Below are positions 1 through 59,833 of a stretch of 59,833 nucleotides of DNA, in pieces; within the stretch, counting starts at the first letter, position 1, and the number at the start of each line of letters is the position of its first letter. The stretch lies in the IMG/VR virus record IMGVR_UViG_3300020166_000002, positions 1 through 59,833 of that record; one strand, given 5' to 3'. The notes under the pieces are model-generated. The model did not search any database. It saw only the letters and a list, made by a program, of their open reading frames with translations, and was not told the DNA's origin. This DNA comes from a virus. The position numbers and the translations under genes are program-made.

Positions 1-127
1 CTGAGGTTGGAAAGGCAAAGGCTGCAGACCTCAGAGAAAAAATTAAAGACCTTCAGGAAAACCAACTTGAAGAAGAGGTGGTGGCTGAGGTTGAAGAAGC
101 CGTGGTGTCAGGAGTCCCTGAGTTTAA
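1..127. repeat. 127-bp direct terminal repeat (left copy)
   Basis: The first 127 bases are identical to bases 59707-59833. The repeat lies inside one continuous reading frame that runs through the junction without a shift. An exact overlap of this odd length is typical of a de Bruijn graph assembler closing a circle with k=127, so it is more likely an assembly overlap than a biological terminal repeat. The unique genome is then 59,706 bp. Confidence 0.95.
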
Positions 128-3100
128 TGCACAAGAAGAGTTTAACCTTCTTGCTGACGAAGAGAAGGCATCCTACTTAGAGGCAGCAGGTGGAGACCAA
201 GAGGTTGCAATACAATCTTTTGCTGACGATGTGGCTTCATTGGAGCAAGACTTAGAATCTGAAAGCAGATTTAGTTTGACCGAAGAAGGCGATGGTTTGT
301 TGCAAGCAGACGAACAAGATGTCGATGCTATTGCAGAGGAAATGAATTTAATGGATGCTGATGAGGTAAACTTTGTTGCTCCTGAAGGTGAGACAGTTGT
401 TGTTAACCCAATAGAGGAAAGCAATTCTTTAGAGACATTAACTGATGAGGACGTAAGAGAGTTAGGATTCGAAAGCACCGATGAAATGGTACAACCATTA
501 GAGTCTTTTGAAGGTATACCAATGATTACAGGTATTAGTGATATTGCTGCAGGGGGGACTATTTCTGATGCAACAGGTCAGCCTATGAATGCTAAGGGTG
601 GTGTTATGTTTAATGCATTGGCTAAGGTTAAGGCTGCTTGGGCAGGTGTAGAGCGTTCAAAGTCAGAGACTCAATATAAAAAAGCAGTAGAACTATACAA
701 TAAAAACAAAGGTTTATTTGAAAGACTTTGGGAGGAAGGAAGAATCCCTAACGGTCACGTACCTATGGCGATTGTCCGTATGTCTGATGACGCAGTAAAC
801 TCTAACGAGATTGTATTTAGATACTTATCTCCTGAAGTAAAGGCTCAGCCCGAGGCAAATCAAAAGGCAGCGTTAAATGATGTCGTATCCAATCTGAAAA
901 ATAAAAAGGCTCCACAAAATAAACGCCTATTAGATTTCATAGCAAGGAAAGACATCTCCACATTGGGGCAGTTGCTTGACGCTATTGTTCAGGATGCAAA
1001 TCTTCGTGCAAAAGGCGATGTTAAAAGCACACTTACATTAGACGAAAGAGCAGCAATGTTCTCGGAACTATCCACTGCTCCGGGTGTAAAGACTCCTAAC
1101 AAGGCGTACTTAAAATCACTTTATGAAGGTGCGCCTAAAAATAACTCAACACTTTTTACTGCTGACAATATTTACAACGCCATTGGAGAACCTTCAATGA
1201 TGAAGACTAAGAAGGGAGACATTGTTTCTATCGTTGGTATTGATGTAATAAATGGAGGAGTGATTGATATCGACCACCAAAACTATGGTACAGGACCAAA
1301 GGGTAGATTAATTGCCTTAGTGAAAAATCCAACTAATGGTATAAATGTATTCCCCACTTGGAGGGCTAAGGCAAGCAGGGTATTTAAACCGAATAAAGCG
1401 GGCAAACGACCAAGTGATTTACAAGTTTCGGGTCAGACTATGGGTACTGCTGCATCAGACTTGGCGTTCCAAGGAGATAGACCAACTACAGTGATGACAG
1501 ACTTTCAAATCTTGTTAGGCAAGTTGAAGTTTGCATTCCCTGATGTTGCCGTTGCAACTTCTATTGAAGAGTTCAATGATATCCTTCAGCAGCCCGGTGT
1601 AAGAACAAAGGTTTCTGAGGGCAAGGTTATTCTTGGTATGACCAAGGACGGAAAGATATTCTTAAACCCTGAGAGAGAATCATTGGCTACTCCTATTCAC
1701 GAGTATGGTCACATTTGGATTGACTACTTGCGTTCTAAAGCAAGCGGGGAAAAGGGAACTGCTTTATTAGAGAGAGGCTTGAAGTTGGTTGAGAATACTC
1801 AAGCACTGAAAGATGCCATTGCAAAATACGGAGACACTAAACTTGCACGAGAAGAGGCATTGGTAGAACTTATGGCTACCAAGGGAAATACAATTATTGA
1901 AGCATCCAAGAAGTCTCAATTCAAAGAGTGGATGAACGCCACCTTTAAATACATTAAAGAGAAGTTCACTACATCTGATGAGTTGGCTACAGATGCTATT
2001 AAGAAAATGTCTCTTGATGAATTTATCAATACAGGACTTGCCGACCTATTCAAGGGCAAAGCGGTAAGCACAAAATTCGATGCCGCTAAAGAGTCCAAGG
2101 GAATGATGCCGAGGTTTGAACTTGGGGACGATGTCGCTGCGTTTATTAAACAAGCAAGAGGTCAGGGAATATCAGAGGCTGCAATTAAAACTGCACTAAG
2201 AAGAAGAGGTGTTGATGTGGATGTGATTGCATCAGCCATAGAAAAAACCAAGGGCAAGGCTGCAGTTCGTACTAAGGTTAGCGAGGAGTTTGCTCAAGGG
2301 TATGACCGTGTAATGAAAGAGATTGACGGTATCATTGAAAAATCTAAGAAGCGTGGACGTACATATTCTCAGATTCCTAAGAATGTAATTGCATACTTAG
2401 AGGGAACAAAGTTATATGAGAACGCAACCGATGTTCAGAGAGAGCGAATGATTAGAGATATCAGAAAGAAGTTTGGTATCAAAGAGAAGTCGGCTCCATC
2501 TGTTGGAAGAATACTTGGTACTATCAAGGATATCAAGAAGATTACCATTGCTGAAAAAGAATTATATATGCTTCGCTTAAAGGCTCTTAACGAGGGAGCG
2601 AAGAATGTAATTACGGCTATGTCTAAAGCATCTAAGTTGTTGAACGAGGAGATAAATGACTTAGTAAAAAGCGGACAGATTAGTACGCAACAAATGGCTA
2701 ATGTTCTTTCTCGATTCAGTAAGGTTAATCTACTGAGCGATGTATCTATCGAAAGGTTTGTTGACTATATGTCAAAGGTATTTGCTAATGCAGAGTACGC
2801 TGAAATTATATCACAAGCAAATCAGAAACGTAAAGTTGCTAAAGCGAATGCTGCTACTAAGATTGGTATTGCTCAGGCTTTAAGTCCTCAGTTGCAGCGA
2901 TTGTTTTCTATCAACCCAACTCTTATCCCTGATGCGGTATTAGATAAGTACGTATCACTTGTTGAGATGTTTGGCAAGAGAGAGCGAGTCTTGACGCTAC
3001 CTTCTATTGAAGAGGTGACTCAACTTACAGAAGATGTACTGACTGCTATCAATGAAGAGCAATCATTGGTTCCTGAATTACAGGAAAGATATAACGACTA

Positions 3101-6100
3101 CGGTAAGGTAATGAATGATGAGGGCAAGGTAGACTACGCAGCCACCATTAAGTCGATGCTAAAGGACGATGTCATCACGGATGAGGAGTACGAACTTATG
3201 AAGAAATATAAGTCCTCTATCGTCCCTAAAAAGGCTGCTGCCCCAATGTCAGAAGCCGAGATTGAAGAGAGAAGACAAGATATTATAAACGAAGTAAACC
3301 AAACTGAACTTGAATTCAGTGAGTTGCCGAGTAGAGAAGAGCGTGATTTAGCCGCAAAGTTAAAGCGTTTAATCCGAAGCGGTGCAATTGATGGTCTATC
3401 CCTTCCTGATTTGCAAAACCTTTCAAAGGTTATAGACAACATCAACAACGGATACCTTCCTCATTTTGCTGAGGTAATGGTAGAGAAGTTGAATGCGGTC
3501 AATGACGGAAAGAACCTTGCTTCTGCAATCAATAGGTCTAAGCCTTTGCCACTTACTAAGATTTATGCAAAACTAAAATCATTAGTGACTCGAAAGGATT
3601 CTATTGTTGAGATGATAAGACGTAATCCGTTGTTCAATATCGACCAAGTCTTTGGGGATTTTAAAACCAAGGATATTTTTGAATCGGTATTTGGTGCTGC
3701 GTCAAGGGCGGTAGCAAAGTATACTAATGAGTACAGTGTTATTCAAGGCAAAATTGAGAAGGCACAGAATGCGGTACAGAAATCTCTTGGAAGAGACTCT
3801 CTGAAATATACTATGTCAAAGTATAAGCAGATGGCTTACCTGATTCAGCAAGAGTTCTTGAGCAACCCGCAAAGCCCACAAGTAAATTCCGTTACAGGAT
3901 TCCTTAAAGCAACTATAAAAAGGATTGACGATGGGACTACTCAGTTTAGTGAGCGTGACGCTGAAATGCTTCAATCTATCTTAAATGATTTTACTGATGC
4001 TGATGGTAATTTTGATAACGATGCTTTGTTTGATTCGTTTAATAATGCCGAAAAGGAATCTATCAAAACAATCCAAGAGATTAATAGTGGTCTCGGTTCT
4101 AAAGCAGAGTTCACTTCGTCTGTGATTCGTGGAGATAAATTTAATCCACTAAATAACTATGTGCATTTGAATGTAATGCACGAGACTCAGCCAAGTGATA
4201 TGATGAACGGACCTTCTTTTGTGGAGTCGTTTAACAATTCATTAAGACCAAGTACAAGAGCGAAGAATTTAATCGAGAGAACGGGTAAGGTATCCGCTTT
4301 GAACTTTGACGTTTATGCTTCGGTGTTGAAGGGTTCTAAGCAAACGCTTATGGACTTCCATCTTACTGAGCCAATCAGAACTGCAAGACGCACAATGAAT
4401 CAGGCTGAGAAGAACCTTCAGGCTGACGGAGAAAGAATGTCTTCAAGTAAGCGTAAAACTTTTAACGCAATCAAGTCTGCGTTTGAGGAGACTGTAGAAA
4501 ACTTATTGACTAATTCATATGCTGAGAACACAGTGTTGGATGAGGCATTAGAGTTCTTGAAGAAGACGGGATACAGAACTATTCTTGCAGGAAGCGGAAG
4601 GTTCGTTGCAGAATTAACTTCTAACGTGAGTTTTGCGTTGCTCGTTGACCCTGTTGGATTTACTAATGGAACTAAAATAGTTCGCAAGATTAGTAACGAC
4701 CAAGGACCAAGCATCCTAAGCAATCTAAACAGTGGTCAGACCACACGAATGTATAGCGATGGTCTTAGCGGAAGGATGGTAGACACCAATATTCTAAGCC
4801 AAGCAACAGGCACGAAGACACGTGGTGCTTCAACTAAAGCAGCGAACTTCCTTCGTAAGTATTGGGACAAGACAGGTCAGAGATATGTCAAGGGGGTTGA
4901 GTTTGTTGCTGATGCGATGATATCCACACCTGATAAAATGGTGATGAGACCTATTTGGTTTGGAACCTTTGACTCTAAGTTCAAAGAGATTACAGGCAAG
5001 TCTCCCGACTTTGATAAGATAGCAGCGAATGATGAGGCTTATATGTCAAAGTATAAGGAAGCATTAAGTGCTTCTACAAAACACGCAGACAACCGTTCTG
5101 TATTAGCAGGTGCAACAGACAACGCTTTTATGGGTATCCTTAAAGGAACGTCTAAGCCAAATCAAAGCGCAATGCTAAAAGGTTTCAATGCTTTTAATGG
5201 CTTTATGACACGCTTCTTAATATTTGAATACGTGACTGCACGTACAGGTATTATGAATATGATTGGCAAAGGAGAACTGAATAAGAGACAGGGAGCAGCA
5301 TTGATTGCCGGGGTTACATCTCGTATGGTTCTGTATACCTTGATTGGTCAATACCTTTCACACGCACTTACAGACTTGTTTGATGATGAACCAATCGCAA
5401 GGTTGGCGGGAGAATCTAAGGAAGACGAGATGAAGTCTTTTGACAAGGCTTTGGGTCAAGCATTTGCTTCAACGTTTACATCTCTTCTTTTTGGTCGTGA
5501 CTTTGGTAATGCTACCAAGTCAATCCTAAACTCAGGCATCGAAGAGTTTAATAAAGAGCATTTAGATTTTCTTAGAGAAGGAGATTACGATGCGTACAGG
5601 GATGCTATACAATATACTGTTACTCCAAAATCAAAGGATGGAGGAGGCTCAGGCTTGGGTGACTACCTTATGAAGATGGGTGCTGCCTATGGTCCAATCT
5701 TAAAGACGACAGACTTGGTTATCAAAAAGATTACAGAGCCTGCCAAGAAAGAGGCTGATGCAATCAAGAGAAGCGAAGACGAGATGTACTACAGAGTACC
5801 TATGGAGATTCTTGGTAACCTTGGATTCATTCCTTTGTATAAAGATGTTCGTAAGGTTGTGTTAGACCAAATCTATAGTGACCTTAGAAAAGCACAGGCA
5901 GACCTGAAGAACGCTAAGAAGACTAAAGAGGAAATGCTTCAGGGATACGATAGTGAAGGTGATATGAAGCGTTACGACTACAGGTTGTGGGAGAACACAT
6001 TCGGTCCAAATTCACCTGACTATGATGTTAGAGAAGCAGAAAAGAAACTAAAGGCTGCTGAGAGAAAGTTGAAGCAACAAATGAAAGATGAGTTGTACGA

Positions 6101-6197
6101 CTATACGCCTCCGTCAAAAGGCGGATGGAAAGAAGAGAAGTGGGATGATAATTTTGATTCAGATTGGGATGATAAAGAGTGGTCTAATGAATGGTAA
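1..6197 (+). CDS. Giant internal virion/ejection protein with HEYGH metallopeptidase motif (C-terminal 2,065 residues)
   Basis: This is the C-terminal part of the protein that starts at 58191. Joined across the circle the gene is 7,713 nt, or 2,570 residues. A zinc-metallopeptidase-like motif H-E-Y-G-H falls at about residues 1072-1076 (bases 1698-1712), with acidic residues downstream in R-E-E-A-L-V-E-L. Long charged helical stretches follow, then a hydrophobic patch (about 5,200-5,380) and a Trp/Asp-rich tail. Size, position as last late gene and helical content fit the largest ejection protein of short-tailed phages (role of T7 gp16), or the large polyvalent proteins carried in virions. 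I infer it is packaged and enters the host with the DNA. Proteolytic activity is suggested only by the motif. Confidence 0.8.
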   Translation, partial: EVGKAKAADLREKIKDLQENQLEEEVVAEVEEAVVSGVPEFNAQEEFNLLADEEKASYLEAAGGDQEVAIQSFADDVASLEQDLESESRFSLTEEGDGLLQADEQDVDAIAEEMNLMDADEVNFVAPEGETVVVNPIEESNSLETLTDEDVRELGFESTDEMVQPLESFEGIPMITGISDIAAGGTISDATGQPMNAKGGVMFNALAKVKAAWAGVERSKSETQYKKAVELYNKNKGLFERLWEEGRIPNGHVPMAIVRMSDDAVNSNEIVFRYLSPEVKAQPEANQKAALNDVVSNLKNKKAPQNKRLLDFIARKDISTLGQLLDAIVQDANLRAKGDVKSTLTLDERAAMFSELSTAPGVKTPNKAYLKSLYEGAPKNNSTLFTADNIYNAIGEPSMMKTKKGDIVSIVGIDVINGGVIDIDHQNYGTGPKGRLIALVKNPTNGINVFPTWRAKASRVFKPNKAGKRPSDLQVSGQTMGTAASDLAFQGDRPTTVMTDFQILLGKLKFAFPDVAVATSIEEFNDILQQPGVRTKVSEGKVILGMTKDGKIFLNPERESLATPIHEYGHIWIDYLRSKASGEKGTALLERGLKLVENTQALKDAIAKYGDTKLAREEALVELMATKGNTIIEASKKSQFKEWMNATFKYIKEKFTTSDELATDAIKKMSLDEFINTGLADLFKGKAVSTKFDAAKESKGMMPRFELGDDVAAFIKQARGQGISEAAIKTALRRRGVDVDVIASAIEKTKGKAAVRTKVSEEFAQGYDRVMKEIDGIIEKSKKRGRTYSQIPKNVIAYLEGTKLYENATDVQRERMIRDIRKKFGIKEKSAPSVGRILGTIKDIKKITIAEKELYMLRLKALNEGAKNVITAMSKASKLLNEEINDLVKSGQISTQQMANVLSRFSKVNLLSDVSIERFVDYMSKVFANAEYAEIISQANQKRKVAKANAATKIGIAQALSPQLQRLFSINPTLIPDAVLDKYVSLVEMFGKRERVLTLPSIEEVTQLTEDVLTAINEEQSLVPELQERYNDYGKVMNDEGKVDYAATIKSMLKDDVITDEEYELMKKYKSSIVPKKAAAPMSEAEIEERRQDIINEVNQTELEFSELPSREERDLAAKLKRLIRSGAIDGLSLPDLQNLSKVIDNINNGYLPHFAEVMVEKLNAVNDGKNLASAINRSKPLPLTKIYAKLKSLVTRKDSIVEMIRRNPLFNIDQVFGDFKTKDIFESVFGAASRAVAKYTNEYSVIQGKIEKAQNAVQKSLGRDSLKYTMSKYKQMAYLIQQEFLSNPQSPQVNSVTGFLKATIKRIDDGTTQFSERDAEMLQSILNDFTDADGNFDNDALFDSFNNAEKESIKTIQEINSGLGSKAEFTSSVIRGDKFNPLNNYVHLNVMHETQPSDMMNGPSFVESFNNSLRPSTRAKNLIERTGKVSALNFDVYASVLKGSKQTLMDFHLTEPIRTARRTMNQAEKNLQADGERMSSSKRKTFNAIKSAFEETVENLLTNSYAENTVLDEALEFLKKTGYRTILAGSGRFVAELTSNVSFALLVDPVGFTNGTKIVRKISNDQGPSILSNLNSGQTTRMYSDGLSGRMVDTNILSQATGTKTRGASTKAANFLRKYWDKTGQRYVKGVEFVADAMISTPDKMVMRPIWFGTFDSKFKEITGKSPDFDKIAANDEAYMSKYKEALSASTKHADNRSVLAGATDNAFMGILKGTSKPNQSAMLKGFNAFNGFMTRFLIFEYVTARTGIMNMIGKGELNKRQGAALIAGVTSRMVLYTLIGQYLSHALTDLFDDEPIARLAGESKEDEMKSFDKALGQAFASTFTSLLFGRDFGNATKSILNSGIEEFNKEHLDFLREGDYDAYRDAIQYTVTPKSKDGGGSGLGDYLMKMGAAYGPILKTTDLVIKKITEPAKKEADAIKRSEDEMYYRVPMEILGNLGFIPLYKDVRKVVLDQIYSDLRKAQADLKNAKKTKEEMLQGYDSEGDMKRYDYRLWENTFGPNSPDYDVREAEKKLKAAERKLKQQMKDELYDYTPPSKGGWKEEKWDDNFDSDWDDKEWSNEW

Positions 6198-6208
6198 AAT
6201 AAAAAACT

Positions 6209-6370
6209 ATGCCCTTTAAAAGTGAAGCACAAAGGAGGTTTATGTACAAGAACCATCCTGAGATAGCAAAGAAGTGGGAGCAGGAAGAGAAGTGGGATAA
6301 GGCAACGAAGAGTCTACCCGAGCGTCTTGCTCCCAAAGGATATTGGAAGAGAAGAGATAGGAAAAGATAG
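6209..6370 (+). CDS. Small phage protein, 53 aa
   Basis: Reads M-P-F-K-S-E-A-Q-R-R-F-M-Y and continues with K-N-H-P-E-I-A-K-K-W, ending in a basic tail. Short proteins opening with this 'K-S-E-A-Q-R-R-F' pattern are common in tailed phages, but their function is not known to me. It begins 11 bases after the giant gene and is probably the last gene of the late transcript. Its TAG stop forms the first bases of a 20-base hairpin (6368-6387) shared with the convergent early block. Confidence 0.7.
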   Translation: MPFKSEAQRRFMYKNHPEIAKKWEQEEKWDKATKSLPERLAPKGYWKRRDRKR

Positions 6371-6387
6371 TGTCTTCAAGGACACTA
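6368..6387. terminator. Hairpin at convergent gene ends; wobble variant of the 16-bp palindrome
   Basis: The 20 bases TAGTGTCTTCAAGGACACTA form a stem closed by a UCAA-type loop with one G-U pair. They sit between the plus-strand stop at 6370 and the minus-strand stop at 6385, so the hairpin can serve both transcripts. On the minus strand it is followed by a short T-rich stretch. The same 20 bases recur in inverted orientation at 20505-20524. Confidence 0.7.
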
Positions 6388-6786
6388 CTTCTTTACCTTA
6401 GATGTGAGTTCTATACCTGAGGCTAACGTTAGGTATCCTATTTTCTTTTCGATAAATGTATTGTCTGAGAAGTCTGTATGCTTTGGCAACAGTTTGTTCT
6501 GCCAAGTTATTCTGATGTTGGCAATATAGAAAGCCCACACACCGTTAGGAGTAGAGTTCACGTACACAGGTATTGTTCCGTGTTCTTTACTCCTAAGCAT
6601 TAAAGCATCGTATTTTTTCTTTTCGATTATTAAATCAGAATAGTGTGTGCGTCTGCACTTGAGTTCTATATCCAAGTTATACTCCTTAGAGAAGCAGTCA
6701 TAACGAGAGGTTCTTTTCTCTGATTCTTTTAGGTCTTTAATGAAATTTTTTTTAATCCAATTATATAATTCATTTTCAGTAATCAT
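6385..6786 (-). CDS. PD-(D/E)XK-like nuclease, putative
   Basis: A 133-residue protein. The segment Y-N-L-D-I-E-L-K-C-R-R-T-H-Y (about residues 36-49) has the D-x-E-x-K spacing of a PD-(D/E)XK nuclease core, followed by a Lys-rich helix. Holliday-junction resolvases and small phage endonucleases share this arrangement. It is the last gene of the minus-strand block and overlaps the next upstream gene by 11 bases. The family assignment is from motif reading only. Confidence 0.55.
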   Translation of the reverse strand: MITENELYNWIKKNFIKDLKESEKRTSRYDCFSKEYNLDIELKCRRTHYSDLIIEKKKYDALMLRSKEHGTIPVYVNSTPNGVWAFYIANIRITWQNKLLPKHTDFSDNTFIEKKIGYLTLASGIELTSKVKK

Positions 6787-6967
6787 CCTCGGTACTTTCT
6801 TTTATGTCCCTGAGTGTTGACATAATTTGAATTATTTCTTTATTAAGAGCGTCAAAGTCTCGGTCTATTAAGTTTTCATATATTGAATTTAGAGAGTCGT
6901 GTAGTCCGTCCATCAGTTGGTTGATGTAAGCAAGTCGCTCAGTGTCGTATGCGGACGGTTTCGGCAT
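6776..6967 (-). CDS. Hypothetical protein, 63 aa
   Basis: An acidic, probably all-helical protein with no recognised motif. Its end overlaps the start of the putative nuclease at 6385-6786, and only three bases separate it from the gene upstream. It is therefore almost certainly co-transcribed with them. Confidence 0.55.
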   Translation of the reverse strand: MPKPSAYDTERLAYINQLMDGLHDSLNSIYENLIDRDFDALNKEIIQIMSTLRDIKESTEDDY

Positions 6968-6970
6968 TGG

Positions 6971-7258
6971 CTATTCTTTTTTATCTATGGTTGCAAGAAA
7001 TGCATTGCCCATAGGTGGGTCTATTTTTTTTATTAATGTATAGATTCTTTTAGAGTTTCTTTTAACCTGCTCTCTTTCTTTGTTGGTGGAGTCCTTGCCG
7101 AGATTACAATACATAAAGCAATCAATCTTCAGCAGTTCATCGGTCTTCTGCTTGGTAGTCCAAGTTTTGAATTCCGCAATCTTATCTATGTCGTTGATGT
7201 TATAGCCCATTGTACATTCGATTAATTGCCCATTTAACTTCTTCTTCAGTTCCGACAT
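6971..7258 (-). CDS. Hypothetical protein, 95 aa
   Basis: Lysine-rich with two cysteines close together (C-F-M-Y-C near residue 50). No family recognised. Its first 59 bases overlap the end of the DnaA-domain gene at 7200-7754 in another frame, in keeping with the tight packing of this block. Confidence 0.5.
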   Translation of the reverse strand: MSELKKKLNGQLIECTMGYNINDIDKIAEFKTWTTKQKTDELLKIDCFMYCNLGKDSTNKEREQVKRNSKRIYTLIKKIDPPMGNAFLATIDKKE

Positions 7259-7754
7259 TGGTTCTTTGTTCTACTATCTTATAGATTTCACCAAGTCTTT
7301 GTCTGTTAGAGATGACGGATTTTAATTGTCCTTCAATTTCTATAATTTTCAAAGATAGCGATTTGTTTTCTTTACGCAAAAGAATTAGTTCTTTTTTTAG
7401 TTCATCTTCTGACAAATATAATTGGTCAGTTATATCTCCATCGAATGAGTTCTTGATTTCAGTATAAGACCTGCGTAGTTCAGGGTCAGACATCAGGTAG
7501 TTGTCAAAGTTTTTTACGTAATGTATTATAGTTGCGTGATGTTTTACCATAGCCCTGCCAATACTACTATAACCCCAACCTCCCTTATGTAGGATGTGAG
7601 CGTATATCATACGGGCGTTTACTATGTGTCTGCGTCTCGACTTTGCGGTTTTTACGTCAACACCTAACACTACTCTGATTATATCACGAAGGTGTTGTGT
7701 TGGATTCAATACTGTTTCGTCCATTTCTATATTGTTTGATTGTATTTGATTCAT
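7200..7754 (-). CDS. DnaA domain IV-like DNA-binding protein, 184 aa
   Basis: Residues about 20-105 resemble the C-terminal DNA-binding domain of DnaA: a basic helix R-R-R-H-I-V-N-A-R-M-I-Y-A, then G-W-G-Y-S-S-I-G-R and K-H-H-A-T-I-I-H-Y. The last matches the DnaA signature normally written D-H-T-T-V-L-H. The AAA+ ATPase domain is absent. The C-terminal third is a predicted coiled coil, which could make it dimeric. I infer a role in binding DnaA-box-like sites on phage or host DNA. A second start, M-D-E-T-V at 7724, would reduce the 71-base overlap with the upstream gene. Confidence 0.7.
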   Translation of the reverse strand: MNQIQSNNIEMDETVLNPTQHLRDIIRVVLGVDVKTAKSRRRHIVNARMIYAHILHKGGWGYSSIGRAMVKHHATIIHYVKNFDNYLMSDPELRRSYTEIKNSFDGDITDQLYLSEDELKKELILLRKENKSLSLKIIEIEGQLKSVISNRQRLGEIYKIVEQRTNVGTEEEVKWAINRMYNGL

Positions 7755-8073
7755 TTATTAAGTCTAAGTATTGGTCGCAGTCTATCTCCAAGATGTTCAC
7801 TAAGTCTATCATAGGAGTATCTGTGTATGCGGTTAACGGGTCGTTATAGTATTCAATAACAAAGAAGAAAGGTTCATTAACAAGAGACACTCCGCCAACA
7901 TAATAAGTCTCATCATCCAATGATACTGTCATCCATTCCAACACACTTGAGAGTTGCTTCATTATGTCCACACGTATATCCCAATCAAATGTGTGAAGGG
8001 TGAAATGAAAGTCTTGTGTTAGCGAAACACCTACATTGCTACTCTCCTCTGTATACCTCTGTTTTGAATCCAT
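7684..8073 (-). CDS. Hypothetical acidic protein, 129 aa
   Basis: Contains alternating hydrophobic strands (F-H-F-T-L-H-T-F-D-W-D) and many Asp and Tyr residues. No motif recognised. It overlaps the VRR-NUC gene by 35 bases at its start and the DnaA-domain gene by 71 bases at its end. The long overlaps suggest translational coupling. Confidence 0.55.
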   Translation of the reverse strand: MDSKQRYTEESSNVGVSLTQDFHFTLHTFDWDIRVDIMKQLSSVLEWMTVSLDDETYYVGGVSLVNEPFFFVIEYYNDPLTAYTDTPMIDLVNILEIDCDQYLDLINESNTIKQYRNGRNSIESNTTPS

Positions 8074-8284
8074 ATTGTTCTAATTCTTTTAGTCTATACT
8101 CCTGTAATGGAGAGACCTTTCCCTTTAATGTCTTAACCTCGCTGAAGATTACATTAGAGTTTGGCGGGATAGCAATGATATCAGGGATACCATTCTTATT
8201 GGTCTTGATTAGTTTGATTACATAGTAACCCTGAGCCTCAAGTTCCTTTATCCTTTTAGTCTGTATCTGTTGTTCTGTAGCCAT
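8039..8284 (-). CDS. VRR-NUC domain nuclease
   Basis: An 81-residue protein matching a minimal VRR-NUC fold: G-Y-Y-V-I-K-L, then N-G-I-P-D-I-I-A (the PD of the core), E-V-K (the ExK), and G-K-V-S-P-L-Q-E-Y-R-L. Stand-alone VRR-NUC proteins in phages are structure-specific nucleases, often encoded beside an SNF2-type helicase as here. It begins directly after the helicase stop codon. Confidence 0.85.
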   Translation of the reverse strand: MATEQQIQTKRIKELEAQGYYVIKLIKTNKNGIPDIIAIPPNSNVIFSEVKTLKGKVSPLQEYRLKELEQYGFKTEVYRGE

Positions 8285-9742
8285 TTACAAAGTTAGCAAA
8301 TCCTTTTTAAAGTGATTCAGAGTATAGTCTTTCTTGTCTGATACCGCTTTATATATTTCTTTTTCTATGCCCCCTTTAGCAAACACCCAATAAACATCTG
8401 ACTCCAATCTTTCCTTGGTTGTCATTCGGTCTCTGCTCTGCCAATAACTTGTAGCACTGAAGTCTATGTTGTAATACACAAGAGCATCTGCTTTTCGTAA
8501 GGATATACCCTCACGTCCTGATACAATTTGTAAGGCTATAGACTTACTTGTGTCTTCAAAGACACTAAGTTCTGTACATAATTGGTCTCCATATACCTGC
8601 TTCAGTGCGTTATACTCTTCCTTGAATTTGTAGAAGATTCCAATCTTAGCATCGCCAAAGTTGTCGTGGATATATCTTGCTTTCGACAAGTCAATAATGG
8701 TTGAGTTGCCTGACTCAAACTTGATAGTTCCTGAATACAATTGGTGAAGTTTCATCATTAGTTTAACGGGAGTATCAGCCAATATCGTTTCTTCCTTTCC
8801 TTCAACGACCAAGTTCTTTTTTAATTGAGCCGCAATCTTATATGTAATTGGCTCAAGTTCTACCTCAAGTATATGTTCCCTTGTTTCTACTTTAAACCCT
8901 GCCTCCTTCTGTGTGTAGTTGATGGTGTATGGTTTCATTGCATCAAGTATCGTTGGAAGACCATTCGTATAATCGTTTATGTATAGAGAATTGATTTTTC
9001 TTTGCGTAACATTAACGAAGTCTTTAGAAAACTTATAAAAGTTTACATATTGATTGAATGGATTTGTACGTATACCGTAAACCTGATGATACATCTGAGA
9101 GTAAGACTCGGGAGTTGGTGTACCTGATAAAAGAATTACCATTGGATTGTGCTTCTTTATAATTGCACTGACTTGCTTCGCTCTGTTGTTTGGTTTAGGG
9201 AATGCACCCATACCGTGTGCCTCATCGCAAATTAAAACATCAAGACTTTCTATCTCAACCTTGTGCAAACTTTCATAGTTGACTACTGTTAGTTCGTAGT
9301 TAGGGTTCAGCATAGCATAGTCGGACTCTATGCTACTTATGGCTTTCTTCTTTGTCAAGAACAAAACTTTTTTTGCATCGAGTTCTCTACAGATACCGAG
9401 ACTTGTAAGGGTCTTTCCTGTACGCACCTCCATTGCTAAGTATACGAAGTTCTTCTTCTTCAGCACATCAGTGCCTTTCTCTATAATTTCTTTTTGATAA
9501 TCTCTAAATTCTATTGTCGGATTTTCCATTTGATATTTATAATAATCAACGCTTCGATTGATTCGGTCTATTGTTTCCTTTGGAGTATTGTGCTTATACT
9601 CCTCTACTATTTTTACACCCTTTCCTCTACCGACTTTAATTTCCTTCTTTGCGTTAACTACTGATGCCAATATCATACACTGCTTGTGCATCATCTTGTT
9701 ACTGTACCCCGGGATTCTCGGTAGTATATCTGTGTCTGTCAT
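8285..9742 (-). CDS. SNF2/DEAH-type superfamily 2 helicase
   Basis: A 485-residue protein with ordered SF2 motifs: R-D-Y-Q near 80 (Q motif), Walker A E-V-R-T-G-K-T at about 105-111, D-E-A-H at 173-176, S-G-T-P-T-P at 206-211, and a motif VI region Q-S-R-D-R near 438. This organisation fits small SNF2-like helicases of phage replication modules that remodel forks or displace protein. Residues about 393-397, V-F-E-D-T, are encoded by one of the 16-bp palindromes (8550-8565), in a loop before the motif V region. It follows the upstream gene with an ATGA overlap. Confidence 0.85.
   Translation of the reverse strand: MTDTDILPRIPGYSNKMMHKQCMILASVVNAKKEIKVGRGKGVKIVEEYKHNTPKETIDRINRSVDYYKYQMENPTIEFRDYQKEIIEKGTDVLKKKNFVYLAMEVRTGKTLTSLGICRELDAKKVLFLTKKKAISSIESDYAMLNPNYELTVVNYESLHKVEIESLDVLICDEAHGMGAFPKPNNRAKQVSAIIKKHNPMVILLSGTPTPESYSQMYHQVYGIRTNPFNQYVNFYKFSKDFVNVTQRKINSLYINDYTNGLPTILDAMKPYTINYTQKEAGFKVETREHILEVELEPITYKIAAQLKKNLVVEGKEETILADTPVKLMMKLHQLYSGTIKFESGNSTIIDLSKARYIHDNFGDAKIGIFYKFKEEYNALKQVYGDQLCTELSVFEDTSKSIALQIVSGREGISLRKADALVYYNIDFSATSYWQSRDRMTTKERLESDVYWVFAKGGIEKEIYKAVSDKKDYTLNHFKKDLLTL
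8550..8565. repeat. 16-bp palindrome, copy inside helicase gene
   Basis: Exact copy. Read in the gene's direction it is GTGTCTTTGAAGACAC and encodes V-F-E-D-T. The frame that would contain TGA is not used. Confidence 0.95.
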
Positions 9743-9906
9743 TTAGTTGCTTGAATAATTAAGTTTCTTACTGATACATTATCAATCAAACGCTGAGCAA
9801 ATCTTTGTGCGTCAAGTTTGCTATTAAATATTTTCGACCTCTGTTCCCACTCTGCCGACTTGTTCAGTGCTTGATTGAAATAATTGTATGTTACTTGGTA
9901 CTTCAC
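9739..9906 (-). CDS. Small protein, 55 aa, GTG start
   Basis: Reads (GTG) V-K-Y-Q-V-T-Y-N-Y-F-N and ends L-I-I-Q-A-T-K. Its TGA overlaps the helicase ATG (ATGA), and its GTG overlaps the stop of the gene before it (GTGA), so translation is likely coupled on both sides. Many phages carry similar short 'Y-x-V-T-Y' beta-strand proteins of unknown function. The GTG start is inferred from the overlap. Confidence 0.65.
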   Translation of the reverse strand: MKYQVTYNYFNQALNKSAEWEQRSKIFNSKLDAQRFAQRLIDNVSVRNLIIQATK

Positions 9907-10031
9907 GGATTAATTCCTTTTTTGTTAACGAATCTAATCCACATCTTGGCAGCAATTGCTCTGCGTTGTGGTTTGAACGAGTAGGTGCTACGCAACCTTG
10001 CCATAGCAATCCTCATAAATTGTTCTCTCAT
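9903..10031 (-). CDS. Small basic protein, 42 aa
   Basis: A strongly basic peptide (M-R-E-Q-F-M-R-I-A-M-A-R-L-R-S, later K-P-Q-R-R-A). Its ATG overlaps the TGA of the upstream gene, and its own stop overlaps the next GTG. The chain of 4-base overlaps is the main evidence that it is real. No function recognised; nucleic-acid binding is possible from its charge. Confidence 0.55.
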   Translation of the reverse strand: MREQFMRIAMARLRSTYSFKPQRRAIAAKMWIRFVNKKGINP

Positions 10032-10255
10032 AGGTTGAATGTCAAGTCATTTTCGCTCATTGCTTCTCGTAACATCTCTCGGCATTTCTCATAGACCTCC
10101 ATCTCACATTCGGTAGCCTCTCGGTTTCCGATGTATCCGTGTTTTACTATCCCTCGTAACTCTTGGTCAAGGCTCCACGCTGCATTATACCAAGCCCCTG
10201 CTTTCAATGCTTGGACTGCGTCTTGTTCGTTGTCAAACTCTATTATTACTTTCAT
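10028..10255 (-). CDS. Conserved small phage protein, 75 aa
   Basis: Starts M-K-V-I-I-E-F-D-N and contains A-W-S-L-D-Q-E-L-R. The pattern of a beta strand followed by an 'L-D-Q-x-L-R' helix occurs in small proteins of many tailed phages with no known function. An upstream ATG at 10324 is open. I chose 10255 because an A-rich leader precedes it and the longer form would overlap the neighbouring gene far more. Confidence 0.6.
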   Translation of the reverse strand: MKVIIEFDNEQDAVQALKAGAWYNAAWSLDQELRGIVKHGYIGNREATECEMEVYEKCREMLREAMSENDLTFNL

Positions 10256-10439
10256 CTTGTTCTGATTTAAAGGTTTGTTCACTTGAGGTCGCAATTTGCG
10301 ACCAATAAAAATCACACTCTCCATCCTTAATTGGAGGGCTAAAGAAAAACGATTGGTACATTCCTGACGGTGCAGTGAAGCGGTAGCAGGTTTCTTTAAG
10401 GGCGCATCCCTCTCCTGTGCATTTTGATATGTCTGCCAT
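10233..10439 (-). CDS. Cysteine-rich small protein, possible zinc binder
   Basis: A 68-residue protein with an N-terminal cluster C-T-G-E-G-C-A-L-K-E-T-C and a later cysteine in G-E-C-D-F-Y-W. Four cysteines at this spacing could bind one zinc or iron ion. It resembles short Cys-rich proteins seen in Bacteroidota phages. It overlaps the next gene by 23 bases. Function unknown. Confidence 0.6.
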   Translation of the reverse strand: MADISKCTGEGCALKETCYRFTAPSGMYQSFFFSPPIKDGECDFYWSQIATSSEQTFKSEQDESNNRV

Positions 10440-10450
10440 TCTATTTGATG

Positions 10451-10846
10451 TTAAAGATTATTAAGTTCTTGTATCATTGAGTAGGGTAAAAGGTCGTTAA
10501 ACTCTTCTCTGCCTCTTTTAATCCATTGTGAAAGTTTTTCTCTGCGTCTTTCTCTGATTAAATATTCTCGCTCTTCGTGTCCTGCATATCGAATTTTTTG
10601 AAAAACGCAACCTGATTCATTTTCAATTTCTCCGTATGTTGCAATTAATCCTTCGTCTTGAATGTTCGACACAATAGCCGTAAGCGTTTGGTGAGCCATA
10701 CTAAGGTCTTTTCTTAACTCATCAATGGTTGTGAAGCCTTTGCCTTTAAAGGTGCGCTTATGAATCTCATAGATGACTCTTGTAGTCTTGCTCTTTATTT
10801 CTCCGTTGTTGAGTTGATTGAGCCAATTTTTAACTTTTACTTTCAT
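10451..10846 (-). CDS. Winged-helix-like DNA-binding protein, putative
   Basis: A 131-residue basic protein. Residues about 20-75 read as a helix, a helix-turn-helix (T-T-I-D-E-L-R-K-D-L then H-Q-T-L-T-A-I-V-S-N-I) and the turn E-G-L-I, the usual plan of a winged helix. A basic C-terminal tail (R-R-R-E-K-L-S-Q-W-I-K-R) follows. It sits just downstream of the primase-helicase and could regulate early genes or help initiation. The assignment is by pattern only. Confidence 0.55.
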   Translation of the reverse strand: MKVKVKNWLNQLNNGEIKSKTTRVIYEIHKRTFKGKGFTTIDELRKDLSMAHQTLTAIVSNIQDEGLIATYGEIENESGCVFQKIRYAGHEEREYLIRERRREKLSQWIKRGREEFNDLLPYSMIQELNNL

Positions 10847-10852
10847 TTGATA

Positions 10853-13264
10853 TTATAGATTTAAATTTTGTTGTTGATTTAATTTTGGTTTAATACGCAT
10901 CCACTTTCCTGCTGCATCTCTTCCCTCTTCAGGTTGTTGCTGAGTTTTGTATACTGCGTAAGCAACCAACCACTGATAGAATCTCATACGGCTTATGCTC
11001 ATACGTGACTTTGGTGCATAGTCAGGATACTCTGCAATGAATTCATAGTACCTGTCTTGTTGGTGAATCTTAATTCCTATCTCAAGACTTGGGTTCTCAC
11101 GCATATCTCCAATCAATCCACACCATTCGATAAAATCGTGTGATGTTTCTGCAGATAGTTGTCTCACTCCTAAGTTTACAAATGAAGACTTGATTAGCCC
11201 TTGGCTTAGGTACATCTGAAGACACGACACCATATAGTTATCAAACTGACACCACTCATCATCATCCCAATCAGCAAAGAAGTGTTTGCCAAATTCATCT
11301 AACGGTGTATAGTTCTTATTGTAGTGCTGATGAAGTTCAACCTCCCACTTACGTCTTGCAAAAGAGTTACCGCTTCCTTTGATAGCATAGTTGGTAGTGA
11401 TAGCAATCTTAGGTGACTTAGCAAATGGAATCTTGATAGCATCTTTATTCTTCTTCTCCAACGTAAGACCCTCTGTAACCACAGAGAATAAACGCTCGAA
11501 GTCAAAGTGCTTCTTGACATCATCAAAGCAAAGCACCTGCGTATCTGCTGATACAAGTTGGTAAGGAAATGATTTCTCAAAAGCAAATGCCTTACCGTCA
11601 ATCACCACTAACTTTTTCATTTGGTTCAGGGCATTCATAAATAATCCCTTTCCCGTACCACCTTCAGGGTTGTCACTTATAACCTCATCATTAAGTATTA
11701 CCGCAGGACAGTATGATAAGTTCTTGTATCCGTGCATTAAGAATCCAATTGTAGACTCCATTGTTTGTACACGTGACTCGTTGTCCGCACAGATGCGAGA
11801 GATGAAAGTTTTGTAGTCGCACAAGTCATCATCGCACAGGTTAAACTTTCTGTCAATCACGTGTTCCTTCCAAACGTAACCACCCAAGTCTAAGTAGTCA
11901 ATAGGTTCTATGTTGTTCTCCGTTATCTTGACCGCACAGTTCTTGTAGTACAGGTAAGAAGTATCCTTGGAATCTTCGATGAAGTAAATATCAATCGTAG
12001 ATAGCAGGGTTAAAAATTCCTCTCTAAAGAATCTTGTTTGGTCAGCGAAGTAGTTGTATATACTTAGGTCATCTATGTTCTGTAGATATCCCAATATAAA
12101 ATCCTTAATCTCCTTCTCTGATGTGTGGTCTATCAAGTTGTTAGTGACCTTAACGAACACATAGTTTCTACTTCCTTCAGGGCAAAACTTGTAGAACCCA
12201 TTGTCCTCAAGAAATTCTTTGAACAAGTAGTGTACTATCTTGATAGTTCCCTTTTCATTCTTTGTCCAAAAGGTATGGTTGGTTGCCTCATCTTCAATTC
12301 TGTTTAGTACTGAATCAATTACATCGCCATCAATACGAGACTCTTCTAACTGATGACGGATTTCCTTTTTTGATACGCCTCTCTTTAATTTAGTTCTGAT
12401 TTGATTGATGCGCTCCTCATCCTCGTAGTACTTAGTTCCGAAGTTTCTTGTCTGTGAATATGCCGAGTCTATCGTTCTGTTGATTTCAGTTAAGGTGAAG
12501 TCCGCAGTTTGATATTGGCTTAGCACATAACCTGCAAGACTCTTACTGATACCATAGTCATTGAATGCCATCGCAAGAACATACACGTTCTGATTACGCT
12601 GACCTTCAACCATTGGATATTTCTTTAACCACCACTTGATAAGGATATCAACGACTTTGTTCTCATCTGTGATTGGAATAGTTGGTGCATCTCTATTCTT
12701 GTTAACCTCTACGTACTCAGGTTCAACAATCTTATCCCATACTGATGAGTTCATATTGATGTATGTCAAAGGGTCATAAGACTCATAGCATACACGAGAT
12801 ACGTTCTTAACTACCTTGTCAAAGTTGGGAGAGTTGAAGTGTTCCTGTAAAGAGTTGAAGTAGTTCACGTGATTATCTACATCAGCAGGTATTTTAACCA
12901 ACACCTTGAGACCATCACCTGATGGAGAGATGAATACGCTCATCACGTACTTGTCTTTGCATAGGTTCTCTTTATCCTGAAGAAGTTCTTTTGTCTTGGT
13001 GTAACCATCAAAGTCCAAACAAATCAATCCACTGTGATTCTGTAGGGCATTGTCATTACGCTTGTGAAATACTCCGCTAAAACAAATAGCGGGTAGAAGT
13101 TTCTTTAGTTCGTTACGCTCCGACTTTACTTTCTCTTGTCGGATACGCTTAACTAAATCCTTTGTCGCTCCATCCTTTATTCTTTTAAGGACAAGTTGTA
13201 CATCTCTATGGAACGGAGCCTCAGTTTCCTTGATGTTTTTGAATATTGTTACAGTGTGTGTCAT
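10853..13264 (-). CDS. Primase-helicase (VirE/BT4734-type N-terminus, D5/SF3 helicase C-terminus)
   Basis: An 803-residue protein. The N-terminal 190 residues resemble the VirE N / BT4734-like region of Bacteroidota mobile elements (S-G-L-I-C-L-D-F-D-G-Y, F-I-S-P-S-G-D-G-L-K), related to archaeo-eukaryotic primases. Walker A is P-E-G-G-T-G-K-G near 528, and Walker B is the hydrophobic run ending C-F-D-D-V. I-A-I-T-T-N-Y then R-R-K-W-E fit the sensor and arginine positions of D5-like SF3 helicases. This would be the replicative primase and helicase. No DNA polymerase gene accompanies it. Confidence 0.85.
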   Translation of the reverse strand: MTHTVTIFKNIKETEAPFHRDVQLVLKRIKDGATKDLVKRIRQEKVKSERNELKKLLPAICFSGVFHKRNDNALQNHSGLICLDFDGYTKTKELLQDKENLCKDKYVMSVFISPSGDGLKVLVKIPADVDNHVNYFNSLQEHFNSPNFDKVVKNVSRVCYESYDPLTYINMNSSVWDKIVEPEYVEVNKNRDAPTIPITDENKVVDILIKWWLKKYPMVEGQRNQNVYVLAMAFNDYGISKSLAGYVLSQYQTADFTLTEINRTIDSAYSQTRNFGTKYYEDEERINQIRTKLKRGVSKKEIRHQLEESRIDGDVIDSVLNRIEDEATNHTFWTKNEKGTIKIVHYLFKEFLEDNGFYKFCPEGSRNYVFVKVTNNLIDHTSEKEIKDFILGYLQNIDDLSIYNYFADQTRFFREEFLTLLSTIDIYFIEDSKDTSYLYYKNCAVKITENNIEPIDYLDLGGYVWKEHVIDRKFNLCDDDLCDYKTFISRICADNESRVQTMESTIGFLMHGYKNLSYCPAVILNDEVISDNPEGGTGKGLFMNALNQMKKLVVIDGKAFAFEKSFPYQLVSADTQVLCFDDVKKHFDFERLFSVVTEGLTLEKKNKDAIKIPFAKSPKIAITTNYAIKGSGNSFARRKWEVELHQHYNKNYTPLDEFGKHFFADWDDDEWCQFDNYMVSCLQMYLSQGLIKSSFVNLGVRQLSAETSHDFIEWCGLIGDMRENPSLEIGIKIHQQDRYYEFIAEYPDYAPKSRMSISRMRFYQWLVAYAVYKTQQQPEEGRDAAGKWMRIKPKLNQQQNLNL

Positions 13265-13298
13265 TGATATGTTGATTTGATGTTGATTTGATTACTCT

Positions 13299-13384
13299 AA
13301 CTACTTGATTATCAGACTCAGTGTTGAAAATGTTAATTTTATTATACATATATAAGAAATAAAAGTAATTATATATATCTATAG
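13299..13384. repeat. AT-rich non-coding element, copy 1 of 2
   Basis: The 215-bp gap between the primase and the SSB gene holds an AT-rich segment resembling 23288-23379. The first 40 bases align without gaps at about 31 identities, sharing for example AGTGTT, AAAATGTT and ATCAG. Both copies then run through a TATATAA and A-rich stretch to CTATAG. It is probably regulatory, since it lies upstream of the primase-helicase (here) and GroEL (copy 2). An operator, promoter region or replication site is possible. Confidence 0.6.
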
Positions 13385-13437
13385 TAGTAGTGGTGGTGCT
13401 TTTATTTTTCGCATTCAGCACACTATTAGAGATAGAA

Positions 13438-13457
13438 AAGGGGAGTCTCCTCCCCTT
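13438..13457 (-). terminator. Rho-independent-type hairpin after the SSB gene
   Basis: AAGGGGAG and CTCCCCTT form a perfect 8-bp stem around a four-base loop. On the minus strand it follows the SSB stop codon (13480) by 23 bases and leads into TTTT. It probably separates the recombination operon from the primase transcript. Confidence 0.75.
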
Positions 13458-13479
13458 AACTATTTCTAATTGGTTTAGG

Positions 13480-13764
13480 TTAAAACGGCAGGTCATCATC
13501 CTCTTTCGCTACCGCAGGAGCAGGAGCAGGTTTAGGTGACGCTGACTTTCCTTGTGGCTTGGCTTCCCAAGTATCGAGTTCACAATAGTAGTTCCCGTTC
13601 TTGGCTTGTTTGATATCCAAGTTAACCCAACCATTCTTGGCGTGTTGTGAAAGGAAAGCAATTGCTTCATCCACTTTAATTGATTGCCGACCCACTACGA
13701 AGTCGGGGGCATTCTCTCTGCGCTTAAAAGAGAATCCGTCTGCGAAAATTTTTTCGTCTGTCAT
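13480..13764 (-). CDS. ssb: Single-stranded DNA-binding protein-like
   Basis: A 94-residue protein with a beta-rich body, an Ala/Pro-rich linker (K-P-A-P-A-P-A-V-A) and the terminal tail E-D-D-D-L-P-F. An acidic tail ending D-x-P-F is the protein-interaction tip of bacterial SSBs. The body is shorter than a standard OB-fold SSB, so it may be a divergent or minimal form. It is the last gene of a recombination set with the RecE-like nuclease and annealing protein, joined by an ATGA overlap to the gene upstream. Confidence 0.75.
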   Translation of the reverse strand: MTDEKIFADGFSFKRRENAPDFVVGRQSIKVDEAIAFLSQHAKNGWVNLDIKQAKNGNYYCELDTWEAKPQGKSASPKPAPAPAVAKEDDDLPF

Positions 13765-13931
13765 TTTGTTTTGATTTTAATTTTACGCTCCAATAGTTTA
13801 GTTGTTGAGAGGATAACATTTTGTTTTTCCTCGGGGCTTTGGCATCTGATTGGAACACGCAGACACATCCACCCATTTTCTTTTTGTGTCTTTGAAGACA
13901 CTGCTTCTGTTAATCTTTTAAAGAAGTTCAT
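13761..13931 (-). CDS. Small protein of the recombination module, 56 aa
   Basis: Begins M-N-F-F-K-R-L-T-E-A and ends in a Lys-rich tail. It fills the gap between the nuclease and SSB genes exactly. It overlaps the nuclease end by 14 bases, and its TGA overlaps the SSB ATG. The residues V-S-S-K-T are encoded by the 16-bp palindrome. No family recognised; the precise overlaps are the evidence that it is expressed. Confidence 0.6.
   Translation of the reverse strand: MNFFKRLTEAVSSKTQKENGWMCLRVPIRCQSPEEKQNVILSTTKLLERKIKIKTK
13886..13901. repeat. 16-bp palindrome, copy in the small recombination-module gene
   Basis: Exact copy. In the minus-strand gene it reads GTGTCTTCAAAGACAC and encodes V-S-S-K-T at about residues 11-15. 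Confidence 0.95.
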
Positions 13932-14652
13932 CTATGTAATAGTACTCGATGTTTTCAGTCGGATTGTCTCCAAAGAATTTTCTATAAACCTCAATGGCAC
14001 GGATTACTTTTTCCTCACCACGCTTTACAAATTCTTCTGTTGGTCTGTAGATGCCAAGCATACCGTTGGTCTTATCCACCACATAGAATGTTAGCGGAAG
14101 TCCAAACAGTTCCTGATATATGTAGCACTGACTGTCATAATTATACTTTCGAGCCGACCACTTAAAATCAGAAATGTTACTTGTTGTTTTCAGGTCAATG
14201 AGTTTGTCCTTGCAAACGATGTCTGCCTTACCCTTCCACATCATACCGTGAATTTCCTTGACTGCAGGAACCTCATACTGATTCCCCTCCTCACGTATGC
14301 CTTCATAGAAAGCAAGGTTTTGAATCATATTGTCCACGCACCCACGAATCTCTTCGCCCTCCTTCTCTAACATTGCAAAGGGAATCTTATTCTCTGCGAT
14401 GTATTCCTTGTATGCTTTAGTAGTTCGAGTTGACACATCAACAAACTTTGTATGCACTGCCTTCTCAGGTTCAAGGATGAGTTGATGAAAGTATCTACCC
14501 TTGGCATAGTTCACGTTGTCCTCAGAAGACTTTCCAAATTCTTTTGGGTTACCAAGTAACGCTCCTATGTCTGAGTTGCTAAGGAATTGTTTTCCAAATG
14601 CTCCGTAATAATCCTCGTCATTACGTAAGCGGTCTAATGTTTCTTTGTTCAT
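13918..14652 (-). CDS. RecE/YqaJ-like PD-(D/E)XK exonuclease
   Basis: A 244-residue protein. The core W-K-G-K-A-D-I-V then L-I-D-L-K-T-T gives the D...D-x-K nuclease signature near residues 138-155. Q-C-Y-I-Y-Q-E-L is the conserved helix with Gln that follows in this family. N-terminal A-K-G-R-Y-F-H-Q-L-I-L matches the G-x-x-x-H helix. It would resect double-stranded ends for the annealing protein encoded immediately upstream (4-base overlap). Confidence 0.8.
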   Translation of the reverse strand: MNKETLDRLRNDEDYYGAFGKQFLSNSDIGALLGNPKEFGKSSEDNVNYAKGRYFHQLILEPEKAVHTKFVDVSTRTTKAYKEYIAENKIPFAMLEKEGEEIRGCVDNMIQNLAFYEGIREEGNQYEVPAVKEIHGMMWKGKADIVCKDKLIDLKTTSNISDFKWSARKYNYDSQCYIYQELFGLPLTFYVVDKTNGMLGIYRPTEEFVKRGEEKVIRAIEVYRKFFGDNPTENIEYYYIDELL

Positions 14653-15302
14653 TTTCCTGTTACGATTTTAGTTAGATTATTCTTAACCAAGTTGGTGATG
14701 GTGTACTTGATAGACAATGCATCGACAATCTTCTTGATGCCTATCTCTTTGTTCTCAGTCACGTACTTAACAACCTTATCCCAATTCTCATCACCAACCT
14801 TTAACGAAAGTTTTCCGTCTGCCGTTTTAGTTTGTGCGGGAGTCGATGGTGCGGGAGTTGGTGTTACAGTTTCTGATTCAGGCAAGTCTTCACCTGCATA
14901 GATGTAGATTCCCAATCCAAACATAGCCAAGTTCTTAACCAAGCAACGCATTAATGTTTTGTTGATGTCAAAAGTTGTTGCTGCTTCACATACCTTAGTA
15001 CCGTAACGAGTTGTATACTCATACGATTCCTTGCGCATTGATTTGTTTGCTCCATCCATAACAGGTAGCCACATCTCTAAAGATTCTCCTTCTATGGTCA
15101 CTGACGTGTGACACATAAAGCCGAGTTGTTCGTCATACTCTGTCATTCCGATTTGATATGTCGCATCAGGACATACCTTCTTAGTTTCTGACCAAGCCCA
15201 AGCCCAAGATAAATACGTTAGGTTTGATTTCTTTTCCACCTTGTCATTGACGTTGATGGCTGACAGTTTTTCAAATGTCGTTAGTTGTTTTGTGTTCTCC
15301 AT
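14649..15302 (-). CDS. Sak3-type single-strand annealing protein (DUF1071-like)
   Basis: A 217-residue protein. The opening F-E-K-L-S-A-I-N-V-N and the stretch Y-L-S-W-A-W-A-W, then C-L-V-K-N-L-A-M-F-G-L-G-I-Y-I, are typical of DUF1071, a phage annealing-protein family. A Pro/Thr linker near residue 150 leads to a C-terminal domain that could bind partners. With the adjacent exonuclease and SSB it forms a complete recombination module. It starts after an A-rich leader. Confidence 0.75.
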   Translation of the reverse strand: MENTKQLTTFEKLSAINVNDKVEKKSNLTYLSWAWAWSETKKVCPDATYQIGMTEYDEQLGFMCHTSVTIEGESLEMWLPVMDGANKSMRKESYEYTTRYGTKVCEAATTFDINKTLMRCLVKNLAMFGLGIYIYAGEDLPESETVTPTPAPSTPAQTKTADGKLSLKVGDENWDKVVKYVTENKEIGIKKIVDALSIKYTITNLVKNNLTKIVTGK

Positions 15303-15720
15303 TTTGATTTGATTTTAATTTATTTAATTTAATTGTCATCTCTGTGTACTTCTCAAGGATATTTTGCCTTGTGGATTGGTAATAATCGAGTTGCTTCTGA
15401 GATGGGTTCGGCTTCTCGTTGACGTGCTTCTTAATCTGTCGCTCAATTCTGTCGAGTTTTGCACGATAGTTAGACAAAGATATAACATATATTCCATATC
15501 TCCAACCACCATCGTGAAATAAATTTATATGTTCCTGATTTAGAGAGTGATAAAAATCTCCCGACTTCGCAGTATTCAACAGTTGTATTTGAGAGGTCTC
15601 GTTGTCTTTGACAATCTTTATCCCGTACAAAAGATAGGACTCGTATCCATTCCCGTGAAGAGGAGATGAAGATGAGTCGTCAGATGCCTGAATAAAGATG
15701 TCGTTTAAACTGTAACGCAC
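15271..15720 (-). CDS. Hypothetical protein, 149 aa
   Basis: A beta-rich N-terminal half (Y-E-S-Y-L-L-Y-G-I-K-I) and a charged helical C-terminal half (R-A-K-L-D-R-I-E-R-Q-I-K-K), probably a coiled coil. It overlaps the annealing-protein gene by 32 bases and the DnaA-like gene by 16. No family recognised. Confidence 0.55.
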   Translation of the reverse strand: MRYSLNDIFIQASDDSSSSPLHGNGYESYLLYGIKIVKDNETSQIQLLNTAKSGDFYHSLNQEHINLFHDGGWRYGIYVISLSNYRAKLDRIERQIKKHVNEKPNPSQKQLDYYQSTRQNILEKYTEMTIKLNKLKSNQNGEHKTTNDI

Positions 15721-16007
15721 GACTTCATTTGTTTAATAGTTTTCCTATAGTCTCCGTCTACCTGCAAACGTTCTTTCACCTGATTGATTCCGTAGATAAT
15801 AGATGAATGGTTAATGAGATACCCCTTGCTAAACATATACTCTTGGATATAAACGATTCGCATTGGTCGTTCACTGCACATATAGTATAGAAGGTAACGT
15901 GCGTCTACAATGTCTCTTCGTTTACTCTTAGTGAAAAGTAGTTCTTCGCTGATACCGAACAGGTCGGCACATTGAGTTGCGTATTCATTGAAAATATTTA
16001 GTTTCAT
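15705..16007 (-). CDS. Second DnaA domain IV-like protein, 100 aa
   Basis: Almost the whole protein matches the DnaA DNA-binding domain: R-R-D-I-V-D-A-R-Y-L-L-Y-Y, a middle helix, and I-N-H-S-S-I-I-Y-G-I-N at the position of the DnaA D-H-T-T-V signature. It lacks the ATPase domain and the coiled coil of the gene at 7200-7754, so the two are probably diverged paralogues. It may bind DnaA boxes, block host initiation or recruit host replication proteins. Confidence 0.65.
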   Translation of the reverse strand: MKLNIFNEYATQCADLFGISEELLFTKSKRRDIVDARYLLYYMCSERPMRIVYIQEYMFSKGYLINHSSIIYGINQVKERLQVDGDYRKTIKQMKSCVTV

Positions 16008-16222
16008 TTGATTTGATTTTTTGCTTCGTAGTCTTTGAATATTTCACCAAAGTACCCGAATAGTTCTTTTAAAATTTCTACTGAAGAGTTGTCTGCTACC
16101 CGTGTCTTTGAAGACACTCGCTCTCTTGATTGAAATTCCCTGAAGTGATACTCATCATCAAGGAATTCGTCTTGGATTTCTTGCTCACGAATTTCGGTGA
16201 ACATCTGTTTTGATTTTGACAT
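16004..16222 (-). CDS. Hypothetical charged protein, 72 aa
   Basis: A highly charged, probably helical protein overlapping the DnaA-like gene by 4 bases. The V-S-S-K-T in its middle is encoded by the 16-bp palindrome. The leader contains TGATTTGATTTT like several neighbours. No function recognised. Confidence 0.55.
   Translation of the reverse strand: MSKSKQMFTEIREQEIQDEFLDDEYHFREFQSRERVSSKTRVADNSSVEILKELFGYFGEIFKDYEAKNQIK
16102..16117. repeat. 16-bp palindrome, copy in 72-aa gene
   Basis: Exact copy. On the gene strand it reads GTGTCTTCAAAGACAC, encoding V-S-S-K-T. Confidence 0.95.
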
Positions 16223-16259
16223 ATGATTTGATTTTAGATTGTGTAAATATAATTATAGT

Positions 16260-16532
16260 TTATTTCTCGTGCAAATTTTCTTTAGCAATAATTAAAAGAA
16301 TTAAGTACCCGCACAAGTCAAACAAGGTATCTTCTGTTTCATCGTTCAGCCCTCTGTTTTTTATTCGGGCTAACTTGTCGTCTATCCTTGCTTGTAAAGA
16401 TTCAACGGCATCTCCCTTAGAGAATATGTTGATTGGTTCAAGGGCTGAGTTCCCGTATGCCTCATTCTTTTCTGCAAGCATACGGTATACTCTCCCTGTC
16501 ACATCTTTTATCTGCTCCTTGCTACTTGACAT
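16260..16532 (-). CDS. DUF1599 / nucleotide-modification-associated domain 1 protein
   Basis: A 90-residue protein with the family pattern E-K-N-E-A-Y-G-N-S-A-L-E-P, then R-I-D-D-K-L-A-R-I-K-N and D-L-C-G-Y-L-I-L-L. This all-helical family (DUF1599, also called Nmad1) is found in phages and has been linked by comparative genomics to DNA base modification. It overlaps the upstream gene by 11 bases. No base-synthesis enzymes are seen nearby, so a modification pathway is only a hint. Confidence 0.75.
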   Translation of the reverse strand: MSSSKEQIKDVTGRVYRMLAEKNEAYGNSALEPINIFSKGDAVESLQARIDDKLARIKNRGLNDETEDTLFDLCGYLILLIIAKENLHEK

Positions 16533-16878
16533 TGATTCCCATTAGGTGATTGAACAATGCTTCCTCTACAACCTCTATCTTCTTTGACCGCTTTGACTTC
16601 ACTGTTGGATAGTCAAACAAATAGAAGCCGTTGCTTAGCATTTGAATGTAGTTCTTACCAATGTAAGTCATCACATCTTTGCACTTGGTGTCTAACGCAG
16701 GTGGATTGCGATACGATTTCTCGAAAGACTCTCGTGTCATAATCATCCCTGTTTCAGTCAGGTCTTTAATGGATAGTTCTTCATCTATCTTCTGTTGCAT
16801 CTTCTGAATTACCTTCAGGTTCGGTACGTCCTTGAGTTTCTCCTCAAGGATAAGTTGTTTGAATAAATGTTTCATCAT
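16522..16878 (-). CDS. Hypothetical protein, 118 aa
   Basis: Mostly helical, with a basic patch (T-V-K-S-K-R-S-K-K). Two cysteines are well separated and no motif is evident. It overlaps the DUF1599 gene by 11 bases and begins 2 bases after the DUF3846-like gene ends, so the three genes form one unit. Confidence 0.5.
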   Translation of the reverse strand: MMKHLFKQLILEEKLKDVPNLKVIQKMQQKIDEELSIKDLTETGMIMTRESFEKSYRNPPALDTKCKDVMTYIGKNYIQMLSNGFYLFDYPTVKSKRSKKIEVVEEALFNHLMGINVK

Positions 16879-16880
16879 AT

Positions 16881-17123
16881 TTAATTTATTTCACTGCTCT
16901 GTGCGTAAATGACTTCCCCCACGATTGGATGTCCATACAGTTCAGTTGCTTGTTGATTTAGTGGGAGTCCGAAAAGGTTCCCCTCTTCATTAATAATTAA
17001 ACACTTTCCCTCGGGCAGGTATACGATTTCAATGTAACCGCCAACGAGTTCTTGCATTGCTTTTAGAGTTGAGATGTCCACATCTTCTACTCGCTTACCA
17101 TTTGATTTTAATAGTGTTGCCAT
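16881..17123 (-). CDS. DUF3846-like protein
   Basis: An 80-residue protein with L-K-A-M-Q-E-L-V-G-G-Y-I-E-I-V, N-E-E-G-N-L-F-G-L-P-L-N-Q-Q-A-T and I-V-G-E-V. These are the conserved landmarks of DUF3846, common in phages and plasmids and of unknown function. A Bacteroidota-type promoter lies 33-40 bases upstream. Confidence 0.75.
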   Translation of the reverse strand: MATLLKSNGKRVEDVDISTLKAMQELVGGYIEIVYLPEGKCLIINEEGNLFGLPLNQQATELYGHPIVGEVIYAQSSEIN

Positions 17124-17155
17124 TTGATTTGATTTTATTTGGTATAACTTATGTT

Positions 17156-17163
17156 CAAATATA
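17156..17163 (-). promoter_or_regulatory. Bacteroidota-type promoter (-7 box TATATTTG)
   Basis: On the minus strand TATATTTG is preceded by TTG with a 20-base spacer, fitting the Bacteroidota TTG ... TAnnTTTG promoter. It faces the DUF3846 gene. Confidence 0.6.
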
Positions 17164-17174
17164 GTATTAATATT

Positions 17175-17468
17175 TTAACCACGCAAGATATCTGCGTATT
17201 TTCCGTACCAATATCCGTTAATTAGCACCTTGTCTACTGATGTCCACTTCACTTCTTGCTTGGCGGGAATGTGTCCTCCTTCGATAACGATTCTTGCTCC
17301 GTCTTTGATTGCTCTGCGAATGTGGTAGACCGTGTCCATAAGTTCTTCTGCGACTCCGTCCCAAGCAAATACGTCAAGGTCTGTGTTGTTGAAGATGAGT
17401 TCTGCTTGGTCGGTGATGTCAACGAATACGAAATTGTCAGGTTGGGTAATGATAAGTCTGTTGTCCAT
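17175..17468 (-). CDS. Hypothetical protein, 97 aa
   Basis: Begins M-D-N-R-L-I-I-T-Q and has a mixed alpha/beta pattern ending G-Y-W-Y-G-K-Y-A-D-I-L. The frame is open to an ATG at 17528, but those extra 20 residues are Lys/Asn-rich and look like a translated A-rich leader. I therefore prefer 17468. No family recognised. Confidence 0.55.
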   Translation of the reverse strand: MDNRLIITQPDNFVFVDITDQAELIFNNTDLDVFAWDGVAEELMDTVYHIRRAIKDGARIVIEGGHIPAKQEVKWTSVDKVLINGYWYGKYADILRG

Positions 17469-17511
17469 AATTGATTTTGTTTTTTTGATTTCATTTTTAT
17501 TAGGTTTTATT

Positions 17512-17787
17512 TTAACAATGTCCTCCAAAGGAAAAAGTTCCGTCAGGGTTTACTACATCGTAACGTGTCTCTGAGTCTGACGAGTCGTCATCCATTCCGT
17601 CTCCAAGTCCACGTCCAAATTCATATGATGCGTCAGATAGTTTGTCATCGAGTTCATCAATAAAGAAATGCTCGTTGTCCCACAACCAATCTTTTACGTT
17701 CTCATCTTCTACGTGTGAAGGAACGTTTACTTCAACCGATACCATCTTATGGTATACCGCACGTGTTGTTACTTTTACTTTTTTCAT
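17512..17787 (-). CDS. Acidic hypothetical protein, 91 aa
   Basis: A short basic N-terminal strand (M-K-K-V-K-V-T-T-R) is followed by a strongly acidic region with D-D-D-S-S-D-S-E near residue 68. Such acidic phage proteins sometimes mimic DNA, but nothing here proves it. It follows the upstream gene by 6 bases. Confidence 0.55.
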   Translation of the reverse strand: MKKVKVTTRAVYHKMVSVEVNVPSHVEDENVKDWLWDNEHFFIDELDDKLSDASYEFGRGLGDGMDDDSSDSETRYDVVNPDGTFSFGGHC

Positions 17788-17793
17788 TTTGAT

Positions 17794-18090
17794 TTATATT
17801 ACGTCTATTAATTTGCCGTCCCATTCTTTGTCGTTCAGATACCAATTGAAATTCTTTTGATGTATTCGCACGTTAGGAATTCCATTCAACCTTTCTTTTG
17901 TTGTATTACTAAGCCACCCTGCATTGGTGATGGACAAAGTTCTCTCAGGGTTATTGTATCGGTAGGCAATTTCGTTACCGAATAGTTTTAAAATGGTAAC
18001 GTTGTCTAATACCGTCACCTCTGTGTTGTCTTTGTGGAAAGGTCTTGCATTCATAAATGCATCAACCGATTCTATTGTGATTTTTCTCAT
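17794..18090 (-). CDS. Conserved phage protein, 98 aa
   Basis: Contains A-F-M-N-A-R-P-F, L-F-G-N-E-I-A-Y-R, N-A-G-W-L-S-N-T-T-K-E-R-L-N and F-N-W-Y-L-N-D. This combination recurs in small proteins of many unrelated phages, still without known function. A TTTGATTTGATTTT-type leader precedes it. Confidence 0.65.
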   Translation of the reverse strand: MRKITIESVDAFMNARPFHKDNTEVTVLDNVTILKLFGNEIAYRYNNPERTLSITNAGWLSNTTKERLNGIPNVRIHQKNFNWYLNDKEWDGKLIDVI

Positions 18091-18107
18091 TTTGATTTGA
18101 TTTTAAA

Positions 18108-19187
18108 TTAGTTAAACAATGCTACTTCGTTATCTGTGAACCAACCGCCACACGCACTGCAGTGGTAGTGGTTAAACCCATCGTACTCCAAGTCAGAGAA
18201 ACAATCAATGCAGGATGGCTTCTCTACATAAACCTCTTCCCTCTCATTAAAGACCTCATCGAAATAAGAAAGTTGTGTGCATTCTTTTTGTGTCTTTGAA
18301 GACACTGTCTTGGACTTGGATAGTGTAAAAGATTTTGGAATGGGCTTCTGAAGAAATGTCTTGTGCATTACCTCCCCACTTCTGATTTGTTTTGGGTTAA
18401 AGTATATCCACGCAGTAACTTCTTTACCCTGTATGACAACCTGAATCTGCTCACGCTTGTACCATCTCGGATGACCCTCAAGGATATCTAACTTCGCTAA
18501 GGTAGAGTCACTTACTTTGAATACGTCTACCGCCACGTTGTGTCCCACTCCCTTTTGATTTACCAAGAAAGGTAAACCGTTAACGATTAACGGATACTTA
18601 TCCTTAGTCTTGCCTGAGCCAACAAAGTCAGAGTTGTAAAGGTGACCGTAGTAGTTGCTATAACCTTTCTTCAATGTTCCGTACACTGCAACCACGTTGT
18701 CAAGTAGGACGTTGTCTTTTGAGAACCACACGCCATCTCTGTTGGTGTACAGGTGACGATTGTATATCTGATACGATTTGGTCTTGGTGTTGACGCTAAC
18801 AAACCTGCACTCATACTTCTCAAGTTCAGTTTTCCATTGGTCTCTTGGCATATCACCTAACATCTCAGCAAGTACCTTGCTATCTGTCTTGTTGTCGTTG
18901 CCCAACCCTTTGATGGTTCCGTTCATCATCAGCAGTTCGTCTGTGTTCTTACCGCACACAAATGGATGTGTGTTCGCTCGGTTAATCTTACCGACAGTTG
19001 CGTATCTGAAATGCGCAATGTATGGTCGGTCAGTTAATAGTTTCTTGTACTCTTTAGAGTCGTGATAGGTTACCTCAAAGGTGTCCAACCAAACAATGCC
19101 CAACCCATCAGGATTGACAGTTGATGATTTCTTTAGGACTTCTTGCGATACCTTGCGACCTCTTTGTTTAATGATGATTACACACAT
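18108..19187 (-). CDS. Fusion of class II glutamine amidotransferase, GGCT-like domain and zinc ribbon
   Basis: A 359-residue protein with three parts. (1) Residues 1-150: catalytic Cys2 after Met, N-P-D-G-L-G, H-F-R-Y-A-T and M-N-G-T-I, the landmarks of a class II (Ntn) glutaminase domain. (2) About 165-275: V-Y-G-T-L-K-K-G-Y and L-D-I-L-E-G-H-P-R-W-Y, typical of gamma-glutamylcyclotransferase/AIG2 folds. (3) About 325-350: C-I-D-C ... C-S-A-C, a zinc ribbon. The linker before the ribbon carries palindrome-encoded V-S-S-K-T. Glutaminase and GGCT domains are known neighbours of amidoligases, and an amidoligase-like gene lies about 1.3 kb away (20536-21450). I infer a joint amide-bond or gamma-glutamyl modification role. 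Confidence 0.8.
   Translation of the reverse strand: MCVIIIKQRGRKVSQEVLKKSSTVNPDGLGIVWLDTFEVTYHDSKEYKKLLTDRPYIAHFRYATVGKINRANTHPFVCGKNTDELLMMNGTIKGLGNDNKTDSKVLAEMLGDMPRDQWKTELEKYECRFVSVNTKTKSYQIYNRHLYTNRDGVWFSKDNVLLDNVVAVYGTLKKGYSNYYGHLYNSDFVGSGKTKDKYPLIVNGLPFLVNQKGVGHNVAVDVFKVSDSTLAKLDILEGHPRWYKREQIQVVIQGKEVTAWIYFNPKQIRSGEVMHKTFLQKPIPKSFTLSKSKTVSSKTQKECTQLSYFDEVFNEREEVYVEKPSCIDCFSDLEYDGFNHYHCSACGGWFTDNEVALFN
18290..18305. repeat. 16-bp palindrome, copy in glutaminase-GGCT gene
   Basis: Exact copy in the linker between the GGCT-like domain and the zinc ribbon; encodes V-S-S-K-T. Confidence 0.95.
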
Positions 19188-19215
19188 AATGATTATATTT
19201 TGTTTAATTATTGTA

Positions 19216-19223
19216 CAAAGATA
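19216..19223 (-). promoter_or_regulatory. Bacteroidota-type promoter (-7 box TATCTTTG)
   Basis: TATCTTTG on the minus strand, 20 bases after TTTG, and 28 bases before the ATG of the glutaminase-GGCT gene. This is a close match to the Bacteroidota consensus. Confidence 0.75.
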
Positions 19224-19229
19224 GTTTAA

Positions 19230-19742
19230 TTATTTTAGACTACCAAATTTATTTTTTACTCGTTCCCAATACACTTCAGTTGATTGCTTCTTGTGACCTC
19301 GTCCTCCGCCATTCCATTTACGGGCAACCACCTCAAAGAATTCTTCCTGAGTCAATCCCTCGCAACACTCAACCTGCTCCGCCATAATCTCAAACATCTC
19401 GATAGACTTTTCTCTGTTCCATCTGTCGTCCAAGGTGTATCGGAATGGGGCGTTCCACTTTTTTAGTTTGCGGTTAACCTCACGCACCATAATAGGACGT
19501 ATCTGTAGGCAACCTGCCGCTTTCTCTTTTTCGTTGTATGCAGAATCATTCCCGCTACTCTCTACTTGGATTACTGCTTCAACAAATAATTCCCAATCGG
19601 TTTGTGTCTTTGAAGACACAATCTCGGGTGAGATTGTATCTTCTATAACACATTGTTCTGAATCTGTAGTTGGCTTGTCGTATGATGCAAACCCAAGCAC
19701 GGATACCGTGACTACTCCTGCTAAAATTTTAATCTGTCTCAT
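19230..19742 (-). CDS. Exported lytic transglycosylase/lysozyme-like protein
   Basis: A 170-residue protein. Residues 1-20 form a basic start and hydrophobic stretch (I-L-A-G-V-V-T-V-S-V-L-G-F-A), a signal peptide or membrane anchor. The catalytic-type motif V-I-Q-V-E-S-S-G-N follows near 55-63, then G-C-L-Q-I-R-P and W-N-G-G-G, as in SLT-fold lytic transglycosylases (Glu catalytic). The linker between anchor and domain holds palindrome-encoded V-S-S-K-T. It could be a second peptidoglycan enzyme acting from the periplasm, apart from the late amidase. Confidence 0.7.
   Translation of the reverse strand: MRQIKILAGVVTVSVLGFASYDKPTTDSEQCVIEDTISPEIVSSKTQTDWELFVEAVIQVESSGNDSAYNEKEKAAGCLQIRPIMVREVNRKLKKWNAPFRYTLDDRWNREKSIEMFEIMAEQVECCEGLTQEEFFEVVARKWNGGGRGHKKQSTEVYWERVKNKFGSLK
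19604..19619. repeat. 16-bp palindrome, copy in transglycosylase-like gene
   Basis: Exact copy encoding V-S-S-K-T in the linker after the signal-like segment. Confidence 0.95.
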
Positions 19743-19743
19743 C

Positions 19744-20070
19744 TTAAATAGTTGTTTGTGTTATATACTTCTGTGCTTGTGTCTTACTGACAAAGTATAG
19801 TTTGTTCTTATCAAATAATTCCTCGCTTATGTCATCCCAACAAGACATCACTACCTCGTTGTTTTCTATCGTGTAGTACGTGTCTCCCTCATTGAATGGG
19901 AATCCTGAATCGTACCAACACTCGTCAAGGAGATATCCCTTGGTTCGGTGCATATGCGCAATAAAATTGTCGCAGTGGCGTAGGTCGTTGAACTCTTTTG
20001 TTAGTGTCCATAAACTCTTTCCTTTATAGGATGGTTTACAGGTTTCGAATTGTAGTGTTACTTTATACAT
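19744..20070 (-). CDS. Hypothetical protein, 108 aa
   Basis: Rich in aromatic residues, with an opening strand (Y-K-V-T-L-Q-F-E) and acidic middle. It contains R-H-C-D-N-F-I-A-H-M-H, which has His and Cys residues but no recognised catalytic arrangement. One base separates it from the transglycosylase-like gene. Function unknown. Confidence 0.55.
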   Translation of the reverse strand: MYKVTLQFETCKPSYKGKSLWTLTKEFNDLRHCDNFIAHMHRTKGYLLDECWYDSGFPFNEGDTYYTIENNEVVMSCWDDISEELFDKNKLYFVSKTQAQKYITQTTI

Positions 20071-20081
20071 AATGATTTAAT

Positions 20082-20243
20082 TTATCGTGTTAATACTGCG
20101 GTTAATTTCTGACGTACTATCCAAGGATACCTTGATATGTTGTCGTTGAACACTCGGTCAATGGCTTCCCATTTTGAATGTGCAGAGATATTGCAGATAT
20201 CTTTACCTGCATATCTCACCTTGTAGTACTGCTTACTTTCCAT
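20082..20243 (-). CDS. Small protein, 53 aa
   Basis: Reads M-E-S-K-Q-Y-Y-K-V-R-Y-A-G-K and then S-A-H-S-K-W-E-A-I-D-R-V-F. The 'I-S-A-x-S-x-W-E-A-I-D-R' arrangement looks like a small beta-beta-alpha protein family seen in phages. It overlaps the membrane-protein gene upstream by 11 bases, filling an otherwise empty gap. Confidence 0.6.
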   Translation of the reverse strand: MESKQYYKVRYAGKDICNISAHSKWEAIDRVFNDNISRYPWIVRQKLTAVLTR

Positions 20244-20427
20244 CTTTTGCGAACATTAGAACTCCTGCTAAATACAACAGGGTTAAGGTGAACAAACTCA
20301 CAATACACGTTGAAATAAAATGTGGTACGGAACTTACGTCTTGGAATAACGCCAAGATGAAACGACCTGCGTTGAATGTTACTACTGCCAACATTAACGC
20401 CATTAAAACTTTGCTTACTTTTTTCAT
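20233..20427 (-). CDS. Small membrane protein, two helices
   Basis: A 64-residue protein with two predicted transmembrane helices (about 6-27 and 36-58) and a basic start M-K-K-V. It could be a holin-like or superinfection protein; the nearby exported transglycosylase-like gene makes a lysis link possible but unproven. Confidence 0.55.
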   Translation of the reverse strand: MKKVSKVLMALMLAVVTFNAGRFILALFQDVSSVPHFISTCIVSLFTLTLLYLAGVLMFAKDGK

Positions 20428-20504
20428 TTTGATTTTATTTTATTAGTTTCCTGTTTCGTCCTTTGGGACTCATCAGCACAGGCACTCACCTGTGGACAGG
20501 AGGA

Positions 20505-20524
20505 TAGTGTCCTTGAAGACACTA
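20505..20524. repeat. Wobble variant of the 16-bp palindrome in an intergenic hairpin
   Basis: TAGTGTCCTTGAAGACACTA, the exact reverse complement of the hairpin at 6368-6387. Flanking GG and CC extend the stem to about 10 bp. On the plus strand it is followed by TTTTTTT, although no plus-strand gene precedes it. It lies 12 bases past the end of the amidoligase-like gene on the minus strand. Confidence 0.85.
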
Positions 20525-20535
20525 CCCTGCTTTTT

Positions 20536-21450
20536 TTAATATCTCCTTGGCGCAGGAGTCTCGGTGAATCCTAACCACCCTTTGATATCCTCGGTCACCT
20601 TGCCTGTCTTGATATACTTTTGGAATGATACTGCCAAGGTCATTATCTCGTTCACCTTGTCTTGGTTTCTGTCGTACATCGCCATCAGGATTGGTTCTGC
20701 CTTCTTCAAGAAAGTCTTGAAATTTCCGTTTGGATTGTTTACGCTGAAATCAACCAATTCATACATCATCTCGTATCTGCGCATCATCTGTTTTACTGAT
20801 TGGAATCGGGCAGGAAGACGAAATTCAATCACGCTACCTTTGTTTAAGCATACGTGATACTTGTTTGAATTGCCTACAGGTAATCCTGCCCAATCTTCTC
20901 TATTCTCCTGCATACGGATATTGAAACGGCAGTAAGGATTTTGCAATCTGTGACGATACATTGCGTACAGGATGCCTGAATTTTTGCGTACTAAATTCAT
21001 CAATTCACTACCATCCATCCCTTCTACGGCAAGAGAAATGTGTCCGCCACATCGCTTGTCTGATGGGCTATTGGCATCCTCAATAATTCTCTTTGCTTTG
21101 TGCATCATATCGTAGACCTTGTTGCGCCATACTGATGCAGGTAGCAAAGGTAGGATGTTGGTCACTGCTTCGTATCCGCAAGAACCATCACGCTCAAATC
21201 CGCAAAGCAATTCGTATTCTCTTACTGCTCCACGAGATAATTGGTTTTTCTCAATCTCCATTCCGATTGTGAAACGTGAATTGAAATCCGAACCTACCTG
21301 CACCAAATTGCGCTTATCAGAATTTTTCAATTGGGCAATGTCCGAAGATTTTGCACCTTTCTGCATCTCACGAAATTCAGGTTTTCTGTGGTAGTGTTGA
21401 ACTACTGCTCTGTCTGAGCGATTTTCGATTTTGTAGATGATACCTTCCAT
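20536..21450 (-). CDS. Amidoligase-like protein (GS-type COOH-NH2 ligase family)
   Basis: A 304-residue protein. Near residue 60 it has F-T-I-G-M-E-I-E-K-N, then R-D-G-S-C-G-Y-E-A-V-T-N-I-L-P-L (about 88-103), C-G-G-H-I-S-L (about 135) and R-F-N-I-R-M. The G-x-E-x-E start, the D-G-S ... E-A-V/T ... P-L stretch and the G-G-H block are landmarks of the Amidoligase_2 family, glutamine-synthetase-like ligases that join amines to carboxylates with ATP. The glutaminase/GGCT fusion nearby is a known genomic partner type. The substrate is unknown: a peptide, a protein or a nucleotide are all possible. Confidence 0.7.
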   Translation of the reverse strand: MEGIIYKIENRSDRAVVQHYHRKPEFREMQKGAKSSDIAQLKNSDKRNLVQVGSDFNSRFTIGMEIEKNQLSRGAVREYELLCGFERDGSCGYEAVTNILPLLPASVWRNKVYDMMHKAKRIIEDANSPSDKRCGGHISLAVEGMDGSELMNLVRKNSGILYAMYRHRLQNPYCRFNIRMQENREDWAGLPVGNSNKYHVCLNKGSVIEFRLPARFQSVKQMMRRYEMMYELVDFSVNNPNGNFKTFLKKAEPILMAMYDRNQDKVNEIMTLAVSFQKYIKTGKVTEDIKGWLGFTETPAPRRY

Positions 21451-21480
21451 TTTATTTAATTTTAGTGTTTATGATTTTTT

Positions 21481-21529
21481 TAGTGGGCAGTAAGGATTCG
21501 AACCTTATGTGTCACCGACTGACCTACCC
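21481..21529 (-). ncRNA. tRNA-like element lacking one arm
   Basis: On the minus strand GGGTAG pairs with CTGCCC (one G-U pair) as a six-bp acceptor-like stem. TAAGG-TTCGAAT-CCTTA is a textbook T arm, and GTCA-GTCGG-TGAC is a single short hairpin where D and anticodon arms should be. The element is only about 45-49 bases. It could be a decayed tRNA, a tRNA mimic, or the remnant of a tRNA interrupted near the palindrome at 21532. No anticodon can be assigned. Confidence 0.5.
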
Positions 21530-21531
21530 TT

Positions 21532-21547
21532 GTGTCTTTGAAGACAC
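21532..21547. repeat. 16-bp palindrome, intergenic copy
   Basis: Exact copy between the minus-strand gene ending at 21551 and the tRNA-like element. On the plus strand it is followed by TTTTT. Confidence 0.95.
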
Positions 21548-21550
21548 TTT

Positions 21551-22195
21551 TTACATTCCCATTGATGATTGAAGAAACGCAATTGCTTGAGCAATTTCTG
21601 AAGCATCGTTTCGGGTAATCAATTCGCCATTGGCATTGATGCGGACTGCAATGTTTCGTCCTTCGGGATTCTTCATTGACATTGTGAAGATTGTCTCAAC
21701 ACGTTCCTGTACTTCTGCTGACTCAATTGCTTCCTCAGAAATCTCCTCTTCTCCTGTCTCCTCGTTGATGATTGTTTCAACGTCATTGAAATCCTGTGCG
21801 AATTTCAACAGACCTGCTAAACTTCTGTCAACGTCTTTGCCTTGGGCATCTGCTTCGTCACATTTGGTATTGAATGCATCGACAATTTGCTCTGACAATT
21901 TCCCTGCTTTAAGTACTTTGTAGAAGAAAGACTTCTGCCATCCGAAGACCTTTTGACCGAATTCCTCTTTGCTCCACGATAATCCTGCATCCTGCATTTT
22001 GAATTTACCTTCCTCAGAAGTGAACCATTGTTCTGCTTTTACGACCAATTTTGCCATATTCAAAGTATGACCGAATTTGCTCTTGTGAGCATTGGTAATT
22101 TGTCTTTGAATGCGTTTGATGTCATTCAAGTTTAATGCATTCTTGATTTCTGATTGTGAAAGGAATGCCGTTTCGATTGATAAAAGATTGCTCAT
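21551..22195 (-). CDS. Conserved phage early protein with helix-turn-helix-like region, 214 aa
   Basis: First gene of the minus-strand block, directly downstream of the hub promoter. Residues about 70-97, S-K-E-E-F-G-Q-K-V-F-G-W then K-S-F-F-Y-K-V-L-K-A, read as a helix-turn-helix. An acidic segment (E-T-G-E-E-E-I-S-E-E) and a C-terminal beta/alpha tail follow. I know similar proteins only as uncharacterised phage early proteins. Being first and DNA-binding-like, it is a candidate early regulator or initiator, and a candidate binder of the dispersed palindrome. Confidence 0.55.
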   Translation of the reverse strand: MSNLLSIETAFLSQSEIKNALNLNDIKRIQRQITNAHKSKFGHTLNMAKLVVKAEQWFTSEEGKFKMQDAGLSWSKEEFGQKVFGWQKSFFYKVLKAGKLSEQIVDAFNTKCDEADAQGKDVDRSLAGLLKFAQDFNDVETIINEETGEEEISEEAIESAEVQERVETIFTMSMKNPEGRNIAVRINANGELITRNDASEIAQAIAFLQSSMGM

Positions 22196-22276
22196 TTTTA
22201 CTTGATTTTAGTGTTAATTAATTGATTTTCAGTTAGTTACGTTAATTTTCTGTGTATTTCTTGTCGTTCTATGGTT

Positions 22277-22284
22277 CAAATATA
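22277..22284 (-). promoter_or_regulatory. Bacteroidota-type promoter driving the early block
   Basis: TATATTTG on the minus strand with TTG 19 bases upstream, 81 bases before the ATG at 22195. It is the best candidate for the main leftward early promoter. Confidence 0.7.
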
Positions 22285-22389
22285 GTCTAATTTACTTAAT
22301 ATACAATAGGTGTGTTCATTTTTTTTTCAATTCCCTGCGAAATATTTCGACTACCGAAAATGGGTACAGGGGTAACCTTCTCTCTCTTT

Positions 22390-22405
22390 GTGTCTTCAAA
22401 GACAC
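22390..22405. repeat. 16-bp palindrome, copy in the hub
   Basis: Exact copy about 110 bases beyond the leftward promoter and 25 bases before the G-rich repeats. Confidence 0.95.
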
Positions 22406-22429
22406 TTTTGTTTTGATTGTGGACAGGAA

Positions 22430-22612
22430 CGCACACAGGAAGACAGGAACGCACACAGGAACGAATGCTTTGCCGCATTCATTCTCTGTTGCTCTTTGAT
22501 TGCGTACGGGAACGGGAACGGGGACAGGCGGAACGGGAACGGGAACAGGGGAACAGGGGACACAGGACGCAGGACGGATGCAGGCAGGACGCAGGACGCA
22601 GGCAGGCAGGTA
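22430..22612 (+). repeat. G-rich short tandem repeats with G-quadruplex potential
   Basis: The plus strand carries two ACACAGGAA-type repeats, several GGGAAC units (22507-22560), then GCAGGAC and GCAGGCAG units (22567-22612). GGG-AAC-GGG-AACA-GGGG-AACA-GGGG (about 22535-22559) meets the usual four-run quadruplex pattern. Composition is far from the AT-rich genes around it. Confidence 0.8.
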
Positions 22613-22761
22613 GGTGCTACAGGAAATCGCCAAAAAATCCGACAGGGGACGGCAAAACTGCACCCCCCCCCTCGAAAAACAAATCGGTTTCGGTTGGGGG
22701 TCGGCTCGCCTGTGCCCGCATATTACCCAAACACTACGGGTATCTGATAATTTTTTTTTAC

Positions 22762-22769
22762 TATCTTTG
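22762..22769 (+). promoter_or_regulatory. Rightward promoter (-7 box TATCTTTG) for an apparently leaderless gene
   Basis: TATCTTTG ends five bases before the ATG at 22774, so transcription would start at or within the start codon. No clear upstream TTG at the usual distance; a T9 tract sits there instead. Confidence 0.6.
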
Positions 22770-22773
22770 TATT

Positions 22774-22929
22774 ATGGATAAGGAATGGGAAATCGAAATA
22801 CAGAATAGAATCCCTACGGGACTTGTATTAGGTTTTTCCATATATCCTCCTGACGAGGAATTTGAAGACGGAGAGATTATCCTTTATTTAATTATAATTA
22901 GTATACACTATAAATGGAGATACGTATGA
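22774..22929 (+). CDS. Small acidic protein, 51 aa
   Basis: Reads M-D-K-E-W-E-I-E-I-Q-N-R-I-P-T-G and contains P-P-D-E-E-F-E-D-G-E. It is the first rightward gene of the hub and has a promoter right at its ATG, so its message may lack a leader. Its stop overlaps the next ATG (ATGA). Function unknown. Confidence 0.6.
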   Translation: MDKEWEIEIQNRIPTGLVLGFSIYPPDEEFEDGEIILYLIIISIHYKWRYV

Positions 22930-23129
22930 AAGGTTTTAAATTTAAAAGTATGGGTGGGTTGGAAGTTAAGAACGGAAGACTTGTTAACGACAGACCTGTT
23001 GGACAGACGGGTATTGCACAGGCTGCTATGATTAAGCAGGCTATTAAGAGAGAGAACAAAGTATCTATGATTGCTGACGGTATTATGCGTGCAGAATTAA
23101 GAGAGCAGATGTTCGGTATGAAAGATTAA
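22926..23129 (+). CDS. Small basic protein, 67 aa
   Basis: Starts M-K-G-F-K-F-K-S-M-G-G-L and ends R-E-Q-M-F-G-M-K-D. The ATG is within the stop codon of the previous gene. An earlier in-frame ATG at 22914 is less likely because of the larger overlap. It is followed by a strong terminator. No family recognised. Confidence 0.55.
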   Translation: MKGFKFKSMGGLEVKNGRLVNDRPVGQTGIAQAAMIKQAIKRENKVSMIADGIMRAELREQMFGMKD

Positions 23130-23152
23130 TTGATTTGATTTTGATTTGGAAG

Positions 23153-23184
23153 GGGGGGACTATTCGCAGGTCCCCCCTTTTTTT
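23153..23184 (+). terminator. Strong rho-independent terminator
   Basis: GGGGGGAC pairs with GTCCCCCC around a nine-base loop and is followed by seven Ts. It ends the short rightward transcript of 22774-23129, just before the convergent tRNA gene. Confidence 0.9.
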
Positions 23185-23185
23185 G

Positions 23186-23259
23186 TACTCCCTATAGGAT
23201 TCGAACCTATAACCTATACATTAGAAGTGTATTGCACTATCCTATTGTGCTAAGGGAGT
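23186..23259 (-). tRNA. tRNA-Arg (anticodon UCU)
   Basis: A 74-base cloverleaf: acceptor ACTCCCT/AGGGAGT, D stem GCAC/GTGC, anticodon stem ATACA/TGTAT with loop CTTCTAA (anticodon TCT), T arm ATAGG-TTCGAAT-CCTAT, discriminator A. CCA is not encoded. It reads AGA codons, which are frequent in these AT-rich genes, so it may boost late translation. Confidence 0.95.
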
Positions 23260-23287
23260 GTTGTTTTTATGTTGATATTTAATACTT

Positions 23288-23379
23288 AACTAATTGATAA
23301 TCAGTAGTAGTGTTAAAAATGTTGAAATGAAAGTCAAAAGTACTTATATAAAAAAAAGTAAAATACATATTTTCTATAG
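23288..23379. repeat. AT-rich non-coding element, copy 2 of 2
   Basis: Resembles 13299-13384 in the same orientation, from AACTAATTGATAATCAG to the shared CTATAG. It lies in the 280-bp gap upstream of GroEL. The function is unknown; a shared regulator or replication site would explain conservation between two non-adjacent gaps. Confidence 0.6.
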
Positions 23380-23442
23380 AGAGAGTAGGGAAGGAGAGAT
23401 ATAACACATACGACATTAAACTTGAATTAGACTTGTTGTAGA

Positions 23443-23464
23443 CATTATACCCTTTTGCATATAA
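23443..23464 (+). promoter_or_regulatory. Operator-like direct repeat, copy 1
   Basis: A 22-base element, CATTATACCC then TTTTGCATATAA, repeated at 23484 with two mismatches. The copies start 41 bases apart, close to four helical turns, upstream of the groEL promoter. Confidence 0.6.
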
Positions 23465-23483
23465 TTAATAGACAAATGTAGTT

Positions 23484-23505
23484 CATTATACCCTTCCGCA
23501 TATAA
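23484..23505 (+). promoter_or_regulatory. Operator-like direct repeat, copy 2
   Basis: CATTATACCC then TTCCGCATATAA, matching copy 1 at 20 of 22 positions. It sits 9 bases before the groEL -7 box, where the -33 element should be and where no clear TTG is present. That suits an activator-dependent promoter. Confidence 0.6.
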
Positions 23506-23513
23506 AAAAAGTT

Positions 23514-23521
23514 TATCTTTG
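23514..23521 (+). promoter_or_regulatory. groEL promoter -7 box (TATCTTTG)
   Basis: TATCTTTG lies 18 bases before the groEL ATG. The 22-base repeat occupies the upstream element position. Confidence 0.7.
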
Positions 23522-23539
23522 TAAAAAATCTAATGTATT

Positions 23540-25141
23540 ATGTCTGAATTAGGATTCACTCCAAAGAACCTCACCTTTGATGACAAGGGTAGAAAAAAAT
23601 TATTTAAAGGGATAGAGGCTATTGCCTCAGCAGTAAAGTCAACTCTCGGACCTTCCGGTCAGACGGTTCTTATCGAATCACCACATCACACGCACGGCAT
23701 CACAGTAACCAAGGACGGTGTTACGGTTGCCAAGGCGGTAGACCTATTAGACCCTGTCGAGAACCTTGCGGTTCGGATGATGAAGGAAGCGGCAGACCGC
23801 ACGGCATCGCAAGCAGGTGATGGAACGACCACGGCTATTGTACTTACAGAGGCTATTGTAAAAGCAGGATTTGAGGACATCGTTGATGGTGTAAATAAAA
23901 CTCAAGTACTAAGAGACCTTGTTACGGAAACCAATAAGGTAGTTAAGTCACTAAAAAAACATTCACGCAAAGTGTCAGGGCGCACCCTTCGGGATGTAGC
24001 CATCATCTCAACAAACAACGACCCGCAACTCGGAACAACAATTGCTAACGTATACAACCGTGTTGGTAAGAATGGTATAGTTACCATCTCCAAGTCTCAA
24101 ACATCAGACACTTACTTTGAGACAACAAATGGATTGAAAGTAGAACGAGGATATACCTCACCACTATTCATCAACGACCATAAGAAAGATGAGTGTGTCT
24201 TTGAAGACACTTACATCCTTGTGAGTGATGCAGAGATTAGCAACCTACTATCTATCGAGAACGTATTGAAACCAATCATTAATGACGGCAAGAAGTTGCT
24301 TGTCATTGCACCGTGTTCTCAAAACGTAATCAACACATTGGCTGCTAACGTAATGAAAAACAATCTAAAGTTCTGTGCTATCACTCCGCCAAACTTCGGA
24401 TATAAACAACACGAACTAATGCAAGACATTGCTCTTGCGGTTGGGGCTACCTACTTCTCCGAGAAGACAGGAGACGACCTCAGCATTATGACATTCGATG
24501 ACTTGGGTCACGCTGCCAAGGTGATAGTTGGTCGTGACTCTACCGTCATCGTTAAAGACTCAGATGAAATATCTGAACAAGTTAAAGAGCGAGTAGAGCA
24601 ATTGTGGGATGCCCACGCTAACACTCCAAAGAAAGTAGACAAGGAATTTATCTTGTCAAGAATCGCCTCCCTCACAGGGGGAGTTGGGGTTATCTATGTA
24701 GGTGGCAACACAGACCTTGAGCAGAAGGAATTGTATGACCGTGTCGATGATGCGGTGTGTGCAGTTCGCTCAGCACTCGAAGAAGGTATCCTACCGGGGG
24801 GAGGCATCGCATTATTTAAGGAATCGTTGGTAGGGTTTTTTGACCAACCTGACGAGGAGAACATTGCTCGAAAGATATTGTTCAAAGCACTACGTGCTCC
24901 TCTTATGCAAATTTGGCATAATGCAGGTATTGAGGAAAGTAAAGACGGGCTTGAGTCTCACTACGATTTTGGATACAATGTCAAAACACAGGAGTGGGGA
25001 GATATGTATAAGATGGGAGTTATCGACCCATTGAAGGTTACCAAGTCTGCTCTTCAGAATGCAGTGTCTGTTGCGGTAACTATTCTTTCGACTAATGCTA
25101 TCATAACAATGGCTCGAACTTATGAGGACCAAAATTCTTGA
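23540..25141 (+). CDS. groEL: Phage chaperonin, GroEL-like
   Basis: A 533-residue protein, close to the usual 540. Landmarks: K-S-T-L-G-P-S-G-Q-T-V near 35, T-K-D-G-V-T-V-A-K near 58, G-D-G-T-T-T-A near 92 (ATP site), R-G-Y-T-S-P-L-F-I-N near 205, and G-I-L-P-G-G-G-I-A-L near 418. The Gly/Met-rich C-terminal tail of host GroEL is missing. Residues V-F-E-D-T come from the palindrome at 24195 and replace apical-domain residues without changing length. With the GroES-like gene downstream it forms a folding machine probably serving virion proteins. Confidence 0.95.
   Translation: MSELGFTPKNLTFDDKGRKKLFKGIEAIASAVKSTLGPSGQTVLIESPHHTHGITVTKDGVTVAKAVDLLDPVENLAVRMMKEAADRTASQAGDGTTTAIVLTEAIVKAGFEDIVDGVNKTQVLRDLVTETNKVVKSLKKHSRKVSGRTLRDVAIISTNNDPQLGTTIANVYNRVGKNGIVTISKSQTSDTYFETTNGLKVERGYTSPLFINDHKKDECVFEDTYILVSDAEISNLLSIENVLKPIINDGKKLLVIAPCSQNVINTLAANVMKNNLKFCAITPPNFGYKQHELMQDIALAVGATYFSEKTGDDLSIMTFDDLGHAAKVIVGRDSTVIVKDSDEISEQVKERVEQLWDAHANTPKKVDKEFILSRIASLTGGVGVIYVGGNTDLEQKELYDRVDDAVCAVRSALEEGILPGGGIALFKESLVGFFDQPDEENIARKILFKALRAPLMQIWHNAGIEESKDGLESHYDFGYNVKTQEWGDMYKMGVIDPLKVTKSALQNAVSVAVTILSTNAIITMARTYEDQNS
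24195..24210. repeat. 16-bp palindrome, copy in groEL
   Basis: Exact copy, plus strand GTGTCTTTGAAGACAC, encoding V-F-E-D-T just before the strand Y-I-L of the apical domain. Confidence 0.95.
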
Positions 25142-25382
25142 TATAATCCTTAACAACTATCCTGAAGAAGGATTCCTCAAAGCAGATGGCTTTGATGATG
25201 CTATCATTGGTATTAATAGCAAAGGGAACAAACTTGTTTACTCAGTTAGCAAGTGTCTCAATATCCTTATGAAGGAGGGGATGGATTTTGAAGATGCATA
25301 TGAACACTTCTACTACAATATAGAAGCAGCATATGTTGGAGAGAATACGCCTATATGGGTAAACGACATATTTGAACTTTAA
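25122..25382 (+). CDS. Conserved phage protein between GroEL and GroES, 86 aa
   Basis: Contains D-G-F-D-D-A-I-I-G near residue 25 and Y-Y-N-I-E-A-A-Y-V-G near 70. This 'D-G-F-D-x-A-I-I-G' family is widespread in tailed phages with no known function. Its start overlaps the groEL end by 20 bases, so the two are coupled. Confidence 0.75.
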   Translation: MRTKILDIILNNYPEEGFLKADGFDDAIIGINSKGNKLVYSVSKCLNILMKEGMDFEDAYEHFYYNIEAAYVGENTPIWVNDIFEL

Positions 25383-25391
25383 TAAAAAATT

Positions 25392-25649
25392 ATGAAACCA
25401 ATCGGAAAATATATTTTAATCAAAGCAATAGAGGAAGAGATTAAACACTCTTCAGGTTTAATATTATCTCAAGAAGATTCAAACCAATTGCGCTACAAGA
25501 AAGCAACAGTTGTTACTCCGGGAACAGATGTTGAGCAAATTAAAAGTAATGATTCAATCTATTACGACTCAAGGTCAGGGACCACTATGATAATCAATGG
25601 TGAGACCTACACCATTATTGTCGAGAGAGATGTCGTTGTTGTTTTATAA
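25392..25649 (+). CDS. groES: Phage co-chaperonin, GroES-like
   Basis: An 85-residue protein with K-P-I-G-K-Y-I-L-I-K at the start, the mobile-loop region H-S-S-G-L-I-L-S (15-30), G-T-D-V-E-Q-I-K-S-N-D and R-D-V-V-V-V-L at the end. These are the beta-barrel landmarks of Cpn10. Gene order (GroEL first, GroES last, with a gene between) is reversed from bacterial groESL. It should cap the phage GroEL ring. Confidence 0.85.
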   Translation: MKPIGKYILIKAIEEEIKHSSGLILSQEDSNQLRYKKATVVTPGTDVEQIKSNDSIYYDSRSGTTMIINGETYTIIVERDVVVVL

Positions 25650-26070
25650 AAGCATTCATTTCTTTTATCATATTTCGGTAGACCTTGTCTTGGTATGAGG
25701 CTCCTGCCAAAAACATTGGATTGGTGGACTTGCCTTCGGGTATTAGTCCACCATTTAATTTATCATACATACTACCTATCATTCGTCTTCCTTTATACGA
25801 TATCTCGTATAATGCTTTGGTCTTACCTGAACGTTTACGGAAGACGACTATCCATCCATCTCTAAGGAGTCTATCAAAACGATTCTCTTCCCACGAGAGT
25901 AGTTCGTCAAACTCGTTAAACTTATCCTTGCTAAAGTAAGTTTCCGAATAAAGGAATAATAGCAGGTCGAGGTCAGAAGTCCCTATTCCATACTTTGCTT
26001 TTATAAAATATCTGACCACCCTCCAATACTTGAGGTAGTCCCTTGACGGCTCGAACTGTGAAAAACCCAT
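25615..26070 (-). CDS. Winged-helix regulator-like protein, 151 aa
   Basis: The only minus-strand protein gene right of the hub. It has Y-W-R-V-V-R-Y-F-I-K-A-K-Y-G-I, then L-D-L-L-L-F-L-Y-S, R-F-D-R-L-L-R-D-G-W-I-V and Y-E-I-S-Y-K-G, a MarR-like winged-helix plan. Similar proteins are common in marine phages. It overlaps the groES end by 35 bases in the convergent direction. It could repress or activate late genes. Confidence 0.65.
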   Translation of the reverse strand: MGFSQFEPSRDYLKYWRVVRYFIKAKYGIGTSDLDLLLFLYSETYFSKDKFNEFDELLSWEENRFDRLLRDGWIVVFRKRSGKTKALYEISYKGRRMIGSMYDKLNGGLIPEGKSTNPMFLAGASYQDKVYRNMIKEMNAFIKQQRHLSRQ

Positions 26071-26084
26071 AATAAAATTTGATT

Positions 26085-26092
26085 ATATTTGT
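26085..26092 (+). promoter_or_regulatory. Bacteroidota-type promoter (-7 box TATATTTG)
   Basis: TATATTTG ends 22 bases before the ATG at 26115 and would start the rightward cluster of tiny proteins. Confidence 0.55.
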
Positions 26093-26114
26093 ACTATACA
26101 AAAATACATTTTTT

Positions 26115-26342
26115 ATGGCAACTGATTCTAAAGGTTCCGGAAAGGAAAAAAAACAATATACTAAAGGAGAGGCTCTTGCAAACACAGTAGCAGACTTGAA
26201 TGCAGCCAATTTTAAAAACAAAGATGTTCAGAAATGGTCAGAGATTAAAAGTAATCAAGACAGACCCGCACACGCCAAACTTAGAGGCTTAGCGTCTTTG
26301 AATCAAAAAACCAAGTTACCACGTTATAACAAAAAGAAATAG
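26115..26342 (+). CDS. Small basic protein, 75 aa
   Basis: Starts M-A-T-D-S-K-G-S-G-K-E-K-K and ends P-R-Y-N-K-K-K. I chose this ATG over 26079 because the promoter box lies between them. It is first in a run of tiny lysine-rich proteins with stop/start overlaps. Function unknown. Confidence 0.65.
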   Translation: MATDSKGSGKEKKQYTKGEALANTVADLNAANFKNKDVQKWSEIKSNQDRPAHAKLRGLASLNQKTKLPRYNKKK

Positions 26343-26479
26343 TGGCAGCAAAAGTAAATACGGCTACGTTTAAATCAAAGCCGCACATTAAAAGACCGGG
26401 CGTACACGCAAAGAGTAAATCATCTTCTATGAAGAACTCTAAGAACTATGTCAAAAAATATAAAGGACAAGGAAAATGA
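26342..26479 (+). CDS. Tiny basic protein, 45 aa, GTG start
   Basis: Reads (GTG) M-A-A-K-V-N-T-A-T-F-K-S-K, then K-R-P-G-V-H-A-K-S-K. 'K-R-P-G-V-H-A-K' small proteins are familiar in marine phage genomes, with unknown role. GTG overlaps the preceding TAG, and its TGA overlaps the next ATG. Confidence 0.7.
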   Translation: MAAKVNTATFKSKPHIKRPGVHAKSKSSSMKNSKNYVKKYKGQGK

Positions 26480-26607
26480 AAAAAGTAGCAAAGCCATATT
26501 TCGCAGCAGCAATTGCTAAAAACGGAAAGAACGTAGAGAAGTGGTCAGGACAGATGTCTGAAAAGGCAATCAAGAATTCAGCATACGCTAAGTGCGGTAA
26601 GAAGTAA
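26476..26607 (+). CDS. Tiny basic protein, 43 aa
   Basis: Reads M-K-K-V-A-K-P-Y-F-A-A-A-I-A-K and ends A-Y-A-K-C-G-K-K. It is linked on both sides by overlaps (ATGA, TAATG). No family recognised. The unbroken coupling through four genes supports expression. Confidence 0.65.
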   Translation: MKKVAKPYFAAAIAKNGKNVEKWSGQMSEKAIKNSAYAKCGKK

Positions 26608-26897
26608 TGGCAGACAAGAGCAAAATGAAATGCAACACTCCGATGAAGTCGGACAGAGCAGGCAAGAAGAAGATGGTCAAGGCTTGTTCAGGCGGTCAGG
26701 AGAAACTGATTCATTTTGGTGCTACAGGATACGGTCACAATTATTCTACTGCTGCTCGTAAGTCATTCAGGGCACGTCATAAGTGTAGCGAAGCAACAAA
26801 CAAAATGACTGCAAACCATTGGGCTTGTAAGAATCTTTGGGGTGGTCCGGGTAAGGATACGCAGTCTTCTCCTAAGAGTAGACGTGGGAAATACTAA
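26607..26897 (+). CDS. DUF5872-like Cys-containing basic protein, 96 aa
   Basis: Contains C-N-T-P-M-K-S, V-K-A-C-S-G-G-Q-E-K-L-I-H-F-G, Y-G-H-N-Y-S, R-K-S-F-R-A-R-H-K-C and H-W-A-C-K-N-L-W-G. The conserved Cys/His set suggests a metal-binding fold. This domain occurs in phages and large viruses (DUF5872 is my recollection of the family name); its function is unknown. Confidence 0.7.
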   Translation: MADKSKMKCNTPMKSDRAGKKKMVKACSGGQEKLIHFGATGYGHNYSTAARKSFRARHKCSEATNKMTANHWACKNLWGGPGKDTQSSPKSRRGKY

Positions 26898-26909
26898 TAA
26901 AAAAATAAT

Positions 26910-26917
26910 TATCTTTG
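26910..26917 (+). promoter_or_regulatory. Bacteroidota-type promoter (-7 box TATCTTTG)
   Basis: TATCTTTG ends 23 bases before the ATG at 26941. Confidence 0.65.
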
Positions 26918-26940
26918 TAAAACATAAAACATAAAAAATT

Positions 26941-27135
26941 ATGTCTAAGAAACCAAAGAGAGTGCGGAGAGCAGATACTCCCCTTGCCCCAACGAAGTAC
27001 GATGGTCCTGTAGGAAGAAGCCTAAAGGAACTTGATAAATATAATGGACCACAAGGTCCGAACCGAAATAAGGTTACAATCATTAAATCACCTCAAGCAA
27101 AGGCGGCAAAAAAAGCGGCACGAAAGAATGGGTAA
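26941..27135 (+). CDS. Small basic protein, 64 aa
   Basis: Begins M-S-K-K-P-K-R-V-R-R-A-D-T and ends with an Ala/Lys-rich tail A-K-A-A-K-K-A-A-R-K. It is likely disordered and may bind nucleic acid. The end overlaps the next gene by 8 bases. Confidence 0.6.
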   Translation: MSKKPKRVRRADTPLAPTKYDGPVGRSLKELDKYNGPQGPNRNKVTIIKSPQAKAAKKAARKNG

Positions 27136-27268
27136 GTGGTTGATTAAAATAGGCAACGCCATTGTAGATTTTAATTTAAAATTAAAAACTCGTTGGAATA
27201 AGATGGTATCTAAACTTATGTTTTCATCCGTTGATTGCGGATGCGATGACTGTACTTGTAAAAAATAA
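27128..27268 (+). CDS. Small protein with C-terminal Cys cluster, 46 aa
   Basis: An amphipathic helix (K-W-L-I-K-I-G-N-A-I-V-D-F) is followed by C-G-C-D-D-C-T-C-K-K. The C-x-C-x2-C-x-C tail could bind a metal. It is overlapped by the preceding gene. A similar C-G-C ending occurs in the next gene's product. Confidence 0.65.
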   Translation: MGKWLIKIGNAIVDFNLKLKTRWNKMVSKLMFSSVDCGCDDCTCKK

Positions 27269-27274
27269 ATAAAA

Positions 27275-27427
27275 ATGAAATCAAGAGGACTTGGCGACAC
27301 AATCGAAAAGATTACAACCGCAACAGGAATTAAAAAAGTAGTAAACACATTAGCAACCGCAGCCAAGAAAGAATGTGGTTGCAATAAAAGACGGGACGCT
27401 TTGAATAAAATCCTCCCTTATAAATAA
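27275..27427 (+). CDS. Small conserved phage protein, 50 aa
   Basis: Reads M-K-S-R-G-L-G-D-T-I-E-K-I-T and continues T-A-T-G-I-K-K-V-V, then E-C-G-C-N-K-R-R and the end I-L-P-Y-K. Bacteroidota and marine phages often carry this 'K-S-R-G-L-G-D-T' protein with a C-G-C motif. Its role is unknown. It lies just ahead of structural genes. Confidence 0.7.
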   Translation: MKSRGLGDTIEKITTATGIKKVVNTLATAAKKECGCNKRRDALNKILPYK

Positions 27428-27433
27428 AAAATT

Positions 27434-27919
27434 ATGCAAACGACACCATTAGTAGCGGGAAAACGAGCAATCTATGTTTACCCATCAGACGTAACAGACA
27501 TTCCTTTTCCACAAGAGGTAGTCTCAGGGGTTAGTCAAACTCCTACCGCATTTCAATTAGTAGATAGTTCCAAGACATTTGCAGAGGTAAAAGCCGGAGA
27601 CATTGTATATAATTTAACAGGTTTAAGTTCAGCAACTGTAGTCCGTGTAGATGGACCCGGTGTAATTGTTTTAAATGCAGATATTTTTGCTTCAAACGCT
27701 CAGAACTATACTATCTATGCTTCTTCTAACGACACTGTAAACGAGGGATGTATCATCTACGTTGGAGGTCAAGGAAACAATGAAGATGTTAAAGTAACCA
27801 CAATTGGCGGGGATGTTGTAGTCTTTCACAAAGCACCTCTTGGAAGTTATCTTCCTATTGTTGTGTCGAGAGTTTGGGCAACGGGTACATCGGCAACGAA
27901 TCTTGTAGCAATTTGGTAA
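27434..27919 (+). CDS. Putative virion protein, 161 aa
   Basis: A beta-rich protein ending T-N-L-V-A-I-W, with G-D-I-V-Y-N-L-T near the middle. Composition (Val, Thr, Ala, few Lys) resembles small decoration or fibre-tip proteins. It begins after an A-rich leader between tiny basic proteins and the lysis genes. The specific role is not recognisable. Confidence 0.55.
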   Translation: MQTTPLVAGKRAIYVYPSDVTDIPFPQEVVSGVSQTPTAFQLVDSSKTFAEVKAGDIVYNLTGLSSATVVRVDGPGVIVLNADIFASNAQNYTIYASSNDTVNEGCIIYVGGQGNNEDVKVTTIGGDVVVFHKAPLGSYLPIVVSRVWATGTSATNLVAIW

Positions 27920-27940
27920 CCTTTTAAGGAGATGAGAACA

Positions 27941-28102
27941 ATGACGGGAGATATCAAACTTTATTTTTTAAATGCCACAACATTTGCTTTGTCTCTTTCT
28001 GATATTGATATGATTTTAAAAATCCTTTTACTGTTGGTATCTATTGGATACACAATTGACAAGTGGATGAAAATAAATAAAAAGAATGAGGGAGATAAAT
28101 GA
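27941..28102 (+). CDS. Holin-like small membrane protein, 53 aa
   Basis: Starts M-T-G-D-I-K-L-Y-F-L-N-A-T-T-F and has one transmembrane helix (I-L-K-I-L-L-L-L-V-S-I-G-Y). It lies immediately before the amidase gene and overlaps it, as expected for a holin. An ATG at 27932 is also in frame. I prefer 27941 because an AAGGAG sequence lies nine bases upstream and the homologous start pattern begins here. Confidence 0.65.
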   Translation: MTGDIKLYFLNATTFALSLSDIDMILKILLLLVSIGYTIDKWMKINKKNEGDK

Positions 28103-28532
28103 AATTATCGTCCATTGTTCTGCAACTCGTGAGGGTCAAGAGATAAGTGTTGACACGATTCGTCAGTGGCACATAAGAAGAGGGTGGAGTGATATTGGAT
28201 ATCACTTTGTAATATACCTTGACGGAAGTGTTCACGAAGGAAGACCCCTTGAAAGAATTGGTGCTCACACTATTGGGCACAACAGGAATAGCATTGGTGT
28301 TTGTTACATTGGTGGTATGAACAAAAAATATACAAAGGCAAAAGACACAAGGACTGCTGCTCAAAAAGAAAGTCTTAAAAATTTATTAATGTCCTATAAG
28401 AACAAATACAAGGACATAAAAATTTATGGACATCGTGATTTTGCTAATAAGGCTTGTCCGAGTTTTGATGCCACATCAGAATATAAATGGATAAGCGATG
28501 GAAAAAACGAAACCCCCAAAGAAGAAGTTTAG
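28086..28532 (+). CDS. N-acetylmuramoyl-L-alanine amidase (endolysin)
   Basis: A 148-residue Amidase_2/PGRP fold as in T7 lysozyme. Zinc ligands are readable: H in I-V-H-C-S-A-T, H in the segment before P-S-F-D (Y-G-H-R-D-F) and C in K-A-C-P-S-F. Y-H-F-V-I holds the catalytic Tyr region. No signal peptide, so it needs the holin-like protein upstream. It cleaves the peptide side chain from murein at lysis. Confidence 0.9.
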   Translation: MREINEIIVHCSATREGQEISVDTIRQWHIRRGWSDIGYHFVIYLDGSVHEGRPLERIGAHTIGHNRNSIGVCYIGGMNKKYTKAKDTRTAAQKESLKNLLMSYKNKYKDIKIYGHRDFANKACPSFDATSEYKWISDGKNETPKEEV

Positions 28533-28968
28533 AGAAACCAAATTAGGCATTTGGTTAAAGGAGAAGTCTCCTAAAATATTAGAGATAGCAGGAGACCTGC
28601 TTCCTGATGCGGGACTATTGGGTGCTATTGGGAAACTAATAGAGAAGGACCCCGTTCTTACTCCTGAAGAAAAGACAGAAGCACACAATCAAATCAAGGA
28701 ACTGTACCAATTAGAGGTAGCAGATAGAGATTCAGCACGTAAAAGAGAGGTCGGTATAGCACAAACAGGTAGGTTTGACCTTATGTTTAACCTAACAGGA
28801 GTAATCGGCTTAGGGGCTTTTGTGTTTATTATCTATGCTATAGTTTTTCTTGAGGTTCCGCCCGAGAATAAGGAGGTTTGGATACACCTAATAGGTATAT
28901 GTGAGGGTGTTGTCTTGTCTATTTTCGGATACTTCTTTGGAAGTGCGGTGAAAAAAAATGTAAATTAA
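28498..28968 (+). CDS. Two-helix membrane protein of the lysis cassette, 156 aa
   Basis: A soluble N-terminal half with V-A-D-R-D-S-A-R-K-R-E-V is followed by two hydrophobic helices (about 98-120 and 128-150). The 'R-D-S-A-R-x-R-E' then membrane plan is typical of a phage holin-like family (GTA-holin type). It overlaps the amidase gene by 35 bases. It could be a holin, antiholin or spanin-like component. Confidence 0.65.
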   Translation: MEKTKPPKKKFRETKLGIWLKEKSPKILEIAGDLLPDAGLLGAIGKLIEKDPVLTPEEKTEAHNQIKELYQLEVADRDSARKREVGIAQTGRFDLMFNLTGVIGLGAFVFIIYAIVFLEVPPENKEVWIHLIGICEGVVLSIFGYFFGSAVKKNVN

Positions 28969-28974
28969 AAAGTT

Positions 28975-28982
28975 TATCTTTG
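28975..28982 (+). promoter_or_regulatory. Bacteroidota-type promoter (-7 box TATCTTTG)
   Basis: TATCTTTG lies 33 bases before the ATG at 29016, at the start of the fibre gene cluster. Confidence 0.65.
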
Positions 28983-29015
28983 TAAGCAATAAGGTAAGGT
29001 AAAAAGACAGTATAG

Positions 29016-29738
29016 ATGGCAAGAATCAGCACATATCCTATTGACTCTAACGTTGTCGGTTCCGATAAATGGATTGGCACGGATAGTCAGGACAATAAAA
29101 AAACAAAAAACTTTACGGCTGATGGCGTTGCTGCTTTTTTTAACACAAAAGGCATTATTGAGTCACAGGCACTAAGGTATACATATCAAAATGTAGGTTT
29201 AGGCGACACAAGACTAAACGAAACAATTTCTTTCTCAACTGAGTTAGGGAATAGTGTTTTGTTTTCAAGTATATCAAGTTGGATGATAAGCAAGTATGCT
29301 AAACCAAACAAATTGGTCGAAACATTCTACACTGCCCCTCTTGTTGGGAGGCAAATTTTAATTAGTAACGCAGCAAATCCTTCAGATTGGGCAATTTTTG
29401 ATTGGGATTCATCCACTAAAAGCACACTTGACCAAAATTTCTACGACATTGGGCTAACACTTATCAACTCTTCGGGAGAATTGGTGGATGGACAAGATTA
29501 TTTTATTTCATTACTTGGAAATACTTCAGGCGGTGGAGGTGGTGACAAAAATTTTGTCTACAACCAACCAACACCTTCTTTAATATGGAATGTTGTACAC
29601 AATCTTGACAAGTACCCTTCTGTTTCTGTTGTAGATTCTGCCGGAACCACTGTGTTCGGGAACGTACAATATATAAATGTAAACGAACTAACGATAACCT
29701 TTAATGGGGCGTTCTCCGGCAAGGCTTTTATTAATTAA
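29016..29738 (+). CDS. Fibre/adaptor protein, 240 aa
   Basis: The N-terminal 33 residues (I-S-T-Y-P-I-D-S-N-V-V-G-S-D-K-W-I-G-T-D) match the start of the protein at 36179, so they probably form a shared virion-attachment module. A Gly-rich hinge (G-G-G-G-G, about residue 172) precedes a C-terminal domain with W-N-V-V-H-N-L-D-K-Y-P, common at fibre ends. Likely a tail-fibre or receptor-binding component. Confidence 0.65.
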   Translation: MARISTYPIDSNVVGSDKWIGTDSQDNKKTKNFTADGVAAFFNTKGIIESQALRYTYQNVGLGDTRLNETISFSTELGNSVLFSSISSWMISKYAKPNKLVETFYTAPLVGRQILISNAANPSDWAIFDWDSSTKSTLDQNFYDIGLTLINSSGELVDGQDYFISLLGNTSGGGGGDKNFVYNQPTPSLIWNVVHNLDKYPSVSVVDSAGTTVFGNVQYINVNELTITFNGAFSGKAFIN

Positions 29739-29766
29739 AAACAAAAACAAAAACAAAAACAAAAAC
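29737..29766 (+). repeat. Five AAAAAC units in the leader of the fibre gene
   Basis: Five perfect hexamers lead to AAACAATT and the ATG at 29775. The A-rich leader suits Bacteroidota initiation, but a pure hexamer array is prone to slippage and could vary expression. Confidence 0.85.
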
Positions 29767-29774
29767 AAACAATT

Positions 29775-31865
29775 ATGGCTATTAAATTTTTAGACAGTAT
29801 TGACATTACGGGTGGAGAAATCCAAAACGTATTAGTTCAAAACTTAGCGACTGACCCAACGGGGCTTGGGGCAGGGCAAATCTACTACAACACATCCTCG
29901 AATGCGTTGAAGTACTTCAATGGTTCTGCTTGGACAACCTTGGCAGCATCAGGTGTTGGTATTTCTTCTGTTTCAGGAGGACCCGGTATCACTGTTAACA
30001 CAGTAGGTCAAGCGGCAACTGTTTCTCCTGATTACTTAGGTTCTGACAACATTATCCTTAGTTCTGCAGCCTATGGCGCAGGAGACATCTCAGGTTCAGA
30101 CATTATTATGTTTAGCGATGCTACTGATAGTAATGTTAAGAAGGCTTCTATCAGCCAATTACCGTTCACAAACAATGTTGGTACGGTAACAAGTGTTGGT
30201 ACTGCTAACTCAACTTTCATTTCAGGTTCAGGAACTGTTACAAGTTCAGGAAACTTAACTTATAGTTTGAGTGCTACAGGAACTGCAAGTTCTTCTACTT
30301 ACTTACGTGGTGATAATACTTGGGCTACTGTTCCTGCAGGATACAATGGATTCACACTTCAAGGTGATTCAGGAACTGCTGATACTATCGCAAGTGGAGA
30401 CACTGTCGACATTGCAGGTGGGGTAGGTCTTAGCAGTGCTATCGCAACTGTTGGAACGGTTTCTACTCTTACTGTAAACTTGGACAACACTGCGGTTACT
30501 GCAGGTGCTTACACCTCAGCGAACATTACAGTTGATGCTCAAGGACGTATTACTTCTGCTGCCAACGGTGCTTCAGGAACTATGTCTTCATTTACAGTTG
30601 CTTCTGATTCAGGAACTTCTCAAAGCATCACTAACGGAAATACTCTTACCATTTCAGGTGGAACGGGGCTATCAGGTGTTGCAAGTGCTACAGATACCAT
30701 TACTATCAATCACGATAATAACGGTACTGCAGGTACATACGCTTATCCTTCATCTATTACTACTAATGCTCAAGGTCACGTTACTGCAGTAGTTGCAGGT
30801 TCTGCTCCGGGCACAATGAGTTCTTGGACTCTTGCAGGTGATAGCGGTACTTCTCAAACTATTGCAGATGGCAACACTGTTGACATTGCGGGTGGCGAAG
30901 GTATTGTTACTGCAGCAAGCGCAACTGATACGTTGACAGTAACTCTTGACCTTACTGAGTTACCTGTAAGAACTGTGCCTATTGATTCTGCAGCCGACTA
31001 TATTGTTGGATTGTTTGACAAGGGTGCTGACCAAAATAAAACGTTTGTAAGAGACTTTACTCTTAGTATGTGGAGTGCTCCAACGGCAGACCTTAGTATT
31101 GGCTCAAACAAACTTATCAATGTTAATGACCCAACTTTGGCTCAAGATGCTGCAACTAAGAACTATGTGGACACTACATTCGCAGGTTCAGGTGCTCTTA
31201 TCTTCCAAGGAGGATATGACGCAACAACTGCTGCTCCATCTGTTGGTGTAAAACAAGGTTGGACATACGCAGTAACTGCTGCAGGTACAGGTCTTCCTGC
31301 AGGATATTGGAGTCCTGCATTGGAAGTTGGTGATTTGATTATCGCTAATGTAGATGCTCCTTCAACTGCTGCAGATTGGACTGAGGTTAACAAGAACATT
31401 GACGTTGCTACTGCAACCGTTCAAGGTATTGCGAACTTCCCAACTACAGGAGGTCTTAGTGTTTCTTCAGGTGCGGTTAGCCTTGCTAACGTAGGTACTG
31501 CGGTAACTAACTTAGGTAGCGCAAGCGAGTCTTTGAAGATTACGACTGATGCAAAAGGTAGAGTGTCTGCTGCTTCTAAACAAGCAATTGCAATCACCTC
31601 ATCTCAGGTTACTAACTTTGCGACTTCTGTTTCAAGTATTGTTGCGGGCACTAAGTTTGTTGACAGTATTGGTGATGGAGTATCCGTTTCTTATCCTGTT
31701 AGCCACAACTTGAATAACATTAATGTTATGGTTCAGTGTTTCAATAACACGACAGGTGAAACTATTTATGCAACGGTAGTTCGTGTAGACCCCAACACTG
31801 TTCAGGTGGACTTTAGAACTCCTCCTGCAGTGAATGATATCAGTGTAATGGTTCTATCAATGTAA
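29775..31865 (+). CDS. Repetitive tail-fibre protein, 696 aa
   Basis: Beta-strand repeats of about 60-70 residues with recurring D-S-G-T-S-Q-T-I, G-N-T-V-D-I-A-G-G and A-T-D-T-L-T-V, rich in Ser, Thr, Gly and Ala. The C-terminus has V-S-H-N-L-N-N-I-N-V-M-V-Q, a common fibre end domain. Such proteins form trimeric fibres that contact host surface receptors. It ends before a terminator hairpin that uses the palindrome. Confidence 0.75.
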   Translation: MAIKFLDSIDITGGEIQNVLVQNLATDPTGLGAGQIYYNTSSNALKYFNGSAWTTLAASGVGISSVSGGPGITVNTVGQAATVSPDYLGSDNIILSSAAYGAGDISGSDIIMFSDATDSNVKKASISQLPFTNNVGTVTSVGTANSTFISGSGTVTSSGNLTYSLSATGTASSSTYLRGDNTWATVPAGYNGFTLQGDSGTADTIASGDTVDIAGGVGLSSAIATVGTVSTLTVNLDNTAVTAGAYTSANITVDAQGRITSAANGASGTMSSFTVASDSGTSQSITNGNTLTISGGTGLSGVASATDTITINHDNNGTAGTYAYPSSITTNAQGHVTAVVAGSAPGTMSSWTLAGDSGTSQTIADGNTVDIAGGEGIVTAASATDTLTVTLDLTELPVRTVPIDSAADYIVGLFDKGADQNKTFVRDFTLSMWSAPTADLSIGSNKLINVNDPTLAQDAATKNYVDTTFAGSGALIFQGGYDATTAAPSVGVKQGWTYAVTAAGTGLPAGYWSPALEVGDLIIANVDAPSTAADWTEVNKNIDVATATVQGIANFPTTGGLSVSSGAVSLANVGTAVTNLGSASESLKITTDAKGRVSAASKQAIAITSSQVTNFATSVSSIVAGTKFVDSIGDGVSVSYPVSHNLNNINVMVQCFNNTTGETIYATVVRVDPNTVQVDFRTPPAVNDISVMVLSM

Positions 31866-31882
31866 TAATTAAACTATAAATA

Positions 31883-31910
31883 GGGGGAGTGTCTTCAAAG
31901 ACACTCTCCC
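31883..31910 (+). terminator. Terminator hairpin containing the 16-bp palindrome (31889-31904)
   Basis: The exact palindrome is extended by GGGGGA on the left and TCTCCC on the right to a 12-bp stem with a TCAA loop. It lies 18 bases after the fibre stop codon. The T-run afterwards is weak. Confidence 0.75.
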
Positions 31911-31949
31911 ATATTTATAAAAAGAAACTTAATTTAAAAAAAATCATAG

Positions 31950-34900
31950 ATGTCAATAACTATTTTAGACTCAACCACTGTTGACGGAACCTTACTGATT
32001 AGTTCAATATCAAATTCCGCAACTGATACCGACAGATTTGTTGTGTCGGATGGGGGCGTGTTGAAATATCGGACAGGTGCTCAGGTTCGGTCTGATATAG
32101 GTGCGGGCACAGGCAACGGTACTGTAACATCTGTAACCGTTTCTGCAGGAGCAGGTTTATCGGGAGGTGGCACAGTTACTACTTCGGGAACTATCTCACT
32201 TGCTTTAGACTTAGGCGAATTGGGAATTGGTGGCACTTTAGTTGGCACTGATTACATTATTGCCGAAAACGGAGGAGTAGACAACAAACAGTTGGTGTCT
32301 TCAATCCCTCTTAGTATTTTTAATAACAACTCAGGATGGACCTCAAATACGGGGACCGTCACTTCTGTTGCTACTTCTTTACCTTTAACAGGTGGAACTA
32401 TTACAGGAGCAGGAACAATTGGAATCAATCAAGCAAGCGGGTCACAGGATGGATATCTATCTGCTGAAGATTGGACAACCTTTAATGGAAAAAGTAATAC
32501 AGTTGGAACCGTAACCTCTGTAGGAGGAACAGGTACTGTCAGTGGACTGACTCTGTCAGGCACTGTAACAACTTCGGGCAATCTAACCCTTGGCGGAACA
32601 CTTGCTTTGACAAGCGCAAACGTCACAACTGCTTTAGGATATACTCCCTATAATTCAACTAACCCGTCAGGATACACTACCAATACAGGTACTGTAACTT
32701 CTGTTGCAGTTGCAGCAGGGACAGGTATGTCGGGCGGAGGCACAGTAACTACTTCAGGCACTGTAACATTGACTAACTCCGATAGGGGTTCTTCTCAAAA
32801 CATATTTAAAAATGTAGCGGTATCAGGTCAGAGTTCTATTGTTGCAGATAGCAATAATGACACATTGACATTTGCAGCAGGTAATAACATTACACTAAGC
32901 ACAAATGCGACTACCGATACTCTAACAATAACGGCTAATATTAATCCCGGTGACATTACAGGTGTTACTGCTTCTGCTCCTTTAACAGGTGGCGGAACTT
33001 CAGGCGATATTACTGTTGGAATATCACAATCATCAGATGCCACAGATGGATATCTTTCATCTGCTGATTGGAGAACATTCAATAGCAAAACATCTAATAC
33101 AGGTACTGTTACTTCCGTTGGAGGTACAGGTACTGTTAGCGGTCTTACTTTGTCAGGCACTGTAACAGGCTCAGGCAATCTTACTTTAGGAGGAACCTTA
33201 GCACTAACAAGTGCCAATGTAACGGGGGCTTTAGGGTACACTCCTTATAATGCCACCAACCCTTCGGGATATACCACTAACACAGGTACAGTTACAAGTG
33301 TTGGAATATCACACGCAGGAAATGCATTTACTGCAGGAACTGCAGTTACAACTTCAGGCACACTTGCTATTACTATGGCGGGTACTGCTGCTCAATACAT
33401 TAACGGTCAAGGTAACTTGGTCACTTTCCCCGCTATTCCTCAAGGTGATATCACTGCAGTTGTTGCGGGAACAGGTTTAAGTGGAGGCGGCACAAGCGGT
33501 TCTGTTACTCTAACTAACTCAGCCCCTAACGTAACTACAAACTTGTCTACTACTACTGCGGCAGATTCAGTTACAGTTGTAAGTTCTGATGGTACTGATG
33601 CCCTTATCGCTGCTGCAAGTGATACTGATGCGGGCGTAATGACCTCTGATGACAGGAGAAAGTTAGATGGAATTGCCGATGGAGCAACGAATGTAACTAA
33701 CAACAATCAACTGACTAATGGTGCAGGGTATATTACAGACGGTAATACAGGATGGAATAATACCTATGGATTCATTACTGCGTCTTCTACAGACACTTTA
33801 ACAAACAAGTCAGGGAATATTTCTCAATGGACAAACGATAGCGGCTACACAACAAACGTAGGCGATATTACAGGAGTAACTGCAGGTTCAGGATTAAGCG
33901 GTGGTGGTACAAGTGGTACGGTGACTTTAACAAACAGTGCACCAAACGTAACTACAAACCTTTCCACTACTACTACTGCAACCACGTTGACTGTTGTTAG
34001 TTCTGACGGAACAAATGCTACATTGCCTGCAGCCACAACAACTGTTGCGGGTGTTATGACAGGTGCTGACAAGTCTAAATTAGATGGCATCGCTGCGGGG
34101 GCAACCAACGTAACCAATAACAACCAACTAACTAATGGTGCGGGATATACAACAAACGTAGGTGACATTACAGGTGTTACTGCGGGGACAGGTATTAGTG
34201 GTGGCGGTACTTCGGGAACTGTCACAATAACTAATAGTGACAGAGGTTCTTCACAGAATATCTTTAAGAACGTTGCAGTTTCGGGTCAGACTTCTATTGT
34301 TGCTGACAGTAATAACGACACTCTTACATTTGCTGCGGGAAACAATATAACGCTTACTACAAATGCGACTACAGATACTTTAACAATTACTGCTAACATT
34401 AACCCCGGAGATATTACAGGGGTTACTGCAGGAACAGGTTTGAGTGGTGGTGGTACAAGTGGAACAGTGACTTTAAGTATTGATAGTACTGTTGCTACTT
34501 TAACAGGTACTCAAACATTCACTAACAAATCAGGTAACATATCTCAATGGACAAATGATAGTGGATACACTACTAATGCAGGTACAGTACAAGGTGTATT
34601 TGCCGGGGATGGATTAACAGGAGGTGTGGATTTTGGAACATCAACAGGCACTTTAACCAATAGCGATAAAGGTTCTTCACAGAACATCTTTAAGGATATT
34701 CAAGTAGATGGTGTAAGTGTATTTACCGCAGGAAACAATAATGATAGACTAAACTTTAAAAGTAGTTCATCAATTAGAATTGTGGCTGACCCGGCTACAA
34801 ATGGTATTCAAGTAGATAACCTTGCTCCTGATACAGGAACTCCCGCTATACTTTCAAATGGTTCTACTCCATCTTTGAATAGTGGAATTACTGCAGCAGA

Positions 34901-35393
34901 AATAAGAAGTCTTATTGGAGCAGGTACATCTTCCACAACAGGTACAGTTACTTCAGTTGGAATTGTTGCAGGAACGGGTATGTCGGGAGGTGGGACTATT
35001 ACAAGTTCAGGCTCTGTTACTCTTAACTGTACAATAGATTCTCCATCTGAAGTTGGATTAGGTAACTTATCATCAAATGGTAATTCCTTATCAGGTAATT
35101 TTACTGCAACAGGAAACATTACTGCGTACTCCGATGAAAGACTCAAGACAGACGTAGAGACTATTCCTAACGCTTTAGAGAAGGTTAATTCTCTTAGAGG
35201 CGTAACTTATACAAAAGACGGTGTTCGTGGCTTAGGAGTCATTGCACAGGAAATTGAGAAGGTTATTCCTGAGGTTGTTATGGACGGAGAGGAATTTAAG
35301 TCAGTCGCTTATGGAAACATTGTGGGCGTATTGATTGAGGCGATTAAAGAATTGACTGCTGAGGTTGAGTATTTAAAGAAACAAATAAAATAG
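31950..35393 (+). CDS. Long repetitive tail fibre with C-terminal S74 chaperone domain, 1,147 aa
   Basis: Many repeats with T-G-T-V-T-S-V, G-L-S-G-G-G-T and L-G-Y-T-P-Y-N. The last 85 residues, S-D-E-R-L-K-T-D-V ... G-V-I-A-Q-E-I-E-K-V-I-P-E-V-V, are the peptidase S74 intramolecular chaperone, which helps trimer folding and then cleaves itself off. Two 63-residue units differ at only two residues although most codons differ. This is probably the main receptor-binding fibre. Confidence 0.9.
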   Translation: MSITILDSTTVDGTLLISSISNSATDTDRFVVSDGGVLKYRTGAQVRSDIGAGTGNGTVTSVTVSAGAGLSGGGTVTTSGTISLALDLGELGIGGTLVGTDYIIAENGGVDNKQLVSSIPLSIFNNNSGWTSNTGTVTSVATSLPLTGGTITGAGTIGINQASGSQDGYLSAEDWTTFNGKSNTVGTVTSVGGTGTVSGLTLSGTVTTSGNLTLGGTLALTSANVTTALGYTPYNSTNPSGYTTNTGTVTSVAVAAGTGMSGGGTVTTSGTVTLTNSDRGSSQNIFKNVAVSGQSSIVADSNNDTLTFAAGNNITLSTNATTDTLTITANINPGDITGVTASAPLTGGGTSGDITVGISQSSDATDGYLSSADWRTFNSKTSNTGTVTSVGGTGTVSGLTLSGTVTGSGNLTLGGTLALTSANVTGALGYTPYNATNPSGYTTNTGTVTSVGISHAGNAFTAGTAVTTSGTLAITMAGTAAQYINGQGNLVTFPAIPQGDITAVVAGTGLSGGGTSGSVTLTNSAPNVTTNLSTTTAADSVTVVSSDGTDALIAAASDTDAGVMTSDDRRKLDGIADGATNVTNNNQLTNGAGYITDGNTGWNNTYGFITASSTDTLTNKSGNISQWTNDSGYTTNVGDITGVTAGSGLSGGGTSGTVTLTNSAPNVTTNLSTTTTATTLTVVSSDGTNATLPAATTTVAGVMTGADKSKLDGIAAGATNVTNNNQLTNGAGYTTNVGDITGVTAGTGISGGGTSGTVTITNSDRGSSQNIFKNVAVSGQTSIVADSNNDTLTFAAGNNITLTTNATTDTLTITANINPGDITGVTAGTGLSGGGTSGTVTLSIDSTVATLTGTQTFTNKSGNISQWTNDSGYTTNAGTVQGVFAGDGLTGGVDFGTSTGTLTNSDKGSSQNIFKDIQVDGVSVFTAGNNNDRLNFKSSSSIRIVADPATNGIQVDNLAPDTGTPAILSNGSTPSLNSGITAAEIRSLIGAGTSSTTGTVTSVGIVAGTGMSGGGTITSSGSVTLNCTIDSPSEVGLGNLSSNGNSLSGNFTATGNITAYSDERLKTDVETIPNALEKVNSLRGVTYTKDGVRGLGVIAQEIEKVIPEVVMDGEEFKSVAYGNIVGVLIEAIKELTAEVEYLKKQIK

Positions 35394-35394
35394 T

Positions 35395-35856
35395 ATGGCA
35401 GTACCGAGTTCAGGAGCGATAACTATGTTGGGCATTGCTCAAGAAAGAAAGTATGGCTCGTATGGTTTTGGAACTATAAGTTCTCCAATAACAATGTTTG
35501 ACTTGCTTAACGGTGGGGGTGCTAATGCATTCCCATCTTTAAATACTTGCCCACAACCAAACACTCCTTCATATAGTATGTCAGGATGGTATGGATACAA
35601 TCAATCTGCATCTTGCTCAACGTGTTATGAAATATTCCTTTCATTTGGAGACGAAACGTTTCAGGCTTGCAATGGGGAATTTACCCAATACTTTACCTCA
35701 ACAGAGCCTTTTCAACCACCTTGGATGTCCGGGGCAGAGATATACACTGACCCTGCTTGCCAAATAAAGGCTCAAGATGGATATTATTCAAATGGTAGCG
35801 AGTATGGTTTTTATTTTAGAGGCGAATGGGGAGAGATGGGCTTTTGCGGGTTTTAG
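35395..35856 (+). CDS. Putative fibre-associated protein, 153 aa
   Basis: Starts one base after the S74 fibre gene with A-V-P-S-S-G-A-I-T-M-L-G-I-A, a start pattern common in fibre-associated proteins. It carries a Cys-rich middle (S-A-S-C-S-T-C-Y-E-I) and the motif Y-T-D-P-A-C-Q then D-G-Y-Y-S-N-G. The latter resembles V-Y-T-D-A-G-L-T-T-C then D-G-F-Y-S-D-G in the protein at 52788, suggesting a shared small domain. Confidence 0.6.
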   Translation: MAVPSSGAITMLGIAQERKYGSYGFGTISSPITMFDLLNGGGANAFPSLNTCPQPNTPSYSMSGWYGYNQSASCSTCYEIFLSFGDETFQACNGEFTQYFTSTEPFQPPWMSGAEIYTDPACQIKAQDGYYSNGSEYGFYFRGEWGEMGFCGF

Positions 35857-35889
35857 GCAGTCTTTTTAGTAATGATAAAATTTATTTCA

Positions 35890-35897
35890 TATATTTG
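35890..35897 (+). promoter_or_regulatory. Bacteroidota-type promoter (-7 box TATATTTG)
   Basis: TATATTTG lies 26 bases before the ATG at 35924. Confidence 0.55.
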
Positions 35898-35923
35898 CAT
35901 TTAAACAAATAAAATTTAATATA

Positions 35924-36178
35924 ATGGCACAATTGACAGAAGCAGAAAAGGAGAAAATCACAATGTTGGTTTCTCAATTCAACAACTACAAACTCCAACT
36001 TGGAGACACTTATCTTAATCAACAAAGTCTTTTGAAAAAGATTGATGAGGTTAAGGCTGAGTACGCTTTAGTTGAGCAAGAACTTATGGAGACTTATGGG
36101 TCTGATGCGGTTATTAATGTAGAGACAGGAGAAGTTACAGAAAAGACGGAAGCCCCTGAAATGAAAGTAGAGAAATAA
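35924..36178 (+). CDS. Coiled-coil small protein, 84 aa
   Basis: Mostly one heptad-patterned helix (L-V-S-Q-F-N-N-Y-K-L-Q-L-G-D), with an acidic C-terminus. Proteins of this size and form are common in phage late regions, without defined roles. It directly abuts the next gene. Confidence 0.6.
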   Translation: MAQLTEAEKEKITMLVSQFNNYKLQLGDTYLNQQSLLKKIDEVKAEYALVEQELMETYGSDAVINVETGEVTEKTEAPEMKVEK

Positions 36179-36436
36179 ATGGGACAGATAAGCACATATG
36201 GTAATGCTTCTACGCCTACGATAGATGACAGGGTTATTGGTACAGACATTGAAAATGAAAATGTAACTAAGAACTTTGAAGTCTCTCAAATCCTTTCTTT
36301 ATTAAATGAAGCAGTTATTGTATTGCCCATATATACTGATAATACTTCGGCTTTGGCAGGAGGTCTTGTTGCAGGGAATCTATACAGAACGGCAGGAGTA
36401 GCCGGAAGTTCAAGCGTTGTGTGCGTTGTCTATTAA
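36179..36436 (+). CDS. Short protein sharing the fibre adaptor N-terminus, 85 aa
   Basis: Begins M-G-Q-I-S-T-Y-G-N-A and contains V-I-G-T-D-I-E-N-E-N-V-T-K-N-F, closely matching the N-terminus of the 240-residue protein at 29016. It lacks any receptor-binding part. It may be a stand-alone adaptor or a decayed copy left after fibre exchange. Confidence 0.6.
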   Translation: MGQISTYGNASTPTIDDRVIGTDIENENVTKNFEVSQILSLLNEAVIVLPIYTDNTSALAGGLVAGNLYRTAGVAGSSSVVCVVY

Positions 36437-36448
36437 GACACCACAAAA

Positions 36449-36679
36449 ATGGATATAAGAAAAATATCTATCGGACCTGATTATAAATCAGGAGCGATGC
36501 ATTATATAGTAGGTCAAGAAGTGTTAGGTGGTAACTATGTTATTCACCTAATACGTTTTGATTCCAATATCGAATCAGTAAAGATTTGGATTGAGAAGTT
36601 AAAGGGGAGTGAGGTTTTTCTTTGGAAAGAATTCACATCTACTATGCCTATATCCATTGAGTACAACATTAATTTCTAA
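36449..36679 (+). CDS. Conserved small phage protein, 76 aa
   Basis: Starts M-D-I-R-K-I-S-I-G-P-D-Y-K-S-G and contains A-M-H-Y-I-V-G-Q-E-V, a combination found in small proteins near terminase genes of Bacteroidota phages. Function unknown. Confidence 0.65.
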   Translation: MDIRKISIGPDYKSGAMHYIVGQEVLGGNYVIHLIRFDSNIESVKIWIEKLKGSEVFLWKEFTSTMPISIEYNINF

Positions 36680-36683
36680 CACT

Positions 36684-36866
36684 ATGACCGAGCAAGACTA
36701 CATAGACATTTCATCAGAGATTGAATCTTTAAAAGCATCAAAGGCACTTACTTCTTCGTTTGAAGAGGAGATGGAATTTGCTGACAAGATTCATAACCTT
36801 CAAATGAAACTTGATGGTGTTAAACCACAGGATACGTTTGTTGATTGCATTGGTTGTGGTTCATAA
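36684..36866 (+). CDS. Small helical protein, 60 aa
   Basis: Starts M-T-E-Q-D-Y-I-D-I-S-S-E-I and ends V-D-C-I-G-C-G-S. I chose this ATG because it follows the preceding stop by four bases; a longer frame from 36609 would overlap that gene. The C-x2-C tail might bind a metal. Function unknown. Confidence 0.6.
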   Translation: MTEQDYIDISSEIESLKASKALTSSFEEEMEFADKIHNLQMKLDGVKPQDTFVDCIGCGS

Positions 36867-36874
36867 AAAACCAT

Positions 36875-37438
36875 ATGAAATCCCCATTTGATTTTATCGT
36901 AAGACCATTAGACGGAAAACGCTATAATAATATAAAAAAAATTGGCAGTATTGATTTGATTGTTAGCACTTCTGAAGAAGATGTTAAGGCTTCAAATAGA
37001 TTTGCTGAAGTTGTTGAAACGCCTATTGGATACAACGGTCCAATTAAAATTGGAGACATATTACTTGTTCACCACAATGTGTTCAAGTTTTACAATGATA
37101 TGAAGGGTCGTCAGAGAAGTGGCAGAAGTTACTTTAAAGACGACCTTTTCTTTGTTGATGCCGAACAGTTCTTTATGCACTATGATGGCACACAATGGAA
37201 TGCTTATGATAGGTTTTGTTTTATAAAACCCGTCCCTGTTGTGGAATCATACATATATAAACCTTTTAGTGAAGAGCCACTCATTGGAGAGATGAAATAT
37301 CCTAACGAGTATTTAAAAAGTAAAGGTGTTAAAGAAGGAGATTTAGTTACCTTTCTTCCTGAAACAGAATACGAGTTTAACATTGATGGTGAGAAACTAT
37401 ATAGGATGTATGACCATCACATAAGTATGGTGTTGTGA
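36875..37438 (+). CDS. Conserved phage protein, 187 aa
   Basis: Starts M-K-S-P-F-D-F-I-V-R-P. The block I-K-I-G-D-I-L-L-V-H-H-N-V-F-K-F-Y with G-R-S-Y-F-K-D-D is a recurring beta-barrel-like motif in phages, usually near terminase genes. The G-D-x-x-L-V-H-H-N turn recalls Cpn10 barrels, but that link is weak. An upstream ATG at 36845 lies inside the previous gene. Function unknown. Confidence 0.65.
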   Translation: MKSPFDFIVRPLDGKRYNNIKKIGSIDLIVSTSEEDVKASNRFAEVVETPIGYNGPIKIGDILLVHHNVFKFYNDMKGRQRSGRSYFKDDLFFVDAEQFFMHYDGTQWNAYDRFCFIKPVPVVESYIYKPFSEEPLIGEMKYPNEYLKSKGVKEGDLVTFLPETEYEFNIDGEKLYRMYDHHISMVL

Positions 37439-37587
37439 GCAAAGACAAGTGGATTTTTTTTGAAGACAGTTGGAATGAACATAATGAGATTCCAATTAGA
37501 AAAGAAAAAAGAATAAGAAATGAACTCAAAAGAAACAAAATTAAAAATAATCGAAGCGGGTCACAGGGCGGTGGAGCAACTAATTAA
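37435..37587 (+). CDS. Small basic protein, 50 aa, GTG start
   Basis: Reads (GTG) M-S-K-D-K-W-I-F-F-E-D-S-W-N and continues with I-P-I-R-K-E-K-R-I-R-N. The GTG lies within the end of the previous gene (GTGA), and its last 68 bases overlap the small-terminase candidate. The 'W-x-x-x-N-x-I-P-I-R-K-E-K-R' pattern recurs at this place in related phages, so I regard it as real. Confidence 0.7.
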   Translation: MSKDKWIFFEDSWNEHNEIPIRKEKRIRNELKRNKIKNNRSGSQGGGATN

Positions 37588-37801
37588 GGTTGCTAAGGAA
37601 GACATTATTAAGCACGACCCCGAAGATGAGTTGTCTGCAGACAGGTTAAAGAATGCTGCGGCAACAAAGAAGTTAGCAATATTCGATGCGTTTGAAATCT
37701 TAAACAGGATAGACGCAGAACAAGAAGCAATAGAGTCCTTAGAGAAAGGCGCAAGTAAAACAGATACAAAACAAGGTTTTGCAGAAAGAAGGTCAAGATA
37801 G
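37520..37801 (+). CDS. Terminase small subunit candidate, 93 aa
   Basis: An all-helical protein with A-V-E-Q-L-I-K-V-A-K-E-D-I-I and S-A-D-R-L-K-N-A-A-A-T-K-K-L-A-I-F-D-A-F. It sits directly before and overlaps the large terminase gene by 23 bases, the usual place for TerS. The DNA-binding fold is not obvious, so the assignment rests mainly on position and helical character. Confidence 0.6.
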   Translation: MNSKETKLKIIEAGHRAVEQLIKVAKEDIIKHDPEDELSADRLKNAAATKKLAIFDAFEILNRIDAEQEAIESLEKGASKTDTKQGFAERRSR

Positions 37802-40031
37802 TACCCTGTATAGAGTTTTACATAATTATGTACAACCAACCGTCCTCGCTAATAAAAACAAAGCGAAGAGTTGGACCTATGGCTATGATTTTAAAAATGA
37901 CCTTATCGTAATATCTAAAGATGGAACCGTTGGTGAAGTTATTGAGATTGAAGGATTAAAAATAGGACTACCAATTGCTCCAAAGGAGTGTCTTCAAAGA
38001 CACAAAAAAAAAGAGGAGCAGTATTGGGAACGTGTTGAAATCCCAAACGAGTTAAATAAAATTCAAACAATATTTCAATGGAACGAAAAGCCTTCTGAAT
38101 TCAAGGACAGATGGGTGGACTATATTGAGGAAGAGTTTGACAGGAGGGAGAATGGGGTATGGTTTATGAATAATGGAACCCCAACATATATAACAGGGTC
38201 TCATTATATGTACCTTCAATGGACAAGCATTGATGTTGGATACCCGGATTATCGTGAAGCCAATAGAATCCTGTATATACATTGGGAGGCTTGTAAGGCT
38301 GACAGTAGAAGTTTTGGACAGATATATCTAAAGATTAGACGTTCAGGATTTTCATTTATGTCTTCATCAGAGTGTGTAAACACAGGAACTCTTGCGAAAG
38401 ATGCAAGGGTTGGCATCTTGTCAAAGACAGGTGCTGATGCTAAGAAGATGTTTACGGATAAGGTTGTTCCAATTAATAGCCGATTACCATTTTTCTTTAA
38501 ACCGATTATGGATGGTATGGACAAACCTAAAACTGAATTAGCGTTTAGGATTCCTGCGGCAAAAATTACAAAAAAGAATATGTACAATGCAGACAACAAT
38601 GAGTTGTATGGATTGGATACCACTATAGATTGGAAGAATACAGACGACAACAGTTATGATGGTGAGAAGTTGTTGTTATTGGTTCACGATGAAAGTGGAA
38701 AGTGGATTAAACCAAATAACATTCAAAACAATTGGCGAGTAACAAAAACTTGTTTGCGTTTAGGTAGTAAGATTATAGGTAAGTGTATGATGGGTTCCAC
38801 CTCTAATGCGTTAGCAAAAGGTGGTGACAACTTTAAACAACTTTATGAGGACTCTAATGCGTTAAAGAGAAACTCAAATGGTCAAACCAAAAGCGGTATG
38901 TATTCTCTTTTCATTCCTATGGAATGGAATATGGAAGGATTTATTGACAGGTATGGTATGCCCGTGATGCATAAGCCCACCAATAACCCCATAATTGGAG
39001 TTGATGGTGGGAATATCCATCAAGGTGCAGTTGACTATTGGGAGAACGAGGTTGAGTCTTTAAAGAACGATGCCGATGCACTTAATGAATTCTACCGTCA
39101 GTTTCCTCGCACAACGTCTCACGCTTTCCGTGACGAAAGCAAGATGTCATTGTTCAATCTGACTAAGATATATCAGCAGATAGACTACAATGATTCATTA
39201 ATAAAAGAACACCATATGACTCGTGGGTCTTTTTCTTGGAAGGATGGTATAAAAGATTCAAAGGTTATTTTTAGTCCAAACAATAACGGAAGGTTTTCGA
39301 TTGGTTGGAATCCAAAAGCACATCTTCAGAATAATATAATTATAAGGAATGGTATTAAGTACCCGGGGAATGAGCACATAGGTGCATTCGGATGTGACAG
39401 TTATGATATTTCGGGTGTTGTTGGCGGTGGGGGTTCTAATGGTGCTCTTCACGGATTAACTACATATCATATGGAAGAAGCACCTGTCAATACTTTTTTC
39501 TTAGAATATATTGCTCGTCCTCAAACCGCAGAGATATTTTACGAAGAGGTTCTTATGGCTTGTGTATTTTATGGTATGCCAATTCTAATCGAGAACAACA
39601 AACCTCGTTTGCTTTACCATTTTAAAAATAGAGGCTACAGAGGGTTCTGTATGAATAGACCTGATAAAGCATATACAAACCTGTCAAAAACAGAAAAAGA
39701 ACTCGGAGGTATTCCGAATACGAGTGAAGATATTAAACAGGCACACGCTGCTGCAATAGAATCTTATATTGAAAAATATGTTGGCTTAGACTTAGATGGA
39801 AGTTATAGAGATATGGGGGATATGGGAGATATGATTTTTACCCGAACCTTGGAAGATTGGGCAAGGTTTGATATATCGAACAGAACCAAGCACGATGCCT
39901 CTATTAGTTCAGGGTTGGCTATTATGGCAACTCAGAAGGCTATGTATTTAAGCGAGAAAAAACAATCAAAAATAAAGATTAACTTTGCAAGGTATAGTAA
40001 TAAAGGAACAATAAGCGAAATTATTAGATGA
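37779..40031 (+). CDS. terL: Terminase large subunit
   Basis: A 750-residue packaging motor. The ATPase has a degenerate Walker A, R-R-S-G-F-S near 184, and Walker B L-L-L-V-H-D-E near 300. A nuclease half follows with G-C-D-S-Y-D near 538, I-E-N-N near 603 and K-H-D-A-S near 707 as candidate acidic sites. The N-terminal linker residues C-L-Q-R-H come from the palindrome at 37988. It hydrolyses ATP to drive DNA through the portal encoded next. Confidence 0.9.
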   Translation: MQKEGQDSTLYRVLHNYVQPTVLANKNKAKSWTYGYDFKNDLIVISKDGTVGEVIEIEGLKIGLPIAPKECLQRHKKKEEQYWERVEIPNELNKIQTIFQWNEKPSEFKDRWVDYIEEEFDRRENGVWFMNNGTPTYITGSHYMYLQWTSIDVGYPDYREANRILYIHWEACKADSRSFGQIYLKIRRSGFSFMSSSECVNTGTLAKDARVGILSKTGADAKKMFTDKVVPINSRLPFFFKPIMDGMDKPKTELAFRIPAAKITKKNMYNADNNELYGLDTTIDWKNTDDNSYDGEKLLLLVHDESGKWIKPNNIQNNWRVTKTCLRLGSKIIGKCMMGSTSNALAKGGDNFKQLYEDSNALKRNSNGQTKSGMYSLFIPMEWNMEGFIDRYGMPVMHKPTNNPIIGVDGGNIHQGAVDYWENEVESLKNDADALNEFYRQFPRTTSHAFRDESKMSLFNLTKIYQQIDYNDSLIKEHHMTRGSFSWKDGIKDSKVIFSPNNNGRFSIGWNPKAHLQNNIIIRNGIKYPGNEHIGAFGCDSYDISGVVGGGGSNGALHGLTTYHMEEAPVNTFFLEYIARPQTAEIFYEEVLMACVFYGMPILIENNKPRLLYHFKNRGYRGFCMNRPDKAYTNLSKTEKELGGIPNTSEDIKQAHAAAIESYIEKYVGLDLDGSYRDMGDMGDMIFTRTLEDWARFDISNRTKHDASISSGLAIMATQKAMYLSEKKQSKIKINFARYSNKGTISEIIR
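37988..38003. repeat. 16-bp palindrome, copy in the large terminase gene
   Basis: Exact copy, plus strand GTGTCTTCAAAGACAC, read as C-L-Q-R-H at about residues 71-75. It is the only in-gene copy using this frame. Confidence 0.95.
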
Positions 40032-42463
40032 AAGATGTTAAGATAAATATCACATCTGCAGGCTTCCCGAGTCAGTTTGTTTCAGACAAAGAAAAGGCTA
40101 CGGAAGAATTCGGTTTACAGATTGGGCAAGCCATTCAGTATGAGTGGTTTAGAAAAGATGGTAACGGGTGCAGATACTATGGTCAATGGAGAGACTTCCA
40201 TAGACTTAGATTGTATGCTCGTGGAGAACAATCAGTAGCAAAATACAAAAACGAATTAGCCGTTGATGGAGATTTATCTTATTTGAATATAGATTGGACT
40301 CCTGTTCCTGTTATACCAAAGTTTATTGACATCGTTGTAAATGGAATGTCTGATAGACTTTTCAAAGTAAAGGCATACGCACAAGATGCTATGTCTCAAG
40401 AAAAAAGAAGTGCTTATCAAGATATGATTGAAGGACAGATGGTTGCTAAACCAATCCTTCAGACTATTATGGATAAAACAGGAGCCAATCCTTTTGTTAC
40501 TGAACCTGAAGAACTTCCTAATAATGACGAAGAGTTAGCATTGTATATGCAACTCAACTACAAACCTGCAATTGAAATTGCGGAAGAGACTGCAATCAAC
40601 ACGATTTTTGATGCCAATCATTACGATGATATCAGAAAACAACTTGATTATGATATGACTGTACTTGGTGTTGCTATGGCTAAACACGAATTTCTAAAAG
40701 GAGATGGTGTCAAGTTGTCGTATGTAGACCCTGCAAATGTGGTGTATAGTTACACAGAAAGCCCTTACTTCAAAGATTGTTTCTATTGGGGTGAGATTAA
40801 GACGGTTCCTATTATTGACCTAAAAAAAATTGACCCATCACTAACCAATGAAGACTTAGAAGAGATATCTAAGTACAGTCAAAGTTGGTGGGACTATTTT
40901 AATGTAGCACAGTTTTATCAGAACGATATTTTCTATAGAGACACCGCTACGTTGATGTACTTCAACTATAAGACCACAAAAGAAATCGTATATAAGAAGA
41001 AGGTTTCTGATTCGGGTAATGTAAAAATGGTAGAGAAGGATGATTCATTCAACCCTCCTACCGAAATGATGCAAGAAGGAAACTTTGAAAGAGTTTCAAA
41101 AACTATTGACGTTTGGTATGAGGGTGTTATGGTTATGGGAACCAACTTCCTTTTAAAATGGGAGATGTCAAAGAATATGGTTCGACCTAAGTCTGCGACA
41201 CAACACGCTATGCCTAATTACGTAGCCTGTGCTCCAAGAATGTATAAGGGTGTTATAGAATCGTTGACACGAAGAATGATTCCGTTTGCAGACTTAATTC
41301 AAATTACGCACTTAAAACTGCAACAAGTTATTTCTCGTGTGGTCCCTGATGGTGTCTTTATTGATGCTGACGGTCTAAACGAGGTGGACCTTGGTACAGG
41401 TCAAGCATATAATCCTGAAGACGCACTGAGATTATACTTCCAAACGGGTAGTGTAATCGGTAGAAGTTTTACTCAGGACGGTGACTATAACAATGCAAGG
41501 GTTCCAATTACTCAACTAACTGCTAACTCAGGTGCTGCTAAAACACAAATGCTACTTGGAAACTATAACCACTATCTGAATCAAATCAGACAGGTTACAG
41601 GATTGAATGAAGCAAGAGATGCAAGTATGCCTGACCCTAACTCTTTGGTTGGTCTACAGAAGTTGGCTGCGTTAAACTCTAACACTGCTACACGACATAT
41701 TCTTGATTCAAGTCTGTATATGTATAGAACAATGGCTGAGTGTTTAACTTATAGAGTTGCAGATATTCTTGAGTACTCTGATTTTAGAGAAGAGTTTACT
41801 AATCAAATTGGTAAATACAACATTAATATCTTACATAGTATTAATGACCTCTATATTTATGACTTTGGCATTTTTATTGAAGTCGCTCCTGATGAAGAGC
41901 AAAGAGCACAACTTGAGCAGAACATTCAAATGGCATTATCTAAGGGAGACATTAATCTCGAAGATGCTATTGATATCAGGGAGATTAAAAACATCAAACT
42001 TGCTAATCAATTACTGAAGGCTAAGCGTAAGGCTAAGCAAGACAGAGAAGAGAAAATGCAAATGCAGCAACAAGCAATGCAGCAGCAGGCTCAGGTTCAA
42101 TCACAACAGATGGCTTCTGAAATGTCTATGCAAAAGTCTCAGATGGAACTTCAAGGTAAGATACAATTGAAGCAGGCTGAGATTGCTTTTGATATTGAGA
42201 AAATGAAGAACGAGGCTATGCTTAAATCTCAATTAATGCAACAGGAGTTCGATTTGAATATGCAGTTAAAAGGAATTGAGGTTCAGGGATTAGCCCAAAG
42301 AGAAAAAGAAAGAGAGAAAGCGAAGGCTGATAGAATTGGTATTCAAAATACTCAGCAATCCAAATTGATAAACCAAAGGAAAAATAATTTACCTCCTTTG
42401 AACTTTGAATCTAATGAAGATAGTTTAGATGGCTTTGATTTTGCGGAATTTAACCCACGATAA
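40028..42463 (+). CDS. Portal protein
   Basis: An 811-residue protein starting inside the terL stop (ATGA). It has a large alpha/beta body and a C-terminal Gln/Met-rich helical tail (repeated Q-Q-Q-A-M, about 675-730), followed by a Lys-rich coil, as in podovirus portals with long barrels. Position between TerL and scaffold supports the call. It forms the dodecameric DNA gate. Confidence 0.85.
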   Translation: MKDVKINITSAGFPSQFVSDKEKATEEFGLQIGQAIQYEWFRKDGNGCRYYGQWRDFHRLRLYARGEQSVAKYKNELAVDGDLSYLNIDWTPVPVIPKFIDIVVNGMSDRLFKVKAYAQDAMSQEKRSAYQDMIEGQMVAKPILQTIMDKTGANPFVTEPEELPNNDEELALYMQLNYKPAIEIAEETAINTIFDANHYDDIRKQLDYDMTVLGVAMAKHEFLKGDGVKLSYVDPANVVYSYTESPYFKDCFYWGEIKTVPIIDLKKIDPSLTNEDLEEISKYSQSWWDYFNVAQFYQNDIFYRDTATLMYFNYKTTKEIVYKKKVSDSGNVKMVEKDDSFNPPTEMMQEGNFERVSKTIDVWYEGVMVMGTNFLLKWEMSKNMVRPKSATQHAMPNYVACAPRMYKGVIESLTRRMIPFADLIQITHLKLQQVISRVVPDGVFIDADGLNEVDLGTGQAYNPEDALRLYFQTGSVIGRSFTQDGDYNNARVPITQLTANSGAAKTQMLLGNYNHYLNQIRQVTGLNEARDASMPDPNSLVGLQKLAALNSNTATRHILDSSLYMYRTMAECLTYRVADILEYSDFREEFTNQIGKYNINILHSINDLYIYDFGIFIEVAPDEEQRAQLEQNIQMALSKGDINLEDAIDIREIKNIKLANQLLKAKRKAKQDREEKMQMQQQAMQQQAQVQSQQMASEMSMQKSQMELQGKIQLKQAEIAFDIEKMKNEAMLKSQLMQQEFDLNMQLKGIEVQGLAQREKEREKAKADRIGIQNTQQSKLINQRKNNLPPLNFESNEDSLDGFDFAEFNPR

Positions 42464-42491
42464 ACGGTCTAAAACTATAACAATTTTTGAT

Positions 42492-42499
42492 TAACTTTG
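42492..42499 (+). promoter_or_regulatory. Bacteroidota-type promoter (-7 box TAACTTTG) before head genes
   Basis: TAACTTTG ends 20 bases before the scaffold ATG at 42520, and could give extra expression of scaffold and capsid. Confidence 0.55.
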
Positions 42500-42519
42500 T
42501 AACTTAAATTAAATCTAAT

Positions 42520-43629
42520 ATGGAATTTACAGTAAAATCAGTAGGCGAAGCGAAAGAGAAATCGGTTCAAGAAGTAGAACAAGAACTGCTTGAAAAGCAC
42601 GAGTCCTCTTTAAACGAGCCTAAAATAAAAGAAGAAGTAAACCCACAGGTTGACAATTCGCAAGAAGATGTAAACCTACAGGTTGACAAAGCAGAACCCT
42701 CAGAGTTAAGTGAGGAAGACGTTCTTTCATTTATAGGAAAAAAATACGGTAAGCAAATTAATTCCCTTGAGGAGTTGACCCGTGAAAGAGAAGAGTCAGA
42801 ACCTCTTCCTGAAGACGTGGCTGCTTACTTTAAGTATAAAAAAGAAACAGGAAGAAACATTGAAGACTTTATTAAACTTAATAGAGACCTTGATGAAGTA
42901 AATCCTGATAAGTTGCTTCGTGATTATCTTACCGAGACAGAGAAAGGTCTTGACGAGGAGGATATTCAATCTTTAATGGAAGACTATTCATATGACGAAG
43001 AGTTAGATGATGAGTCAACTATTAAGAAAACGAAGTTGGCTAAAAAGAAAATGGTCGCAAAAGCCAAAGAGTATTTTGAATCCCAAAAGGAAAAATACAG
43101 AATCCCTGCAGAGTCTGCAGGTAGTTCTATTTCCAAAGAAGATTCAGAAGCCTTGGAGGATTATAGACAATATGTTCAAGAGTCAGTGTCATTAAGTGAG
43201 CAACTCCAAAAACGAGAGCAGTGGTTTAAAGACAAGACAGGTGAAGTATTCGGTAGTGAGTTCAAAGGTTTTGAGTTTGCGTTAGACGATAAAAAACTTG
43301 TTTATGTTCCCGGAGATGGACAGGAAATGTTGAAAGTACATCAAGACCCTACAAACTTTACGAGAAAGTTTATTGGGGAGGATGGTCTTCTAACAGACCC
43401 TGTTGGTTATCACAAAGCATTGGCGGTTGCAATGAATCCTGAAAAATTTGCTAAGTTCTTTTATGAGCAAGGCAAGTCGGAGGCGGTTGATGATGTTATG
43501 AGAAAGACAAAAAATATTGATATGTCTACTCGTAATGTCCCACAAAACCTCAACACAGGAGGAACAACCATTCGAGCAGTAAGCCAAGACTCAGGTCGAG
43601 GTTTACGAATTAAAAGTAACAAAAACTAA
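42520..43629 (+). CDS. Head scaffolding protein, putative
   Basis: A 369-residue acidic, charged, largely helical protein (E-E-V-N-P-Q-V-D-N-S-Q-E-D-V) with low hydrophobicity. It is placed immediately before the major capsid gene, the standard place and composition of a scaffold. The C-terminus is basic (G-R-G-L-R-I-K-S-N-K-N), which could bind the capsid protein. Confidence 0.75.
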   Translation: MEFTVKSVGEAKEKSVQEVEQELLEKHESSLNEPKIKEEVNPQVDNSQEDVNLQVDKAEPSELSEEDVLSFIGKKYGKQINSLEELTREREESEPLPEDVAAYFKYKKETGRNIEDFIKLNRDLDEVNPDKLLRDYLTETEKGLDEEDIQSLMEDYSYDEELDDESTIKKTKLAKKKMVAKAKEYFESQKEKYRIPAESAGSSISKEDSEALEDYRQYVQESVSLSEQLQKREQWFKDKTGEVFGSEFKGFEFALDDKKLVYVPGDGQEMLKVHQDPTNFTRKFIGEDGLLTDPVGYHKALAVAMNPEKFAKFFYEQGKSEAVDDVMRKTKNIDMSTRNVPQNLNTGGTTIRAVSQDSGRGLRIKSNKN

Positions 43630-43647
43630 AACTAAAAAACAAAAAAA

Positions 43648-45081
43648 ATGGCAGTTCAATCCGTTCCGGGATATCAGTTGCAGCCGAGTGCACAACAGGT
43701 CCCTTTAAAATCAAACTACATTACCAACTTTGATTTCTTGAATCAGTATCTTCCTGATACCTATGAGAAAGAATTCGAGCGTTACGGTAATCGTACAGTT
43801 GCATCTTTCCTACGTATGGTAGGAGCAGAGATGCCTTCTAATTCTGACCTTATCAAATGGGCAGAGCAAGGTCGTCTTCATACTAAGTATGTTGATTGTA
43901 CCACTACAGTTCTTGCAGGTTCTGCAGTAGCAACTTTCACTGTTAATGATGTCTTGATTCCTGCATTTGTAAATGCTGCTTCAGGTTCTATCGCTATCCG
44001 TGTAGGGCAGACGCTTATGATTACCGCTAATGCAGGTGGTGCAAACCACAAAGCAATCGTTACTGCAGTTGATACTGCTCTTAAAACGTTTGACGTAGCG
44101 TTCTACGATGCTGCAGGTATCACTAATGCTTCTGCTGCTGACAAGTGGACAGTATTTATCTATGGTTCTGAATTCAAAAAAGGAACTAATGGAATGATTG
44201 GTTCTTTGGAGTCTGACGATGAAATCTTCGAGAACTCTCCTATCATCATCAAAGACAAGTACGCAGTATCAGGTTCTGATATGGCTCAAATCGGATGGGT
44301 AGAAGTAACCACTGAGAATGGTGCTTCAGGTTACCTTTGGTATTTGAAGTCAGAGCACGAGACTCGTCTTCGTTTTGATGACTACTTGGAGACTTCTATG
44401 ATTGAAGCAGTTCCTGCTGAAACAGGTTCAGGTGCAGCATCTGCAGCCGGAGACGTTGGTAACAAAGGTTCACAAGGTATCTTCTACGTTGTTAACTTGC
44501 GTGGTAACGTATGGGGCGGTGGTTATCCTGTAACTCTTGCCGACTTTGATACTATCGTATCTCGTTTGGACAAGCAAGGTTCTATCGAAGAGAACGTAAT
44601 CTTTGTTGACAGAAACTTTAGTTTCTCTATTGACGATATGTTGGCTGCTCAAAACTCTTACGGTGCGGGTGGTTCTTCTTATGGTCTTTTTGAAAACGAT
44701 AAGGATATGGCTCTTAACTTGGGCTTCACCGGATTCCGTAGAGGTTATGATTTCTACAAGTCTGATTGGAAATACTTGAACGACCCAACTATGCGTGGAG
44801 GTCTTCCTTCTGTTGCAGGTTCAGGTAAAGTAAGCGGTTTGTTGGTTCCTGCGGGTTCTACTACTGTATATGACCAAATCCTTGGTAAGAACGCTAAGCG
44901 TCCTTTCCTACACGTGCGTTACCGTGCTTCAGAAACTGAAGACAGACGTTACAAAACTTGGATTACAGGTTCTGCAGGTGGTGCTGAAACTTCTGACCTT
45001 GACGCAATGGAGGTTAACTTCTTGTCTGAAAGAGCAGTATGTACTTTAGGTGCTAACAACTTCTTCTTGTTCCAAAACTAA
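43648..45081 (+). CDS. Major capsid protein
   Basis: A 477-residue protein starting M-A-V-Q-S-V-P-G-Y-Q-L-Q, with balanced composition, many Gly/Ala/Tyr and G-Y-L-W-Y-L-K-S-E-H-E-T-R. It follows the scaffold, has an A-rich leader typical of strong Bacteroidota translation, and is followed by a strong terminator. The family resembles capsid proteins of Bacteroidota short-tailed phages; the HK97-type fold is inferred, not seen. Confidence 0.85.
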   Translation: MAVQSVPGYQLQPSAQQVPLKSNYITNFDFLNQYLPDTYEKEFERYGNRTVASFLRMVGAEMPSNSDLIKWAEQGRLHTKYVDCTTTVLAGSAVATFTVNDVLIPAFVNAASGSIAIRVGQTLMITANAGGANHKAIVTAVDTALKTFDVAFYDAAGITNASAADKWTVFIYGSEFKKGTNGMIGSLESDDEIFENSPIIIKDKYAVSGSDMAQIGWVEVTTENGASGYLWYLKSEHETRLRFDDYLETSMIEAVPAETGSGAASAAGDVGNKGSQGIFYVVNLRGNVWGGGYPVTLADFDTIVSRLDKQGSIEENVIFVDRNFSFSIDDMLAAQNSYGAGGSSYGLFENDKDMALNLGFTGFRRGYDFYKSDWKYLNDPTMRGGLPSVAGSGKVSGLLVPAGSTTVYDQILGKNAKRPFLHVRYRASETEDRRYKTWITGSAGGAETSDLDAMEVNFLSERAVCTLGANNFFLFQN

Positions 45082-45096
45082 GAGGAAAACAAAATC

Positions 45097-45131
45097 GGGG
45101 GGGTGTCTTCAAAGACACTCTCCCTTTTTTT
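45097..45131 (+). terminator. Terminator after the capsid gene, built on the palindrome (45103-45118)
   Basis: The exact palindrome is extended by GGGGGG on the left and TCTCCC on the right to a 12-bp stem with some G-U pairs, followed by seven Ts. It lies 16 bases after the capsid stop. This is the clearest case of the palindrome acting as a terminator. Confidence 0.9.
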
Positions 45132-45169
45132 CTTAATAAATCTAATTCTAATTCTAATTATATCTAAAA

Positions 45170-45916
45170 ATGAAAAACAAAGTAAACGTAGCAACCGATA
45201 AGGTCTACAAACTCGTAAAAGATTCGGCTCCATTGTCTTATATGCTGCCGACACGACACACTGCACAATTCCCTTTATTGTATTTTGATGAAGAAGCCGG
45301 GGTAAACCGTGCCCTTCGTTATGCACGAAACCAAAAATCACCTTTCGAGGATGAGCAAGATGGGAACGTGGTATTGGAACCAATCATCTTTGAAGATGGA
45401 TTCCTTAGTGTTCCAAGAACAAATCCTGTACTCCAACAATTCCTTTTCTACCATCCATCTAATGGTATGGCATTTCAAGAGGTTAACGAGGAACGTGATG
45501 CAACTGCTGAAGTCGACAGACTTAATGCTGAGGTTGATGCGTTACTTGCAGCCCGTGACTTGAAAGTAGAACAAGTTGAAATGATTTCACGAGTACTATT
45601 CAATAGAGATGTTACTAAGATTTCGACATCTGAATTACGCAGAGATATATTGGTTTATGCTAAGAATCGACCTGCTGAATTTCTTGATATCGTTAATGAC
45701 CCTACATTAAAATTACAAGCAACCGTTTCCTTGTTATTTGAAAAAGGCTTTTTAGCATTTAGAAAAAACCAAAAAGAAGTTTGGTTTAACACAAACACAA
45801 ATAAAACCAAGATGCTAAATGTCCCTTATGGAGAAGACCCAATGTTTATTGTTTCGTCTTTTCTACAGTCGGACGAGGGCATAGAAAACTATAAATTACT
45901 TGAGAAACTCTTGTAA
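45170..45916 (+). CDS. Virion-associated protein, 248 aa
   Basis: Contains L-S-Y-M-L-P-T-R-H-T near 25, F-L-F-Y-H-P-S-N-G near 92, and a helical middle (E-V-D-R-L-N-A-E-V-D-A-L-L). It follows the capsid gene in its own transcription unit. In related phages this position holds a head-associated or internal protein. Exact role unknown. Confidence 0.55.
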   Translation: MKNKVNVATDKVYKLVKDSAPLSYMLPTRHTAQFPLLYFDEEAGVNRALRYARNQKSPFEDEQDGNVVLEPIIFEDGFLSVPRTNPVLQQFLFYHPSNGMAFQEVNEERDATAEVDRLNAEVDALLAARDLKVEQVEMISRVLFNRDVTKISTSELRRDILVYAKNRPAEFLDIVNDPTLKLQATVSLLFEKGFLAFRKNQKEVWFNTNTNKTKMLNVPYGEDPMFIVSSFLQSDEGIENYKLLEKLL

Positions 45917-45924
45917 CCCTAAGA

Positions 45925-45958
45925 CCCCTTCCCGAAAAGAAGGGGTTCTTTTTTTTTA
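45925..45958 (+). terminator. Rho-independent terminator
   Basis: CCCCTTC and GAAGGGG form a perfect stem around a seven-base loop, followed by TTC and a run of nine Ts. It ends the 45170 gene and directly precedes a promoter. Confidence 0.9.
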
Positions 45959-45959
45959 T

Positions 45960-45967
45960 TATCTTTG
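45960..45967 (+). promoter_or_regulatory. Bacteroidota-type promoter (-7 box TATCTTTG)
   Basis: TATCTTTG lies right after the terminator T-run and 15 bases before the ATG at 45983, starting the connector and tail transcript. Confidence 0.7.
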
Positions 45968-45982
45968 TAAAAAGGTTTACAG

Positions 45983-46966
45983 ATGATTAACTCAGTTAGA
46001 AACACGGTTCTGTCTGTACTGAATAAAAATAATTACGGATATATTTCGCCTTCTGATTTCAATTTATTTGCAAAGCAGGCACAGTTAGATTTATTTGAGA
46101 CTTATTTCTATCAGTACAATTATCAGATAAATAAAGAAAATGCCCGCCAATCAGGTACGGGCTATGCCGACATTAGAAAGGCAATGGAGGAGTTGATTGA
46201 GGTATTCTCTGTTTACAATCCATTATCAAGAACTACTGTACCACCAACGGTATCAAATATATACAGTCTTCCATCACCTACAACTACAGGAGATGATTAC
46301 TATTTATTGAATAAAGTATTAGTGTTCCCTGAAATAGTTACAAGCGGAACAACTACAGGTACTGTAGGTAGTGGTCAAAACATTATAGATTCTAACGCTA
46401 CATTTATTACTGATAGTGTTTCGGCAGGAGATGTTGTTGGATTTGTTAGCAGTGGAATCACTCAATACGTAACTGTTATTAGCGTAAACAGTCAGACAAG
46501 TATTACGACTACACAAAGTGTTGTGTCTTCGAACCCTTGGAATGCAATCGGAATTTCTTATGTAATCTACGATTCAAAACAAGAAGAGGCTGAGAAGGTA
46601 TCTCATAGTAAAATAACTATGTTAAACAACTCGCTTTTAACTAAACCGAATTTAACCTTCCCTGCTTATACGCAAGAAGGCAATACGTTGTTTGCTTACC
46701 CTAATACCATTACCAATGTAGGGCAGGTATCATCTCAGTACATCAGGTATCCCAAAGACCCTAAGTGGACATTTATCACTTTGGTTAGTGGAGAACCTGC
46801 ATTTGACCAATCACAACCTGATTATCAGGATTTTGAATTGCCACTTGATTGTGAATCTGATTTGATTAATAAGATACTTCAGTACGCAGGTATGTCTATA
46901 CGTGAGATTGCTGCGGTTCAGTTTGGACAGGGTCTTGAACAAATGGATAACCAACAACAACAATAA
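45983..46966 (+). CDS. Neck/ring or head-tail connector protein, putative, 327 aa
   Basis: Opens S-V-R-N-T-V-L-S-V-L-N-K-N-N-Y-G-Y-I-S-P-S-D-F, a start pattern I associate with neck proteins of Bacteroidota podoviruses. The middle is beta-rich with repeated T-T-G-T-V-G-S-G, followed by a helical end and Gln tail. Position before another connector and a giant tail protein supports a ring-protein role. Confidence 0.6.
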   Translation: MINSVRNTVLSVLNKNNYGYISPSDFNLFAKQAQLDLFETYFYQYNYQINKENARQSGTGYADIRKAMEELIEVFSVYNPLSRTTVPPTVSNIYSLPSPTTTGDDYYLLNKVLVFPEIVTSGTTTGTVGSGQNIIDSNATFITDSVSAGDVVGFVSSGITQYVTVISVNSQTSITTTQSVVSSNPWNAIGISYVIYDSKQEEAEKVSHSKITMLNNSLLTKPNLTFPAYTQEGNTLFAYPNTITNVGQVSSQYIRYPKDPKWTFITLVSGEPAFDQSQPDYQDFELPLDCESDLINKILQYAGMSIREIAAVQFGQGLEQMDNQQQQ

Positions 46967-46972
46967 TAGGCA

Positions 46973-47896
46973 ATGGCATATATATCTCAATATCAGTATT
47001 ACGAAAACGGAGGGAATCCCCCTCAAGACGCTAATTGGGGTTCGTACCAATATGTATCTCTATACGACATCGTTAACAATTTTATGTTAATGTATGCGGG
47101 AAATCATAGTCTAATCAATAACGAAGAAAGGTTTAAGGTTTTGTTTCACGCAAAACGTGCTATTCAAGAACTAAACTATGATGCGTTTAAAGAGATTAAA
47201 GTTTTAGAACTTAGTGTGGATGACCAACTAAGATATATCCTTCCCTCAGACTACGTCAATTGGGTTCGTATATCTATACAAAGAGATGGCATACTATACC
47301 CTTTAAGTGAAAACATTCAAACCAATTGGTCTTCTGCTTATCTTCAAGATAATACAGGGCAGATTTTGTTTGACCAAGACGGAAACGCTTTGTCTCCTCA
47401 ATACTCTGAATTAGACTACAGAAGAATATTTTCTATACAACCAACCATCTATCTAAATTCCCTATCTCCTTTCAACGGAAGTATGGGGTATAATGATGAT
47501 GGGAATTGGTATTTCACAAGAGGTGTAGGGGCGAGGTTTGGTTTAAATACCGAAACCGCAAACGCAAATCCTACGTTTAAGATTAATTCAAAGGGCGGAG
47601 TAATTAATTTTAGTTCAGGAATACAAGATGAATTGGTAGTTCTTGAATATGTGTCGGACGGTATGGAAAACGGCAATGACAGTTACGTAACTGTCAACAA
47701 ACTATTTGAAGACTATGTTTACGCAGCCATTGAATTTGCTATTTTAAACTCTAAGTTCGGAGTACAAGAGTACGTTGTTAATAGAGCAAGAAAGAGAAAA
47801 TCCGCTTTGCTTAGGAACGCAAAGATTAGGATTAGTAATATTCATCCGGGAAGATTATTGATGAATCTAAGAGGACAAAACAAGTGGCTCAAGTAA
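46973..47896 (+). CDS. Head-tail connector/tail tubular-like protein, 307 aa
   Basis: Contains F-H-A-K-R-A-I-Q-E-L-N-Y-D, then L-R-Y-I-L-P-S-D-Y-V-N-W-V-R and Y-A-A-I-E-F-A-I-L. The 'helix, then L-P-x-D-Y-V-x-W' order is typical of adaptor proteins that sit under the portal (T7 gp11 or crAss-like ring proteins). It ends one base before the giant tail gene begins. Confidence 0.65.
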   Translation: MAYISQYQYYENGGNPPQDANWGSYQYVSLYDIVNNFMLMYAGNHSLINNEERFKVLFHAKRAIQELNYDAFKEIKVLELSVDDQLRYILPSDYVNWVRISIQRDGILYPLSENIQTNWSSAYLQDNTGQILFDQDGNALSPQYSELDYRRIFSIQPTIYLNSLSPFNGSMGYNDDGNWYFTRGVGARFGLNTETANANPTFKINSKGGVINFSSGIQDELVVLEYVSDGMENGNDSYVTVNKLFEDYVYAAIEFAILNSKFGVQEYVVNRARKRKSALLRNAKIRISNIHPGRLLMNLRGQNKWLK

Positions 47897-47897
47897 T

Positions 47898-50800
47898 ATG
47901 GCAAACCTGACAAGAAATTTTATCGCAGGGAGAATGAACAAAACCGTTGATGAACGGATTGTTCCCAATGGTGAGTACATTGATGCTCTCAACATTCGTA
48001 TGGGTTCTACTGAAAACTCTGAGGTAGGTGTTATTGAAAACGCAAAAGGAAATATTCGGCTTACTACATTGTCTTACAATGGTGTCCCATTAAGCCCTAA
48101 TGCTAAATGTATTGGAGCATTTGAAGACGGCTCAGAGGAAACTATTTATTGGTTTGTACACGATGACAACTACCCAACTTCTCCTACAGGAAAGATAGAT
48201 TTAGTGGTTTCGTATGACGACAACTCTAATACGACTACATACCATTTGATTAGCATCAGAGAAGGTGCTACCGCAAATACCACCCTGAATTTTGATTACA
48301 AGTATTTAATCACGGGGGTGAATAAAAAAGAAGATTTATTATTTTGGACTGACAATTACAATCAGCCAAGATTTATTAATGTAACAAGAAACTATCCTAA
48401 CCCTGTGGCAAACGCTGACGGGTTTAGTGCTGAGTCTATTCTTGTTATTAAGCAGCCTCCCTTAGCGGCTCCTAACGTGACTCCAACTCCAACCTCTTCT
48501 CAAGATAATTTTTTAGAAGAAAGGTTTATTTGTTTTGCTTATAGATACAGATACGCTGATGGTGAATACTCTGCAACTTCTCAGTGGAGTAAACCTGCTT
48601 TCTTGCCAAACACTTTTAGATACGATTTTTCAACTGCACTAAATAGTGGTATGATAGGGTCTGCAAATATGGCAGTCATATCTTATAACTCAGGCGGACC
48701 ACTTGTAAAATCTGTAGAGTTGTTGTTTAAGGAAATGGAACTCCCTACCATTAGAGTTATTGAAAAAATAAACAAGTCTAATCAGGGTCTTGCAGACAAT
48801 ACCAATTACACATATGAATTTCAGAATAGCCAAATCTTTACGATTCTTGCAGACACTGAAATATTAAGACTATACGATAACGTACCAAGACTTGCTAAAG
48901 CCCAAACAATGATGGGTAATAGACTTATGTTTGGAAACTATGTAGATGGATACGATATGGAAGACTTAGCAGGTAGCCCTGTGAGGTTGGAATATAGTGT
49001 CACTGCACAGTCAACTGACGTTGGTGCTACTGACTTGGAAAGTAGACTTGATGATGGACTATACTCTTTTGGAGGAAACAACACAATTGCACAGGCAGTA
49101 AGTTATGTTGACTTTACAGATGTAGACTTAGTTGCAGGTGCATTGTTAACTATGGACATTAGGTATGCGTATACTGCCTATAGTGGAGATACACCATATC
49201 CTACAGACGAACAGGCAGCGACTACCATTTCATTTACATACGTACTTCAGCAGCCATTTAATAGTGTTTACGACCTATCAGTTGATACTGATTTCTTAGA
49301 GAAAATTGGAACCGCACTTCCTTCGGGAACTATTGAGACTGTAGCAAATTCTTGTAGCGGGACAACATTTACGGATGTGTTTAACTGTTCTGTTGAACAA
49401 ACTCTTGAGGCTCCGGGAGGTATTACCCTTTATAAATATGAGAGTGGTATCTCCGGGGCAGGTCAGCCTATAAATGTTATTTCATCTCCGGCTTCAAGTG
49501 AGATAGGGTTTCAGTTCCCAACGATGAGGTATGTAGACGACCCTACGTTTGTAACTATTACGCAAAACGTATACGCCTACTATAAGATTGAAGCCAATGC
49601 CGTAACATACGCAGAGATTGGAAACCCAACAAGTTTGCATAGTAACCGTGGGTATGAGGTTGGTATTGTATATATGGATGAATTTAACAGAGCGTCAACT
49701 TCTTTAGTTAGTCCATTTAACTCTCTACATATTCCTTGTGGTGCTTCTGAATTACAGAATAAAATTCAGGTAACTATACCAACAGGACAACGAGCACCTT
49801 ATTGGGCAAAGAAATATAAGTTCTGTGTTAAAGCAGACAAAGACACATACGAAACTATATACTCAAGTTTCTTTTTTAGAGACCCAACATCAGGTGCTGA
49901 TTTCTTTTTGTTAGATGGTCAAAACTCACAAAAGGTAGAGGTTGGTGATGAGTTAATTGTTAAGACTGACACATCAGGACCGAGCAGTAATTGTGTGTAT
50001 ACAACAGTATTAGAAAAGGAAACACAACCTGCAAAATTCTTAGACCCTGCTCCTGTTGATGACGCAGGGAATGACATTGCAGTTCCTCAAGGAGTTTATA
50101 TGAAACTCAGAGCGAACAATTTTAGTACGACTACAGATATAGGAGATGGATTGCCTCAAACTTGGACTGAAGGAGAGAAGAAAAACAACTCTAAAAGTTC
50201 CTCATATAATTGTGCTCCTATTGCTTATCAAGTAAACGTTGAAGACCCCGCAAACCCGGGGACATATGTTGACCTTCCTATTCCTGCAGGTAGTCGTATT
50301 TTAATTAAATATGAAAGTTATAGAATAGGTCGTTCTTGTAATTTAGAAAAGAGACTGTATAGATATGAGAATAACTTTACATCTTCTCAAGACTATACGA
50401 GTTTTTATGAGTGGTGGATTGGAGATAACGTAGCGGGAACGCTTAACGCTTCTTTTGTTCAAAGAGAATCTGAGTGTGGTCAAGGAGAACCCGAGGCTAC
50501 TTTTTCCCCGGGGATTTCAACCTTTTATAATTTACCGTGTACTCTTGATGTCGGAATTCAATTTACTCAAGCATCTGCTACGTCAAAACAATATTTAATA
50601 TACAATGGTATCAAAGGCTACTCAGGAAGAAGAGCAAGAACTAATAATACATTAGAGATTGTTATTCAGCGTAGCAATAGTCTTGTTGTGTTTGAAACAA
50701 AACCACTTGATGCTGCTCCTAATTTATGGTATGAGTCTTCTGAGGTTTATGATATCAACGCACAAGGTGAGCACCAAGGTAACGTTCAAAACCAAGTTAC

Positions 50801-52766
50801 TGCGTCTAATACTCCTGCAATTATTCTTACCGACTTTTACAACTGTTACTCATTTGGTAATGGTGTAGAAAGTTATAAGGTTCAGGATGCTATTGACGGA
50901 AAAAAGTTGCAACTTGGCAATAGAGCATTTATTACTACTACTACAGAGTATAGAGAAAGCAGAAGATTTGCTGATATTACTTACAGTGGTGTATACAACG
51001 AAGAGTCAAACATCAATAAACTTAACGAGTTCAATCTTGGGCTTTTAAACTTTAAGTCTTGTGAGCAGTCTTTTGGACCAATCCAAAGATTAGTGTCAAG
51101 ACAACGAGATATTTTGAACCTACAGGAGGATAGAATTTCTTACGTTCTAACGGACGTAAATCTTTTATCTGATGCTGCGGGTGGTCAAGGAGTTGTTGTG
51201 TCAATACCGAAGGTCTTAGGAACTCAGGTGGCTCGTGCTGAAGAGTTTGGTATCTCAAACAATCCTGAAAGTTTTGTTCAATGGGGTACTGATAAATACT
51301 TTACAGATGCTAAGCGTGGTGCGCTCATTCAATTAAAAGGACAGGAAGCGGAAAACTTAACTGCTATTTCTCAGCAAGGTATGAGAACTTGGTTTAGGGA
51401 TTTGTTTAACACCTCGTTTAATACCCAAAAAATTGGAGGGTATGACCCGTATATGAACGAGTATGTATTAACAAGTAATGATACTCTTTTACCTGCACCT
51501 GTTATTTGTGATGAGTGTGGTATTACTACATCTATTCAAGTTGAAGGAAGAAGCGGTTATACTAATTGCTACGAACTTGGAGACTTAGTTGGTGATGTTC
51601 AAGTAGATTTTATAGTTACGGCAGTAACAGGAACTTTTACCATTACTGCTACTTATAACGGCAACACTACAGTGGTTGGACCAACGAGCACAAGTGGTTC
51701 TCTTACGTTTGCTAAAAACGTTGTTAATATTGATACGGCAGTTATAGAGATTAATACCACAGGTTATGTTTCATTAGACCTGACTGTAAATTGTCCTGCT
51801 GCAGAATCAATCACAATATTCTTAGTGACGGTAACAAGTGCTAACGAGGCAGGGTTGTTTACCACTAACCAATACAGATGGAATGATGGGGCTTTCTTGT
51901 CTCCTCTTCACACTCAAGGAATAGAGTTTCAATCAGGCGGAGGTGTCAATCCTATTGTGTCTCAATATCAATCTATAACAGGTCCTCAGGGAGGTGGTGT
52001 AATACCATCTAACAATGCGACTGTTACGATGTTCAACAACACTATTGTTCCTGATGATTTTGTTTTTGAGATTGGTTCTGATGACTTTAAATATCTAAGA
52101 ACCAATACTCTTTATCAAAACAACACCGTAGACATTCAGGGGTTGTTGGCTGCGTCAACTATGGCTACACCAATTAACCCACCTGTAAGCGGAAACACTG
52201 CTTTTTACGCACAGTTCCCTATGCCTTCTACAGGTCAATACTTGTATTTGGTTTGGGATTACAGAAACAGTACGCCTATTGATTTGTGTTACGATGCAGA
52301 GTCTCCAACAATCGCTTGTTGTGACTGTGAAGGTGGCGGTGGTGTTCCAATTGCATCCACTTATGTTATTCGTGACTGCGCTACAGGGTTTGATTATGTG
52401 GCTGATGTTGAGTCTTACTCATTTAATGTTGGACAAGTAATTCACTACAAGGTTGGAATCAATGGAGGTTATGGTGTAACACTTTGTGCTACTATTCAAT
52501 CTATAGGTCAAGCAACTGCTAACGCAAGTATTCAAGATGCAGGTACATATAACTGTAATAGTGAGGAAGACTGCTTCCAATGTTATTCGTATCAAGTATC
52601 AACGTACAGTCCTTCGGGTATAGGATATAGTTATATTGATTGTGACGGTCTTGAAGCAGGAGGTGTTATTGGTGGCGTAAGCGGATATGACTCTGACACA
52701 TTCTGTGCTAAACGAGGAAGTGTAAACGCTTCAGGATTAACCTTAATCGAATATGGACCTTGTTAA
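47898..52766 (+). CDS. Large tail tubular / tail stabilisation protein, 1,622 aa
   Basis: Opens L-T-R-N-F-I-A-G-R-M-N-K-T-V-D-E-R then V-P-N-G-E-Y-I-D-A-L-N-I-R, the hallmark start of the tail 'stabilisation' proteins of crAss-like and related podoviruses, equal in role to T7 gp12 or P22 gp10. The rest is beta-rich with immunoglobulin-like stretches. The C-terminus has a Cys-rich segment (I-A-C-C-D-C-E-G-G-G-G). It likely forms the tail nozzle. Confidence 0.8.
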   Translation: MANLTRNFIAGRMNKTVDERIVPNGEYIDALNIRMGSTENSEVGVIENAKGNIRLTTLSYNGVPLSPNAKCIGAFEDGSEETIYWFVHDDNYPTSPTGKIDLVVSYDDNSNTTTYHLISIREGATANTTLNFDYKYLITGVNKKEDLLFWTDNYNQPRFINVTRNYPNPVANADGFSAESILVIKQPPLAAPNVTPTPTSSQDNFLEERFICFAYRYRYADGEYSATSQWSKPAFLPNTFRYDFSTALNSGMIGSANMAVISYNSGGPLVKSVELLFKEMELPTIRVIEKINKSNQGLADNTNYTYEFQNSQIFTILADTEILRLYDNVPRLAKAQTMMGNRLMFGNYVDGYDMEDLAGSPVRLEYSVTAQSTDVGATDLESRLDDGLYSFGGNNTIAQAVSYVDFTDVDLVAGALLTMDIRYAYTAYSGDTPYPTDEQAATTISFTYVLQQPFNSVYDLSVDTDFLEKIGTALPSGTIETVANSCSGTTFTDVFNCSVEQTLEAPGGITLYKYESGISGAGQPINVISSPASSEIGFQFPTMRYVDDPTFVTITQNVYAYYKIEANAVTYAEIGNPTSLHSNRGYEVGIVYMDEFNRASTSLVSPFNSLHIPCGASELQNKIQVTIPTGQRAPYWAKKYKFCVKADKDTYETIYSSFFFRDPTSGADFFLLDGQNSQKVEVGDELIVKTDTSGPSSNCVYTTVLEKETQPAKFLDPAPVDDAGNDIAVPQGVYMKLRANNFSTTTDIGDGLPQTWTEGEKKNNSKSSSYNCAPIAYQVNVEDPANPGTYVDLPIPAGSRILIKYESYRIGRSCNLEKRLYRYENNFTSSQDYTSFYEWWIGDNVAGTLNASFVQRESECGQGEPEATFSPGISTFYNLPCTLDVGIQFTQASATSKQYLIYNGIKGYSGRRARTNNTLEIVIQRSNSLVVFETKPLDAAPNLWYESSEVYDINAQGEHQGNVQNQVTASNTPAIILTDFYNCYSFGNGVESYKVQDAIDGKKLQLGNRAFITTTTEYRESRRFADITYSGVYNEESNINKLNEFNLGLLNFKSCEQSFGPIQRLVSRQRDILNLQEDRISYVLTDVNLLSDAAGGQGVVVSIPKVLGTQVARAEEFGISNNPESFVQWGTDKYFTDAKRGALIQLKGQEAENLTAISQQGMRTWFRDLFNTSFNTQKIGGYDPYMNEYVLTSNDTLLPAPVICDECGITTSIQVEGRSGYTNCYELGDLVGDVQVDFIVTAVTGTFTITATYNGNTTVVGPTSTSGSLTFAKNVVNIDTAVIEINTTGYVSLDLTVNCPAAESITIFLVTVTSANEAGLFTTNQYRWNDGAFLSPLHTQGIEFQSGGGVNPIVSQYQSITGPQGGGVIPSNNATVTMFNNTIVPDDFVFEIGSDDFKYLRTNTLYQNNTVDIQGLLAASTMATPINPPVSGNTAFYAQFPMPSTGQYLYLVWDYRNSTPIDLCYDAESPTIACCDCEGGGGVPIASTYVIRDCATGFDYVADVESYSFNVGQVIHYKVGINGGYGVTLCATIQSIGQATANASIQDAGTYNCNSEEDCFQCYSYQVSTYSPSGIGYSYIDCDGLEAGGVIGGVSGYDSDTFCAKRGSVNASGLTLIEYGPC

Positions 52767-52787
52767 CTATAAATAAAATATAATAAA

Positions 52788-53978
52788 ATGCCACAAACAT
52801 ATTACATAGACGGGTCAACACTACTCAACTCTACGGCAGTTTACACTGACGCAGGGTTGACTACTTGTGCCCCCGATGGTTTTTATTCTGATGGAATAAA
52901 CTCAAGAGAATTGGTAGGGTGTATATTGCTTCCTGCTCAGGCTTGCGGTAGTTGTGCCACCCCTTGCGGGCAGCCTATTGCAGCAAATGGAGGTCAAGGA
53001 ATCTATAAGGTCGACTTAGACGCAGGAAACTCTATTGGTGCTATGATTGTAAAATACAATCCTGCAAGCGTTCCCGATGGAATAAGAGTACTTTATAACG
53101 GTGGCGTTTACAATCAACTAAGTTCTCCTGTTGATGGATACCACGCAAGTACAGACCCTAATGGTTACACATATATTGGAGCGACTACTGCTGATTGTGG
53201 AATATCAGGAACTACATATCCTGCACTTGTAGAATATGTTTATAATGGTGCTTCATTTGTTGCTTCAGGAAATACGGTATCTGTTTTTGTCGCTGCGGGT
53301 GATGTCTCTTTGGGGGCAGCACCGGGGTGGTGTGTTATGGTTATACCTAAAATAAGTGCGACTCCAAGTTTAATTCAAGTTGAAGCGGTTGGTCCTTGTA
53401 GTGGTACTGCTTGGAATTTAGATATCGCTTGTCCTGTAGCACTAACAGGTTACAGTTCAACAACCCGACACCCTGCTTGCACCGAAGCGTGTGGACATCC
53501 CTTAACTGAAACATATTATAATGCTCCTGTTACAGGAACTGCAGGCTCACCTGCTTTGTATGATTGGGTATTTAGTGATGCTAACGGTCAGTTTGTTTTA
53601 ACTGATGGTTTTTATGGATTTACAGGAGGTAAGTGTATGACTGTTCAAAACGGAATTATAGTGGCAATAAGCACTTGCAGCAGCCCCCCTCCACCTACTG
53701 AATATATATACTTGTCTACGGTAACTGTTACTTGTGATGATTTTTGTGGCGGACAAAACTACAATATTGTTACTCAAAAAACTACAGTACAAAACCATAG
53801 TTTTATAAATATCACTCTTGGAGATGATATATTTGGGTCTGTCATTAGTGATGGATACTATGCATATGCTGCTTCCATAACGGATACTTCAACGGGAGTA
53901 TATAGAATTATGGAGGTCGTAAACAATGAGGTTGTAAGTATATTGGCGTGTTCGAGTGGGCAATGTGTGCCGTTGTAA
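52788..53978 (+). CDS. Cysteine-rich repeat virion protein, putative adhesin, 396 aa
   Basis: Starts M-P-Q-T-Y-Y-I-D-G-S-T-L. A unit of about 60-100 residues recurs, each ending D-G-F-Y or D-G-Y-Y then a strand with Cys (G-F-Y-S-D-G, G-F-Y-G-F-T-G-G-K-C, G-Y-Y-A-Y-A-A). Paired cysteines are abundant, unusual for a cytoplasmically assembled protein. Placed after the tail gene, it may decorate the tail or bind a receptor. It is related in part to the protein at 35395. Confidence 0.6.
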   Translation: MPQTYYIDGSTLLNSTAVYTDAGLTTCAPDGFYSDGINSRELVGCILLPAQACGSCATPCGQPIAANGGQGIYKVDLDAGNSIGAMIVKYNPASVPDGIRVLYNGGVYNQLSSPVDGYHASTDPNGYTYIGATTADCGISGTTYPALVEYVYNGASFVASGNTVSVFVAAGDVSLGAAPGWCVMVIPKISATPSLIQVEAVGPCSGTAWNLDIACPVALTGYSSTTRHPACTEACGHPLTETYYNAPVTGTAGSPALYDWVFSDANGQFVLTDGFYGFTGGKCMTVQNGIIVAISTCSSPPPPTEYIYLSTVTVTCDDFCGGQNYNIVTQKTTVQNHSFINITLGDDIFGSVISDGYYAYAASITDTSTGVYRIMEVVNNEVVSILACSSGQCVPL

Positions 53979-53986
53979 AAAAAAGC

Positions 53987-54002
53987 GTGTCTTTGAAGAC
54001 AC
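53987..54002. repeat. 16-bp palindrome, intergenic copy
   Basis: Exact copy eight bases after the stop at 53978 and 15 bases before the next ATG. The stem is not extended and no T-run follows, so it is not a clear terminator. Confidence 0.95.
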
Positions 54003-54017
54003 TAATAAAAATATAAT

Positions 54018-54845
54018 ATGCAAAACTATACATTAACATATGACGAAGGAGTTCAAGGCTTTCCGTCCTTTTACTCTTACTATCCCGATTTTATGATTGG
54101 GATGAATAATTACTTCTATACGTTTAACGGGGGTAATCTTTACCGTCATAATGTAAATTCTGTTAGGAATAACTTTTATGGTGTACAGTATACATCAAAA
54201 GTTCAAAGTGTGTTTAATGACCTTCCATTAGAGAATAAATTGTTCAAGACCCTAAACTTAGAGGGAGACGATTCTTGGGAGGCTTATATGCGTACAGATA
54301 TTCAAGACTCAGGATATATTGATGACGATTGGTTTGAAAAGAAAGAAGGGGCTTGGTTTGCCTTTGTTAGAAACTTAGGCAATGTTCCTGCAGGTGTAGG
54401 AGAGTATGCCTTGCGCTCATTGAATGGTATTGGTAAAAGTTCTGTTGTTACAATTGGAGCAGGTATAGCCACTATTGACTTCCCGTTAACTGTAAACGTA
54501 GGTAATATATTAAGTGTTGGCGATATGTTCTACTTTGGTTTACCACCTGCGTATAGTAATCCTCAACTTGCAGGACAGGTTACGCAAGTGAACATTAATC
54601 TAAGAGCAGGAATCAATCAGGTCGTAATCAATACAGTAGGTTCTACTTTTATACCTACTATTGTTCCGTCACCTGTAACAGTTCCTATTCCTATACAGGA
54701 TGCTTACTTTTTGTATATCAAGAACGCCATTTCTGAGTCTCACGGAGTGCTTGGTCACTACTGTGTTTTTGATATTGAAAACGGCAATACTAATAAAACA
54801 GAACTGTTTGCAGTTGAGTCGGAAGTAATGAAATCCTTCCCATAA
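54018..54845 (+). CDS. Tail-associated structural protein, 275 aa
   Basis: Starts M-Q-N-Y-T-L-T-Y-D-E-G-V-Q-G-F-P-S-F-Y-S-Y and contains N-N-F-Y-G-V-Q-Y-T-S-K-V and K-L-F-K-T-L-N-L-E-G-D-D-S-W. This set of motifs is common in tail proteins of marine and Bacteroidota podoviruses, sometimes fused to the tail stabilisation protein. The separate gene here is probably the terminal tail segment. Confidence 0.65.
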   Translation: MQNYTLTYDEGVQGFPSFYSYYPDFMIGMNNYFYTFNGGNLYRHNVNSVRNNFYGVQYTSKVQSVFNDLPLENKLFKTLNLEGDDSWEAYMRTDIQDSGYIDDDWFEKKEGAWFAFVRNLGNVPAGVGEYALRSLNGIGKSSVVTIGAGIATIDFPLTVNVGNILSVGDMFYFGLPPAYSNPQLAGQVTQVNINLRAGINQVVINTVGSTFIPTIVPSPVTVPIPIQDAYFLYIKNAISESHGVLGHYCVFDIENGNTNKTELFAVESEVMKSFP

Positions 54846-54851
54846 AATTAT

Positions 54852-54859
54852 TATCTTTG
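54852..54859 (+). promoter_or_regulatory. Bacteroidota-type promoter (-7 box TATCTTTG)
   Basis: TATCTTTG ends eight bases before the ATG at 54868, giving a very short leader for the cupin-like gene. Confidence 0.65.
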
Positions 54860-54867
54860 TATAATGT

Positions 54868-55392
54868 ATGAGTATATTAAGTTTATTTAAGAAAAAGCAA
54901 AAGTCTGCTGAACATTTTCTCGAGTTAATTGATGTTAACCGGGGACTTCTATGGGAGGCAATTGCTGATTTTAAAGAAAACTTGCAAGCCATTAACGGGA
55001 CCGTGACTCATCATACTGATGAGATGCAAGAAGTGTTCCCTGTAACACACCACCTAAAAGATGGTTTATATACACGGGAATTGTTTATGCCAAAGGATTC
55101 ATTAGTGGTAAGTTTTATACACTTGACAAATCATCCTTCCTTTTTTATGAAGGGCGAGATGTCCATACTGATGGATAACGGAGAAATAAAAAGAATCAAA
55201 GCACCTATGGTAGTACAAACGGAAGTAGGAACACAAAGAGTTGCATATATGCACGAGGATTGTGTTTGGGCTTGCGTCTATAGGACTGATAAAAAAACAG
55301 TAGAAGAGGCAGAGAAAGATGTTTACACAGAAAACTATATGGATTTGCCTGAACACATTATTTTAAATAAACAATTACTATGTCAGGATTAA
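54868..55392 (+). CDS. Cupin-like protein, 174 aa
   Basis: The central part reads as a small beta barrel: G-L-Y-T-R-E-L-F-M-P-K-D-S-L-V-V-S, then H-P-S-F-F-M-K-G-E-M-S and G-T-Q-R-V-A-Y-M-H-E-D-C-V-W. The turn and His pattern fit a cupin fold, but metal-binding residues are incomplete. Such cupin-like proteins are frequent beside phage tail and ejection genes. Role unknown. Confidence 0.65.
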   Translation: MSILSLFKKKQKSAEHFLELIDVNRGLLWEAIADFKENLQAINGTVTHHTDEMQEVFPVTHHLKDGLYTRELFMPKDSLVVSFIHLTNHPSFFMKGEMSILMDNGEIKRIKAPMVVQTEVGTQRVAYMHEDCVWACVYRTDKKTVEEAEKDVYTENYMDLPEHIILNKQLLCQD

Positions 55393-56207
55393 TAGTAGGT
55401 ATTGCGGGTCTCGCCATTTCAGCAGGGACAACGGCTGTTTCCTTTATACAGGCGGGCAAATCAAAGAGAAAGCAACAGGAATACGAGGCTGAAGCAGATA
55501 AGGCTATGGCTGAGGCACGTAGACAATTGCAGGTTAATTATGCTAAGCAGATGTCCATTAAAAAAGAACCGTATGCTCAAGAGCGTTTGGCTATGCTTAG
55601 TCAAGGTCAGCAGGTTGTTAATGCAGCCTCTGAAAGTGATAGAGGCGCAGCATCTGCAGCAGGACAGGTCTTAATGGGACAACAAGCAGGACAGGCAGAT
55701 ATCACAAATCGTCAAGTAACCGACCTTCAGAATATAGAGAACGCAATCTTAGAAGAGGAGTCTCGATTGAGAGATATCAATGTCGACTTGGATATGCAAG
55801 AGGTTGAAGGACAAATGGCAGCAGCAGCAGATATGAGAACACGGGCTGCACAACAGACACAACAAGGAATTCAAGGAATCGCAAACACTGCTCAGGCAGG
55901 ACTTAGTATGATTCCATTATACTCACAAAATACGGCAGCACAAAAGCAGGCTCTCAGTGGTGTTAGCCTGTCTTCAGACCAATTTCAACAAATTGGAAAC
56001 GTTGGTGGTGATGCAGGGAGCAAGATTATGGGTGCTGCAGGAACAGATGGGTTTACAAATCTTGATTTAGGTGCGGTTGGAAACTTAACGAATCGACAGT
56101 TTAGACAACTCAAAAGAGAGTTGACACCACTACAACGTCAAATGTTATTTCAGAACCCTCAGTATACTGCCAATTATCAAAATGTATTTAATCCAATAAT
56201 CAGATAA
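55380..56207 (+). CDS. Internal virion protein, T7 gp14-like role, 275 aa
   Basis: A hydrophobic N-terminal helix (L-I-V-G-I-A-G-L-A-I-S-A-G-T) is followed by a long Ala/Gln-rich coiled coil (about 28-170). This is the usual form of the smallest ejection protein, which forms an outer-membrane pore. It overlaps the cupin-like gene by 13 bases and stands first of three ejection genes. Confidence 0.7.
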   Translation: MSGLIVGIAGLAISAGTTAVSFIQAGKSKRKQQEYEAEADKAMAEARRQLQVNYAKQMSIKKEPYAQERLAMLSQGQQVVNAASESDRGAASAAGQVLMGQQAGQADITNRQVTDLQNIENAILEEESRLRDINVDLDMQEVEGQMAAAADMRTRAAQQTQQGIQGIANTAQAGLSMIPLYSQNTAAQKQALSGVSLSSDQFQQIGNVGGDAGSKIMGAAGTDGFTNLDLGAVGNLTNRQFRQLKRELTPLQRQMLFQNPQYTANYQNVFNPIIR

Positions 56208-56208
56208 G

Positions 56209-58170
56209 ATGGCAACAAAAGTTGGATACATAAGACAAGACCCTACTGAAGCAATTAATTGGGCTGAAGTAGGCGCAAACTTTTCGGGCATTCTAAAAGA
56301 AGAGGCTCGTGTAAGAGAGGAAAAAAAAGCAGAGATAGATAGAGCAACTCGTGAGATGGAACGGGTGCTACAGGATTCTCCTATGGGGGATTCCAAGAAT
56401 ATGAATGAGTGGTCTTTGAAGTACGCTTCTGACGCTCAACAACAATTGCTAATGGTTAATACGCTTTTAAAAAGCGGTCAACTAAAACCAAAAGACTATA
56501 CTGTTATTCGTCAGAACTTGGCTGACGGTACAGACCAAGCATTTACATTGGTTCAGGAATACCAAAATGAATACTCCGACAAGATGGCTCGAATGAAGGC
56601 TAAGTTTGGAGATGTTGGTCCTGATGGTAAACCTATCGTTCCGTCTCAAGAATTAGAACAGTTCCTTATGGGTACTGCTGAAGGGTTTGGAAACTTTAAT
56701 GCATCTGAACTTGTTATTAATCCAACATCAGGGAATGTGATGGTTGGATTCCGTAATGAGAACGGAGAAATTGAGTCTGACCCAAACAAGTTAGTTGGTA
56801 TCAATAACCTACGAAACAGAATAAAAGGGAAGTTTGACCTGTATGATATGCAGGGGGCAATCACAAAAGCCAAGGCAGAAACCTTTGGACAGTTTCAACA
56901 GATTGATGCTAAGTTAGGAAGCCTATATCAAAAAGGATTGATTTCCACTATGAGTGGTCCTGCTTTTAGAAGCCCCTCAAATATTGCTGATATGGTATCA
57001 AAGGGATATATTACTGCAGAGGAAGGCAAGTTGATTGGTATGCAAGCCAAGACTGAGGACCTTTGGGCAGAAAGCCAATTATCAAACACTTATAATGTTA
57101 CGTCTTTATTGACAAATAATTTAGGCGGAATTGCCCCTAATGGTCAACCATATAAATTCACATTTAAAGCGGATGAAGAGGACGATAACACCATTCTACT
57201 ACAACAGGTAGATGGCGCAGTCGTTCCTAACTTTGATAGTGCAGTAGGTAAGGTGCATAAGCAAACTGCTAAAGACGGATTACTTGCAGCAACAAGAGGT
57301 GCATTAGACGTTACAGTTGCAGGTCAAGCGATTAGTGGCACAACACCACCGCAACAACAACAATGGCAAGCAGCGAGAGGAGATGAGAAGAAGAAAGAAG
57401 CATCACTTGTAAGCACTTGGAATGAGATAGGTATGAACCCTGATGTTACGGTTAAGAGAGCAAAACTACAGTCGCTTTTAGGTGACGAAAGAGTTAAGCA
57501 AAGCGGCTTGTTTGAAATAACTATGTCCGAACCTGCTGCTGATGGCTCATTTACGGTTGATTTCGTATACCCTAATAACCCTGAAAGAAATAGACTCGGC
57601 ATTGTTGTGGATGAAAATATGACGCTTGAAGAATGGGCAGGTCTTGGTTCTGAAGTTCACGGAATCTCCGACCCTAAAGAAGCACTAAGAATTGGTGGTG
57701 GCGGTCAAGGAACTGACAAGATAAATGCTGCAGGATTCAAGGGTGGAGTTCAAGATAAAAGAGGAAACGTAGATTACACTTCTGCATTTACTAATTATTT
57801 AGATAAGTTTGCTCCGGCAGGAACAGATGATAGTGGTTATAGATATGCTACTTCGAGTAAGATTAACCTTTACCACGGACCTGATATAGTAATTCCTCAA
57901 ATAAAGAAGGCATTCCCTGACTTAAATTTGGTTGTTACTAAGTATTCGAGTGATGAAATTGAAGTAAAAATACCCGGTTCAAAGGCTTCTTCTTTAATAT
58001 TAGAAGTAGACCTTTATAAAACTGCAAATCAAGGGGCGGCTATATCTGCTCTTATGGACTATATTCGACAAAACACACCTAAGAGTTTGGTAGATGAGAT
58101 TGGAAAGAAAAAAGGTTGGAAGTCTACAACAAGTAGCGGAAGCGGAAGTGGTGGCTCTGCTCCAAGATAA
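56209..58170 (+). CDS. Internal virion/ejection protein, 653 aa
   Basis: Opens K-V-G-Y-I-R-Q-D-P-T-E-A-I-N-W-A-E-V, then charged helices (E-E-A-R-V-R-E-E-K-K-A). The 'I-N-W-x-E-V' start and size fit the second ejection protein of short-tailed phages (role of T7 gp15). It lies between the gp14-like and giant proteins, separated by one and 20 bases. Confidence 0.65.
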   Translation: MATKVGYIRQDPTEAINWAEVGANFSGILKEEARVREEKKAEIDRATREMERVLQDSPMGDSKNMNEWSLKYASDAQQQLLMVNTLLKSGQLKPKDYTVIRQNLADGTDQAFTLVQEYQNEYSDKMARMKAKFGDVGPDGKPIVPSQELEQFLMGTAEGFGNFNASELVINPTSGNVMVGFRNENGEIESDPNKLVGINNLRNRIKGKFDLYDMQGAITKAKAETFGQFQQIDAKLGSLYQKGLISTMSGPAFRSPSNIADMVSKGYITAEEGKLIGMQAKTEDLWAESQLSNTYNVTSLLTNNLGGIAPNGQPYKFTFKADEEDDNTILLQQVDGAVVPNFDSAVGKVHKQTAKDGLLAATRGALDVTVAGQAISGTTPPQQQQWQAARGDEKKKEASLVSTWNEIGMNPDVTVKRAKLQSLLGDERVKQSGLFEITMSEPAADGSFTVDFVYPNNPERNRLGIVVDENMTLEEWAGLGSEVHGISDPKEALRIGGGGQGTDKINAAGFKGGVQDKRGNVDYTSAFTNYLDKFAPAGTDDSGYRYATSSKINLYHGPDIVIPQIKKAFPDLNLVVTKYSSDEIEVKIPGSKASSLILEVDLYKTANQGAAISALMDYIRQNTPKSLVDEIGKKKGWKSTTSSGSGSGGSAPR

Positions 58171-58190
58171 CAATACTTATAAAATTCAAT

Positions 58191-59833
58191 ATGAACGAAG
58201 AGTACTTAAATAAGTTATATCAATGGGTATCCTCTATGGACAATACGTTTCAGGAGGATATGTCTATAGATATGTTTATGCAAAGAATGGCAGACCCTAA
58301 CTATGCATCTAATATGTATAATTGGATTTCCTCAAAAGACGAAACATTCCAAACAGATATGCCGTTGGAAAACTTTATGAATAGAATCTCTAATGCTGAT
58401 TCTATCGCACCACCAACTACATTAAAAAAAAAAGAAGATGGGACTTCGACATCTTTGGATACCACGTTACAATCAAACTTTCAGCAACCGACTGAAGAAG
58501 ATTATTTTACAGGAGGATTTGGTGATTTCCTAAGAGGTATGGATGAAGTGATTCCTCTTGGAATCGGTGACTTTATTGATGACTTATCACGCTCTGTAGC
58601 GAGTGGATATCGCCAAGGTCAGTTATCTGAAAACGCATCTGACTTATTGTTGCGTGGTTCTATGGCTACTGATGAAGACCTTCAAAGTTTTATTGCCGCA
58701 AATAAAGAGGCTCAAATGTTAGGTCCATCAGATGAGATGATGGACTATCAGAAGACTTACGAAGAGAACGGCAAAGGAATCTTAGGCGTAATATTAGGCA
58801 TTGCTAAAAACCCAACAGTCATTCCTGAACTTATACTTAGTTCAATGACGGGTATGGCTACAAACACAGATGCATTAGCAGCAGGTGGGGCAGCCATTAC
58901 GACAGGCGCAGGATATGGAGCAGCGACAGGTTTAGCAGCAGGTGGTGTAGGAGCAGCCCCGGGTGCTTTAGCAGGTGCGGCAGCCGCAATTCCTTATGCA
59001 TTTGCAGCAGCAGGAACTGCAGTTGAAATGGGGGCAACCTTTGCTGAACTTTTACAGGAAGAGGTAGGAGACCAAGAACTAACTGCAGAGAATATCCGAG
59101 AGGTTCTTAACAACGAAGAGAAGTACACGAGGATTAGAAATAAAGCATTGGCTCGTGGTATAACTATCGGTGCAATTGATGCGTTCACAGGTAAAGTTGG
59201 CGGTAAGGTTGCGAGTAAAATTCTCACCAAGGGTGGTAAGCAAGCAGCAAAGGAAGCCACTAAAGCAACTGTTGCTAAGTCTGTAGCCGCAGCATCAGGT
59301 ATTGAGGCAGTGGGTGGCTCTGTTGGAGAGGCTACTGCAAGAGGGGTAATTGGTCAAGATATGGACGTATCAGAGATTGCTCTTGAAGGTATTGCAGAAC
59401 TTCCCGGTGGTGTGAAAGATTTTGTTTCAGCAAGATTCAGCAGCCCAAAGTACAAGGTAAATGGAAGCAATGTAGACGCTGCATTTATTGACAACCTTAT
59501 TGAAACGATGACGCTTGAAGAAATTCAGGCGACTAAAATACAGATTGATAACGACTATGATGGAAGAGCAGGTAAACTGCAGGATAGAATTGTAGAGTTG
59601 TCTATTAAAGATGAGTTGATAAAAGCAAACCCCGAACTAAATACTACTACACTAAACGAGTTGACTAAACTTCAAATAGAGTTAGATAAGTTAGAGGGAA
59701 ATAAAACTGAGGTTGGAAAGGCAAAGGCTGCAGACCTCAGAGAAAAAATTAAAGACCTTCAGGAAAACCAACTTGAAGAAGAGGTGGTGGCTGAGGTTGA
59801 AGAAGCCGTGGTGTCAGGAGTCCCTGAGTTTAA
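58191..59833 (+). CDS. Giant internal virion/ejection protein (N-terminal part, runs across the circle)
   Basis: Start of the 2,570-residue protein completed at 1-6197; the frame continues through the 127-base overlap. Two tandem units of about 32 residues open the protein (Y-Q-W-V-S-S-M-D-N-T-F-Q and Y-N-W-I-S-S-K-D-E-T-F-Q), a short repeat seen at the start of giant virion proteins of Bacteroidota phages. Residues about 215-300 are Gly/Ala-rich and hydrophobic, able to insert in a membrane. The metallopeptidase motif lies in the other part. Confidence 0.85.
   Translation, partial: MNEEYLNKLYQWVSSMDNTFQEDMSIDMFMQRMADPNYASNMYNWISSKDETFQTDMPLENFMNRISNADSIAPPTTLKKKEDGTSTSLDTTLQSNFQQPTEEDYFTGGFGDFLRGMDEVIPLGIGDFIDDLSRSVASGYRQGQLSENASDLLLRGSMATDEDLQSFIAANKEAQMLGPSDEMMDYQKTYEENGKGILGVILGIAKNPTVIPELILSSMTGMATNTDALAAGGAAITTGAGYGAATGLAAGGVGAAPGALAGAAAAIPYAFAAAGTAVEMGATFAELLQEEVGDQELTAENIREVLNNEEKYTRIRNKALARGITIGAIDAFTGKVGGKVASKILTKGGKQAAKEATKATVAKSVAAASGIEAVGGSVGEATARGVIGQDMDVSEIALEGIAELPGGVKDFVSARFSSPKYKVNGSNVDAAFIDNLIETMTLEEIQATKIQIDNDYDGRAGKLQDRIVELSIKDELIKANPELNTTTLNELTKLQIELDKLEGNKTEVGKAKAADLREKIKDLQENQLEEEVVAEVEEAVVSGVPEF
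59707..59833. repeat. 127-bp direct terminal repeat (right copy)
   Basis: Identical to bases 1-127. See the left copy for interpretation. Confidence 0.95.

Follow-up and report, generated by a model that had tools for sequence, protein, structure and literature searches.

In Cluster A mycobacteriophages, the stoperators bound by the L5 repressor occur in many dispersed copies, in promoter regions and short intergenic gaps; their orientation is tied to transcription, and motif and repressor diverge together (PMC9283540, PMC6550527). The phages concerned are temperate, and the sites are asymmetric 13-mers that a monomer is believed to contact. The SPbeta repeated element (SPBRE) was found in silico long before its reader, one phage master repressor, MrpR, a protein of tyrosine-recombinase fold that binds a 15-bp motif at promoter sites (PMC10516654). 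The KorB protein of plasmid RK2 recognises palindromic OB sites and can exert its silencing from afar (PMC11790492). Multiple hammerhead ribozymes located between prophage genes have been proposed to cut long transcripts to gene-length mRNAs, and the accessible text describes no coupling of these ribozymes to an operator palindrome (PMC3088659).

The DNA analyzed here, called the window, is a stretch of 59,833 nucleotides (IMG/VR record IMGVR_UViG_3300020166_000002) and is a phage of about 60 kb, kin to flavobacterial podoviruses. It carries a repeated palindrome, GTGTCTTYRAAGACAC, whose predicted reader is the phage protein W31. Like stoperators, the palindrome is present in many dispersed copies of one site with a predicted phage-protein reader; unlike them, it is a perfect 16-bp palindrome, the protein is different, and the site has conserved copies in coding sequences (CDS) and hammerhead partners. 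Unlike in the temperate stoperator phages, neither the tyrosine integrase PF00589 nor PF13614 over cut-off was found in any of 31 records. SPBRE is likewise a repeated phage element, but W31, unlike MrpR, is a helix-turn-helix protein in phages lacking PF00589, and its sites also lie in CDS. KorB, a helix-turn-helix protein, matches the W31 model weakly in fold; plasmid RK2 carries 12 OB sites. KorB is a CTPase clamp, whereas ParB_N is not matched in the W31 phages, nor any Pfam family by W31 itself, and the half-site is different. As in prophages, the hammerheads found here are several and located between genes; unlike those, they frequently accompany the proposed operator palindrome at a constant distance. 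The statement of the sequence-only reading that no described phage system has this form was too strong, stoperators and SPBRE being described dispersed phage operators (PMC9283540, PMC6550527, PMC10516654). The one literature collection covered yielded no description of the palindrome or of W31.

Copies, form and conservation of the palindrome

A pattern scan of the window gave 12 exact and two one-mismatch copies of GTGTCTTYRAAGACAC at the positions reported earlier, with the same 7-nt arms around a 2-nt centre; our own ORF calls also reproduced the division into seven copies inside ORFs and seven between them. Two of the former belong to short ORFs (56 and 72 aa); copy 22390 was scored as intergenic, one ORF listing placing it in a doubtful 60-aa ORF. 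The copies, given without strand, are:

6370-6385: palindrome with 1 mismatch, between the end of the giant virion gene and the early operon end (convergent)
8550-8565: within the helicase CDS, encodes VFEDT; position kept in relatives
13886-13901: within small early ORF 13761-13931(-)
16102-16117: within small early ORF 16004-16222(-)
18290-18305: within GGCT-domain gene 18108-19187(-)
19604-19619: within SLT-domain gene 19230-19742(-)
20507-20522: palindrome with 1 mismatch, U.G in sense; part of an 11-bp hairpin, with a predicted hammerhead ribozyme on its 3' side
21532-21547: 3 nt past the W31 stop codon
22390-22405: upstream of the W31 promoter region
24195-24210: within the GroEL CDS
31889-31904: extended hairpin, upstream of tail-fibre gene 31950-35393
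37988-38003: within the terminase large subunit CDS, encodes CLQRH; position kept in relatives
45103-45118: hairpin resembling a terminator, downstream of virion structural gene 43648-45081 (putative major capsid)
53987-54002: gap between virion genes 52788-53978 and 54018-54845

The form is a perfect 7+7 palindrome whose centre is CA or TG in the window and YR in all 200 exact sites from 22 sequences. Two more matches, each with 3 mismatches, are present in the window, so that 16 matches with up to 3 mismatches stand against a mean of 1.30 and a maximum of 5 in 100 dinucleotide shuffles, which bears out the excess over chance claimed before.

The palindrome recurs in many other IMG/VR records and is therefore no assembly artefact of this contig, a possibility raised earlier. 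One search of virus records found 6-15 copies in 12 of 13 relatives longer than 50 kb, the exception being G039 with a single copy; the 41-kb G005 has 18. A control pattern, the palindrome read backwards, had no match in any of 41 records. The comparison with related phages that the sequence-only reading proposed showed that diverged genomes frequently carry their copies at matching places: in the CDS of helicase, terminase, GroEL and the giant virion gene, behind the capsid gene and in gaps of the early operon. Other lineages repeat different palindromes (with arms such as GTGTCGT, GTCCGTT or GTCTCTT), and at least eight lineage-specific palindromes were found, each with its own W31 homologue. 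G059 and G061 at the helicase spot, and G076 at the terminase spot, carry their own palindrome variant with the amino acids changed. The helicase spot holds no palindrome in any of the 12 W31-negative records, nor a site in six W31-positive sequences that have other palindromes or centres (G052, G055, G063, G071, G075 and MW202828); G039 keeps one helicase site, and no W31 was found in it. Four sites of G055 have non-YR centres, G067 and G069 have fewer than three perfect copies, and MW202828 has 14 copies of a variant palindrome, all at 43.7-55.2 kb, its early region.

A search of genome contigs returned, among the matches listed, single copies in varied organisms, which we read as chance, with the exception of a Cytophagales MAG contig carrying 8 copies. 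The 50 kb scanned of a cultured relative, MT497017.1 (Elemovirus), contained neither a repeated palindrome nor any significant match to W31.

An exact 16-mer at many places and in varying copy number is what one might expect of a mobile micro-palindrome, or of a chance repeat without a reader. This explanation is hardly credible in view of the 16 matches against the shuffle mean and of the strong linkage to W31 described below. The positions are conserved in diverged phages while the sequence switches with the cognate protein, which tells against the mobile element suggested earlier.

W31 as the predicted reader of the palindrome

The candidate reader and its putative promoter are located as follows:

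21551-22195, minus strand: W31, an early helix-turn-helix protein, proposed palindrome reader from co-occurrence, co-variation and a structural model
22277-22284, minus strand: TATATTTG, putative W31 promoter element matching TANNTTTG, with a palindrome about 106 bp upstream

TANNTTTG is the Bacteroidota -7 box. A site is found 189-424 nt upstream of W31 in 69 of 75 testable loci and 1-32 nt past its stop in 55 of 78. In 29 loci where the distance was measured, the likely promoter box is 141-217 bp downstream of this upstream site, which therefore does not simply cover the W31 promoter.

All 80 loci found with the W31 profile, using a search pattern biased to canonical readers, contain the canonical site (361 sites), and 20 arm-shuffled controls gave no site at these loci. 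Another sample consisted of 38 records of at least 50 kb found through their primase, two of which, both ending at the W31 locus, were left out. At least three copies of one palindrome were present in 22 of 24 W31-positive and 1 of 12 W31-negative records (Fisher p 1.4e-6), with p 9.7e-6 once two possibly incomplete negatives are dropped and p 5.6e-4 if the collagen-like repeats of three negatives (G045, G046 and G048) are counted. The latter are AGGACC/GGTCCT palindromes in clusters of about 1.4 kb each that look like collagen-type repeat coding, and these records were scored as palindrome-free. In G051, the lone W31-negative record with a palindrome, a remote relative of W31 (E 2.5e-4) directly follows the first palindrome.

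The protein and the site also vary jointly. Residue 93 of W31 is K with C at arm base 5, D with G and R with A, G063 being the exception. It ranks first of 193 W31 columns with z 13.9, in a statistic that ignores phylogeny and rests on 5 non-C sequences of 32, against a best z of 5.4 over 1,854 columns of four control proteins; arms were assigned by hand, that of G067 from a degenerate site. Arm base 6 has no clear partner residue in W31, and at arm base 4 the control proteins outscore the W31 columns. As judged from their sequences, site and W31 co-occur and change together across related viruses, and W31 is very probably the reader of the palindrome. The earlier suggestion of a binding site for a phage regulator is well supported by this sequence-derived co-occurrence and co-variation, which single out the very 21551 product that had been named among the candidates.

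In the structural model W31 is helical and carries a b-b-a at its C-terminus; its predicted recognition helix comprises residues 88-98. Against the PDB, the top three rows are weak matches to KorB-operator, Spo0J and KorB (1r71_D, Z 5.0, rmsd 4.0 over 101 residues, 21% identity; 1vz0, Z 4.9; 8qa9, Z 4.4); they are followed by unrelated rows from Z 4.3 downwards, tied within 1, with Noc at rank 14. Residues 1-140 modelled alone gave no KorB or ParB row among the best 50 entries, Foldseek returned nothing under E 0.8 for either model, and a PDB sequence search with profile A1 had no match at E<=10. W31 matches neither Pfam nor PHROGs entries, and of the 34 Pfam families matched at E<=1 by 35 members, the 25 listed include neither KorB nor ParB. 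The sole tblastn match of W31 in phage records is MW202828, whose homologue used as query found no further relatives.

These nearest solved folds, KorB and Spo0J with Noc further down, together with a 16-bp palindrome spread genome-wide and also at conserved CDS places, invite the idea that W31 sites organise the phage DNA in a ParB/Noc-like manner, through compaction, segregation, replication or host-membrane tethering. We regard it as doubtful. The ParB_N CTPase domain (PF02195) is found in none of 31 records, its control having matched in 11 of 14 genomes, and ParA (PF13614) exceeds the cut-off in none, with sub-threshold matches in three located within long open frames of 2258-3515 aa; on these grounds a partition system was rejected. 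Moreover, the 14 MW202828 copies are confined to the early region, and genome-wide spread is thus not needed.

Another DNA-binding protein could read the site, for instance the wHTH-like W39 (25615-26070, minus strand) or a host protein. W39 is present in 15 relatives including MW202828, where its homologue is annotated 'repressor', and is absent in G039. However, on inspection of the alignment by eye its likely recognition segment is kept in MW202828 despite a different site and changed in G008 despite a canonical one, a pattern that disfavours W39, and no site adjoins its gene in the window. A host reader would leave lineage-specific palindromes tied to a phage gene unexplained. Such alternative readers are very improbable.

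RNA features at the sites

Intergenic copies often sit within co-directional RNA hairpins, and two of them adjoin candidate RNA elements:

20448-20502, minus strand: type III hammerhead ribozyme (Rfam RF00008, 47.1 bits, E 7e-9), 4 nt 3' of a palindrome
21485-21529, minus strand: tRNA-like element with acceptor-, D- and T-like stems and no anticodon arm, just 3' of a palindrome (fold z -3.36)

The predicted hammerhead, with the conserved core and three stems of type III, scores 1.4 bits below the gathering score of 48.5; the tRNA-like element was missed by ARAGORN and at Rfam gathering. At Rfam gathering, six relative loci yielded tRNAs and no hammerhead, so the hammerhead count rests on our own core pattern, with random placement as control. 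This pattern has 67 matches in 18 genomes, 29 of which fall no more than 120 nt to the 3' side of a site, including 26 at 24-33 nt from it; random placement gives a mean of 1.4. Cores are also found in 11 of 12 W31-negative phages, and the hammerheads are therefore independent of the site.

This proximity would suit an element acting as RNA, whether an mRNA-end hairpin, a 3'-end stabiliser after hammerhead or tRNA-like processing, or a terminator, with the DNA palindrome as by-product. At the 139 sites outside ORFs of at least 100 aa, the stem is extended by 2.35 pairs in sense versus 1.17 in antisense, with 73 versus 28 G.U pairs, and the sense centre of co-directional intergenic sites is CA in 58 cases and TG in 11, orthologous sites being counted repeatedly (62 and 39 for sites in ORFs). 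But the 93 sites in ORFs of at least 100 aa have no stem extension (0.83 vs 0.94), one-mismatch cores show C.A seven times and U.G five times in sense, and the arm changes along with a residue of the helix-turn-helix. Only 14 of the 139 sites combine an extended stem with a T-rich tail, 45103 among them, and as a class the palindromes lack the GC-rich stem followed by a T-run of an intrinsic terminator. Hammerhead cores in W31-negative phages weigh on the same side. RNA as sole explanation is unlikely, the core accepting C.A and the long-ORF sites lacking stem extension. The RNA processing site proposed before thus stands in part: a hammerhead-like ribozyme comes after many intergenic copies, at a constant distance, but C.A is as frequent as U.G, and copies in long ORFs remain unextended.

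Proposed action of the putative W31 site

W31 and the site co-occur and change jointly, and the sites keep fixed places even within genes. The explanation we favour, with a probability of roughly 0.6, casts the palindrome as a DNA operator for W31, an early protein of the phage itself, with a stoperator-like action. W31, made early, would bind its sites through the helix-turn-helix, presumably as a dimer, and block or slow transcription at early-unit borders as well as within some early and late genes. The outcome would be feedback on the early operon and help in timing expression. Many intergenic copies are moreover part of predicted RNA hairpins, frequently next to a hammerhead-like ribozyme, and the same element may additionally supply the 3' end when early mRNAs are processed. 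Stoperator-like transcription control is, we infer, what W31 binding most likely achieves, with about even odds that this is its main task. For a lytic phage, a roadblock within the terminase, helicase and GroEL genes would be difficult to explain.

A more elaborate and rather speculative proposal makes the palindrome a dual-level boundary element, at once a DNA roadblock and a transcribed mRNA 3'-end hairpin. W31 would hold RNA polymerase at unit boundaries and in late genes, the adjoining hammerhead or tRNA-like RNA would cut the mRNAs and leave the palindrome hairpin as their 3' end, and replication would multiply the sites and titrate W31 away, providing a copy-number-driven switch from early to late expression.

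Reading of the palindrome would be a candidate function for W31 and its homologues, early proteins without annotation in a large group of phages that are aquatic and probably infect Bacteroidota. At least eight lineage palindromes, each with a W31 homologue, and genes altering amino acids to keep the site make these phages a natural experiment in DNA specificity. The link at fixed spacing between phage hammerheads and a protein-operator element makes the role of the hammerheads directly testable.

The palindrome in the window and its relatives

Sequence search of the window confirmed a dispersed 16-bp palindrome (7-nt arms, canonically GTGTCTT, around a 2-nt centre), with 12 exact and two one-mismatch copies where the sequence-only reading had placed them. 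The excess over sequence of the same composition also held (16 matches at up to three mismatches, where shuffles averaged 1.30). The window is a 59,833-base viral record with a terminase that matched 87 phage records, including 68 Flavobacterium and 15 Cellulophaga phages, with identity below 60% in 86 of them and 74.6% for MW202828.1; the primase carries a BT4734-like domain. Leftward-running early genes extend from about 22.2 to 6.4 kb, and the rightward genes comprise GroEL and the late genes.

Features of the window
7200-7754 (-): small protein, weak DnaA C-terminal helix-turn-helix match below the Pfam cut-off; homologues in 13 of 21 relatives
15705-16007 (-): small protein, likewise; homologues in 17 of 21 relatives
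18108-19187 (-): conserved early gene, glutamine-amidotransferase-like part fused to gamma-glutamyl cyclotransferase
20448-20502 (-): Rfam hammerhead type III match
20536-21450 (-): W30, amidoligase-like by eye, no Pfam or PHROGs name
21485-21529 (-): tRNA-like element
21551-22195 (-): W31, predicted helix-turn-helix protein, first of the early genes
22410-22560 (-): runs of GTTCCTGT-like repeat units, upstream of the 22390 site; G012 and G040 have CCTGT repeats at the equivalent place
23540-25649 (+): phage GroEL and GroES
36875-37438 (+): second GroES-like protein, immediately upstream of the terminase

W30 and the 18108-19187 (-) product are possibly a peptide- or cell-wall-modifying pair.

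IMG/VR was scanned with GTGTCTTNNAAGACAC and 41 whole records among the matches listed were searched: each holds 1-18 copies, and a reversed control pattern gave no match in any of the 41. Twelve of the 13 virus records above 50 kb among them carry 6-15 copies, and G039 carries one. Among the window, 20 records and MW202828 (22 sequences), the free centre is pyrimidine-purine in all 200 exact sites (CA 89, TG 80, TA 22, CG 9). Other centres occur in 1 of 143 sites at primase loci, 3 of 327 at amidoligase loci and all four sites of G055 (L549-L551, L583), which combines canonical arms with centres AT, AC, GC and CT and a diverged W31, and offers a natural test of what the centre does. No canonical site was found in MW202828, which carries GTGTCGTTAACGACAC in 14 perfect copies, all within 43.7-55.2 kb, the altered base being altered in both arms.

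W31 as the putative reader

A W31 profile matched 18 of these 22 sequences; of the other four, G041, G011 and G019 seem to be incomplete at this locus, and the one site of G039 lies in the helicase gene. Canonical sites were present in 80 of 80 loci from a W31 search (80 of 83 found). Because the search pattern included the KS motif, it was tilted to canonical readers, and separate searches were therefore made through the primase (best 80 of 521 loci) and W30 (best 80 of 126). Among 38 of the 80 primase loci, in records of at least 50 kb, 24 match W31: 13 with at least five canonical sites, nine repeating another palindrome at least three times, and two, G067 and G069, falling short of three copies.

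Palindrome arms in W31-positive records with another palindrome
G052: GTGTACA
G055: GTGTCTT, odd centres
G059, G072: GTCCGTT
G061: GTCTCTT
G063: GTCTCCT
G068: GTGTCG
G071: GTCTGTT
G075: TCCGTTA

Among the 14 W31-negative records, G056 (12 canonical sites) and G076 (six GTGTCG) were set aside, their contigs ending where W31 should be. Of the 12 informative ones, G051 carries four copies of CGTATTTCAAATACG, collagen-like repeats are present in three, and the remaining eight show no repeated palindrome; two of these eight (G047, G064) gave no GroEL match and are possibly incomplete. A repeated palindrome thus accompanies W31 in 22 of 24 records versus 1 of 12 without it (Fisher p 1.4e-6; 9.7e-6 without G047 and G064; 5.6e-4 if collagen-like repeats are counted as palindromes). 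The palindrome of G051 foretold a remote W31 relative, encoded directly after its first copy (E 2.5e-4).

In an AlphaFold2 model built from 35 homologues (mean pLDDT 89.1), helices 76-84 and 88-98 form a predicted helix-turn-helix. A ParB/KorB type had been guessed from sequence before comparison with the PDB, which ranked operator-bound KorB first (Z 5.0, rmsd 4.0, 101 aligned), then Spo0J (4.9), KorB (4.4) and a de novo design (4.3), with Noc at 3.5; values of this size can be chance, and residues 1-140 modelled alone did not recover the KorB and Spo0J rows.

Co-variation was examined in 32 non-redundant homologues with an assigned palindrome, by a permutation z that ignores kinship, the background of which is displayed by control proteins (primase, GroEL, helicase, terminase; 22-27 sequences each). 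Of the W31 columns, residue 93 shows the strongest association with base 5 of the arm (z 13.9; second column 8.7; best control 5.4): K93 accompanies C in 28 of 28 canonical rows, D93 accompanies G in G059, G072, G071 and G075, and R93 accompanies A in G052 and L543, with G063 (R93 with C) as the exception. Base 4 is not interpretable for W31, since control columns reach 17.8, and no W31 column stands out for base 6. R96 occurs in three of three GTGTCC rows versus 1 of 28 canonical rows.

Conserved positions

The sequence-only reading had asked whether position or mere presence is kept in related phages; places proved common to relatives. The helicase gene was found in the window and 17 relatives with canonical sites, and holds a site in all 18; it has none in MW202828. 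Relatives also share sites at the terminase gene start, in the gap that follows the capsid gene, in the giant virion gene and GroEL, and in the gaps around W31, W30 and the GGCT gene. The exact position in the helicase gene is occupied by the canonical 16-mer in 17 of 44 aligned genomes, the site being shifted within the gene in G008 and G040. G059 and G061 carry there GTCCGTTTGAACGGAC and GTCTCTTCGAAGAGAC, each its own genome-wide palindrome, and near versions occur in G072, G067, G068, G069 and G076. The position lacks a site in G052, G055, G063, G071, G075 and MW202828, all W31-positive with other palindromes or centres, and a palindrome in all 12 informative W31-negative records, reading for example DEFNNS. 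At the terminase position the canonical 16-mer is found in 16 of 43, with own versions in G055, G068, G069 and G076. Protein sequence yields to the palindrome (VFEDT, PFERT, LFEET). The single perfect site of G039 (L279-L281), where W31 was not detected, may be a relic or a recombination import.

RNA structures and proposed function

At 139 sites outside ORFs of at least 100 aa, the stem is lengthened by 2.35 pairs on the sense versus 1.17 on the antisense strand, with 73 versus 28 G.U pairs; the 93 sites within such ORFs show no sense-strand lengthening. The hammerhead match at 20448-20502 (-) scores 47.1 bits, 1.4 below the gathering score; the 20507 palindrome is 4 nt away, and the two are predicted to fold as adjacent structures (z -4.2). 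A hammerhead core pattern has 67 matches in 18 genomes; 29 lie no more than 120 nt 3' of a site (random placement: mean 1.4, maximum 7), and 26 of these 29 have a spacing of 24-33 nt. Since the pattern also matches 11 of the 12 W31-negative phages, hammerheads do not require the site. One account of hammerheads between phage genes proposes that they cleave transcripts to gene-length mRNAs (PMC3088659). A tRNA-like element that lacks an anticodon arm can instead occupy the slot between W31 and W30 (window 21485-21529 (-), L475, L539), and MW202828 (L244:43761 onward) has a similar one before W31. These elements, with acceptor-, (D-) and T-arm-like stems, were recognised by eye, only the window copy being also folded; that copy was not detected by ARAGORN or at Rfam gathering scores. 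They might be RNase P cleavage signals.

A site lies 189-424 nt upstream of the W31 start codon in 69 of 75 testable loci and 1-32 nt past its stop in 55 of 78 (of 80 in each case). The motif TANNTTTG, which we take to be the Bacteroidota -7 box, is found 25-124 nt upstream of the start in 40 of 75 loci versus 2.5 expected. Among 51 hand-picked loci, 29 have both, and in these the site is 141-217 bp above the box, so that it brackets the W31 unit rather than covering its promoter. Sites also occupy many early gaps and convergent or capsid-gene ends. Given this bracketing and placement, the simplest reading of the sequence is a stoperator-like function, in which the sites would act as boundaries and roadblocks in the manner of dispersed phage-repressor sites that block transcription. 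Lysogenic silencing and partition are disfavoured, because 31 records contain no tyrosine integrase, no ParA over cut-off and no ParB_N, an absence that does not speak against control in a lytic cycle.

Follow-up and report, generated by a model that had tools for sequence, protein, structure and literature searches.

The window analyzed here, a 59,833-nt stretch of viral DNA (IMG/VR record IMGVR_UViG_3300020166_000002, positions 1 to 59,833), comes from a phage whose host is probably among the Flavobacteriia, and the clade to which it belongs consists of viruses akin to flavobacterial phages. Both open reading frames named in the original prediction were found in place on the minus strand. 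One (18108-19187) encodes a 359-residue fusion of a class II glutaminase (Ntn) domain, a GGACT-type gamma-glutamyl cyclotransferase domain, a linker and a zinc ribbon; the other (20536-21450) encodes a 304-residue protein that we assign, from its model and from Foldseek, VIA and hhalign comparisons, as a divergent amidoligase of the glutamine-synthetase fold. The gap between the two genes is 1,349 nt, and amidoligase, glutaminase and GGCT are clustered in the window, as they are in the phiEco32/RIO-1-type phage cassette. Since the gene family is seen again in many viral contigs, the pair of open reading frames is not a product of chance. A lytic transglycosylase gene (19230-19742) sits between the two enzyme genes. 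PADLOC returned no defence or counter-defence family.

The fusion protein carries the motifs Cys2, NPDG, HFRYAT, YGTLKKG and LDILEG, and we counted the conservation of its residues over 88 homologues. The N-terminal domain (approximately residues 1-160; 18708-19187, minus strand) matches EgtC (4zfk) in its AlphaFold2 model with a VIA Z of 11.2, tied with GlmS (2j6h). Its active site is almost invariant, with C2 present in 87 homologues and R61, N89, G90 and D102 in all 88. The domain thus has the N-terminal Cys, Arg, Asn-Gly, Asp and Ntn fold of a class II glutamine amidotransferase. It scores below the Pfam gathering thresholds for GATase_4 and GATase_6 (19.4 bits vs. 23 and 27), and the fusion also misses the cut-off of the NCBIfam EgtC family TIGR03442 (14.8 vs. 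218.65 bits).

The second domain (approximately residues 163-283; 18339-18701, minus strand) is recognized directly by the Pfam GGACT/AIG2-like family PF06094 (E=5e-22, 79.1 bits against a cut-off of 22.8). Its best PDB matches are human and mouse GGACT (28-29% identity over 119-122 residues), and the VIA Z scores rank GGACT (18.2) above GGCT (11.9) and the glutathione-specific ChaC (9.7). E237 falls at the catalytic Glu of GGACT in the aligned stretches (the structure 3jud being that of an E82Q mutant) and is kept in 88/88 homologues. Together with the YGTL motif at residues 169-172, the domain therefore shows the sequence score, the fold and the catalytic residue of a PF06094-type enzyme. 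It is followed by a disordered linker (residues 286-321, pLDDT <50; 18225-18332, minus strand), inside which lies an in-frame copy of a repeated palindrome (18290-18305), and by a CxxC...CxxC zinc ribbon (C326-x2-C329 ... C343-x2-C346; 18150-18212, minus strand), whose four Cys are kept in 87 of the 88 homologues. The proposal that glutaminase, GGCT and zinc ribbon are joined in one protein is borne out by these data.

The assignment of the 304-residue protein stands on structure and profile comparison, since a sequence search of Pfam, NCBIfam and the PDB gave no match. The gathering threshold of PF12224 (Amidoligase_2) was not reached by this protein, nor anywhere in the window genome or four sister genomes. 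Its predicted structure is confident (pLDDT 89.7), and the best Foldseek match is 9qur (E=3.9e-5). The model resembles gamma-glutamylmethylamide synthetase, glutamine synthetases, YbdK and gamma-GCS, with moderate VIA Z scores (YbdK 9.0, GS 8.8, gamma-GCS 8.1), and all its nearest solved folds are enzymes that use glutamate. An hhalign comparison of the family with phage amidoligases, including PF12224 members, gave E=5e-8. On the strength of this modeling, the protein is a member of the wide group of glutamine-synthetase-fold amidoligases, with the GS/gamma-GCS catalytic fold, and ATP-dependent amide bond formation is its predicted activity.

The GMEIE, DGS...EAV and GGH motifs of the amidoligase were all found, and we counted residue conservation over 77 homologues. 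The GxExE metal-site motif (GMEIE, residues 63-67; 21250-21264, minus strand) has E65 and E67 in 77/77 sequences, the DxSxxxE motif (residues 88-94; 21169-21189, minus strand) likewise D88, S90 and E94, the GGH motif (residues 135-137; 21040-21048, minus strand) H137, and the EFR motif (residues 209-211; 20818-20826, minus strand) E209 and R211. The invariant GxExE, DxS...E and EFR motifs line up with canonical PF12224 members. The canonical GxHxH motif (CGxHVH), however, has lost its second His, with position 139 being T in 70 homologues, N in 5, S in 1 and C in 1. As this His is missing family-wide, ATP handling may differ from that of the canonical enzymes. Structure prediction thus upholds both the GGACT and the GS-type amidoligase folds on which the original prediction depended, and the active sites of the two proteins are essentially invariant.

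The two genes are strictly paired. The amidoligase was present in all 72 unique fusion loci that have more than 4.8 kb of upstream sequence, although most of them come from a single phage clade and cannot be counted as independent. The small genes between the two enzymes differ from locus to locus while both enzymes stay; the lytic transglycosylase, in particular, was rejected as part of the module because it occurs in only 4 related loci. Neither gene is found in seven terminase-related phages. Control searches with our own amidoligase profiles found the enzyme in 0/20 cellular GGCT loci and 0/16 helicase loci. Phage C75C1 (OQ984151) has a fusion 43% identical to that of the window and, 0.9 kb upstream of it and equally oriented, an amidoligase that is of another lineage (PF12224 E=3.5e-30, no match to the profile of the window family). 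The linkage is therefore not mere co-inheritance, and the partner swap suggests that the link is functional rather than due to shared ancestry alone. In other phages a PF12224-type amidoligase has just one of the two partners: GGCT, as in Bacillus subtilis phage 055SW001, or glutaminase, as in Arthrobacter (phage Salgado among them), OM43 and Acinetobacter phages. One Campylobacteraceae contig has the fusion with no amidoligase nearby. The fusion had been called unusual; it is real, but it is fixed throughout the clade, extends to the unrelated phage C75C1 and to the Campylobacteraceae contig, and is not confined to the window phage.

Gamma-glutamyl amides are the common ground of the folds to which the three active sites belong. 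What we observed is the two folds, the intact catalytic residues, the strict pairing and the association with two amidoligase lineages; from these we infer a use of glutamate, the directions of the reactions, a target amine and a purpose for the module. The amidoligase would activate a carboxylate with ATP, in all likelihood that at the gamma position of glutamate, and join it to an amine. The Ntn domain would hydrolyze gamma-glutamyl amides, as EgtC does, or take ammonia from glutamine, while the GGACT-type domain would free the amine and leave 5-oxoproline. Together, ligase and fusion could put on and take off, or edit, a gamma-glutamyl group. We give about an even chance to a two-gene gamma-glutamyl-amide module of this kind, in which, during infection, the ligase installs and the fusion removes or edits the group, the acceptor being a metabolite or a cell-wall component with an amine. 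Besides the missing His of the ligase and the origin of most loci in one clade, two points temper this reading: a fold match does not give the substrate, and the ligase Z of 9.0 is moderate; and there seems little need for a protein to have two distinct sites that cleave gamma-glutamyl amides if removing the group is all that either does.

The target may be peptidoglycan. A gamma-D-glutamyl link and the free amine of diaminopimelate are both present in stem peptides, and a module that made or cleaved unusual gamma-glutamyl links there might block superinfection, as proposed for phiEco32- and RIO-1-type podoviruses. The grouping of amidoligase, glutaminase and GGCT in phages has indeed already been named a 'peptidoglycan modification cassette' (PMC5498523, PMC10580990). 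We regard this as a tentative explanation, less likely than not. Against it, an alignment search that detected the ATP-grasp enzyme of the full cassette in CW02 had no match in the window or in any of five related genomes, and the cassette's COOH-NH2 ligase (PF14395; positive control ctwe8250) was not found in this module. With the transglycosylase in only 4 related loci, the neighbourhood is no independent pointer to peptidoglycan. A peptidoglycan target is a claim about substrate, and is compatible with either reaction mode of the module, gamma-glutamyl transfer to an amine or amidotransfer.

In the amidotransferase mode, ammonia freed from glutamine by the glutaminase domain would let the amidoligase turn a host carboxylate, for example on the peptidoglycan stem, into a carboxamide, as in the two-protein amidation system MurT-GatD (PMC3267633), with GGCT trimming by-products. 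The complete set of class II glutaminase residues, the tied match to GlmS and the phages in which glutaminase is the sole partner are consistent with this. We nevertheless find it rather doubtful, as the glutaminase shares its chain with GGCT rather than with the ligase, GGCT is left without an obvious role, and some phages have ligase and GGCT with no annotated glutaminase nearby. It is unlikely that the module writes a reversible tag, the ligase capping with glutamate an amine of the host (on a cell-wall precursor, a polyamine or a protein) and the fusion removing the cap by two chemically different routes, hydrolysis and cyclization; if true, phages would have a dedicated system to write and erase a modification that is not yet known from them.

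The usual role of GGCT-family enzymes is the degradation of gamma-glutamyl compounds, and the module might scavenge those of the host (glutathione, gamma-glutamyl amino acids, polyamine adducts), freeing amino acids for phage synthesis. This is improbable, as scavenging needs no ATP-consuming ligase, yet the ligase is kept in every related locus, and the cyclotransferase domain resembles GGACT more closely in fold than ChaC. Least probable of all is the tagging of proteins or DNA bases: GS-fold ligases do include protein taggers such as PafA, but a candidate tag peptide was not seen, and no thymidylate-synthase-like, base-hydroxylating or glycosylating enzyme, nor any other base-modification enzyme, occurs among the window proteins scanned (many small open reading frames lie outside the scan and some proteins were compared with one library only), so that the DNA-base modification originally suggested has no support. 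PafA is not among the listed fold matches of the amidoligase; this does not exclude a likeness to PafA and was not used as evidence. Host-protein tagging is possible, and is not favored over small-molecule or peptidoglycan amines.

The gamma-glutamyl-amide module, our preferred reading, bears on a wider problem. Phages that are not related to one another carry amidoligase, glutaminase and GGCT genes here and there, and the published accounts that we found offer only hypotheses of their function. By cutting the set to two genes, one of them a three-domain fusion, this clade shows which activities belong together and provides a small system for direct test. The predicted chemistry (gamma-glutamyl amides; GGACT-like rather than glutathione-specific) is narrow enough for an assay.

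Several known systems resemble the module. The ligase of ergothioneine biosynthesis, EgtA, makes gamma-glutamylcysteine, and the glutaminase-fold protein EgtC later cleaves the glutamate off (PMC11993508), a similar division between building and cleaving a gamma-glutamyl amide; however, no EgtB, EgtD or EgtE is seen with the phage module, and EgtC has no GGCT domain. Human and mouse GGACT are stand-alone eukaryotic enzymes, whereas the phage GGACT domain is part of a fusion. Among phages, the podovirus ctfjg026 (MW202828) and IMG/VR relatives have an orthologous pair, placed as in the window with respect to GroEL/GroES, Sak, exonuclease and primase, the ctfjg026 amidoligase frame having an extra N-terminal stretch of ~240 residues. 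C75C1 differs more, with its canonical PF12224 amidoligase, a fusion lacking the zinc ribbon and a different genome. The cassette phages phiEco32, 7-11, LUZ24, tf, RIO-1, PSA-HP1 and CW02 likewise hold amidoligase, class II glutaminase and GGCT together, and in podoviruses the cassette genes are clustered in the replication or early region (PMC5498523, PMC3890496). Compared with the phiEco32/RIO-1 type, the window phage has glutaminase and GGCT as one protein with a zinc ribbon, and a single amidoligase too divergent for PF12224. The partnership behind the proposed tagging pathway is thus well founded, but, the cassette having been described before, the module is a variant rather than a new pathway: this clade has a streamlined two-gene form of a known phage gene set.

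An exact direct terminal repeat of 127 bp (positions 1-127 and 59707-59833) bounds the window, which is thus likely to be a complete phage genome. The terminase it encodes shares 74.6% identity with that of podovirus ctfjg026, 46% with Flavobacterium elemo phages and 31-39% with Cellulophaga and Tenacibaculum phages; together with a related fusion gene on a contig assigned to a Cytophagales genome bin, this points to a Bacteroidota host, probably flavobacterial. Minus-strand genes at 13268-23147 are preceded by a recurrent A/T-rich start context (TAAAATCAAATCAAAATG-like, coding strand), compatible with Bacteroidota translation starts lacking a Shine-Dalgarno sequence. A 533-aa GroEL and a GroES-like ORF follow one another at 23540-25649, a pair retained in most related loci and also found in elemo phages. 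The best Pfam match of a 2,039-aa ORF (78-6197), DUF3418 (E=3e-4), is not convincing.

The glutaminase-GGCT-zinc ribbon fusion (18108-19187) and the amidoligase (20536-21450) are both real minus-strand ORFs, placed in the Sak, exonuclease and primase gene region and separated by 1,349 nt that hold a small lytic transglycosylase and short ORFs. In the fusion, Pfam detects a GGACT domain at residues 166-266 (E=5e-22), and its glutaminase models score below their cut-offs. An AlphaFold2 model built from 29 aligned homologues (pLDDT 84; disordered linker at residues 286-321) matches GGACT over residues 163-282 with a Z of 18.2, vs. 11.9 for GGCT and 9.7 for ChaC2, and EgtC and GlmS tie at 11.2 over the N-terminal 160 residues. 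E237 lies within the aligned stretch containing the GGACT catalytic Glu and, like R61, N89, G90, D102, Y169, G170 and T171, is invariant in 88 unique homologues; Cys2 and each of the four zinc-ribbon Cys are conserved in 87 of them.

The amidoligase was recognized by neither Pfam nor NCBIfam, and PHROGs gave a weak match to 'amidoligase enzyme' (E=0.031). Its structural model is confident (pLDDT 89.7), and Foldseek ranked gamma-glutamylmethylamide synthetase first among PDB entries (E=3.9e-5), ahead of glutamine synthetases and YbdK. VIA-align gave Z scores of 9.0, 8.8 and 8.1, respectively, for YbdK, glutamine synthetase and gamma-glutamylcysteine synthetase. Matches to viral models include many phage proteins that bear the name amidoligase, and the family profile aligns with a phage-amidoligase alignment (probability 94.8, E=5e-8) that includes the PF12224 (Amidoligase_2) protein of phage C75C1. 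None of the 77 homologues deviates in GxExE, DxS...E, EFR or the first His of GxHxH, and every one has Thr, Asn, Ser or Cys in place of the second His. Of these two His, glutamine synthetase uses the first to bind metal and the second to contact ATP. With the first kept and the second replaced, the metal site looks intact and the nucleotide contact may differ from that of glutamine synthetase. The ctfjg026 amidoligase ORF (6179-7942 of its locus) has about 240 additional N-terminal residues, without a Pfam match.

Among unique loci that extend more than 4.8 kb upstream of the fusion gene, 72/72 contain the amidoligase, a count that overstates independence because they are largely one clade. 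Three observations are independent of it. The small intervening genes vary among loci and both partners stay; neither gene occurs in seven terminase-related phages (elemoA, D and F, phi19:3, phi38:1, Calle_2 and Gundel_1); and C75C1 pairs a fusion 43% identical to that of the window with an amidoligase of another lineage, a PF12224 member unmatched by the window-family profile. PF12224-type amidoligases also adjoin GGCT alone (Bacillus 055SW001, Geobacillus GR1 and an Opitutales contig with two GGCT genes) or glutaminase alone (Arthrobacter Salgado and Ottawa, Acinetobacter vB_AciJM_313 and OM43 phage MEP401). On the Opitutales contig, the amidoligase precedes two different GGCT-family genes (L132:4409-6372), and phage-like genes are also present. 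Two control sets, 20 cellular GGCT loci and 16 phage helicase loci, contained no amidoligase by the same profiles. A Campylobacteraceae contig carries a glutaminase-GGCT fusion (L131:6001-6822) beside ung and ribosomal protein genes with no amidoligase nearby; the fusion can therefore exist without a local ligase.

A 16-bp palindrome, GTGTCTT(TG/CA)AAGACAC, recurs in 14 tight copies in the window (15 when up to 2 mismatches are tolerated; expectation 0.22), at 6370, 8550, 13886, 16102, 18290, 19604, 20507, 21532, 22390, 24195, 31889, 37988, 45103 and 53987. Eight are intergenic, despite listed ORFs covering 89% of the window; others are intragenic, e.g. in GroEL and the fusion linker. In 44 of 91 unique related loci (L005-L034 and L050-L129 of those compared), a copy precedes the fusion gene by no more than 120 nt, its distance to the start codon being nearly always 19-25 nt; in 42 of the 91, a copy follows the gene at up to 120 nt, against an expectation of about 3% for each slot. 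Placement around the amidoligase gene is similar, and copies inside either gene are almost never seen. The palindrome is possibly a gene-punctuating operator, terminator or processing hairpin.

The solved structural relatives of the amidoligase are glutamate-activating enzymes, GGACT converts gamma-glutamylamines to 5-oxoproline and amine (PMC4919911), and EgtC removes glutamate from a gamma-glutamyl compound derived from the EgtA product (PMC11993508). As these chemistries share one bond type, which would account for all three activities, we propose that the amidoligase makes a gamma-glutamyl amide that the fusion, with its two active sites, would remove or edit. The pair is probably a make-and-remove or make-and-edit module, whose target and purpose we only infer. 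The catalytic residues fit both this and an alternative mode, in which the glutaminase domain would supply ammonia to the amidoligase. Modification of DNA bases, raised in the original prediction, found no supporting enzyme among the window proteins scanned. The fusion and amidoligase on which that prediction built a possible tagging pathway are real and well conserved.

The grouping of amidoligase, glutaminase and GGCT in phages has already been described. RIO-1-like podoviruses carry a seven-gene 'peptidoglycan modification cassette', common to phiEco32, 7-11, PA11, tf, LUZ24, PaP3 and CW02 and hypothesized to change the cell surface against superinfection (PMC5498523); OM43 phages have amidoligase and glutaminase (PMC10580990), and LUZ24-like phages amidoligase, COOH-NH2 ligase, glutaminase and ATP-grasp (PMC3890496). 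Function is a hypothesis in all three reports. The window pair has neither an ATP-grasp enzyme nor a COOH-NH2 ligase, and it is a new version of a cassette type already known in phages, itself of hypothesized function. The value of the pair lies in its condensed architecture and testable chemistry.
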